Of a stretch of 27,473 bases of DNA, positions 1 through 27,473 are shown one piece after another. Numbering within the stretch: the stretch's first letter is position 1; each line of letters begins with the position of its first letter. The translations under genes and the position numbers were made by a program. Source of the DNA: a virus; IMG/VR virus record IMGVR_UViG_3300025778_000065, positions 1 to 27,473 of that record, one strand, 5' to 3'. The notes beneath the pieces were generated by a model. That model was not told the origin of the DNA. It saw only the letters and a list, made by a program, of their open reading frames with translations, and made no database searches.

Positions 1-272
1 ATATGTAGTATTGTTCTCTCAAACTGTTCAACTCCAAGGACTTGCACATCTTCCTGGAGAACCTTATTTGAACCAAAGTAGTCTTTCCAATCGGATTCGA
101 GATGCGTTCTCTTTCTCTTACCTTTTACTTTCTTAAATCCTTTAAAGAAGAATAGCTTCTTTCCTACGTAAAGTTTCCCAGAGTGCTTATTTCGAATAAG
201 ATAAACAAAGCCTATGTCTTTCTTGGGATCGAGATCATTTGGTTCAAAAGGCAAATTATTATAGTACCACAT
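1..272 (-). CDS. GIY-YIG-like endonuclease domain protein (3' end cut by window edge)
   Basis: The 5' 90 codons of a gene that runs off the left edge. The ATG at 272-270 opens a frame with no stop to position 1. The protein begins MWYYNNLPFEP and carries FVYLIRNKHSGKLYVGKK at about residues 23-40, a GIY-YIG pattern with FVY in place of GIY and YVG in place of YIG. A basic KGKRKR stretch and ESDWKDYFGSN follow. Phage relatives of this kind are annotated as putative endonucleases of the GIY-YIG superfamily; the catalytic Arg/Glu further downstream cannot be checked here. It lies 13 bp after the zinc-ribbon gene and has its own late-type octamer and a small hairpin at the start codon. Whether it is a homing enzyme or a housekeeping nuclease is unknown. 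Confidence 0.7.
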   Translation of the reverse strand, partial: MWYYNNLPFEPNDLDPKKDIGFVYLIRNKHSGKLYVGKKLFFFKGFKKVKGKRKRTHLESDWKDYFGSNKVLQEDVQVLGVEQFERTILH

Positions 273-281
273 AAAGTGGTA
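265..281 (-). promoter_or_regulatory. small hairpin over the start codon of the GIY-YIG gene
   Basis: Inverted repeat TACCAC / GTGGTA (265-270 and 276-281) with a 5-nt spacer. The ATG at 272-270 sits at the edge of loop and stem, so the hairpin could limit initiation. The late-type octamer at 280-287 overlaps its outer edge. Confidence 0.4.
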
Positions 282-287
282 TTTATT
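280..287 (-). promoter_or_regulatory. late-promoter-like octamer AATAAATA
   Basis: Minus-strand AATAAATA, a 7/8 match to the T4 late -10 element TATAAATA. If the octamer spans -13 to -6 as in T4, the start would be at 274, only 2 nt before the ATG at 272. No Shine-Dalgarno sequence lies between. Confidence 0.45.
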
Positions 288-495
288 ATGTCTCTTCTTC
301 ATCTAAAATGTCGTCCGCCGAATCGGCTTCATGACTTCCGCAGAATGGACAATACTCTGGATATTGGTCATAGTCAGTGTCGCTATCTCCATTCTCGCTC
401 TCTTCAGGCCAATCGATGGGTTCATCGGAGACACGAAAAGCGACTACGTAGATAGCGCCACAGCACGAACATTCTTTATCGAGCTTCTGGATCAT
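286..495 (-). CDS. small zinc-ribbon protein
   Basis: 69 residues with two cysteine knuckles: C9/C11/C12 near the N-terminus and CPFC at 49-52, the arrangement of a zinc ribbon. The region between is acidic (EESENGDSDTDYDQ), as is the C-terminus. The start overlaps the nrdA stop as ATGA, so it should be translated from the nrd operon message. Small zinc-ribbon proteins are common in phages; a nucleic-acid or protein-binding role is likely, but no specific function can be given. A redox partner for the reductase cannot be excluded because of the position, but the cysteine pattern favours zinc binding. Confidence 0.75.
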   Translation of the reverse strand: MIQKLDKECSCCGAIYVVAFRVSDEPIDWPEESENGDSDTDYDQYPEYCPFCGSHEADSADDILDEEET

Positions 496-2150
496 GCTTC
501 ACAAGAGACGCAGTTAAGTAGATTCCTACTTAACTCTTGAGCAGGATGAGTTCCACGTTGATAATATAGAGTTTTGATTCCTTGCTCCCAGGCAAAGATC
601 AGGAGTTGATTGACTTCTTTTGGTGGAGTCTTTGGGTGAACCATGATATTGATGGATTGACCCTGATCGATAAACTTCTGTCGAGCCGCTGCTTGGATAA
701 TGATCTCTTTCTGAGATAATTCGCCGAAAGTCTTGAAGACTTCTTTCTCAGCGTCTGTTAAGAATTTCAAGTGCTGAACAGAACCACCATGAACAAGGAT
801 TGTTTTCCATGTATCATCATCGTTCTTGTCGTACTTCTTGAGTACTTCCTTGAGGTATGGATTCTTATAAGTGAATGAACCTTTTGCAAGCTTCTTTACA
901 AAGTAGTTTGAATTTAATGGTTCGATGCTTGGAGAAACTTGACCTAAGATAAAGCTTGAAGAGGTTGTAGGAGCAACTGCTAATGTGGTTACATTACGTC
1001 TTCCAGTTCCTTTTAAGAACTCTGGTTCGCCTAGCTTTACTGCTAGCTCTTCGGTTGCTTTATCAGCACGTTCACGAATCGTTTTCCAGATACTCGTGTT
1101 CAAGAGTTTAGCCTCAAATGATTCAAAGCCAATGCTCTTGGATTGGAGTAATGAGTGCCAACCTAGAACACCTAGACCTAGTGCTCTCTGGTTCTTAGCA
1201 AAGTTGTGTGCGTGATCCATGAACTTCATTCCCTCAGTCTTACGAACGAATTCTTCATTCACAGAATCAAGGAAATAGATCATCGTCTCAACTGCATCAG
1301 TCTCTTTAATTTCGTCCCAATGAAGTAGATTTAATGAAGAAAGAACACAGACAAAGCTTTCGGTCTCATTTGAACTGAGCATGATCTCAGAACATAGATT
1401 ACTTGCATTGATCTTGCGACCTTTGTCTTTATAGACTTTAGGCGCAGCTTTATTGACGTTATCAGTAAAGAATATGTAAGGATAGCCAGTCTCAAAACGT
1501 TTCTGAATCACTTTACCCCAGATTGCACGCTTATCTTTATCGCCATCCAACATGGACTTCATCCATTTGTCAGTGATAGTAATGCCGATACTCATGTTCT
1601 GAATCGCATGGCCGTCGCTTCGAATCTGTAAAAATTCTAATACGTCTGGGTGTTCGATTGGTAAGTATGCGGCGAATGAACCACGACGAGCCGATCCTTG
1701 AGAGATCACGTCTGCGATCGTGTCAAATAACTCCATGAAATGAACTGGTCCAGATGATTCGCCTCCAACTGAGATACGAGTACCTCTGGCACGAAGATCG
1801 CCAAAGTATCCAGAAGTTCCGCCGCCATGCTTGGACATGATTCCAACTTCAGCTGCTTTGTATAGAATATCTTCCATTCTATCCGAGATGTGAGAATTGA
1901 AGCAAGAGACAGGTAGGCCTCTCTTGTTTCCAAGGTTCGTCCAGACTGGAGTTGCAAGTGAATAGAATCCACGAGACATATAGTCCTCAAACTTCTTTGC
2001 GAATCCTTCTATTCCTAGAATCTTTTCTGCGTTCTGAGCTATCTGATGAATTCTTTTTTCAGGAGTGACTCCTTCTTCTAAGTATCCTCTCTCTAGATAG
2101 AGTCTTGAATGATTGTTAAGCCAATAGTATTTCTCTGTATTTGTCGACAT
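492..2150 (-). CDS. nrdA: class I ribonucleotide reductase, large (alpha) subunit
   Basis: Reduces ribonucleoside diphosphates to deoxyribonucleotides with NrdB, supplying phage DNA synthesis. All expected catalytic residues are visible: Cys83 (VSCFN), the N251-x-C253-x-E255 motif (NLCSE), Cys268 (FVCVLSS), the radical-transfer pair Tyr529-Tyr530 and a C-terminal redox pair C547/C550 (CVSCEA). At 552 aa it is about 200 aa shorter than the T4 or E. coli proteins, and there is no room for an N-terminal ATP-cone allosteric domain. The N-terminus YYWLNNHSRLYLERGYL and SQGSARRGSFAAYLP resemble the compact Bacteroidetes-type alpha subunits (from memory). It starts 8 bp after nrdB with no clear Shine-Dalgarno sequence and ends ATGA-coupled to the zinc-ribbon gene. 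Confidence 0.96.
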   Translation of the reverse strand: MSTNTEKYYWLNNHSRLYLERGYLEEGVTPEKRIHQIAQNAEKILGIEGFAKKFEDYMSRGFYSLATPVWTNLGNKRGLPVSCFNSHISDRMEDILYKAAEVGIMSKHGGGTSGYFGDLRARGTRISVGGESSGPVHFMELFDTIADVISQGSARRGSFAAYLPIEHPDVLEFLQIRSDGHAIQNMSIGITITDKWMKSMLDGDKDKRAIWGKVIQKRFETGYPYIFFTDNVNKAAPKVYKDKGRKINASNLCSEIMLSSNETESFVCVLSSLNLLHWDEIKETDAVETMIYFLDSVNEEFVRKTEGMKFMDHAHNFAKNQRALGLGVLGWHSLLQSKSIGFESFEAKLLNTSIWKTIRERADKATEELAVKLGEPEFLKGTGRRNVTTLAVAPTTSSSFILGQVSPSIEPLNSNYFVKKLAKGSFTYKNPYLKEVLKKYDKNDDDTWKTILVHGGSVQHLKFLTDAEKEVFKTFGELSQKEIIIQAAARQKFIDQGQSINIMVHPKTPPKEVNQLLIFAWEQGIKTLYYQRGTHPAQELSRNLLNCVSCEA

Positions 2151-2158
2151 TATGTGTA

Positions 2159-3130
2159 TTAAAATAAATCTGTTTCTGCAAAGCTCTGGGACTTCTTGGA
2201 GTATTCGATTGGACGACTATGGAAGAAATCGGTCATATTGTTACCGAGTATCTGTTCATCGAACCATGTCGTTTTCTTGATCATCTCTGGATCTACATCA
2301 AAGATCTTACGGTATCCAATTTGGACAAGGGAATCATTCATACGATTCATGATGAATTGATTCAATAGCTCAGTGTTTAACTTCTCTGCGCCGTATCCAT
2401 TCACGATCCATTCGATGATCTTACTCTCGTACTTGATGGCTTCTTTTGCTTCTGAAAGAATCTTATCCTCAAGCTCTTGATCGAAGATCTCTCGGTGTTC
2501 TTCACGAATCACATTCACGATCTTGATGCCAATCATTGCATGAAGGTTTTCTTCACGTGAAGTGTACTCAACTTGCTTATTGGTATCTTTTAATAGATTC
2601 TTATAACGGCCAAAGTAACCAATTGTGTAAAATTGAGAGAATAAAGCTATGTTCTCAACGAAGAGAGTGAATAAGATTAAACTGTAAACGAACTGCTTCT
2701 TATTATCCGTATGAAAGTGCTGGAGGTACTTACGTAAGTAATTCACGCGTCCACGAATGATAGGTAATTCAAGAATCTTATCAAAAGAATCAGAGATACC
2801 TAGAACTTCAAGCAAGCGTTCATAGGCATCCCCATGAATTACTTCTGAATTGGCCATCACGTATCCAAGGTCATTGATCGTTGGATGCGGTAAATTCTCT
2901 CCAAGTTTTGCCCAGAACTTCTTTACAGAAATTTCTAACTGACCAATTGTGGATAAAGCACGAACAATGATTTCCTTCTCTTGTTCAGTTAAAGATACAC
3001 GAAAGTCCTGGTTATCACTCTGGAAATTAAATTCCCTATGAGTCCAGAAGCCATTTTGCATGGCCTCAATATATTCTTGTGTCCACGGATAGTGGTCAGG
3101 TTTACGAGATATCTGTTCTTCGAAGATCAT
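2159..3130 (-). CDS. nrdB: class I ribonucleotide reductase, small (beta) subunit
   Basis: Ferritin-like radical-generating subunit. The six metal ligands are visible: E66 (GQLEIS), E96 and H99 (SEVIHG), E159 (FVENIA), E194 and H197 (REENLH). Y103 sits where E. coli Y122 is. The first ligand is Glu rather than Asp84 of E. coli, as in class Ic and Bacteroidetes-type enzymes. The tail FAETDLF should dock on NrdA. The frame extends upstream to a GTG at 3205, but that codon lies inside a palindrome. The ATG at 3130 gives MIFEEQISRKPDHYPW, which fits the family N-terminus, so 323 aa is preferred. No good Shine-Dalgarno sequence precedes it. It is the first gene of the nrd operon. Confidence 0.93.
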   Translation of the reverse strand: MIFEEQISRKPDHYPWTQEYIEAMQNGFWTHREFNFQSDNQDFRVSLTEQEKEIIVRALSTIGQLEISVKKFWAKLGENLPHPTINDLGYVMANSEVIHGDAYERLLEVLGISDSFDKILELPIIRGRVNYLRKYLQHFHTDNKKQFVYSLILFTLFVENIALFSQFYTIGYFGRYKNLLKDTNKQVEYTSREENLHAMIGIKIVNVIREEHREIFDQELEDKILSEAKEAIKYESKIIEWIVNGYGAEKLNTELLNQFIMNRMNDSLVQIGYRKIFDVDPEMIKKTTWFDEQILGNNMTDFFHSRPIEYSKKSQSFAETDLF

Positions 3131-3202
3131 AGTAGGATTTGTAAAAAGATTGACATTAATTAAAGTATCAAAAGATACTCTATCAAGCTTCCTGCAAGTG
3201 TA

Positions 3203-3220
3203 CACTCTAAAATTAGAGTG
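3203..3220 (-). promoter_or_regulatory. palindrome in the nrdB leader
   Basis: Perfect 8-bp arms CACTCTAA / TTAGAGTG separated by 2 bp, lying between the -10 box and the nrdB start, so inside the predicted roughly 100-nt leader. About 30 nt further on, AGTATC-TTTT-GATACT could form a second hairpin. It could be a repressor site or an mRNA structure. Confidence 0.5.
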
Positions 3221-3234
3221 GTTGCAGTATCCTA

Positions 3235-3263
3235 TCTATAACGAATTATTTTTCCAGTGTAAA
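3235..3263 (-). promoter_or_regulatory. early-type promoter for nrdB-nrdA
   Basis: Minus-strand TTTACA (3263-3258), a 17-bp spacer, then TATAGA (3240-3235). The expected start is near 3228. The -35 hexamer is shared with the promoters at 14873, 17100, 24270 and 26277. Confidence 0.65.
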
Positions 3264-3284
3264 AAAATTGAAACTATTTTTACA
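3258..3284 (-). repeat. A/T inverted repeat at the end of the preceding gene
   Basis: TGTAAAAA / TTTTTACA arms (3258-3265 and 3277-3284) around an 11-nt loop, spanning the stop codon of the upstream gene and the -35 box of the nrd promoter. The stem has little GC, so it is a weak terminator candidate at best. Confidence 0.3.
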
Positions 3285-3669
3285 TCCCGTCAACTGACCT
3301 GCGGCGTATTGCCCTCATTGCACCTGTGGTAGAATCCTTTAATACCACTACATGCTTCCGGTATCGAGTTGCATAGTCATATATGGCTTTATGCTTCTCG
3401 TTGTTCATATCCAGATTACGAGCCCATCTTTCAAACTTCATTCTTCCTGTCTGAAACTTCTTGAATAACTCAGGCTCTACCTCAAAAGACTTGTACTTAC
3501 GGCGCATGAGACCGCCTGAATTTGGTGGCATAGCCATTGTCGAGCTATCTCCAGTTACATTTGCTGCAACTGAACCAGTTCCACCTGAGGCTCCAGCACC
3601 CGCAGCACCTCCGCCGGCACCGCCTGCTCCGCCTCCGTCTTCTGTGAATGTTTTAAATGATTTGATCAT
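3280..3669 (-). CDS. unknown; capsid-targeting-like N-terminus and Gly/Ala-rich linker
   Basis: 129 residues. It opens with MIKSFKTFTED, like the capsid-targeting peptide of T4 internal head proteins (MKTYQEFIAE, cut after a hydrophobic-x-Glu site by prohead protease gp21) and like the nucleotidyltransferase at 9613-10542. Residues 12 to about 33 are almost only Gly and Ala. The remainder is basic and probably folded (RRKYKSFEVEPELF, ARNLDMNNEKHKAIYDY, AIRRRS). ATGA-coupled to the gene before it. A head-internal or scaffold-associated protein processed during maturation is inferred; it has no similarity to a named enzyme that I recognise. Confidence 0.75.
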   Translation of the reverse strand: MIKSFKTFTEDGGGAGGAGGGAAGAGASGGTGSVAANVTGDSSTMAMPPNSGGLMRRKYKSFEVEPELFKKFQTGRMKFERWARNLDMNNEKHKAIYDYATRYRKHVVVLKDSTTGAMRAIRRRSVDGM

Positions 3670-4253
3670 CGAGTTATGTCTTCGGTTGAGATACAGATCA
3701 TCTGTTGAGTTTCACTGTGTTTTACTTTAAAAACTGGTACACCTAGAACATATCCGACAGGTGTGACTGCTTCTGTGACATGAATACGTGAATGAGGATA
3801 GGCTCTAAATTCTGCGTTACTTACAATTGGACAATGAGAAGTGAGACTATATGTTCCAGGTTGGAGTTGTCCTTTTTCATTCAAGAACCAAGTGTTCTCA
3901 TTCAGAGACATGTCAACCTTTACATCCAACTTCTCAAATACTTTTTGAATGCCTTTATCAGTCATTCCTGTCTGTTCCTTAATAAGATATAAGGCAGCTG
4001 CATATGATGCAAGACGAGTTCTTCCAAGAGGTAACTTATTCAAGAGTCTCTTGATGTTGAAGACAAGACGATTGAAAACACTATACGCGTCTCTTTCCTG
4101 AGGCGTCTTTAACTCTGAAGCTTTCTTGAGTAGATTTCCATCTTTATCGACGATCTTAAGCTTATACGCGTCAGTGTTTTCCCATGGAGTCACTAAGAGT
4201 TTTAGGAACTTATAGGTATAAACTACATCTGCTGCTTGGCCAATGATGTTCAT
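3666..4253 (-). CDS. conserved T4-type phage protein of unknown function (195 aa)
   Basis: Begins MNIIGQAADVVYTYKFLKLLVTPW and contains KLKIVDKDGNLLKK, LKTPQERDAYSVFNRLVFN and RLASYAAALYLIKEQ, a pattern I recall from many T4-like marine phages without assigned function. The N-terminal half is mainly helical. The C-terminal half (TYSLTSHCPI, GYVLGVPVFKVKHSETQQ) looks like beta strands. It overlaps both neighbours as ATGA, forming a translationally coupled trio (4618-3280) with the 122-aa and 129-aa proteins. The trio probably acts together, and its late-type promoter suggests a virion or assembly role. Confidence 0.8.
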   Translation of the reverse strand: MNIIGQAADVVYTYKFLKLLVTPWENTDAYKLKIVDKDGNLLKKASELKTPQERDAYSVFNRLVFNIKRLLNKLPLGRTRLASYAAALYLIKEQTGMTDKGIQKVFEKLDVKVDMSLNENTWFLNEKGQLQPGTYSLTSHCPIVSNAEFRAYPHSRIHVTEAVTPVGYVLGVPVFKVKHSETQQMICISTEDITR

Positions 4254-4618
4254 ATCTTTCGAAGTATTTCTGCTATTTTAAGATCTACTGGTATTTCTAC
4301 TCTCTCATCTTCCGATAGGTAATCCAGATAAATCAAGAAGGTCTTGACTGCTGGCCAGAGTTCTGATTCTATCTTGAAGAAGATCATCTTGTTTGCTGCT
4401 TGGATTCCGAATACGTTATAGAGTACAATAAGGTGATTGAGAACTAGTCTTTCTTGAATCTCTCCGGATTGTTTGTATCTCCGAAGGAGTCGTTTGATGT
4501 ATTTGATTCGAGCAAGATCGTCATAAAACTCTGCGACATCTACACACTGAGGGTTGTTATAGTGCTTCGAGGCGAAGATCAAGAAATTCTCATCATTTAA
4601 TTCATCGAATACTTTCAT
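4250..4618 (-). CDS. conserved phage protein of unknown function (122 aa)
   Basis: All-helical protein beginning MKVFDELNDENFLIFASKHYNNPQC, with LVLNHLIVLYNVFGIQAANKMIFF in the middle. I recall this as a family conserved in T4-like phages (possibly DUF7207; from memory). No catalytic motif is visible. It is the first gene of the coupled trio ending at 3280. Its ATG lies in the loop edge of a 9-bp hairpin that overlaps a late-type promoter octamer, and there is no Shine-Dalgarno sequence, so expression probably depends on where transcription starts. Confidence 0.8.
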   Translation of the reverse strand: MKVFDELNDENFLIFASKHYNNPQCVDVAEFYDDLARIKYIKRLLRRYKQSGEIQERLVLNHLIVLYNVFGIQAANKMIFFKIESELWPAVKTFLIYLDYLSEDERVEIPVDLKIAEILRKI

Positions 4619-4637
4619 AATATAGAAAGTATTTATT
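4608..4637 (-). promoter_or_regulatory. start-codon hairpin overlapped by late-type octamer
   Basis: AATACTTTC / GAAAGTATT, perfect 9-bp arms (4608-4616 and 4625-4633) with an 8-nt loop that holds part of the ATG at 4618-4616. AATAAATA lies at 4637-4630 and overlaps the 5' arm. With T4 spacing the start would be 4624, just past that arm, so a late transcript could not form the hairpin. Confidence 0.6.
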
Positions 4638-4908
4638 ACGTAGTCTCAGATGGTGGCTTTTCTCCGTTCTTCTTCCAGCAAGCGCAGATATCATCATAAT
4701 CGACCGTGGTTAATACACCACGGTCTTTTATTTTAATGATGTTTTCTACGAACTCGTGAAGTTCAACATCGTTCTTGATATCCTCTCTCGCCGCTTCAAG
4801 AATACGAATCAGCAATGGTACGTTAAGCGATATGACATCCCCTAACGATTCATTTGCACAATCGTATTCAACAAGCATCTGACGATACGCATCGAATTGA
4901 TTACTCAT
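4636..4908 (-). CDS. conserved phage protein of unknown function (90 aa)
   Basis: Begins MSNQFDAYRQMLVEYDCANESLGDVISLNVPLL and continues as helices (IRILEAAREDIKNDVELHEFVENII), ending in a Cys/Lys-rich segment (ICACWKKNGEKPPSETT). I recall similar small proteins next to structural genes in T4-like phages, always unassigned. AGGA lies about 9 nt upstream of the start. It is ATGA-coupled to the preceding 99-aa gene. The late-type octamer of the next gene overlaps its stop codon region. Confidence 0.75.
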   Translation of the reverse strand: MSNQFDAYRQMLVEYDCANESLGDVISLNVPLLIRILEAAREDIKNDVELHEFVENIIKIKDRGVLTTVDYDDICACWKKNGEKPPSETT

Positions 4909-5204
4909 TTAAGATTCCTATCTTTACAGATCTTACGAATAAGGGACTGTTTATTGTCCTTCTTCGCGACCTTAAGATTTAATAACTCAGCAATCTCGAC
5001 AAGATCTTTCTTCTTCAGCTTCTTGACTGATTCCTTTGTAAGAATCAGTTCTTCTTCCTCAAAGAAATCGTCTGAACCAGTACTCTCTATTGGATTTTCT
5101 GGTTCAAACTCTTCTCTTGATAATTCAGAAAGATAGCTCTTCTCCTCAGGGTGATACCCTAAGAAAATGCTGATGCCTGATAGAATCTTTTTGAGTATGC
5201 TCAT
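4905..5204 (-). CDS. small protein with SAP/HeH-like C-terminal domain
   Basis: 99 residues. The N-terminus MSILKKILSGISIFLGY is amphipathic or weakly hydrophobic, the middle is acidic (DDFFEEEELIL), and the C-terminus LTKESVKKLKKKDLVEIAELLNL continues into KVAKKDNKQSLIRKI, the helix-extended-helix pattern of SAP/HeH or Rho N-terminal DNA-binding domains. Coupled as TAATG to the end of the large mosaic gene. A DNA-contacting role in the head is plausible but unproven. Confidence 0.7.
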   Translation of the reverse strand: MSILKKILSGISIFLGYHPEEKSYLSELSREEFEPENPIESTGSDDFFEEEELILTKESVKKLKKKDLVEIAELLNLKVAKKDNKQSLIRKICKDRNLK

Positions 5205-7135
5205 TATTTAGCAGCTGCAGTATGAGCCTTTGTACTATAACCCTCATCCATTTCAGTAGATTCATCAGTCTTTGTTGTGTATCCTTTAAAGATTTCTGGA
5301 TGCAGTTTTCTTACAGGAGGTCTTCCATATCTACTTGCTTCTTGATTGTCGCTATGGTGATATTGTACAGCTTTTGCTACAGCGTGTCTTGGTCCAGAAT
5401 AACTTACAGCATGATCTGGATCTCCTTCAGCATGATGGTGAACTGTCACGCCAGGGTGATCTGCTTCATACTGAGCTTTATGGCTCGCGAAGTCATCGGA
5501 ATTAAATCCATGATTGTCAATTGCTCTGCTATGAACATGATCATCGTGCTTTGGTTTAAGAGTAGGCTTTGATGCATGCTCGTGATCCGAAACATAACCG
5601 CCATGCCAATCTGGGCTATCGCCTTCTTCATCTTCTTTTAAGGTTGATTCCTTTAACTTTGGAATCACTGCATCTTCTGGTTTAGCTGCTGGGAAATCTG
5701 ATTGCTTTAAAGCATCTGCGCCATCTTGAGCTGCACCAACTTCAGCCGAATCATCGACGTTTACGTTTTTAACATGGGCATCACGCATCTTCTGCGTTGT
5801 TGGATCCATTACTTCTGGACCTGCAACGGCATTGTCTGGACCACCGTCTTTCTTTGGATTATCGGCGACTGGGAATGCATTGGTCGATTCGTTAACAGAA
5901 ACCTTTTGCATTTGCGCATATGCTTCAGCTACACTCAAAAGATTCTTTGTGCTGTTAACTTGAACTGATTCTTTTTGAGCAGAATAGTATGCTCCAAGAG
6001 CCATTTTCTGGCGCATTTCTTTGGATTTACCAGCAAACTTTGGGTTCTTGCTGTGAACGAAATCGTGGATCCATTTTGATGCTGTATCACTTGGATTGAG
6101 TACTTCATCTAAATGCTTCTCTTCTTCCCAAGCATCTTGAGTTGATTCATTTTTGACTGGGAACTTTTCACCGCCAACTTCAAAAGAAGTTTTTCCAGCA
6201 GCTTGTGCTTGCTGTTTCTTGAGATGGAAAGTACCTACGTTCTCGTCTTCTTGTTTAGCTTCTTCAGTCGTATAAAGTCCTTCCTCTAAAGCTTTTGCAT
6301 GATGTTCTTTTGCTTTTGTAGCATGATGTGCAGCAAGAGTATCATTAAGTCCTTGAGCGTATCTTTGAATTCTTCTGTGAGCATTTTCTGCATCGCCATG
6401 TTCGTCACGTCCCATTGCTTTTTTAGAAGCTTCATTTGCATGATGAGAAGCCATGTTTAAGTGATGATCACTCATTTTTAAATGATGTTTGTTATGGATA
6501 TCACTATTAGCATTAACTGCAGCATGTTTATGAGATGAATGCGCATTTAAATGATTTATAGAAGCATCTATATGAGAGTGCGTTTTTGAATCTGGATGAT
6601 GATCAGCATGACCTGTACTTGCATTAGCTCTCTGAGTATCTAAATTTGCCTGCTTTGATTCTATATTTTCTTCATCCATCATTTTTTCATTATAAGCTTC
6701 TTCGGCCATTGCTGGGCGCATCATGCTTGCGGCTGAATCTTGTGTTTCTTTGTCGTCTTTATTTGCGACTTGGATCTTCTTTGAGAGATCTACATTAGCT
6801 GGTTCATTTCCGGAGTCACAGCAAGCTTCTTCTTGTTGTGTAGGAGCTGGTTTCATTGGCTCGTTATAAGCTGCAGCGATTGACTTTGCTTGCATCTCTT
6901 TTTCATTTCCAAGTTCAGGAAATACTGCTTCTTTGATCTTATATTGCTTACCTTCGAAAGTAGCGATAGAAGTATTATTTGCACGAGCTTCGAAGATCGC
7001 TTTCGTGAAAGCTTCTACTTGTTCGTTTTTAATGGATGCTGGGATCCATTTAGGACGGTTTGTGTTTGTTGCTGGTGCTTGCATTGAGCGGTAAGACTCT
7101 GCAAGAGATTGAACTGAGCTTGTTTGTTTTTCCAT
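5204..7135 (-). CDS. large His/Ala-rich mosaic protein (probable virion or head-internal)
   Basis: 643 residues built from short modules. SLAESYRSMQ at 10-19 recurs as SVAEAYAQMQ at 401-410. TFEGKQYKIKEAV at 59-71 is echoed by SFEVGGEKFPVK (317-328) and SYSGPRHAVAKAV (578-590). A His/Ala-rich stretch covers about 174-285 (HHLNMASHHANEASKKA and similar). WIHDFVHSKNPKF at about 355-367 is followed by GKSKEMRQKMALGAYY, a module I recall from marine phage structural proteins. The C-terminus ends YSTKAHTAAAK, resembling the start of the repeat in the 363-aa protein. No enzyme motif is visible. It has a strong AAGGAG ribosome site, unlike most neighbours. The DNA between 7136 and 7195 holds no recognisable late octamer. 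Confidence 0.8.
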   Translation of the reverse strand: MEKQTSSVQSLAESYRSMQAPATNTNRPKWIPASIKNEQVEAFTKAIFEARANNTSIATFEGKQYKIKEAVFPELGNEKEMQAKSIAAAYNEPMKPAPTQQEEACCDSGNEPANVDLSKKIQVANKDDKETQDSAASMMRPAMAEEAYNEKMMDEENIESKQANLDTQRANASTGHADHHPDSKTHSHIDASINHLNAHSSHKHAAVNANSDIHNKHHLKMSDHHLNMASHHANEASKKAMGRDEHGDAENAHRRIQRYAQGLNDTLAAHHATKAKEHHAKALEEGLYTTEEAKQEDENVGTFHLKKQQAQAAGKTSFEVGGEKFPVKNESTQDAWEEEKHLDEVLNPSDTASKWIHDFVHSKNPKFAGKSKEMRQKMALGAYYSAQKESVQVNSTKNLLSVAEAYAQMQKVSVNESTNAFPVADNPKKDGGPDNAVAGPEVMDPTTQKMRDAHVKNVNVDDSAEVGAAQDGADALKQSDFPAAKPEDAVIPKLKESTLKEDEEGDSPDWHGGYVSDHEHASKPTLKPKHDDHVHSRAIDNHGFNSDDFASHKAQYEADHPGVTVHHHAEGDPDHAVSYSGPRHAVAKAVQYHHSDNQEASRYGRPPVRKLHPEIFKGYTTKTDESTEMDEGYSTKAHTAAAK

Positions 7136-7141
7136 GACGGG

Positions 7142-7147
7142 CTCCTT
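7142..7147 (-). promoter_or_regulatory. strong Shine-Dalgarno sequence of the 643-aa mosaic gene
   Basis: Minus-strand AAGGAG, 6 nt before the ATG at 7135. It is the clearest ribosome site in the window, in contrast to the many starts here with no such sequence, and suggests high-level translation. Confidence 0.75.
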
Positions 7148-7195
7148 AATTAATTAGTAAGTTAGTTTTTTTGAGTAAGATAAAGTTTTATTAGT

Positions 7196-8116
7196 TTAGC
7201 AGTTCCATTTTTTAAGTGCAAGAGCCTTACGAGTTGGTTTACCATGCTCGTCTTTCATAGGTCCTTTTACTCCACTCATTCTAGCACAGAACGAGTGACG
7301 GCGTGCCGCGGCTTTACCATGTGGATCTAATTCACTTGGTGGAGTTGTGACTGCCATTTTTAAATGATGTCCAGGATTTTCACGATTATACTTATCTACA
7401 CCTGCACGAGTGAGTCCACCTGTTTCAGACTTGTACTTGTCTTCTTCAAGTCTTTTCTTTGAGGATGGTTTTTTCTGAGTCATCGCATCGTGAACTGCAT
7501 TGCGATGGTGTTCCCAGTGCTGAGTGTGTACTTCCTCAGCTTTGCCATGACCTGCATGAGCGGGGTGACCTTTACCATGAGCTTCTCCTGCAATCGCATG
7601 TAACTCTGCTGCATGATAATGAGCAGCCTGAGCATCGTGATGTAAGTGTGGATTTGATTCTGCTTCAGCCGACTTGGCGTGAGCAGTTTTTGTCGCTTTC
7701 CATGCTTTTGCTGATAAGTGATGAGCGGTTAATCCGGCTTCGTCGTCGAGTAAGTATTGTCCTGGATGGTTGTCCAAGGGACTATTGCATTCCTCATCGA
7801 ATAAGTGAGGGTGATTCTTGCGTGCCTCGTGCTCGTCGTCGTGATGATTGATCACCGCTTTACGAACATTATGTTTTGTACCGTGAAAAGTAATTGTCTT
7901 ATCGGAGTGAAAGTTCGTATCGACGTTATGTGCTCTTTTATTATAGTCCTTGTAATCGCTCTGAATGTTTTTGCGAGTGTGACCTACCCATATCGGATTC
8001 GATTCGGTGTGATCGGTCGATTCATTGCGCATCGAGAGATAAGTTTCTGCGACGGCTTTTGTTTTATCCATTAGCTCTTTTTTCTCGTCTGAGATTGCGG
8101 TGGGTACTGAGTCCAT
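7196..8116 (-). CDS. His-rich mosaic protein with C-terminal DUF6321-like domain
   Basis: 306 residues. Modules: AVAETYLSMR (21-30) and TFHGTKHNVRKAVINHH (76-92), both paralogous to segments of the 643-aa neighbour; a His/Ala-rich region about 130-212 (HHDAQAAHYHAAELHAIAGE); and a Cys-containing C-terminus with GLTRAGVDKYNRENPGH, SFCARMSGVKG and the end LKKWNC, the pattern of DUF6321 (from memory; small phage and bacterial proteins of unknown function). The late-type octamer directly upstream puts the predicted start on the A of the ATG. A virion protein is inferred from context. High histidine could mean metal or pH-dependent binding, but this is not shown. Confidence 0.8.
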   Translation of the reverse strand: MDSVPTAISDEKKELMDKTKAVAETYLSMRNESTDHTESNPIWVGHTRKNIQSDYKDYNKRAHNVDTNFHSDKTITFHGTKHNVRKAVINHHDDEHEARKNHPHLFDEECNSPLDNHPGQYLLDDEAGLTAHHLSAKAWKATKTAHAKSAEAESNPHLHHDAQAAHYHAAELHAIAGEAHGKGHPAHAGHGKAEEVHTQHWEHHRNAVHDAMTQKKPSSKKRLEEDKYKSETGGLTRAGVDKYNRENPGHHLKMAVTTPPSELDPHGKAAARRHSFCARMSGVKGPMKDEHGKPTRKALALKKWNC

Positions 8117-8120
8117 GTGA

Positions 8121-8525
8121 TTATTTATTTTCTACTTTTGTAAGGGATCTGTCTGAGAGTGTGTCTAAACGGTTAAAGATACGATCTTGTCCTGATCTTA
8201 ATGCTTCGAGAACTGCTCTCTGAGATGCTTGTTCACGAATGATCGATTGAAGAGTTTCATTGATTGCACTTTGTTGTGCTTCGGATCTTACGCGGAATTC
8301 CTCAAGAGAACCGATCCGGACCTTGTATTCTGAGATATGGTCTCGAACAGTTCCATTTAAAGCATCAAACTCTTGATGACTTGGGAATTGTGTATGGAAA
8401 TATGCGAGTACTCCAGCAATTACAAATGGAGTTACCCAGGCTAAGATCTTTCCGACTGCATGCCAGGATAGACCCTTCTTTTGAAGGGTAATATTTGCCT
8501 TAGATTCGTGCATTGGAGGAATCAT
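8121..8525 (-). CDS. single-pass membrane protein with coiled-coil tail (unknown)
   Basis: 134 residues. One transmembrane helix at about 24-43 (VGKILAWVTPFVIAGVLAYF) follows a short positively charged N-terminus. A long helical, probably coiled-coil region follows (SLEEFRVRSEAQQSAINETL, then REQASQRAVLEALRS, DRIFNRLDTLSD). The layout resembles tail-anchored phage membrane proteins or i-spanin-like proteins, but no lipobox partner is seen nearby, so spanin is only a possibility. TAATG-coupled to the preceding 363-aa gene. Confidence 0.75.
   Translation of the reverse strand: MIPPMHESKANITLQKKGLSWHAVGKILAWVTPFVIAGVLAYFHTQFPSHQEFDALNGTVRDHISEYKVRIGSLEEFRVRSEAQQSAINETLQSIIREQASQRAVLEALRSGQDRIFNRLDTLSDRSLTKVENK
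8122..8129 (-). promoter_or_regulatory. late-promoter-like octamer AATAAATA
   Basis: Minus-strand AATAAATA (8129-8122). With T4 late spacing, +1 falls at 8116, exactly the first base of the ATG, predicting a leaderless mRNA. There is no Shine-Dalgarno sequence. It overlaps the stop codon of the preceding gene. Confidence 0.5.
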
Positions 8526-9616
8526 TATGCTTTCTCGTTCTTTTCTTCCTCTTCTTCGTACTTCTTGTCTGCGTCTTGAGGATTTGAGAACATTACATTA
8601 CTGAATACCTCATCAATTTTGTCAGAAGCAATTGCGATCTTGGATTGCATCCAAGCCTGAAGTGCTTCATCATCATTCATGAGTTTATTCTCGATAGACA
8701 TTGCCATGACTGCGATCTTACGCAGTTGACGGCATGCCATACCGACTTCTTCGGATTCATCTTCTTTATAGTCCATAGCTTCGTCGATTCCTCTCTCAAG
8801 TTTTGTGGCTTTTGATAAGTGCCATTTGTGCATCGAGTGATCTCCACGCTTCTGAGCGTCAAGAGCCATCTTCTTACGAAGAGCGATGCGTTCGTTCTTT
8901 TTGTCAAATGGATCAGCTTCTTCTTTCATGGATTTAGCCGCCATTGCTGCATGTTTTGCAGCTTGATCTAAATGGTGTCCAGCTTCGGAAGATTTCTTAT
9001 CAATCGTGTGAGCTGTATAAGCTGCGGTGTGAGCTTTTGAAGCTGCTTCGTGATCAGCTTTCGTATTTGAAGCATTTGCTTTCTGAGAAGCTGCATGAGC
9101 CTTTGCAGAATAATCTGAAAGGTGATCTTCTTCCATTGTTTCCTCTTTTGGAACACAGTTAGGAACGGTCTTACCATTCTTCTGCTTTGTTCCAATCGCT
9201 TCATAGCCTTTCCAACAAGCGTCTTCTAATCCTTCTTTCATTGACTTCGCTGCAGTTGCGTGCTCTTTTGCCTTTGAATCATGATAAGCAACTGCTCCAC
9301 CCTGCGAGACTGCATGAGCCATCTGGTGAGCTTGCATCGCCTTCAAGTGATTGTCGCGAGAAGGAAATTTAAGAGCTTTTGCAGTAGCTTGAGCCGCATG
9401 ATAAGAAAGGTGTCCTAATGATCTTAAATTCTGTGCATCTGGACTCATTCCAGCCGCTTCATCATAAGTTGTAGGATATCCACACAACTCGTTCGTTTGG
9501 ATCTTATCAGGATTTACATCTTGTCCTGGAGTTCCTTGCTTATATTTGTTTATAAGCTCGGGTGTACCCCATTCTCCTGCTCCGAGTTCTTCTCTGATTG
9601 CTTTAAGATTCTTCAT
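8525..9616 (-). CDS. Ala/His-rich mosaic protein with CWKGY module
   Basis: 363 residues. The N-terminus MKNLKAIREELGAGEW could be a processing signal (IRE/E). Ala/His heptad-like segments occur at about 70-125 and 168-232 (YSAKAHAASQKANASNTKA, ASKAHTAAYTAH, HHLDQAAKHAAMAAKSMKE). Between them, DACWKGYEAIGTKQKNGKTV followed by PNCVP (about 132-156) is a Cys-containing module I recall from many phage structural genes. The C-terminal helical segment around AWMQSKIAIASDKIDEVF is another recurrent phage module. The end is very acidic (EEEEEKNE). ATGA-coupled to the nucleotidyltransferase gene. No catalytic motif is seen; a head-internal or scaffold-like protein is inferred. Confidence 0.8.
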   Translation of the reverse strand: MKNLKAIREELGAGEWGTPELINKYKQGTPGQDVNPDKIQTNELCGYPTTYDEAAGMSPDAQNLRSLGHLSYHAAQATAKALKFPSRDNHLKAMQAHQMAHAVSQGGAVAYHDSKAKEHATAAKSMKEGLEDACWKGYEAIGTKQKNGKTVPNCVPKEETMEEDHLSDYSAKAHAASQKANASNTKADHEAASKAHTAAYTAHTIDKKSSEAGHHLDQAAKHAAMAAKSMKEEADPFDKKNERIALRKKMALDAQKRGDHSMHKWHLSKATKLERGIDEAMDYKEDESEEVGMACRQLRKIAVMAMSIENKLMNDDEALQAWMQSKIAIASDKIDEVFSNVMFSNPQDADKKYEEEEEKNEKA

Positions 9617-10542
9617 GATGCTTTATTGAGAGTGCGTATTTTACTGATTGAAATTCCTTCGCGAGTCGGCGTGCGAACTTGAATTGGTTTTGCTGTTGGA
9701 ATTGGAGCCGGATCCAACTTTTCATTTGGGATCACCTTGCTCTCAACGAGTTCAACTGCATTCAACCATTTGCGAACCTTGCGTCCATCACTTAGGCTCA
9801 CAAGAAGATAGTTAGGTCCACAGTGAGTGATGCTACCAACTTCTTCTGATTCTTTGATTACAACTTGATCTCCAACTTCAAAGAGTTGGCCAGCCACATA
9901 TGCCTCACGCCGTTCTGAAACGGTTTCAAGTTGAATATGTTTTCTAAAATTCTTTGATTCCTTTAATCCAAGACCATTACGAACTGCATTGAAGAGTTCC
10001 TCGATCTCAGTGAAGCTTGAAGGAAGTCCTTTTGCGAATGTATTAAAATCGTTTGCAGCTGCAGCAAGTCTCATTCTATCCTCGAGGTCATTGCTTTCGG
10101 TGATCGATATAGCGCGGACCTTTTTAAAGTTGAAGAACTTATTTGCTTCTCCTTCAAGAAATACGCCATTGTTTGCCTTCAGGACTGTGTCATATTGTAT
10201 CGATCTTACATCGTCTGCACAGATCTCCACTGAAGTAAATTTTTGCTCGTATAGTTTATAGCAGATATCTTTAATATCCGATACACTATCTGCTACGATG
10301 TTTCTAGCATGCTTTGGAAACATCTTACGCATCCACTTTACTTTTTCCTCGAGAGGAAGTGGGTTGTTTTTCGTATCAACACTATTTGATACGTAGATAC
10401 GATAGGGTCTTCCTTTTGCCTGTTCAAATATCTTATTCAGGAACTTCTCATGATGAAGTGTCGGGGGATTGAACTTCTCAAAGGCGATAACGATCTCCTT
10501 TGGAGCATCCTCGATGACGAATTGAGAGAAGGATTTGATCAT
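9613..10542 (-). CDS. nucleotidyltransferase-like protein with capsid-targeting-type N-terminus and KOW-like C-terminus
   Basis: 309 residues. MIKSFSQFVIE at 1-11 resembles the T4 capsid-targeting peptide with a hydrophobic-x-Glu cleavage site. Residues 17 to about 160 match the HIGH-superfamily nucleotidyltransferase fold (NMN/pantetheine adenylyltransferase type): IVIAFEKFNPPTLHHEKF with the T/HxxH site, YVSNSVDTKNNPLPLEEKV, and a late ISITESNDLEDRMR motif in place of ISSTxIR. Residues about 219-266 (LFEVGDQVVIKESEEVG, LLVSLSDGRKVRKWL) form a KOW/SH3-like beta module. Such proteins are known in T4-like marine phages, with unknown substrate. ATGA overlaps on both sides. Packaging of the enzyme in the head is inferred from the N-terminus. 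Confidence 0.8.
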   Translation of the reverse strand: MIKSFSQFVIEDAPKEIVIAFEKFNPPTLHHEKFLNKIFEQAKGRPYRIYVSNSVDTKNNPLPLEEKVKWMRKMFPKHARNIVADSVSDIKDICYKLYEQKFTSVEICADDVRSIQYDTVLKANNGVFLEGEANKFFNFKKVRAISITESNDLEDRMRLAAAANDFNTFAKGLPSSFTEIEELFNAVRNGLGLKESKNFRKHIQLETVSERREAYVAGQLFEVGDQVVIKESEEVGSITHCGPNYLLVSLSDGRKVRKWLNAVELVESKVIPNEKLDPAPIPTAKPIQVRTPTREGISISKIRTLNKAS

Positions 10543-10781
10543 GGCTGAGTTGCTTTGCCATGAAAGCTCTCGATGTTCTTTTTCTGCTTCGCGCGACTAT
10601 CTTCCCAATGTTTCTCTAACGCCTCTTGAGCGGATCCTTCTTCAGGAAGTAGGCCATGATGACGTTTCCACGCATAGAGATCTTGCATCTCTGTCTGCCC
10701 ATTCGTGTAATTGACTGTGATGAAATCCTTGAAAGAATACATTGTTTCGAATTGCCCATCGAATGAGAAAAAGTATCCCAT
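10539..10781 (-). CDS. unknown late-type small protein (80 aa)
   Basis: Begins MGYFFSFDGQFETMYSFKDF. An internal Met at residue 14 gives MYSFKDFITVN, which again resembles the MxSFxxF head-targeting start, but the upstream ATG at 10781 has AAGGA directly before it and is preferred. The rest is polar and charged (YAWKRHHGLLPEEGSAQEAL, HWEDSRAKQKKNIESF). It is preceded by the only exact TATAAATA octamer noticed in the window and overlaps the nucleotidyltransferase start as ATGA. Function unknown. Confidence 0.75.
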   Translation of the reverse strand: MGYFFSFDGQFETMYSFKDFITVNYTNGQTEMQDLYAWKRHHGLLPEEGSAQEALEKHWEDSRAKQKKNIESFHGKATQP

Positions 10782-10800
10782 TCCTTAATATAGTATTGAC

Positions 10801-10808
10801 TATTTATA
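10801..10808 (-). promoter_or_regulatory. late promoter octamer TATAAATA
   Basis: Exact match to the T4 late -10 element on the minus strand (10808-10801), predicted start about 10795, 14 nt before the ATG at 10781, with AAGGA in the leader. It lies within a TAGTAT / ATACTA inverted repeat with a 9-nt loop. It should drive 10781 and the downstream nucleotidyltransferase and mosaic genes. Confidence 0.7.
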
Positions 10809-11550
10809 CTAAATTGAGATTTTGTAAATAGCCGAAAGGAGACTTTTCCGAAATCGTTTTCAAGGTTTCGAGGTCTTTTATGCCATGGGAAGCAAATGCT
10901 CCACCCTTTATGGCTGCAATACACTCCTGGACTCGTGAAGGATACCTGGCACAGGATATATTCTCCCAGGAATAAGATAATCCTGCCTCTAGAAGGTTAA
11001 AAACAGGTATTCCTGCCCTCTCTGATGCCATTCCAATGTATCGATCGGTGTATCCATATTCTGCATCCCACGGAGTCAATCTCTCCATTGAATCAGTGAT
11101 CTTTTCAAGTGATTCCCTTGTATAGATCTGAGGGTAATGTAGGTAATAATTGGCTAGAAACTTCTTTCCAGGAACAGGAGATACCGGTTCATTCATGAAC
11201 TTAGTTGCCGATATCCATCCTTCCAGAGGGATCGCTCGATCGGGTATCGGTCCCCAACATAGGCTATCATACTCGAAAAGCATCACATACGGATAGTTTT
11301 GATAAGAATCCCTTGCTAGTTTCAGGCATTCATAGACTCTCATGTTTGTTTCCTTGGAATAAGAGCTTACATTATTCACGCTCTGGAATAGCTCGATCTC
11401 AGGATGCTTGATGTGAAGCTTATGCTCTAAAGGTGTTACGATAAGTAAGTGCCCACAGGTCTTCAACCAATAAGGGATATGCCGAAGGACAGTATCTCTT
11501 ACAGAGACATGAGCCATAACAATCCCTAGAACTTTAGATCTATCAAGCAT
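10804..11550 (-). CDS. glycosyltransferase-like protein (GT-A type, uncertain)
   Basis: The start chosen is the ATG at 11550 (MLDRSKVLGIVMAHVSVRD, 248 aa), 8 bp inside the end of the preceding glycosyltransferase and with AAGG about 10 nt upstream. The open frame extends 28 codons further, but only inside that gene. VMLFEYDSLCWGPIP (about 90-104) has an EYDS element following a hydrophobic strand, resembling the DxD metal/nucleotide site of GT-A enzymes. NYYLHYPQIYTRESL, TPWDAEYGYTDRYIG and FASHGIKD are compatible with a sugar-transfer fold. Paired with the next gene, it suggests modification of a virion or cell-surface glycan, or of DNA. The family assignment is tentative. Confidence 0.6.
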   Translation of the reverse strand: MLDRSKVLGIVMAHVSVRDTVLRHIPYWLKTCGHLLIVTPLEHKLHIKHPEIELFQSVNNVSSYSKETNMRVYECLKLARDSYQNYPYVMLFEYDSLCWGPIPDRAIPLEGWISATKFMNEPVSPVPGKKFLANYYLHYPQIYTRESLEKITDSMERLTPWDAEYGYTDRYIGMASERAGIPVFNLLEAGLSYSWENISCARYPSRVQECIAAIKGGAFASHGIKDLETLKTISEKSPFGYLQNLNLV

Positions 11551-12301
11551 AGTAATAAGCCTTATATTTCTCTGAGAGTCTACCGAAATTGTCTCGATGA
11601 GCGTCCTTGACTCGATCCCATTTCTGAGGTCCATGCTCGTGCAGGATGTATGTTTCGTTTGTATTCCTACCCCAGATGTATGACCAGTTTAATTGTCTAG
11701 GAAGTTGAATGGCTCGATTTTGCTTCATGAGTATGTGACCGACCATCGTCCAGGCAATCTGCTCAAGCATATTGTTATTATTTCTTTCTTTGCAGAACGC
11801 GTATTGAAGCTCGTATAAGGAAGCAATGTCCTTTCGATCCTGAGAGTTATCCGTTCCAAAGTAAAGTACTCCTGCATTGCATTCTCGAACATACTCATTG
11901 AGTCCAGAGATCTGTCTCACGTTTGGATCATCACCAATCCCAAATGCAACTTTTGGAAGTCCTTCGATGATACGAGTAGGATCCTTGACGAAGAATGCAT
12001 CAGCATCGAGTATGATGCATCTTCCTAGAACTTGAATCGATTGACACAGGAGAGTTCCTTTTATGTCAAAGTTCTTACCTTTTCGAACGATCGAGGATAT
12101 AGCGTTTGTATAAAATCGAAGGTAAGATAAAGGTTCAGTTCCATCCTTATCGTAAGGAACTGCGTCAGTCGGAATAGGAACATCTAAGTCACAAATAAGC
12201 ACGACTCGATATTTGCATCCTGACTTTTTATATTGCTCGATCCAAGCGTTAAGAAGCGGCAAGAAAGCCGCGTCACCAAAGTGCGTGATTCCAATAATCA
12301 T
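11543..12301 (-). CDS. GT-A family glycosyltransferase
   Basis: 252 residues. The N-terminus MIIGITHFGDAAFLPLLNAW has the Rossmann-like start of nucleotide-sugar transferases. GRCIILDADAFFVKDP (about 93-108) carries the DxD motif (DAD) that binds the metal-nucleotide. NAGVLYFGTDNS and HEHGPQKWDR near the C-terminus fit GT8-like enzymes. The donor and acceptor sugars are unknown. It overlaps the PD-(D/E)XK-like gene as ATGA and runs 8 bp into the second transferase, so the two are probably co-translated. Unlike the alpha-glucosyltransferase at 21238-22446 (GT-B), these lie among late genes, so DNA is not the obvious target. Confidence 0.75.
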   Translation of the reverse strand: MIIGITHFGDAAFLPLLNAWIEQYKKSGCKYRVVLICDLDVPIPTDAVPYDKDGTEPLSYLRFYTNAISSIVRKGKNFDIKGTLLCQSIQVLGRCIILDADAFFVKDPTRIIEGLPKVAFGIGDDPNVRQISGLNEYVRECNAGVLYFGTDNSQDRKDIASLYELQYAFCKERNNNNMLEQIAWTMVGHILMKQNRAIQLPRQLNWSYIWGRNTNETYILHEHGPQKWDRVKDAHRDNFGRLSEKYKAYYYA

Positions 12302-13212
12302 TCTCCAGATAATTTAATTGAAGACGCTAATTTCTCGTCTTTATATTTCAAACGAATAGACATAATAAGCATTTTATTTGATTCAACTCGAATACTATTA
12401 TCTCCTGAAAGTTTAAGATCCACTCCATATTTAGAAATAAAGTCGCACTTCTCATTGAGTATAGGATGAGTAATCTCTGCCGTGAAAGGCGATTGCTCAC
12501 CCTTACCTGTAATCTTTACGTATGGAGGATACACTATCTCTGCATCAAGCCATTCATCGAGCATGTGATGCACTAATTTATGAGGCTTCATTCGGCTATA
12601 GCATTCAAAAATATCGTCACGAAGATCCATTAATAGTTTATCACCTATAGCTATCGTTTGCTTACGAACTCCAGGATTCGATCGGAGATAAGCTTTTCTC
12701 TTCTCTGCAGATTCTGGAAGACTTAATTTTTTAACAGCGTCTTCAGTGACCTTTTCAATCTTCTTTACTAAATTAAGCTTTAGTATTTTATCAATCGTGC
12801 CAATTCCTGGATTCTTAAAAGCAATATCTTTTTTAGCTGAACTTGTTGACTTTGCAGAGATACCAAGATAGCCATCGGCTGGTCCTGAAGAAAATTGAAC
12901 AAGAACATCGGCAGGATTTCCATTCTGAGGAACTTCTCTACCAACTATTCGAGTGATAGCTCCTGGCTTTGAAGTCCACCACACTCCTTTGATCCCTCCA
13001 GTGTATTTGTTCTTGTAAGCCCATTTCAAAAATTCTTGAGCCATCTTTTCTGCACGGCCAATTGCAACTTCAGCCTCTTCTTTAGTGATCTCTCCAATCC
13101 TCTTGTTATAATGATTCTGCGCGTCAGCACCGACCTTTGCCCAATTCCGATTGGCTAAAACAAAGGCAATGTGTAATTCGTTGACGTCGGAGATAAGAGT
13201 ATTGGCAGTCAT
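12298..13212 (-). CDS. unknown protein with possible PD-(D/E)XK-like core
   Basis: 304 residues. The N-terminal region contains NELHIAFVLANRNW and a long helix; NPADVLVQFSSGPADGYLGI followed by SAKST (about 99-123) resembles the AD...(S/E)xK core of PD-(D/E)XK nucleases. The remainder (KRKAYLRSNPGVRKQTIAIG, LVHHMLDEWLDAEI, FTAEITHPILNEKCDF) is not recognised, though I recall similar unassigned proteins in T4-like marine phages. The start is buried in an 11-bp hairpin whose loop carries a late-type octamer. A nuclease role is only a possibility; catalytic residues need a structural alignment. Confidence 0.6.
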   Translation of the reverse strand: MTANTLISDVNELHIAFVLANRNWAKVGADAQNHYNKRIGEITKEEAEVAIGRAEKMAQEFLKWAYKNKYTGGIKGVWWTSKPGAITRIVGREVPQNGNPADVLVQFSSGPADGYLGISAKSTSSAKKDIAFKNPGIGTIDKILKLNLVKKIEKVTEDAVKKLSLPESAEKRKAYLRSNPGVRKQTIAIGDKLLMDLRDDIFECYSRMKPHKLVHHMLDEWLDAEIVYPPYVKITGKGEQSPFTAEITHPILNEKCDFISKYGVDLKLSGDNSIRVESNKMLIMSIRLKYKDEKLASSIKLSGE

Positions 13213-13239
13213 TTGGTCTTATTTATTCGACCAAATGAC
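13208..13239 (-). promoter_or_regulatory. 11-bp start-codon hairpin with late-type octamer in its loop
   Basis: GTCATTTGGTC / GACCAAATGAC, perfect arms (13208-13218 and 13229-13239) with a 10-nt loop containing AATAAATA (13227-13220). The ATG at 13212-13210 is inside the 3' arm. A transcript started from the octamer (predicted +1 at 13214) would lack the 5' arm; read-through mRNA from upstream would have the start codon paired. Strongest such element in the window. Confidence 0.7.
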
Positions 13240-13245
13240 AAACCT

Positions 13246-13743
13246 TTACTTTCTTATATAGTCTGGATCATACTTGTTCCAGGAAGCATTCTTAAACTTC
13301 TTTTGCTGCGAGAAGTTAGCATGAAGTCCTACTTCTCTACCATAAGCATCAAACTCCCATGGTAAATCGTAGTAGTCTATCTTTCGAGTATCGTATTTCT
13401 TTTTCTTCCAGACTATGACATGTAGGCTGCTCGTATCTCTTAATTCTCCGAGTACGTACTGCTTTACGTGAGCGCACTCATGAGCAAGTGCGCGAAGCAA
13501 CCCATGTATCTGCATACTGGCGTCAATGTTTATCTCAAATTCTCTTGGCTCATCTTCGTCATCCTCCCACATTACGTCAGCACGGCAACCACACCTTTCG
13601 TAATAGTCTTTTCTGAGTTTAATAACGAGCATTACCTCATAGTAATTATGAGGTAATAACTTCTTCAAATAAAAGCTGGCCGCTTCTGCCACCAGCTCTC
13701 TTTGAAGTTTTGATCCGCCTGAGACTGCTATCTCACTGTCCAT
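13246..13743 (-). CDS. SprT-like zinc metalloprotein
   Basis: 165 residues from the ATG at 13743. A longer reading frame reaches a TTG at 13785 but lies within the upstream gene. The motif LAHECAHVKQY holds HExxH (HECAH), and a downstream Glu in PWEFDAYGREVG could be the third ligand, typical of SprT/zincin-like phage proteins. EFEINIDAS before it matches the strand that precedes the helix in this fold. Members of this group are usually proteases or metal-dependent chaperone-like proteins; the target here is unknown. It overlaps the small membrane protein gene by 11 bp and precedes a hairpin controlling the next gene. Confidence 0.75.
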   Translation of the reverse strand: MDSEIAVSGGSKLQRELVAEAASFYLKKLLPHNYYEVMLVIKLRKDYYERCGCRADVMWEDDEDEPREFEINIDASMQIHGLLRALAHECAHVKQYVLGELRDTSSLHVIVWKKKKYDTRKIDYYDLPWEFDAYGREVGLHANFSQQKKFKNASWNKYDPDYIRK

Positions 13744-13939
13744 TGATGGCCGCAATTTTTCTGTCTTCGTCGGATAAAAGGGCAAAAAGTAAATTAATGC
13801 CTGAAAGCATCAATTCCACGAATGCTGCGTTATAACGGTGGTCAAAAGCATTATGAATGGCAAAGCCAATCATCATTCCTGATGACATGTAACTAAGGCG
13901 ATATAAGTAGTTTTCGGCGAATTTTACAAATCGGTTCAT
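13733..13939 (-). CDS. small membrane protein, unknown
   Basis: 68 residues. YMSSGMMIGFAIHNAF and FVELMLSGINLLFALL are two hydrophobic segments that could form a helical hairpin in the inner membrane; the N-terminus (MNRFVKFAENYLYRLS) is basic and the C-terminus (SDEDRKIAAINGQ) polar. A holin-like role is possible from the layout but unsupported. No Shine-Dalgarno sequence; an imperfect late-type octamer (AATAAATT) is immediately upstream. Confidence 0.65.
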   Translation of the reverse strand: MNRFVKFAENYLYRLSYMSSGMMIGFAIHNAFDHRYNAAFVELMLSGINLLFALLSDEDRKIAAINGQ

Positions 13940-13950
13940 ATAGTAGTAAT

Positions 13951-13958
13951 AATTTATT
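13951..13958 (-). promoter_or_regulatory. imperfect late-promoter-like octamer AATAAATT
   Basis: Two mismatches to TATAAATA. The predicted start is about 13945, 5 nt before the ATG at 13939. It overlaps the end of the preceding 67-aa gene. Confidence 0.35.
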
Positions 13959-14157
13959 CTTCTAGTTTGTTGATGTAGTTGTCTGCGTTGTATTTAGTAA
14001 TCTCTCTGGCCTCTTGCTCGATCTCTCGCTGAGAGACAGGGATTACTCCAAGAGCTATCGTTTCTTGCCTAGCTCCGAAAAGTTTTAATAATTTCTGAAT
14101 AACTGCGGGTTTGTTTACCTTATATCTTCCATCTGGAAGAAGGGATAATAAATTCAT
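13954..14157 (-). CDS. unknown small protein (67 aa)
   Basis: MNLLSLLPDGRYKVNKPAVI followed by amphipathic helices (QKLLKLFGARQETIALGV, SQREIEQEAREITKYNAD). No motif is recognised and no membrane segment. The start has only a weak purine stretch upstream. It is the first coding sequence after the untranslated 14158-14324 interval. Confidence 0.6.
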   Translation of the reverse strand: MNLLSLLPDGRYKVNKPAVIQKLLKLFGARQETIALGVIPVSQREIEQEAREITKYNADNYINKLEE

Positions 14158-14194
14158 GAACTGTCACTCTAACAATTTGTTGACTGAAAAAGAA

Positions 14195-14305
14195 CGAAAA
14201 AAATAAGGATCGAGTTGGCCAAGAGGTTTTTGCTATATCCGTAAGTCAGGCCAGTTATTGTTTTTGTTTTGTTTGTTGTTTAGTTGATCCTAACCAACTC
14301 GATCC
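14195..14305 (-). ncRNA. candidate structured RNA or long-loop terminator
   Basis: Non-coding stretch with perfect 12-bp arms GGATCGAGTTGG (14305-14294 on the minus strand) and CCAACTCGATCC (14218-14207), 75 nt apart, followed at once by TTATTTTTTTCG. The interior has an unstructured CA-rich run (ACAACAAACAAAACAAAAAC) and two GGCC-containing segments able to pair. A short alternative stem AGTTG / CAACT competes with the 5' arm. The whole could be a stable small RNA ended by its own terminator, an attenuator between early and late genes, or a plain terminator with a long loop. It does not fold as a tRNA. Confidence 0.4.
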
Positions 14306-14324
14306 AAAGTGAGAAAAAGACGTA

Positions 14325-14471
14325 TTACTTTTTAATATCGCCTTTGATAGTATCTACTGCATTTTTGATGGTGTCTTCTGTGGCATTGATTTCACCCTGG
14401 AGTTTGGTTCCACAGAAATATCCTGCATAGAAAGAAATACCACAAAGAACTATGATAAAAAATAAGGTCAT
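14325..14471 (-). CDS. 48-aa single-pass membrane peptide
   Basis: MTLFFIIVLCGISFYAGYFC (hydrophobic helix, residues 1-20) then GTKLQGEINATEDTIKN and a short helix ending DIKK. The ATG overlaps the stop of the 118-aa gene as ATGA, good evidence for translational coupling. It is followed by the candidate structured RNA. No family is recognised; small inner-membrane peptides of this kind are frequent among phage early genes. Confidence 0.65.
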   Translation of the reverse strand: MTLFFIIVLCGISFYAGYFCGTKLQGEINATEDTIKNAVDTIKGDIKK

Positions 14472-14824
14472 TTTGAGAGTTGATATAACTGTGGTTGTTT
14501 ACCACGAACGCCAGGACGCTTTGGAGCTTCACCGACGATCTTAGCGTTTTTCTTTACATAATCAACGAGGTACCAATGGCAGATGCCGGTAGCTTCGAAG
14601 ATTTGATGAAGCGTAAATGGAGTCGTAGGGAACTTGAACTTCTCAACGATTTCTATAGCTTCCGATTTTTTCAAACCACGGCGGAAGGATTCCTTCTTAG
14701 GTGCTTTGACTGGCTTTGGAGCCTTAGGAGCACCTGCTGGTGTTGTAGCAGGAGTTGCTGCAGTTGTTTTTGGTGTTTTAGCAGCAGAGTGACCAGCTGC
14801 GATAGTTGTTGTTGACGATTGCAT
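14468..14824 (-). CDS. basic Ala/Pro/Lys-tailed protein with winged-helix-like C-terminus
   Basis: 118 residues. Residues 1-45 are low-complexity (TTAATPATTPAGAPKAPKPV, then KAPKK), like a histone-H1 or linker tail. Residues about 50-118 (SEAIEIVEKFKFPTTPF, TLHQIFEATGICHWYLVDYV, GVRGKQPQLYQLSK) look like a small helix-turn-helix or winged-helix domain. DNA binding is inferred; transcription regulator or nucleoid-like protein are both possible. Its own early-type promoter and AAGAG ribosome site precede it, and it is coupled to the 48-aa membrane peptide. Confidence 0.7.
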   Translation of the reverse strand: MQSSTTTIAAGHSAAKTPKTTAATPATTPAGAPKAPKPVKAPKKESFRRGLKKSEAIEIVEKFKFPTTPFTLHQIFEATGICHWYLVDYVKKNAKIVGEAPKRPGVRGKQPQLYQLSK

Positions 14825-14872
14825 ATATTACTCTTATTGGTTAATGTATTAGTTTCGGATGTTAATCCTGAA

Positions 14873-14904
14873 CTTATAGTACAAAATTAAACGCTTTATG
14901 TAAA
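14873..14904 (-). promoter_or_regulatory. early-type promoter
   Basis: TTTACA (14904-14899), 17 bp, then TACTAT (14881-14876), with TATAAG three bases further. It reads into the 118-aa gene with a leader of about 45 nt. Confidence 0.6.
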
Positions 14905-14929
14905 TAAAAAAGTGATATTTTTAAATTTT

Positions 14930-14956
14930 ATAAGTTGTTGATTATCAGCAACTTAT
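14930..14956 (-). repeat. 13-bp inverted repeat at end of the 230-aa gene
   Basis: ATAAGTTGTTGAT / ATCAGCAACTTAT with one mismatch and a 1-nt centre, covering the TAA stop at 14953. No T-run follows directly, so it is more likely a protein-binding palindrome or mRNA 3' hairpin than an intrinsic terminator. Confidence 0.45.
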
Positions 14957-15645
14957 GTCCAGAAGGTATCACGATTGTCAATAATCCACTTACAGAACTT
15001 CGTGTCCGTATCATTTAACTTCTTTTCTGCAGCTAGAACATCTTTGTAAACTGCAATGTAGGGTCTTTCATCACTTAGATCAACTAAGGCATAAGCAATA
15101 TCTAGATTTCTTACAAGCTGTGCTCTACCCGTCTTTGCATAATCATAATGTTGATGAATTAGCTTGGCTAATTTTTTATGTTCTTTCGTGGAGTCCCAAT
15201 CGATAACTTCAAAACATTTTTTACGCTCGACAAAATCGATTATGCATTGAAGATGAAAGGTAATGATGATATCGCATAAATCAGTTTTCTTAAAAGGAAA
15301 CACTAGATCTCTCATCTCTTTATGAGGATTCGATAATCTATGTTTGAATTTAAGATAAGAATTACGGATTCTTTGCCGTGTATCATATATGAAACTATTC
15401 ATAGTGTTACGAACAAAGTACTGGATTGGATAGTGCTCTCTTACGTACTTATTGAACTTGTCCCATTCACTTTCTTTCTTGGATTTTTTCATATCATACT
15501 TCATTGCAAAAGGCTCGAGATAAATTGGGCATGGCCAAAACCAAACGCTTTTCTCGCGTTTATTAAAAGCTAGATTCAAATAAGAATCTAGAGTATCGAT
15601 TGTAACGTCATCGACGTGGTATCTTGAAATGAATTGTCTACGCAT
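14953..15645 (-). CDS. conserved phage protein of unknown function (230 aa)
   Basis: Rich in aromatic and basic residues: VWFWPCPIYLEPFAMKYD, FVRNTMNSFIYDTRQRIRNS, IITFHLQCIIDFVE, LIHQHYDYAKTGRAQLVRNL. The pattern is soluble and helical with no transmembrane segment. I recall similar unassigned proteins in other large myoviruses. It overlaps the 180-aa gene by 8 bp and belongs to the run of early-type genes downstream of the 17100 promoter. Confidence 0.75.
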   Translation of the reverse strand: MRRQFISRYHVDDVTIDTLDSYLNLAFNKREKSVWFWPCPIYLEPFAMKYDMKKSKKESEWDKFNKYVREHYPIQYFVRNTMNSFIYDTRQRIRNSYLKFKHRLSNPHKEMRDLVFPFKKTDLCDIIITFHLQCIIDFVERKKCFEVIDWDSTKEHKKLAKLIHQHYDYAKTGRAQLVRNLDIAYALVDLSDERPYIAVYKDVLAAEKKLNDTDTKFCKWIIDNRDTFWT

Positions 15646-16180
15646 CTGTGGAATCTATTTCTTCTTGGATTGGTGTATAATCACTAGCATTCTTTTGTGC
15701 ATATTCTGGATTTAGAACTTTGATCCACCCATTATAACTATGAAGAGACCCAATTGATCCCGTCACTTCACAGGTATGAATTGACATGGTCTCGGCCATG
15801 TGTACAATCCCGTTAAAATAACTCCTATAACCATTTAGAATCTCTTGAGCTTTTTCAGGCCATTTCTGTATGATGATTTGAGTATTAGGTGTATACTCTT
15901 GATGGAAATAGAATCGAAGACTTCCATACTTCTCTTTGACTTGATCTGCCACAATCTGAGGAGGATCTAATCGAATATAGTTGTTTTCGACTTCATCATG
16001 AACTACGAACCCAGTGCTATACGTATTCTGTAATGCTTCGCAAAGTACATCTATAAGATGGTACCAACCGTCCTCACACTCAAATCCCCAGCACATAGCA
16101 GTTGTACGCGGATCTCCGTTTCGATTGACGAAGATCTTGGGGTACTTCTTGCAGAGTGAGGAATCGAGTTCAGGACTCAT
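15638..16180 (-). CDS. conserved phage/bacterial protein with CWGFEC motif, unknown
   Basis: 180 residues with MCWGFECEDGWYHLIDVLCE, VKEKYGSLRFYFHQEYTP and MAETMSIHTCEVTGSIGSL. This combination recurs in many phages and some bacteria; in several relatives that I recall the C-terminal part has two CxxC pairs, here reduced to a single CEVTG, so a zinc site may be lost. Function unknown. It starts 3 bp after the 100-aa gene and has only a weak AAGAAAG upstream. Confidence 0.75.
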   Translation of the reverse strand: MSPELDSSLCKKYPKIFVNRNGDPRTTAMCWGFECEDGWYHLIDVLCEALQNTYSTGFVVHDEVENNYIRLDPPQIVADQVKEKYGSLRFYFHQEYTPNTQIIIQKWPEKAQEILNGYRSYFNGIVHMAETMSIHTCEVTGSIGSLHSYNGWIKVLNPEYAQKNASDYTPIQEEIDSTDA

Positions 16181-16183
16181 GAA

Positions 16184-16486
16184 TTAGCTTTCTTGGTTTG
16201 AGGAACCTGAAGACCGGTGGTGAATATCATATGGTTGAGCAAACCAATGGATCGTATCTGTAGATAGTCTTTTCTCTTCTAGATCCATTCTTGCAGCGCG
16301 TTCATTTGCTGTCGCAGTTGCCTTTAATTGAGGAGCTGGACGAGGGAATGAAGTTATACCTCTGCACGTTTTTACGAGTTCAATCATTGCTTTTACTTTT
16401 CGACGGTAGTTGTATGAGTCAAAAAGACGATAGTGCTTTGGATTGAAATCGACTTTTGGTTCTGAACTGTTTTTATATTTTTCCAT
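16184..16486 (-). CDS. unknown protein (100 aa)
   Basis: MEKYKNSSEPKVDFNPKHYR, then YRRKVKAMIELVKTCRG and a polar, low-complexity C-terminus (HRSSGSSNQES). Basic, with no cysteine pair or membrane segment and no family recognised. It lies 6 bp after the 194-aa gene, in the same apparent operon. Confidence 0.6.
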   Translation of the reverse strand: MEKYKNSSEPKVDFNPKHYRLFDSYNYRRKVKAMIELVKTCRGITSFPRPAPQLKATATANERAARMDLEEKRLSTDTIHWFAQPYDIHHRSSGSSNQES

Positions 16487-16492
16487 AGTGTA

Positions 16493-17077
16493 TTATCGAG
16501 TTATTGCAAATGCTAAGTCTTGAAATTTGTGTCCAATATAGATTAAAACGTTGGCGATTCTTTTTGTTACTATCCTGTATGGTCTAGTGTTGAATAAGTA
16601 CTTGTTCTGCCATTTTGCGTTTTCGATCTCTTGGTCTCTCTTCCATCTCTCTAATGATTCTTTCCTGGGACCATTGTCTTCTGCAGTGAACTCTGCAAGT
16701 TTAACTTTTTTGAGTACGCCATTATTAAAGGTGAACATCCACTCGCTGAAGCAATCCCACTTGTCATTGACATCTCGCGTGTAGTCGTATCCGAATACTT
16801 CACCTGTGAATTTTACTTTTTTCAGATATTCGCCATCGTGCTCGAGGTGACCTAGATTGTCAAGAGGACTTTCGGATTTATCTTTTTCCGGAACTATCCA
16901 CCTGCAATTTTTATACTCTTTGACATAAAGCATCTTGTTTTTGATGACATAGTTACTCATGTCATTATTGAAGTCTTTTGTCTGGAGTTGCCAGGACTTC
17001 TTTTTATCGAAGTCTAGCAGACGCATCTCATCATTGAGAGGAAGCTTTTCAGCGTGTAAGTAGTCGAACATTCCCAT
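16493..17077 (-). CDS. phage protein with MGMFDYL N-terminus, unknown
   Basis: 194 residues starting MGMFDYLHAEKLPLNDEMR and continuing SWQLQTKDFNNDMSNYVI. The MGMFD...QTKDF pattern is shared by many unassigned phage proteins. The C-terminal half is basic and helical (ESLERWKRDQEIENAKWQNK), ending with a moderately hydrophobic IANVLIYIGHKFQDLAFAI that might touch a membrane. First gene behind the 17100 promoter; no Shine-Dalgarno sequence. Confidence 0.75.
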   Translation of the reverse strand: MGMFDYLHAEKLPLNDEMRLLDFDKKKSWQLQTKDFNNDMSNYVIKNKMLYVKEYKNCRWIVPEKDKSESPLDNLGHLEHDGEYLKKVKFTGEVFGYDYTRDVNDKWDCFSEWMFTFNNGVLKKVKLAEFTAEDNGPRKESLERWKRDQEIENAKWQNKYLFNTRPYRIVTKRIANVLIYIGHKFQDLAFAITR

Positions 17078-17099
17078 TGTAGTAATTTGTTGAGAGTAT

Positions 17100-17127
17100 A
17101 CTATATCAAGTTTGAGCGGATTGTAAA
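17100..17127 (-). promoter_or_regulatory. early-type promoter
   Basis: TTTACA (17127-17122), 16 bp, then TATAGT (17105-17100). It lies over the end of the 47-aa ORF and reads into the genes from 17077 leftwards. Confidence 0.55.
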
Positions 17128-17249
17128 TCTAAAACAGCATCATTGAATAATTCTTTTTGAACTTCTAATTCAAAGATTGGAATCGTCTTTTCGATGTATG
17201 GTTCGAATGCTTCGGAGATATCTGCAAAAGTCATTTGTTTAGTTTTCAT
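17106..17249 (-). CDS. unknown 47-aa protein
   Basis: MKTKQMTFADISEAFEPYIE followed by KTIPIFELEVQKELFNDAV and DLQSAQT. An acidic, probably helical small protein 6 bp downstream of gene 41. ATG start; the ribosome site is weak. It fills the otherwise empty gap between gene 41 and the 17100 promoter, whose -35 box lies in its last codons. Function unknown. Confidence 0.55.
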   Translation of the reverse strand: MKTKQMTFADISEAFEPYIEKTIPIFELEVQKELFNDAVLDLQSAQT

Positions 17250-17255
17250 AGGTGA

Positions 17256-18626
17256 TTATTCTACTTGAAATCCTGAGAAGTTGTGATCTTTCTTTGGTGA
17301 AAATTTAGAGTTTGGACTATCTTTCGTGAGTGTTTGAGCTTTATTCTCTACATCATAAAGTTTCATCTTGGATCGATCGACTCCAATCACGAACCTTTTG
17401 TTCTTTATGATATCGTTATAACGATTCTTGAGTTGTTTCACCATGATTTGCCCGATCTTTTCAAGCTCTTCAGTTGAGATCAAAGCAAACATTAAGTCTG
17501 CCGTCGCTGGAAGACCAAATGATTCAGAAGTATCGGTCAACTCTACATCTGTGTTACCAAATCCAGACCTCGTTGTTTGCGTCGCAGAGAAGATGGGAAC
17601 ATCAAACTCCACAGCCAATCCTCTCATCTCCTCCGCGATCGCTTTTACGAATGAGTATGTATTTACGCCGCCACTAAGTCCACGGATTCTTTCCGAGGAA
17701 CAAATATTCAAATAGTCAATAAAGATCACATCTGGCTTGAAATCTTTCTTTAATTTCAATTCATTCAAGAGAGCTCGAAAATGACCCGAGTGTGCAGAAG
17801 CCGTAGGATACTCTTTAATGATAAGCTTTCCTGTCGTATTCGCAGCGATCTTCGTCATTTTATTATCAAACATCTCACGAGGAAGAGTCTCCAATTGATC
17901 GATCGCGATGTTCATGAGGTTTGCATCGATACGTTCCGCGATCCTTTCCTCAGACATTTCCATTGTGATATAAAGAACGTTCTTGCCCTGAGATAATGCA
18001 GAAGATGCAACATGGCACATGAAGAGTGATTTACCAACACCAGTTCCTGCAAGAGCGATATTCAGAGTCTTCTTTGGAACTCCACCCTTCGTGATCGTAT
18101 TAAACATCTCCAAGTCAAATGGAAGACGATCCTCGATCTTATGATAGAAGTCAAATCGATCATCGGCGTCTGCGATATAATCATGACCAACACTGTTATC
18201 GAAGTTGATACTTAGAGCTTTCTGGAGTATGTCAGGGATTGCAGTTTGAGCCTTCGTCTTGCTCTTTCCTTCTATGATCTGAATAGACTCCATGATCGCC
18301 AAGAACACCGCACGGTCCTTACACCATTTCTCAGTGTGTTCTTCCAACCATTTTTCTTCAACGACAGGATTCTCGTTTAAAGATTCAACGATCTTTACAG
18401 CCTGAGGATATGTTTCCTCAGAGAGATCTGCGCTCTCTAACTCAATGGATAACGATGTCGAGGTCGGCAGCTTGTTATACTTCGAGATGAAGTTGAGTAT
18501 AATTCGATACACGCCTTTATGAGCGCCTTCGAAGTACTCGGTTTTAATGAAGGGTAGCACTTTCCTACAGAACTTTTCATCATTGATCAGCTTCTGTAGA
18601 ATCGTTAATTGTAGGTTCGATACCAT
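17256..18626 (-). CDS. 41: replicative DNA helicase, gp41/DnaB family
   Basis: 456 residues; T4 gp41 is 475. Hexameric ATP-driven helicase of the replication fork. N-terminal helical domain 1 to about 150; RecA-like domain from about 165. Walker A AGTGVGKS at 193-200 and Walker B VIFIDYLN with Asp304. FSATQTTRSGFG and VIGVDRSKMK match the later DnaB motifs and arginine-rich region. The start MVSNLQLTILQKLI resembles the T4 protein and lies 47 bp inside the end of gene 40, so it is likely translated by coupling. Gene order uvsX-40-41 is as in T4. No gp61-type primase follows it here. Confidence 0.95.
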   Translation of the reverse strand: MVSNLQLTILQKLINDEKFCRKVLPFIKTEYFEGAHKGVYRIILNFISKYNKLPTSTSLSIELESADLSEETYPQAVKIVESLNENPVVEEKWLEEHTEKWCKDRAVFLAIMESIQIIEGKSKTKAQTAIPDILQKALSINFDNSVGHDYIADADDRFDFYHKIEDRLPFDLEMFNTITKGGVPKKTLNIALAGTGVGKSLFMCHVASSALSQGKNVLYITMEMSEERIAERIDANLMNIAIDQLETLPREMFDNKMTKIAANTTGKLIIKEYPTASAHSGHFRALLNELKLKKDFKPDVIFIDYLNICSSERIRGLSGGVNTYSFVKAIAEEMRGLAVEFDVPIFSATQTTRSGFGNTDVELTDTSESFGLPATADLMFALISTEELEKIGQIMVKQLKNRYNDIIKNKRFVIGVDRSKMKLYDVENKAQTLTKDSPNSKFSPKKDHNFSGFQVE

Positions 18627-18957
18627 TTGATTGTTCTTGTGAGCCTAATTTATATTTGCCCGTGTCCAACGCGTTTTGAATGATGTGACTTAGTATGTCT
18701 CCTAATAGGTTCTTAAACTCTGATGTTTTTTCTAGTTTTTTCTTATTGTGCTTCTTAGGAGACTCATTAATAATGAATTGAAATGAGAGAGTAGCGCCAT
18801 CGCCGTCCTCATTGGTCTTTATTCCAACTTTACCATAAGTAACGATTACATCTTTGTACTTGCCTTTTTTAATCTTCACTGAGTACATCAGTGAATCTGG
18901 CTTCTCTACAAAGTTGTAGTCGTCCTCAGTGATTCGATTAATTCTCTTCGTCGTCAT
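18580..18957 (-). CDS. 40: gp40-like head vertex assembly chaperone
   Basis: 125 residues from the ATG at 18957 (MTTKRINRITEDDYNFVE). The open frame goes 21 codons further only within uvsX. LMYSVKIKKGKYKDVIVTYG and ATLSFQFIINESP resemble the T4-like family annotated as head vertex assembly chaperone gp40 (T4 gp40 about 114 aa), and it lies between uvsX and 41 exactly as gene 40 does. T4 gp40 helps gp20 start head assembly. The assignment rests on position plus remembered sequence. It overlaps uvsX by 20 bp and gene 41 by 47 bp. Confidence 0.75.
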   Translation of the reverse strand: MTTKRINRITEDDYNFVEKPDSLMYSVKIKKGKYKDVIVTYGKVGIKTNEDGDGATLSFQFIINESPKKHNKKKLEKTSEFKNLLGDILSHIIQNALDTGKYKLGSQEQSNGIEPTINDSTEADQ

Positions 18958-19984
18958 CTTTAATAGAAGGTGTATCGGTATTGACTGCGCCCATTCCAAG
19001 CTTGTACTTGGAACGAACATAGTCTTTAAACTCCTGAGAAGCTAAGATAGGATCCCAGAATTCTGTCGTGTAGGTATCTGCTTCACGACTCTTCTTCTGA
19101 GAACCTTTAATCGAATACCAACCCATGCTGGGTTTCACTACAAAACCACCTTCTAACGCAACATCAAGGAGACCTGAGTACTTCTCGATACCGCGTGCAA
19201 ATGATACTGAAACTGGAACTTTGCTCTTTTCACGAACAAAACGACTCTTGTCCACATTGATCACGAAGTTATACCCGTTCAGTCCTTCCGCGTCTTTATC
19301 TTGTTGACGACCTAGTATCCATACAGTGTCAGCACTATAGTAGATACCAGTACCACCAGAGAGAACATCCTTTGGATACATATCCTGTGTTTTATAAGTG
19401 TGACCTACACAGATGAGAGGTATATCATTTAAGTGAAGGTATGGAGTAATCATACGGAACAAACTCTTGAATGCTTTTGCTCGAGTCATATCAGCGACTG
19501 ACTTTTCATTTAAAGCATCTTCAACTTCTTTCTTCGAAGCAAGATTACCAACCGAGTCGATGAAGATAAGAATCTTATCTCCTTTTGCGATGTTGGCCAA
19601 TTGATTCATTAAGTCGAATTTAAGTTCTTCGATATTACGAATTGGGCTATGAATTACTTTATCAGTATCAATACCGAAGGTCTTCCAATAATCAAGCGGA
19701 GAACCGAATTCAGAATCATAGAAAAGAATCGCTGCATCAGGATATTGTCTTAGATAAGATGCAACCATGATAAGACCGAATGATGTCTTAAAGTGTTTTG
19801 AAGGACCAGCGAGTACAGTTAATCCACTCGTGAGTCCACGCTCGAGATCTCCGGAGAGAGCTACATTAAGCATTGGGACGTCTGTCGCGATATCGTCCTT
19901 TTTGTTAAAAACCGTCGAGTTCGAGAGGACTGAGGTGAGTTCTAACTTAGAGTTTTTCTTGAGTTTTTCGAGTAGTGTAGACAT
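18938..19984 (-). CDS. uvsX: UvsX, RecA-like recombinase
   Basis: 348 residues (T4 UvsX 391). Strand-exchange protein for recombination-dependent replication and repair. Walker A AGPSKHFKT at 59-67, a UvsX-type variant with GPSKxFKT, and Walker B ILIFIDSVGN with Asp143. VPMLNVALSGDLERGLTSGL before Walker A and VGHTYKTQDM after it are characteristic. The C-terminus is acidic (DDDEEN). It has its own promoter 20 bp upstream, no Shine-Dalgarno sequence, and overlaps gene 40. Confidence 0.95.
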   Translation of the reverse strand: MSTLLEKLKKNSKLELTSVLSNSTVFNKKDDIATDVPMLNVALSGDLERGLTSGLTVLAGPSKHFKTSFGLIMVASYLRQYPDAAILFYDSEFGSPLDYWKTFGIDTDKVIHSPIRNIEELKFDLMNQLANIAKGDKILIFIDSVGNLASKKEVEDALNEKSVADMTRAKAFKSLFRMITPYLHLNDIPLICVGHTYKTQDMYPKDVLSGGTGIYYSADTVWILGRQQDKDAEGLNGYNFVINVDKSRFVREKSKVPVSVSFARGIEKYSGLLDVALEGGFVVKPSMGWYSIKGSQKKSREADTYTTEFWDPILASQEFKDYVRSKYKLGMGAVNTDTPSIKDDDEEN

Positions 19985-20002
19985 AATAATTGGTATGTAC
20001 TA

Positions 20003-20031
20003 AATATAACAAGTACTGCGTAACTGTACAA
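20003..20031 (-). promoter_or_regulatory. promoter for uvsX-40-41
   Basis: TTGTAC (20031-20026), 17 bp, then TATATT (20008-20003); it lies in the 57-bp gap before uvsX. GTACT / AGTAC arms flank the -10 box. Confidence 0.65.
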
Positions 20032-20041
20032 CTTATTGTGT

Positions 20042-21241
20042 TTAGGCAAAAAATTTGTCTAACGATTCTGATCTATGATCAGACATATAAGTCTTTGTTT
20101 TATTATCAATGACCGCAAAGCTAGAATCAATTAAGTCTGACTTATCTTTGAGGTAACTGACAATCTCAGCAGCCATATCTTGAGCAGTTGTAACTGGAAC
20201 GTTCTGGCAAATATGATTTAGATTTCTGAGTCCTCCTTGGAGTTGAAAATCCTTTGGAAGCTTCATGATCTCTAAACATTCACGTATTGTCAAATAGCGA
20301 TCTTCATCCGGATGAGATAAACTCATAGGATAGTGACCAACGAAAGCTCCAATATAATCCTTTGGAATCTCCGTGATTTTTCTCATTATGTTTCCACCTG
20401 CATCTAACTTCTTTTGAATAGTGGAACACCTAGTAATAAGCTTTTGGTCTATTCCTTTTTCTTTAAACCAAGCAGCTACATTATTATAATTGTAGCCTCT
20501 GTTTTCAAGATAGTCCATCGCGCCAATTGATCTCTCGATGCTGCGCTGAAATTCCATGTGAGAAATTCCCTGATGTATTTCTTCTAATACGAATCGATAG
20601 AATGGATCTTGACTCGGAGTCTTCTTATTCGTAAGCTGACTCATTGGATCGCTACTCTTTGTAGCGCCTTTACGAATTGTATCCTCTATTCGTTCATGAT
20701 CGCGATCATAGTATTTGAATAGAGGCACTTTATTACCACGAAAGAAAAAGTAGAATGTACGATCTCTCACTTGAGATAATCCATGTAAGATAGACTTCGT
20801 CTTATAGATCATGAATGTATATCCATTGTCTTTACCTATCTTACGAAGTTTAGCTACAACTGGTTCACCCATCTTTGAGGCTAAGCGTGGAGCGTTTTCA
20901 CCCCAGAATACCTGAGGCTGTATGTTTTCTAGAACAAACTTAGCCGTTTCACTCATCCAATCATTTGCAGCTGCATCAGATTTTGCAGAAGGAGATAAAG
21001 AACTTAATCCTGCGCAAGGGCATACGGTATTGACTACGTCAATCTTTCCTTTACGCAAATTTACTTTATCATTCTTATCGATAAGCGCGTATTGCACCTC
21101 ATCATTATAATACTTTACTATATGCTGATCGTTATTAGAGAAAAGAGAATATGAAAGGATGTATTCTGGCCGTGAACCAAATACATTTTGCATGGCGATT
21201 GTCTCACCACCTATTAAGGGAACAATTGATGCGTACTTCAT
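20042..21241 (-). CDS. atypical C5-cytosine DNA methyltransferase
   Basis: 399 residues with C5-methyltransferase motifs in order: motif I variant SIVPLIGGETIAMQNVF (5-21; the usual FAGxGG replaced by PLIGG); motif IV VCPCAGLSS with catalytic Cys76 after Pro; motif VI GENAP with E115-N116; motif VIII SQVRDRTFYFF (Q157, R159, R161); a target-recognition region about 170-300; then motif IX/X DRYLTIRECLEIMKLP and CQNVPVTTAQDM. The core appears complete. Last gene of the modification operon and ATGA-coupled to the alpha-glucosyltransferase, in a phage predicted to replace cytosine with hydroxymethylcytosine, whose C5 is already occupied. Confidence 0.85.
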   Translation of the reverse strand: MKYASIVPLIGGETIAMQNVFGSRPEYILSYSLFSNNDQHIVKYYNDEVQYALIDKNDKVNLRKGKIDVVNTVCPCAGLSSLSPSAKSDAAANDWMSETAKFVLENIQPQVFWGENAPRLASKMGEPVVAKLRKIGKDNGYTFMIYKTKSILHGLSQVRDRTFYFFFRGNKVPLFKYYDRDHERIEDTIRKGATKSSDPMSQLTNKKTPSQDPFYRFVLEEIHQGISHMEFQRSIERSIGAMDYLENRGYNYNNVAAWFKEKGIDQKLITRCSTIQKKLDAGGNIMRKITEIPKDYIGAFVGHYPMSLSHPDEDRYLTIRECLEIMKLPKDFQLQGGLRNLNHICQNVPVTTAQDMAAEIVSYLKDKSDLIDSSFAVIDNKTKTYMSDHRSESLDKFFA

Positions 21242-22446
21242 AATTTTTCTTTAATTCTTTTCATTATTTCGGCAAAAGTATATTCTGCATCTTGATGTAG
21301 CTTATAAAATTCAAATGCGCTGTTTCGCCATTCTTCTCTCATTCCAGGATCTTTCTCGAGGGCTTTAATTGTCTCCAGCGTTTCTGCCATGTTTTCCTCA
21401 TCAAGCCAGACTGTTCCGTTATTCTTACAATCTATCAATGGCTTTTTATAGTGACGATGCTTGCATAATTGCCCATACTTTTTTCTAAAAACGGGTATTG
21501 TTCCAGTGCATGCCAATTCACAGTGAGTGTACTCAATTGATCTCTCGATAAAGTGAGGCTTTAATAATGAAAGCTGATAGCCAAATCCTACTCGTGACAT
21601 ACGCTCAAGCATTTCAGAATTTACATAAGGACCAAAGACATAGACCAGATCTCCATAACCTTTTGAGAGATCTACAGTTGATACGTTTTCATTAATCAAT
21701 CCATGAAAATCTGAGAGTTCTTGAAATCCAAGATATGCTGGAGAGCGTTCAATTCCCTCAAAAGTAGTAAGATAGCCAGCCTTCCTCAGAAAGTTATTAT
21801 GGAAATCGAACATCTCCTTATATCCTTTCCAACTCGTGGTTCTTCCAATCCACTTATTGTGTTTTGCATCTTGAGTCTTGATGTCAGCTTTCCAGTACTT
21901 TTCTTTTACAGGATCGAAATACATTCCAGGCTGAAAGCCAAGAACTTCAAATGGATTGTCGTCAATAAAGTTTGAGAGCCCGCCTCCACGAATCTTTGTA
22001 GCGTATTGTGCAAAATCATTGGTTACGCTATGAGCAAAGATGATGTCTGCTCTTTGAATAGATTCATCCATGCATGCATTTCTTCGAATAGATTGCATAG
22101 AATGATCGTGTTGTATAAGAACAATAGGCTTCTTAATTTCATTTAGTGCTCGCGAAAATCCTTGAACAGCTTCATCACTATATGATTCTGGAGGAAGACT
22201 ATTTACGATTACGATGTCACACTCGTTTGAAGCATGAATCATGTTATCGACTTCTTCTTTCTTACTCAGTTTAAGTTCAGTAATGCCTTGAGTGTCATGG
22301 GCGTTCTTTCTTGTCCATGATTTGTCTCTTGATGCAAAGGCTACGAAATCGTGTTTATGTTTCTTAAGCCATTTCATCTGTTCAAGTGTGAACTTAGTTA
22401 CTCCACACCCTTCAATACCTCTACCCATTATAATTGATATTTTCAT
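21238..22446 (-). CDS. a-gt: DNA alpha-glucosyltransferase (T4 AGT homologue)
   Basis: Transfers glucose from UDP-glucose to 5-hydroxymethylcytosine in DNA. At 402 aa it is almost exactly the length of T4 AGT (400) and similar along its whole length: the N-terminus MKISIIMGRGIEGCGVTKFT parallels T4 MRICIFMARGLEGCGVTKFS. Shared blocks are VLIQHDHSMQSIRRN, NKWIGRTTSWKGYKEMFDFH, ERSPAYLGFQ, NSEMLERMSRVGFGYQLS and RSIEYTHCELACTGTIPVF. GT-B fold, family GT72. It sits where T4 has beta-gt (position from memory). ATGA overlaps on both sides. Confidence 0.95.
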   Translation of the reverse strand: MKISIIMGRGIEGCGVTKFTLEQMKWLKKHKHDFVAFASRDKSWTRKNAHDTQGITELKLSKKEEVDNMIHASNECDIVIVNSLPPESYSDEAVQGFSRALNEIKKPIVLIQHDHSMQSIRRNACMDESIQRADIIFAHSVTNDFAQYATKIRGGGLSNFIDDNPFEVLGFQPGMYFDPVKEKYWKADIKTQDAKHNKWIGRTTSWKGYKEMFDFHNNFLRKAGYLTTFEGIERSPAYLGFQELSDFHGLINENVSTVDLSKGYGDLVYVFGPYVNSEMLERMSRVGFGYQLSLLKPHFIERSIEYTHCELACTGTIPVFRKKYGQLCKHRHYKKPLIDCKNNGTVWLDEENMAETLETIKALEKDPGMREEWRNSAFEFYKLHQDAEYTFAEIMKRIKEKL

Positions 22447-22817
22447 GATTTAATGTGAATGTACTTATAGGCCTTTTCTAGAATAGATTTTTCATAAGAT
22501 TTATCGTTTAACTTCCGGTTCCGAGGACTCGGGTGAGGAAGAACAAAGTGATCAATTCCAGCTTTCTTAAGAGCCGCAGAGGCAAATCCTCCAAGAGCTA
22601 ATACTCTTTTATATGGACGCGCTAATTCAAGTGTAGTAAAGTCTACATCACTGAGTTTAGGATTATCTTTTGGGCAATGAAAGGTGTTTATGAATGAGAA
22701 CTTATCAATCTTAATAGTATTCATCCATAACGTTAAACGATCAAAAGTCGAGTTTTTTCTTACTCGACTTCCCGTAATTTTATTTGAGGGATTCATCCCC
22801 ACTACGATTGTTTTCAT
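22443..22817 (-). CDS. uracil-DNA-glycosylase-superfamily protein
   Basis: 124 residues. VVGMNPSNK at 5-13 (GxNPS, motif 1) and LPHPSPRNRK at 93-102 (HPSPxN, motif 2) define the UDG superfamily. At about 120 aa it is a minimal version. No Asp or Asn water-activating residue in the usual GQDPY form is present, so catalytic type is unclear. ATGA-coupled between dCMP deaminase and alpha-glucosyltransferase, with GGGAG 8 nt upstream. It might excise uracil or unmodified bases, or may have been recruited to hypermodification; nothing in the sequence decides this. Confidence 0.75.
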   Translation of the reverse strand: MKTIVVGMNPSNKITGSRVRKNSTFDRLTLWMNTIKIDKFSFINTFHCPKDNPKLSDVDFTTLELARPYKRVLALGGFASAALKKAGIDHFVLPHPSPRNRKLNDKSYEKSILEKAYKYIHIKS

Positions 22818-23254
22818 TCGCTAAACTCCCAAGTAACACCTGCTTCTTCAAATAGACTTAGAGTTAATTCACATGAATCTTTCCAGTTTCCGGCTCTTTC
22901 TATTCTAGGCATAACGATATGCTTACATCCAACTTGAATCATACCCTTTGCACACTCTGAACATGCTGGAAGCCCATGAATAAACATTGTAGAATCGCGA
23001 AGGGATACACCATTCATTGAAGCGTTATAGATCACATTCATTTCGGCATGAACTACGTATTTGTACTTGATCTCGCGATTGCTATATCTTTCTTCTGTAT
23101 CATTTATGAGTCGAGGGAATCCATTATAACCCTGAGAAAGAACTTGGCCACGATCACCGATAGCGACTGCGCCTATCTTTCGAGATGGATCTTTTGACCA
23201 AGATGCAACTTCTTTTGCGAGGTTAAGGTACCTCTGTTTCCATTTACTGTCCAT
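22814..23254 (-). CDS. cd: dCMP deaminase
   Basis: Converts dCMP to dUMP, feeding thymidylate synthesis and lowering the dCMP pool. 146 residues with the zinc site complete: H69-A-E71 (VVHAEMNVIYNA) and C98/C101 (LPACSEC). The N-terminus KEVASWSKDPSRKIGAV and QGYNGFPR are typical of phage and bacterial dCMP deaminases. Somewhat shorter than T4 Cd (193 aa), without its extra zinc-binding insert. It overlaps gp42 by 11 bp and the UDG-like gene as ATGA. Confidence 0.93.
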   Translation of the reverse strand: MDSKWKQRYLNLAKEVASWSKDPSRKIGAVAIGDRGQVLSQGYNGFPRLINDTEERYSNREIKYKYVVHAEMNVIYNASMNGVSLRDSTMFIHGLPACSECAKGMIQVGCKHIVMPRIERAGNWKDSCELTLSLFEEAGVTWEFSE

Positions 23255-23924
23255 CTTTTAAGAGATCAAAGTGTCTTTCGTAAACGTGTAAAGAACCAAC
23301 ATTCCAGATGATGTTACCTTTTTCATAATTTTCATCTGCTTTCTTATTCAAATCTTCGAGTAAACGATCTAGAACTATTGATTGCCAATAACGATCGTTC
23401 TTATAACCAAAGACAACATCATTACTTCTCATCTGCACGACTGCATGAAGCTTATTATCACGAAGTAAGTATTGAACTGCGTTTGTGCACATGAAGTCGG
23501 ACATTCCATCTTTGCAATAATCTTGGTGCATAGTTGGACGAGTGTAAATCATGACAGCTCGACGAGAGTTGCGGTGTGCTAATAGTTCAAGAAGAACTGA
23601 CCAATATTGCTTATGGTTTGCTTCAGAGTATATGCACCAACCATAATTTGAATTGATGTAACCTTTTGTAGAAGCAACTTGTTGCCAGATCTTTGGAGGA
23701 CCACCAGGAATATCTGATACTTTTAAAGACAAAGAGTCATACCACTGAAGTTCACGCTCGACGTACTCAGTAACTTTACCAAAGATTGCTTCTTCGTCAG
23801 CTATGAAGTTTGCACCAATCAACTCGATAGTTTTTACACCAGTTTTATCAGAGACAAATCGACCTGCGGCCAGTTCATCAATGAAGTGTTGACGTATGTC
23901 TTTAACTCTTGGAAGATTTATCAT
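23244..23924 (-). CDS. 42: dCMP hydroxymethylase (T4 gp42)
   Basis: Makes 5-hydroxymethyl-dCMP from dCMP and methylene-tetrahydrofolate; thymidylate-synthase fold. 226 residues (T4 246). Nearly colinear with T4: DKTGVKTIELIGANFIADE, PPKIWQQVASTKGYINSNYG, MIYTRPTMHQDYCKDGMSDF, then Cys146 nucleophile in MCTNAVQYL, MRSNDVVFG and IIWNVGSLHVYERHF. E58 and D177 match T4 E60 and D179, residues tied to hydroxymethylation. It overlaps the DUF1599-like gene by 23 bp and cd by 11 bp. Best single indicator that this phage has hydroxymethylcytosine DNA. Confidence 0.96.
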   Translation of the reverse strand: MINLPRVKDIRQHFIDELAAGRFVSDKTGVKTIELIGANFIADEEAIFGKVTEYVERELQWYDSLSLKVSDIPGGPPKIWQQVASTKGYINSNYGWCIYSEANHKQYWSVLLELLAHRNSRRAVMIYTRPTMHQDYCKDGMSDFMCTNAVQYLLRDNKLHAVVQMRSNDVVFGYKNDRYWQSIVLDRLLEDLNKKADENYEKGNIIWNVGSLHVYERHFDLLKDGQ

Positions 23925-24261
23925 TGGACTTTTGAATTGGACGATTTAAAAAATCACGATCAGAGGTTTGACCTTCAATACCGCCACGTATATATGCAAC
24001 GATAAAAGAAGAGTAATTAATAAGATCCTTCGCAGAATCTTCAATCGATTCAAAGTTAGGTTTGTAGTTTGGATCATTCTCCATCGCTTCGATGACTGAT
24101 CGCATTCTCAACGTTTTTGCATGAATGATATCAAGAATAGAAGATACACCACGAGGATAATAATCAGATTGACGAATTCGGCTATTTGGATTCTGATAAT
24201 CGTTTGACTTCTTCGTTTGAAGTTCGGCACATTCTTGGAGAACTTTGATGGATTCTTTCAT
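23902..24261 (-). CDS. DUF1599-like (nucleotide modification associated) protein
   Basis: 119 residues, helical: VLQECAELQTKKSNDYQNPN, RGVSSILDIIHAKTLRMRSV and DSAKDLINYSSFIVAYI. The KKxxDY...R...L(D)IIHxKxxRM pattern is that of DUF1599, which (from memory) Pfam calls a nucleotide modification associated domain. It leads the modification operon directly behind the 24270 promoter and overlaps gp42 by 23 bp. Biochemical role unknown; an accessory or pyrophosphohydrolase-like helical protein is plausible. Confidence 0.7.
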   Translation of the reverse strand: MKESIKVLQECAELQTKKSNDYQNPNSRIRQSDYYPRGVSSILDIIHAKTLRMRSVIEAMENDPNYKPNFESIEDSAKDLINYSSFIVAYIRGGIEGQTSDRDFLNRPIQKSNDKSSKS

Positions 24262-24269
24262 AAGGGATT

Positions 24270-24298
24270 AATATAAGTTATTTTTCAGTATTTGTAAA
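24270..24298 (-). promoter_or_regulatory. early-type promoter of the modification operon
   Basis: TTTACA (24298-24293), 17 bp, then TATATT (24275-24270). GTTTACAA matches the T4 early -35 region. It starts just after the TAG of the nuclease-like gene and is about 10 nt from the next ATG. Confidence 0.7.
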
Positions 24299-24910
24299 CT
24301 ATAAAATGCAGAGATCAAGTAAGATTTTTCTTCTTCGAGCGGCTGAAGAATCTACTCGATAATAGGTCTTTCCGGTTGAAGATACCTCTTTCCTGAAGTA
24401 TCCAAGCGTCTTCACGAGTTCTTTAATATCAATCATCCAGAGAGGCGTATAGAGATACTTGAGATACGCTATCTTTTCATATCCAATCACCATAAGCACG
24501 TCACAGTATTTGGAGCTATGCAATAAAGATTTAATCGTAGTATCTGATATGTTCCAATTAAGATCTCCGTACTCAGGATGTAAGAGGCAGCTTTTTACTT
24601 GAATAAATCTACCCTCACATTCTAGATCTTGCATTCTTTTTCCGAATGGAATACTCTTTGCATTATTTACTGCCGGCGATACCTGCTTGAATAAGTTATT
24701 TAAGAGTAGATAGCATTCAGCACCCATTCCCGGTGCAGTGTGTTCGCGGATAGTATTTTCATCGCGATACTGAGGGTGACCTTCAGGGTACTTTTGTTCA
24801 CGAATAATATTGTTTACAAATAGCTCTAGATCTTTGCTATAGTCTTTACCCACATCAAGCACGCCCCTCTGGGCACAATAATTCATCACCGGTTCAGAAA
24901 AAGGTTTCAT
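24299..24910 (-). CDS. probable PD-(D/E)XK nuclease
   Basis: 203 residues. HTAPGMGAECYLLLNNLF places a conserved Glu (E65) in a helix; KRMQDLECEGRFIQVKSCL gives D95 followed by Q104-V-K106, the D-(x)n-[E/Q]xK core; WNISDTTIKSLLHSSKYCDV and DVLMVIGYEKIAYL are the next helix and strand. This is the fold of restriction-like endonucleases. No Shine-Dalgarno sequence. It lies between the primase-like gene and the modification operon. A nuclease that attacks unmodified host DNA, as T4 EndoII does with a different fold, is a reasonable inference only. Confidence 0.65.
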   Translation of the reverse strand: MKPFSEPVMNYCAQRGVLDVGKDYSKDLELFVNNIIREQKYPEGHPQYRDENTIREHTAPGMGAECYLLLNNLFKQVSPAVNNAKSIPFGKRMQDLECEGRFIQVKSCLLHPEYGDLNWNISDTTIKSLLHSSKYCDVLMVIGYEKIAYLKYLYTPLWMIDIKELVKTLGYFRKEVSSTGKTYYRVDSSAARRRKILLDLCIL

Positions 24911-24916
24911 ATAATA

Positions 24917-25867
24917 TTAGGGTAAGTGTTTATAGGCATACTCTATCGCCCTATCAGCTTCATTCTTCAGAGGACGATTCTGGTATATATTAGCAGTTTC
25001 AACATCGAGTTCACGAATCAATTCGGCAATTTCAACTGCAGTGATTGGATAACTCTTTTTTACAGCGTTGCATGCGATACTTGTCATGATCTTATAGATC
25101 ATGCGATATCTTCCGCTGCCATCAATCATTGCAATACTTTTATATTCGTTTATAAGTTTTTTGTTTACGAAAGGGCAATCACGATAAGAACTCCAGGAGA
25201 TATTCTTATTCGTCATTGTATCTTTGCGAATGTTTAGAATTTCTTTTCTTATATTATCAGGAAGTCTATCTAAAAATGAATTTCCAATCTTTTCAGAGAA
25301 TTCATACTTAGTCATGAGTTCTTCAGCATTCATGAACTCACCTTTTACAGTAAAGATAAAGTTATCTGCATTTGGATACTGAGCTGGAACATAATACATC
25401 CGGCTAAAATCTTTTGTTTGCTCGTCTCCAATAGAATTAAATTCTTTACTCAGGGCATACCAAAAGTGACGAATTTTTTCATTTGGAACATGAGAAGATA
25501 AAGGGAAGACTAAACGAAACTTTGGTTTTTCTTTTGTTGAGGATGCTGTAGAATAACAAACGAAGTAATACTTGTTCTTATACTTCTCAACGATATCTTC
25601 TACTCTACCTTCATAGCTATCTACGTCAAGAGCTGCCCAGCCAGCCCAGGCGATTACATTTACATTTGCTCGCGTAGTGTTCTCTTTATAAATCGCAGGA
25701 GATATCAAAGGAGAAGATTTTTTCTTTTCTCCTCTCTTTGCTTTATATCCTGGCTGCTTTGATAACTGATAAAGCAGCGCTTCGAACTTATCCCAAGACT
25801 TGAAGTCCATTCGCTTCGCAGTCTTGTTATCGAAGATAGATTTAAAAAGAGTAAAGCTATACGTCAT
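24917..25867 (-). CDS. primase-polymerase (AEP-like) protein
   Basis: 316 residues. GWAALDVDSYEG supplies a D81-x-D83 metal motif; YFVCYSTASSTKEKPKFRLV followed by FPLSS is the strand and basic loop common to AEP/PrimPol-type proteins; DEQTKDFSRMYYVPAQYP gives a third acidic site (about D148-D153). A helical C-terminal part (MIYKIMTSIACNAVK, TAVEIAELIREL) could be a PriCT-like domain. No helicase domain is fused. It is located between a MazG-like gene and a nuclease, next to gp43, so a priming role at the fork is likely. ATGA-coupled to the preceding gene. Confidence 0.7.
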   Translation of the reverse strand: MTYSFTLFKSIFDNKTAKRMDFKSWDKFEALLYQLSKQPGYKAKRGEKKKSSPLISPAIYKENTTRANVNVIAWAGWAALDVDSYEGRVEDIVEKYKNKYYFVCYSTASSTKEKPKFRLVFPLSSHVPNEKIRHFWYALSKEFNSIGDEQTKDFSRMYYVPAQYPNADNFIFTVKGEFMNAEELMTKYEFSEKIGNSFLDRLPDNIRKEILNIRKDTMTNKNISWSSYRDCPFVNKKLINEYKSIAMIDGSGRYRMIYKIMTSIACNAVKKSYPITAVEIAELIRELDVETANIYQNRPLKNEADRAIEYAYKHLP

Positions 25868-26268
25868 TTCTTCTGGAGTTTACTTAGTAGACCTACGTTA
25901 TCTTTATGCTCTGGAGCAACCCAGCCATTTGGTTTAATGAGATCTGGAAGTCCTAGAGGATTTGGCCTTGAAGCTTTGATTCCTACTTCTTTCGCCATGT
26001 TTGCTTTGTGTACTTCGTCCCATGCTTTATAAGCATCAACATCAAAGGCATCAAGAGTACCTATTGCAACAACACAAAGATCAATCAAAGCGTCGACAAT
26101 ATCGTCCACTTCTTTTGAGTTCTTCATTTCATTCAATTCTTCTTCTAGGAATCTAATTCTAAATTCTAGAAAAGAATAAAGTTTTTGCTCATCCAGTGAT
26201 CGAATCACAGGATTGACTCCAAACTTTTTATGCATGTCGCCGATATCTTTAACCCAGTTCTTGCTCAT
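25864..26268 (-). CDS. MazG-like nucleoside triphosphate pyrophosphohydrolase
   Basis: 134 residues, helical. RFLEEELNEMKN carries the EExxE metal motif (residues 42-46), DIVDALIDLCVVAIG the second acidic helix (D59, D63), and AWDEVHKANMAK plus DLIKPNGWVAPE are the family's C-terminal signature. Such phage enzymes hydrolyse dNTPs or alarmones. In a hydroxymethylcytosine phage a dCTPase/dUTPase role like T4 gp56 would be expected somewhere, and this is the only candidate in the window; substrate unproven. AGGA lies 7 nt before the ATG. Confidence 0.8.
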   Translation of the reverse strand: MSKNWVKDIGDMHKKFGVNPVIRSLDEQKLYSFLEFRIRFLEEELNEMKNSKEVDDIVDALIDLCVVAIGTLDAFDVDAYKAWDEVHKANMAKEVGIKASRPNPLGLPDLIKPNGWVAPEHKDNVGLLSKLQKK

Positions 26269-26276
26269 ATTTGTAT

Positions 26277-26306
26277 CCTATATTAGTTTTGGCTAGTTGT
26301 AAACAA
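26277..26306 (-). promoter_or_regulatory. early-type promoter upstream of the MazG-like gene
   Basis: TTGTTTACA (26306-26298) then TATAGG (26282-26277). Spacing is 15 bp if TTTACA is the -35 hexamer or 18 bp if TTGTTT is. It follows the gp43 stop directly. Confidence 0.5.
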
Positions 26307-27473
26307 TTAAGAGAAAAAACTTTCAAGATTTGATCCGCCTTCAGCTCTCCAGCCTACTGCTTCAAGTATCTGAGAAAGAGGATCTAAGAAAGTCTTCTGG
26401 AATTGAATGTCACGATCAACATACTTATGTAGATTCAATTCCTTTGGAAGAATATCAATGAAAGATATTACATTCTCTTGAATAACATTTGGAGTCTTCA
26501 GATATGTAAACTTGATCTTTTCTCCGTTCTTGATCAACTCATACTTTCTCTCGAGTCCATTACGTTTTACGTGATGATTAAAGAGTAAGGCGCCTCTTAC
26601 ATGAATTGGAGTTCCCGTTCCTCCACCTTTCTTATAGATTGTAGAGTTTGAAGCCCACTCGCTGAGATTGGATACTCCTCGAGGAAAAGCAATTTGCTCA
26701 GGAGGAAGTTCATCAAACTTAGATCTGAATTCTGCAATTTCTTTTTGAACTGCAACTTCATCCTTTGTCATAATCGTTTTAAAGAGATCTCGCATTGCAT
26801 CTCTACAAACTTCAGGAGTTGAGGACTTAATCGCCTCAATACCCATGATCTTAATTTCTGGCTCATCGTACTGGACGCCTTCGTTGTTATGAACGTTTAG
26901 GATGTATCTTTTCTTTGCTGTCCAGATTCCACGATCAGCTATCGCTTCACGCTTCATCATCATACGATTCTTTGGACAACCCATTTGTTTTGCAAGCTTT
27001 TCGTAAGCTGCGTTTAAAACAGGAGTCACGCCTTTTCCACAGAACTCGTCTAAGAACTTTACAGGATTCTTCGGTTGAAACTTTTCTACAACCTTTTCCA
27101 TATTCACATACAACGAATCAGTATCAATCGCGATTACATAGTCTACGTTGTTTGATTTTAACGTATCATTCAGATATTTGTTTACGGCTTTTTCTGCCCA
27201 GCGAATCGCAACTTGGCCAGATAGAGTAACTGCTTCTGCAACTCGTATATCGAAGTATCGAAAGTAAGCATTACCTAAAGCACCGTATAAAGAGTTTAAA
27301 AGAATCTTTACTGCAATCTGTTGATTATCTAAACGAGAGATATCTCTCTCAAGTTTATAAAGTTCTACTTTATCATCTTTTGGAAGTGCAGCTTTCTTCT
27401 TCTGAGCTTCGATCTTTGCGTTTTTAAGAATTACACGCTTATCGTAAATTTCATTAATGATTCGAGGTATGAC
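26307..27473 (-). CDS. 43: DNA polymerase, family B, gp43 (C-terminal part)
   Basis: The 388 C-terminal residues; the N-terminus (exonuclease domain and motif A) lies beyond the right edge. The frame is open to 27473. Motif B KILLNSLYGALGN and motif C VIAIDTDSLYVN with the catalytic Asp pair are present, followed by REAIADRGIWTAKKRYILNV, IMGIEAIKSSTPEVCRDAM and HVRGALLFNHH, all matching T4 gp43 colinearly. The C-terminus NLESFFS parallels the T4 clamp-binding LDFLFG peptide. Replicates the phage genome with gp41 and others. A TTG-started shorter frame inside it is an artefact. Confidence 0.97.
   Translation of the reverse strand, partial: VIPRIINEIYDKRVILKNAKIEAQKKKAALPKDDKVELYKLERDISRLDNQQIAVKILLNSLYGALGNAYFRYFDIRVAEAVTLSGQVAIRWAEKAVNKYLNDTLKSNNVDYVIAIDTDSLYVNMEKVVEKFQPKNPVKFLDEFCGKGVTPVLNAAYEKLAKQMGCPKNRMMMKREAIADRGIWTAKKRYILNVHNNEGVQYDEPEIKIMGIEAIKSSTPEVCRDAMRDLFKTIMTKDEVAVQKEIAEFRSKFDELPPEQIAFPRGVSNLSEWASNSTIYKKGGGTGTPIHVRGALLFNHHVKRNGLERKYELIKNGEKIKFTYLKTPNVIQENVISFIDILPKELNLHKYVDRDIQFQKTFLDPLSQILEAVGWRAEGGSNLESFFS

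Follow-up and report, generated by a model that had tools for sequence, protein, structure and literature searches.

Late-type octamers stand directly upstream of several genes in the IMG/VR virus record IMGVR_UViG_3300025778_000065 (positions 1 to 27,473; this whole 27,473-nt stretch is hereafter the window), and they raise the question of whether the mRNAs begun there would be nearly leaderless or whether the octamer is itself an A-rich translation signal. Both possibilities had been put forward by an earlier, sequence-only reading of this DNA. The analysis below indicates that the octamers are most probably late promoters of the gp55 type, with a subset predicted to give leaderless or near-leaderless late mRNAs.

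A T4-like phage and its late transcription genes

The window derives from a T4-like freshwater phage. Nearly all of its genes lie on the minus strand, and they include T4-type replication and nucleotide genes (DNA polymerase, primase, UvsX, DnaB-type helicase, dCMP deaminase, thymidylate synthase and nrdA/nrdB) as well as a block of mostly unknown genes from ~3.3 to 17 kb. The nearest cultured polymerase, that of phage C48C1 (Kyanoviridae), is ~54% identical to the window's. No Rfam families were found in the window, no tRNA was found in the contigs G013 or G014, and counts of Bacteroidota-type versus sigma70-type promoters did not settle the host of the phage.

At its polymerase end the window is overlapped by G013, a 43,176-bp IMG/VR contig (read as L211-L213). 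Because the polymerases are 99% identical over the 74 residues of this short overlap, the contig and the window very likely represent one phage population. The structural genes of the population are located on G013, which also encodes a gp55 late sigma factor (phrog_234, E 4.8e-53) and a gp45 clamp (phrog_223, E 2.8e-76). Of the two late factors suggested by the sequence-only reading, gp55 was recovered; the gp33 coactivator was not seen among the scanned proteins of the window's group, whose contigs are fragments. It is present in C48C1 and in Melnitz, a cultured methylophage (host Methylophilales sp. H5P1).

Octamers upstream of window genes

The window contains five exact copies of WATAAATA, all five on the minus (coding) strand, at 5, 7, 7, 11 and 19 nt upstream of gene starts. 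A sixth octamer had been claimed before the gene starting at 13939, but this one carries a mismatch; because of that mismatch, and because the gene has no ortholog outside its own population, we do not count the site as a promoter, and chance probably accounts for it. The T4 late octamer spans -13 to -6, with A at -13 a known variant (PMC2988020). Applied to the window, this geometry reproduces the first five of the start sites originally placed 2, 6, 0, 14, 2 and 5 nt before the ATG, the last being 6 nt rather than 5. The sites and the genes that they head are as follows.

280..287, minus strand: octamer AATAAATA, spacer 7 nt to the ATG at 272, predicted leader 2 nt
3..272, minus strand: SegE-like GIY-YIG domain gene (PF19835, E 2.9e-24), octamer-headed, running off the window
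4630..4637, minus strand: octamer AATAAATA, spacer 11 nt to the ATG at 4618, predicted leader 6 nt
4250..4618, minus strand: DUF7207 (phrog_407) gene (PF23837, E 6e-46), octamer-headed
8122..8129, minus strand: octamer AATAAATA, spacer 5 nt to the ATG at 8116, predicted leader 0, predicted +1 on the A of ATG
7196..8116, minus strand: gene with a C-terminal DUF6321 domain (PF19846, E 1.7e-22), octamer-headed
10801..10808, minus strand: octamer TATAAATA, spacer 19 nt to the ATG at 10781, predicted leader 14 nt
10539..10781, minus strand: 80-aa gene, no assigned function
13220..13227, minus strand: octamer AATAAATA in a hairpin loop, spacer 7 nt to the ATG at 13212, predicted leader 2 nt
12298..13212, minus strand: 304-aa gene, no assigned function, octamer-headed
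13951..13958, minus strand: AATAAATT, one-mismatch octamer, spacer 11 nt to the start at 13939, predicted leader 6 nt

One-mismatch octamers are not unusual in the window (37 versus 41 expected), and the signal therefore lies in position rather than in frequency. All five WATAAATA copies fall within 20 nt of a start, compared with 17 of 187 octamers of the same composition (p=3e-6), so the concentration near starts expected from the earlier reading was borne out. When all 7-mers in the 0-20 nt upstream of starts were ranked over the window and G013, ATAAATA was the most enriched (10 of its 21 copies, 39-fold, p=2e-14). The exact octamers are thus confirmed as real and not products of chance. 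No copy of NATAAATA occurs within 60 nt upstream of the 14 starts checked in the replication and nucleotide-metabolism region, in agreement with the earlier reading, which noticed no comparable octamer before replication genes.

The octamers at 272 and 4618 are both conserved in L032 and L215, with spacers of 7-8 and 10-11 nt, respectively. At 8116 the octamer, which overlaps the end of the upstream gene, is conserved in L032 and lost in a 44%-identical ortholog (L214; G014), while the 10781 octamer is conserved in G001 and G014. A spacer of 6-7 nt is retained at 13212 in orthologs with only 36-57% protein identity. The Shine-Dalgarno (SD) sequence formerly assigned to the leader of 10781 is doubtful, as the AAGGA abuts the ATG directly and is not conserved in an 89%-identical ortholog; 10781 is an ordinary short-leader case.

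On G013, octamers precede structural genes at spacers of 14 nt (tail fibre gene), 7 nt (virion-type protein), 5 nt (neck Ad2), 58 nt (sheath), 49 nt (tube), 7 nt (prohead core) and 6 nt (tail tube 2). Another copy, in front of the portal gene, probably does not act as a promoter, since a terminator-like hairpin comes after it.

Two classes of octamer spacing

We gathered related loci via their DUF7207, polymerase, UvsX and portal genes and, for every distinct octamer, measured the spacer separating it from the gene start called next downstream, all starts being computed. Among 654 distinct octamers, 345 lay within 60 nt of a start, and their spacers were bimodal, with 35 sites at exactly 5 nt, 44 at 6-8 nt, few at 9-15 nt and a second, broad class at 16-40 nt. 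The 5-nt spacer was 32-fold over control octamers (p=5e-35). Although contig redundancy inflates raw site counts, counting by protein families, which corrects for it, still left 5 nt as the highest value (20 families). With T4 geometry, a 5-nt spacer would put +1 on the A of ATG. The close class spans 37 families, including gp3, gp13, gp16, gp20, prohead core and endonucleases, and all 79 of its starts are ATG.

None of the 79 close sites has an SD, but this absence is in part a matter of construction, as the octamer takes up the stretch where an SD would lie. Within SD-using contigs, SDs accompany 108 of 133 far sites versus 0 of 32 close sites. In the window's group, SD frequencies are near background everywhere (10-21% in the main contigs versus 9-13%), and hence the absence of SDs at close sites there is not evidence.

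Base requirements of close and far octamers

To compare the two classes base by base, all single-base variants of TATAAATA were counted separately at spacers of 5-8 nt (close) and 17-36 nt (far). Variants conforming to NATAAATA were placed near a start in 6-13% of cases and far in 10-28%, and those changed at positions 2-8 were mostly under 4% near. Both classes need NATAAATA, with free tolerance at the first base only, and the best internal variant is TATATATA in both; such equal requirements near and far are what a single DNA-binding specificity would produce. Where +1 is predicted, 6 nt past the octamer end, A rises at far sites from 0.34 to 0.57 and C falls to 0.03, a step that fits a transcription start, though indirectly.

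These patterns bear directly on the idea that the close octamer is an A/U-rich translation-initiation element in longer mRNAs, standing in for the SD. SDs are scarce in the window's group, and the AT-rich octamer lies where an element contacting the ribosome would be expected. With all genes here running in one direction, polycistronic read-through is also likely. However, A/T octamers of the same composition show no enrichment at 5-8 nt and are depleted at 4-9 nt. The close class is largely lost when any one of positions 2-8 is changed, and its tolerance at position 1 matches that of the far promoter class. Moreover, the identical octamer stands 17-36 nt away, together with an SD, in other genes, and a broad translation element is not expected to peak at exactly 5 nt. 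We therefore consider this explanation unlikely. The evidence clearly favors leaderless late mRNA of the two accounts, given the strict NATAAATA shared by both classes, the spacer peak at the T4 +1 distance, the gp55 gene and the octamer-headed structural genes. The sequence-only reading had left this choice undecided; consensus, spacing and gp55 speak for the leaderless alternative, whereas the predicted leaders at 10781 and 4618 are 14 and 6 nt.

Less likely still is the proposal that these are ordinary late promoters whose true +1 or start codon differs from that assigned, for example through use of a downstream start, giving leaders of normal length. In its favor, gene starts were called computationally, transcription starts in T4 can shift by a base or two, and longer leaders are predicted at 10781 and at several G013 sites. 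Nevertheless, internal starts preceded by an SD are found in 5 of 79 close-site proteins versus about 9% of all genes, which is no excess; N termini align with orthologs from residue 1 in gp13, gp20 and the 13212 family, and the deposited Melnitz annotation has identical 5-nt starts. Chance AT-rich sequence near gene starts, compatible as it is with the ordinary one-mismatch count, is very improbable. For the exact octamers, taken together, it is refuted by the position and consensus statistics and by the fact that diverged orthologs keep both the octamer and its spacing. As a possible cause we also considered a phage-encoded ribosomal protein S21, which Melnitz and the cultured pelagiphage Mosig encode, and rejected it, since none of 15 related contigs, four of them from the window's group, contains an S21.

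Hairpins over start codons

Inverted repeats cover the start codon at three of the five window octamers, a feature overlooked in the sequence-only reading. The repeats in the window are listed here.

265..281, minus strand: 6-bp hairpin TACCAC-TTTAT-GTGGTA over the start codon of 272
4608..4633, minus strand: 9-bp hairpin AATACTTTC-TATATTAT-GAAAGTATT over the start of 4618
10791..10811, minus strand: 6-bp inverted repeat TAGTAT-AAATAGTCA-ATACTA around the octamer of 10781
13208..13239, minus strand: 11-bp hairpin GTCATTTGGTC-GAATAAATAA-GACCAAATGAC, with the ATG of 13212 in the 3' arm

The hairpin at 272 extends to 8 bp in the relative G014, and that at 13212 to 13 bp in the relative L007. In G014 a T-A pair of the 4618 stem is replaced by C-G, so that the stem is kept, but one pair is broken in G001. 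In the window, the 5' arm of this stem overlaps the octamer end, and the first loop base is the predicted +1. No start-codon hairpin is predicted at 8116. A second hairpin lies downstream at 10781. Across the related loci, stems of at least 8 bp cover the start in 6 of 97 genes with a close octamer versus 1 of 1500 others (p=3e-7), mainly within the window's own group.

The earlier reading is thus only partly supported, because the 13939 site is backed neither by the consensus nor by an ortholog, the predicted leaders at 10781 and 4618 are longer, the SD at 10781 is doubtful and the hairpins were missed.

A model for leaderless late mRNAs

We propose that the octamers act as late promoters of the T4 gp55 type, from which transcription would begin 6 nt past the octamer as in T4. 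In a subset, +1 would fall at the AUG or within about 3 nt of it, yielding a leaderless or near-leaderless late mRNA; the window cases would range from a leader of 0 (8116) through 2 nt (272 and 13212) and 6 nt (4618) to 14 nt (10781). Translation of a leaderless late mRNA would therefore need AUG-first initiation. At 272, 4618 and 13212, mRNA reading through from upstream may fold the AUG into a hairpin. If +1 is placed as in T4, it falls 3' of the 5' arm at all three sites, and the late mRNA would therefore lack that arm. Such an mRNA would be translatable, which would make these hairpins a late-only switch.

On balance, we tentatively favor the wider view that many T4-like phages, beyond T4 and the sampled cyanophages, have dedicated leaderless late mRNAs, some of them with a start-codon hairpin that would make the choice of the late promoter a switch on translation without an SD. 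A search of the openly accessible literature returned no relevant report of leaderless mRNA in T4-like phages or cyanophages. T4 late mRNAs have SD leaders, whereas here the promoter would be fused to the start codon; if this arrangement is widespread, virion genes of abundant aquatic phages would be translated by leaderless initiation. It would also provide gene finders with a strong start signal and tie the choice of transcription start directly to translation control.

Comparison with known systems

T4 late transcription is a textbook system, and its late mRNAs carry SD leaders. In the T4 late region, 14-35 nt separate the octamer from the start, and an SD usually lies between them, in contrast to the 5-8 nt class in the window and its relatives. 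The octamer itself, TATAAATA with T or A first and placed before structural genes, is that of the gp55/gp33/gp45-dependent T4 late promoters (PMC2988020), and the overlapping contig G013 encodes homologs of gp55 and gp45. The late motif of the cyanophages S-PM2 and Syn9, NATAAATA, has the same degenerate first base as in the window's group (PMC2984593), and many of the relatives belong to the Kyanoviridae, the family of the cyanophages with this motif.

Spacers below 12 nt were absent from the T4 late region and from the sampled regions of Syn9, P-SSM7, S-RIM2, Syn19 and P-TIM40; in these five cyanophages every site was at least 15 nt away. C48C1 has one spacer of 2 nt, the others being 20 nt or more. 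In Melnitz, three octamers lie at exactly 5 nt from deposited starts (_104, _112 and _200), and the other spacers are 16 nt or more, except for one GATAAATA abutting a called start. Mosig has one close site, at a tail-tube (gp3-type) gene.

The hairpins recall the late-promoter/hairpin switch of the T4 genes e, soc, 49, I-TevI and segB (PMC3014915, PMC2988022). In both cases the start region is concealed by an inverted repeat with the late promoter inside it, and the late transcript is predicted to begin past the 5' arm; the gene at 272, a GIY-YIG (SegE-like) gene, belongs to the same family as T4 I-TevI. The T4 switch mRNA keeps its SD leader, however, whereas here the AUG itself would be hidden and the late mRNA is predicted to be near-leaderless. 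In promoter placement there is a likeness to Deinococcus-Thermus, where -10 regions adjacent to ORFs give leaderless expression (PMC12340547): there, as here, a -10-type promoter element abuts the ORF, but the element is read by a host sigma factor in Deinococcus-Thermus and would be read by the phage late sigma factor in the window's group.

Octamer placement and start regions

In the gp3-type genes of related phages (loci L220-L299), the octamer WATAAATA, a probable T4-type late promoter box, lies either 5-7 nt from the ATG, without a Shine-Dalgarno (SD) sequence, or 17-29 nt from it, with one. Among genes with spacers of 5-8 nt, GIY-YIG or HNH-like endonuclease ORFs recur (window gene 3-272, minus strand, and L164, L167, L174, L175 and L192); the Pfam check of these ORFs covered the window gene.

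At nine marine loci (L008, L011, L013, L014, L017, L018, L019, L041 and L043), the ortholog of the window's DUF7207 gene (4250-4618, minus strand) lacks the octamer and carries a near-invariant TATATATAATATAT(A/G)ATG block, the first base of which is variable. If this block is taken as a variant box, TATATATA, the spacer would be 7 nt.

The adjacent window proteins encoded at 5204-7135, 7196-8116 and 8525-9616 contain many His/Ala repeats, and that of 7196-8116 ends in a DUF6321 domain, which is also present in marine podoviruses.

A further hairpin covers a start codon:

10761-10783: 8-bp hairpin, GAATGGGA-TACTTTT-TCTCATTC, over the ATG at 10781 (minus-strand gene, 80 aa)

In the related contig G001, the counterpart is altered in sequence with pairing retained, and the start codon is GTG.

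Shine-Dalgarno use

The SD signal is almost absent from the window and its related contigs G001, G014, G016, G018 and G020, which hints at a host that does not depend on SD sequences. This near-nil signal distinguishes the group from the cultured Kyanoviridae phage C48C1, contigs G002-G005 and the cultured methylophage Melnitz.

Follow-up and report, generated by a model that had tools for sequence, protein, structure and literature searches.

Organization of the locus

The DNA analysed here, called the window below, is the whole stretch of 27,473 nucleotides. It represents a fragment of a T4-like virus, as matches to phage families are found for UvsX, a DnaB-type helicase, DNA polymerase and ribonucleotide reductase; cyanophage helicases, at about 60% identity, are the nearest to its own helicase. 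All long genes of the window are on the minus strand, which is also the coding strand at the element considered in this work. The element occupies a 167-nt gap (14158-14324) that contains no sense-strand ORF of at least 20 aa, on which ground a coding role was rejected. An earlier reading of this DNA made from the sequence only had described the interval as free of ORFs; this holds for the sense strand, but two short TTG-started antisense ORFs touch the gap.

The features of the locus are listed in Table 1. Since a scan of the window with a sigma-70-like consensus returns a near-chance number of matches, support for the promoter at 14904-14876 comes from the aligned TTTAC...TANNAT of related phages, where this arrangement recurs before the equivalent genes. 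The product of the first gene has no match in Pfam or PHROG. The start of the second gene overlaps the stop of the first (ATGA), and the stem of the element begins about 20 nt past the stop of the second. Because the same promoter arrangement precedes the equivalent genes of relatives, the predicted promoter, the two genes, the hairpin and the U-tract are best read as one short and compact unit.

Table 1. Predicted features at the locus, in the order of transcription.
Feature	Position	Strand	Basis or remark
ATCAACAACTTA motif upstream of the promoter	14931..14942	-	common to promoters of relatives
Putative sigma-70-like promoter, TTTACA - 17 nt - TACTAT	14876..14904	-	consensus scan and aligned relatives
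118-aa ORF	14468..14824	-	C-terminal half conserved in relatives
48-aa ORF with hydrophobic N-terminus	14325..14471	-	96% identical in L003
5' arm of the putative terminator stem	14288..14305	-	12 perfect pairs, then 6 further, 3 of them G-U
63-nt loop	14225..14287	-	between the stem arms
3' arm of the putative terminator stem	14207..14224	-	pairs with the 5' arm
U-tract TTATTTTTTT, expected RNA 3' end	14197..14206	-	sequence and shuffle test
67-aa ORF, syntenic marker	13954..14157	-	downstream of the putative terminator

A long-loop hairpin followed by a U-tract

The perfect 12-bp arms noticed in the sequence-only reading are present on the minus strand as GGATCGAGTTGG (14305-14294) and CCAACTCGATCC (14218-14207), 75 nt apart, and the T-run that it placed directly past the 3' arm is TTATTTTTTT (14206-14197; nine of ten letters are T) when the minus strand is read. 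Additional pairs, including G-U pairs, bring the helix to 18 bp. The loop then measures 63 nt; its first half is A/C-rich and its second half contains CTGGCCTGACTTACGGATATAGC. The 136-nt stretch with the element has a minimum free energy of -27.6 kcal/mol, with a z-score of -3.4 for the minus strand vs -1.2 for the plus strand. The G-U pairs are a weak guide to the strand, as the plus strand also keeps 15-16 of the 18 pairs.

In 300 dinucleotide shuffles, perfect 12-bp pairs within 100 nt occur 0.33 times per window, and none of them has at least 8 T in the next 10 bases; the window contains exactly one such pair, the element. Nowhere else in the 27 kb does the coding strand have a T-tailed stem of at least 9 bp. 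On the plus strand, a terminator-shaped hairpin (GACCGTGGT/ACCACGGTC followed by TTTTATTT) is seen at 4702-4725, antisense within ORF 4636-4908.

Hairpins at the same place in related phages

Relatives were found by scans with the proteins that flank the element. One contig (L002) is identical to the window, L003 is a close relative and L004 is more distant. The order of genes, a 118-aa homologue followed by a 67-aa homologue, is kept in at least about twenty further loci, where the contribution of the 67-aa protein is counted among the matches listed. Neither protein has a relative in annotated phages, and bacterial genomes gave no match for the 118-aa family.

In L004, L012 and L023-L045 a hairpin of 12-17 bp is found at the syntenic place after the homologue of the 118-aa gene. 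These hairpins have loops of 4-9 nt, the core GGCTGGTTNCC/GGTGGCCAGCC and mostly T-rich tails; the tails are weak in L012 (2/8 T) and in L023 and L045 (4/8 each), and the U-tracts of the window and L003 are the best of the set (7/8). In 12 of the 13 syntenic intervals tested, the observed stem was unmatched by any of 300 shuffles, and the one exception, L037, is due solely to a best stem that exceeds the G-U limit used. The aligned 11-bp core, taken from 10 distinct sequences, is changed on both sides at 8 of its 11 pairs and has a covariation score of 0.752, vs 0.282 for shuffles and no more than 0.242 when the register is slid. The covariation in relatives that had been suggested as a check on the element is thus seen, with the limit that the hairpins were chosen for pairing and their alignment on the TGG/CCA core was made by hand, which makes them 100% paired by construction; the evidence that this set provides is its synteny, shared core and number of pair types.

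Among the relatives, the long loop is present only in the window (63 nt; L002 is identical) and L003 (57 nt), which amounts to two independent sequences. Searches of IMG/VR with two exact motifs and one gapped motif from the loop returned only the same two contigs and four unrelated chance matches. A further perfect 12-bp stem, T-tailed and with 50 nt in its loop, is found in L037 (4741-4814, plus strand) within the coding sequence of a convergent gene; it was rejected as a second long-loop case because about this number is expected by chance for the 757 kb of strands scanned.

Two further observations concern the short-loop loci. In L040 (2041-2111), L041 (2349-2419) and at the same site of L037 and L038, the loop CCTAAGTTRTT complements the promoter-associated ATCAACAACTTAGG located just downstream, and a rival stem of 13-17 bp can be drawn between the two. 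At nine loci (L010, L012, L023, L029, L034, L038, L039, L041 and L045) a promoter layout is repeated in which TTGGTAATCAACRACTTAGG is followed by TTTACT and then by TAGTAT or TAGGAT. Since the ATG lies only about 6-12 nt past the last of these motifs, the layout suggests transcripts with very short or absent leaders.

Divergence from the closest relative and the origin of the loop

Comparison of the window with L003 shows that, out of 18 stem pairs, 12 are unchanged, two are changed on both sides (A-U to G-C and U-A to C-G), three have a change in one partner that still allows pairing, and the end pair no longer forms. Taken alone, this comparison is not significant, as random transitions preserve pairing equally well in 17% of trials (P 0.17). 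The element is 82-88% identical between the two contigs, inside a patch of the mosaic alignment that is otherwise 98-100% identical; this divergence may reflect fast change or recombination. The region 11009-16500 is strongly mosaic relative to L016, with blocks of 98-100% identity between blocks of 55-80% and sharp edges near 14470 and 13211.

Two deletions, one of 6 nt in a CAA-type repeat and one of 2 nt, account for most of the difference between the loops of the window and L003; the two share AUCAACUAAACAACAAAC and ACUUACGGAUAUA at the ends of the loop. The 7-nt loop of L004, CTAAACA, is found again where the long loop of the window begins. The long loop most likely arose in this lineage by expansion within an ancestral short-loop terminator and is the presumed derived state. 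Growth by repeat slippage fits both the length difference in the CAA-type repeat and the recurrence of CTAAACA; slippage in CAA/CAAAA repeats may have helped to expand the loop to 57-63 nt.

A probable intrinsic terminator with an expanded loop

Three possibilities had been offered for the element in the sequence-only reading: a phage small RNA, an attenuator with two folds and a transcription block. The last is favored by the intrinsic-terminator anatomy and by the syntenic, covarying hairpin of relatives. We consider it probable, at about 85%, that the element is an intrinsic (Rho-independent) terminator of the minus strand with a lineage-specific long loop; that it terminates, where and how efficiently we infer from its anatomy and from the comparison with relatives. 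Such a terminator would close the transcript of the small operon with the 118-aa and 48-aa genes, which would start some 570 nt ahead of the hairpin, at a sigma-70-like promoter belonging to the operon itself. The polymerase would transcribe the 5' arm, then the long A/C-rich linker and then the 3' arm, upon the emergence of which the 18-bp helix would shut with the polymerase at the U-tract, and the RNA would be let go near 14197-14206.

Like known intrinsic terminators, the element has a stable stem with a U-tract directly after it, lies on the coding strand past the last stop codon of an operon and belongs to a locus whose stem is kept through compensatory change (8 of 11 core pairs, in hairpins picked for pairing). 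It differs from them in loop length, with 57-63 nt where a few nucleotides are usual, a short loop being typical of this class and not strictly defining: the median terminator loop in Term-seq data is 4 nt, and TransTermHP limits the loop to 13 nt (PMC12207403). The short-loop hairpins of the T4-like contigs L004, L032 and L038-L041 share with the element the position past the 118-aa homologue, the covarying core and the T-rich tail, and are unlike it in their loops of 4-9 nt; several relatives also have a promoter containing the ATCAACNACTTA motif directly past the hairpin. Related phages keep the stem, the U-tract and their place while differing about tenfold in loop length. Loop-limited finders such as TransTermHP would not call the element, and since standard finders limit loop length, operon ends of this kind may be missed in phage maps. 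The occurrence of long-loop and short-loop versions at one locus is also a natural experiment on the extent to which termination is slowed by loop length. It is possible, though unlikely, that the expanded loop of some 60 nt, A/C-rich and largely unpaired, binds a protein, a small RNA or a ribosome and thereby delays the closure of the stem; if so, the terminator would gate transcription from the operon into the downstream genes in a tunable manner.

Alternative roles of the element

Many RNAs derived from 3'-UTRs consist of a long unpaired loop, a stable closing stem and a 3' U-tract, and the element has this general shape. It might therefore give a discrete phage small RNA of ~110 nt, either cut from the 3' end of the operon transcript and kept or started from a cryptic promoter, with the A/C-rich loop as the part that binds a target or a protein. 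The identity of the loop ends AUCAACUAAACAACAAAC and ACUUACGGAUAUA in L003 agrees with such a role, but identity with L003 is high around the element anyway, so identical loop parts say little; moreover, the next relatives are without the long loop, and motif searches of IMG/VR found the loop sequence in no other viral contig. The element belongs to no Rfam family (no match at gathering scores and one chance-level match, with E of 0.77 and 11 bits vs a gathering score of 40), and no tRNA or tmRNA was found. On balance, we regard the small RNA as very improbable.

The attenuator supposes two mutually exclusive partners for the 5' arm, the 3' arm and the loop (GGUUAGG-A-UCA with UGRCCURAC), between which a signal would choose. 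The helix with the loop is possible in both the window and L003, where two one-sided changes keep its pairing, and RNA that lacks the 3' arm folds into it. However, the 5' arm together with the loop is not more stable than with shuffled loops (117 of 500 and 108 of 500 are as low), the terminator fold is far more stable (-26.4 vs -7.1 kcal/mol for the alternative helix), and the element sits after genes and not in a leader. The letters of the competing short stem (GTTGGT/ATCAAC) and of the paired GGCC segments (14217-14220 and 14249-14252) pointed out earlier are indeed there, but neither structure is kept in L003: the short stem loses one pair, and GGCC/GGCC becomes GACC/GACC, which cannot self-pair. 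The two-fold switch was rejected, since L003 no longer has the competitors pointed out earlier and the one alternative helix shared by both contigs is not above shuffles. The element resembles transcription attenuators in that the 5' arm of its terminator stem has some alternative pairing, and it differs from them in that these alternatives are not conserved or not above chance, in its location after genes and in that no sensor was found. Regulated attenuation is accordingly hardly to be expected here.

The least probable alternative is a hairpin that stabilizes or processes the 3' end of the mRNA and itself does not terminate transcription, for which speak the unfavorable effect of long loops on fast closure and the weak U-tracts of some relatives, and against which speak the U-tracts of both long-loop versions, the best of the set with 7/8 T, since we know of no need for a long U-tract in a mere stabilizing hairpin.

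Position of the element relative to early and late genes

The element had also been proposed to separate early-type from late-type genes. The late-like motifs AATAAATA/TATAAATA are found on the coding strand at 13227, 10808, 8129, 4637 and 287, i.e., only downstream of the element, and four of the five sit 13-27 nt ahead of a start codon; NATAAATA is the late promoter reported for T4-like cyanophages (PMC2984593). Inspection of the gaps by eye places TTTACA-type promoters upstream of the element at 17078-17255, 24262-24298, 26269-26306 and 14825-14952, and also downstream of it, at 3206-3279, ahead of the gene of the small ribonucleotide reductase subunit. Thus, the late-like motifs agree with the proposed separation, but the ribonucleotide reductase genes, which are not typical late genes, are on the downstream side too. 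The element is a plausible boundary of transcription programmes, though not a clean one, as the gene content is mixed.

The minus strand of the gap 17078-17255 also contains a small ORF, below the listed length, that starts with MKTKQMTFADISEAFEPYIEK, and TTTACA...TATAGTAT lies downstream of this ORF, ahead of the next gene. A perfect 11-bp hairpin, GTCATTTGGTC-GAATAAATAA-GACCAAATGAC, is present on the minus strand at 13208-13239, at the edge of a recombination patch, and is identical in L003. Its loop carries the late-promoter-like AATAAATA and its 3' arm contains the start codon of ORF 12298-13212, an arrangement that could couple a late promoter with a translation start.
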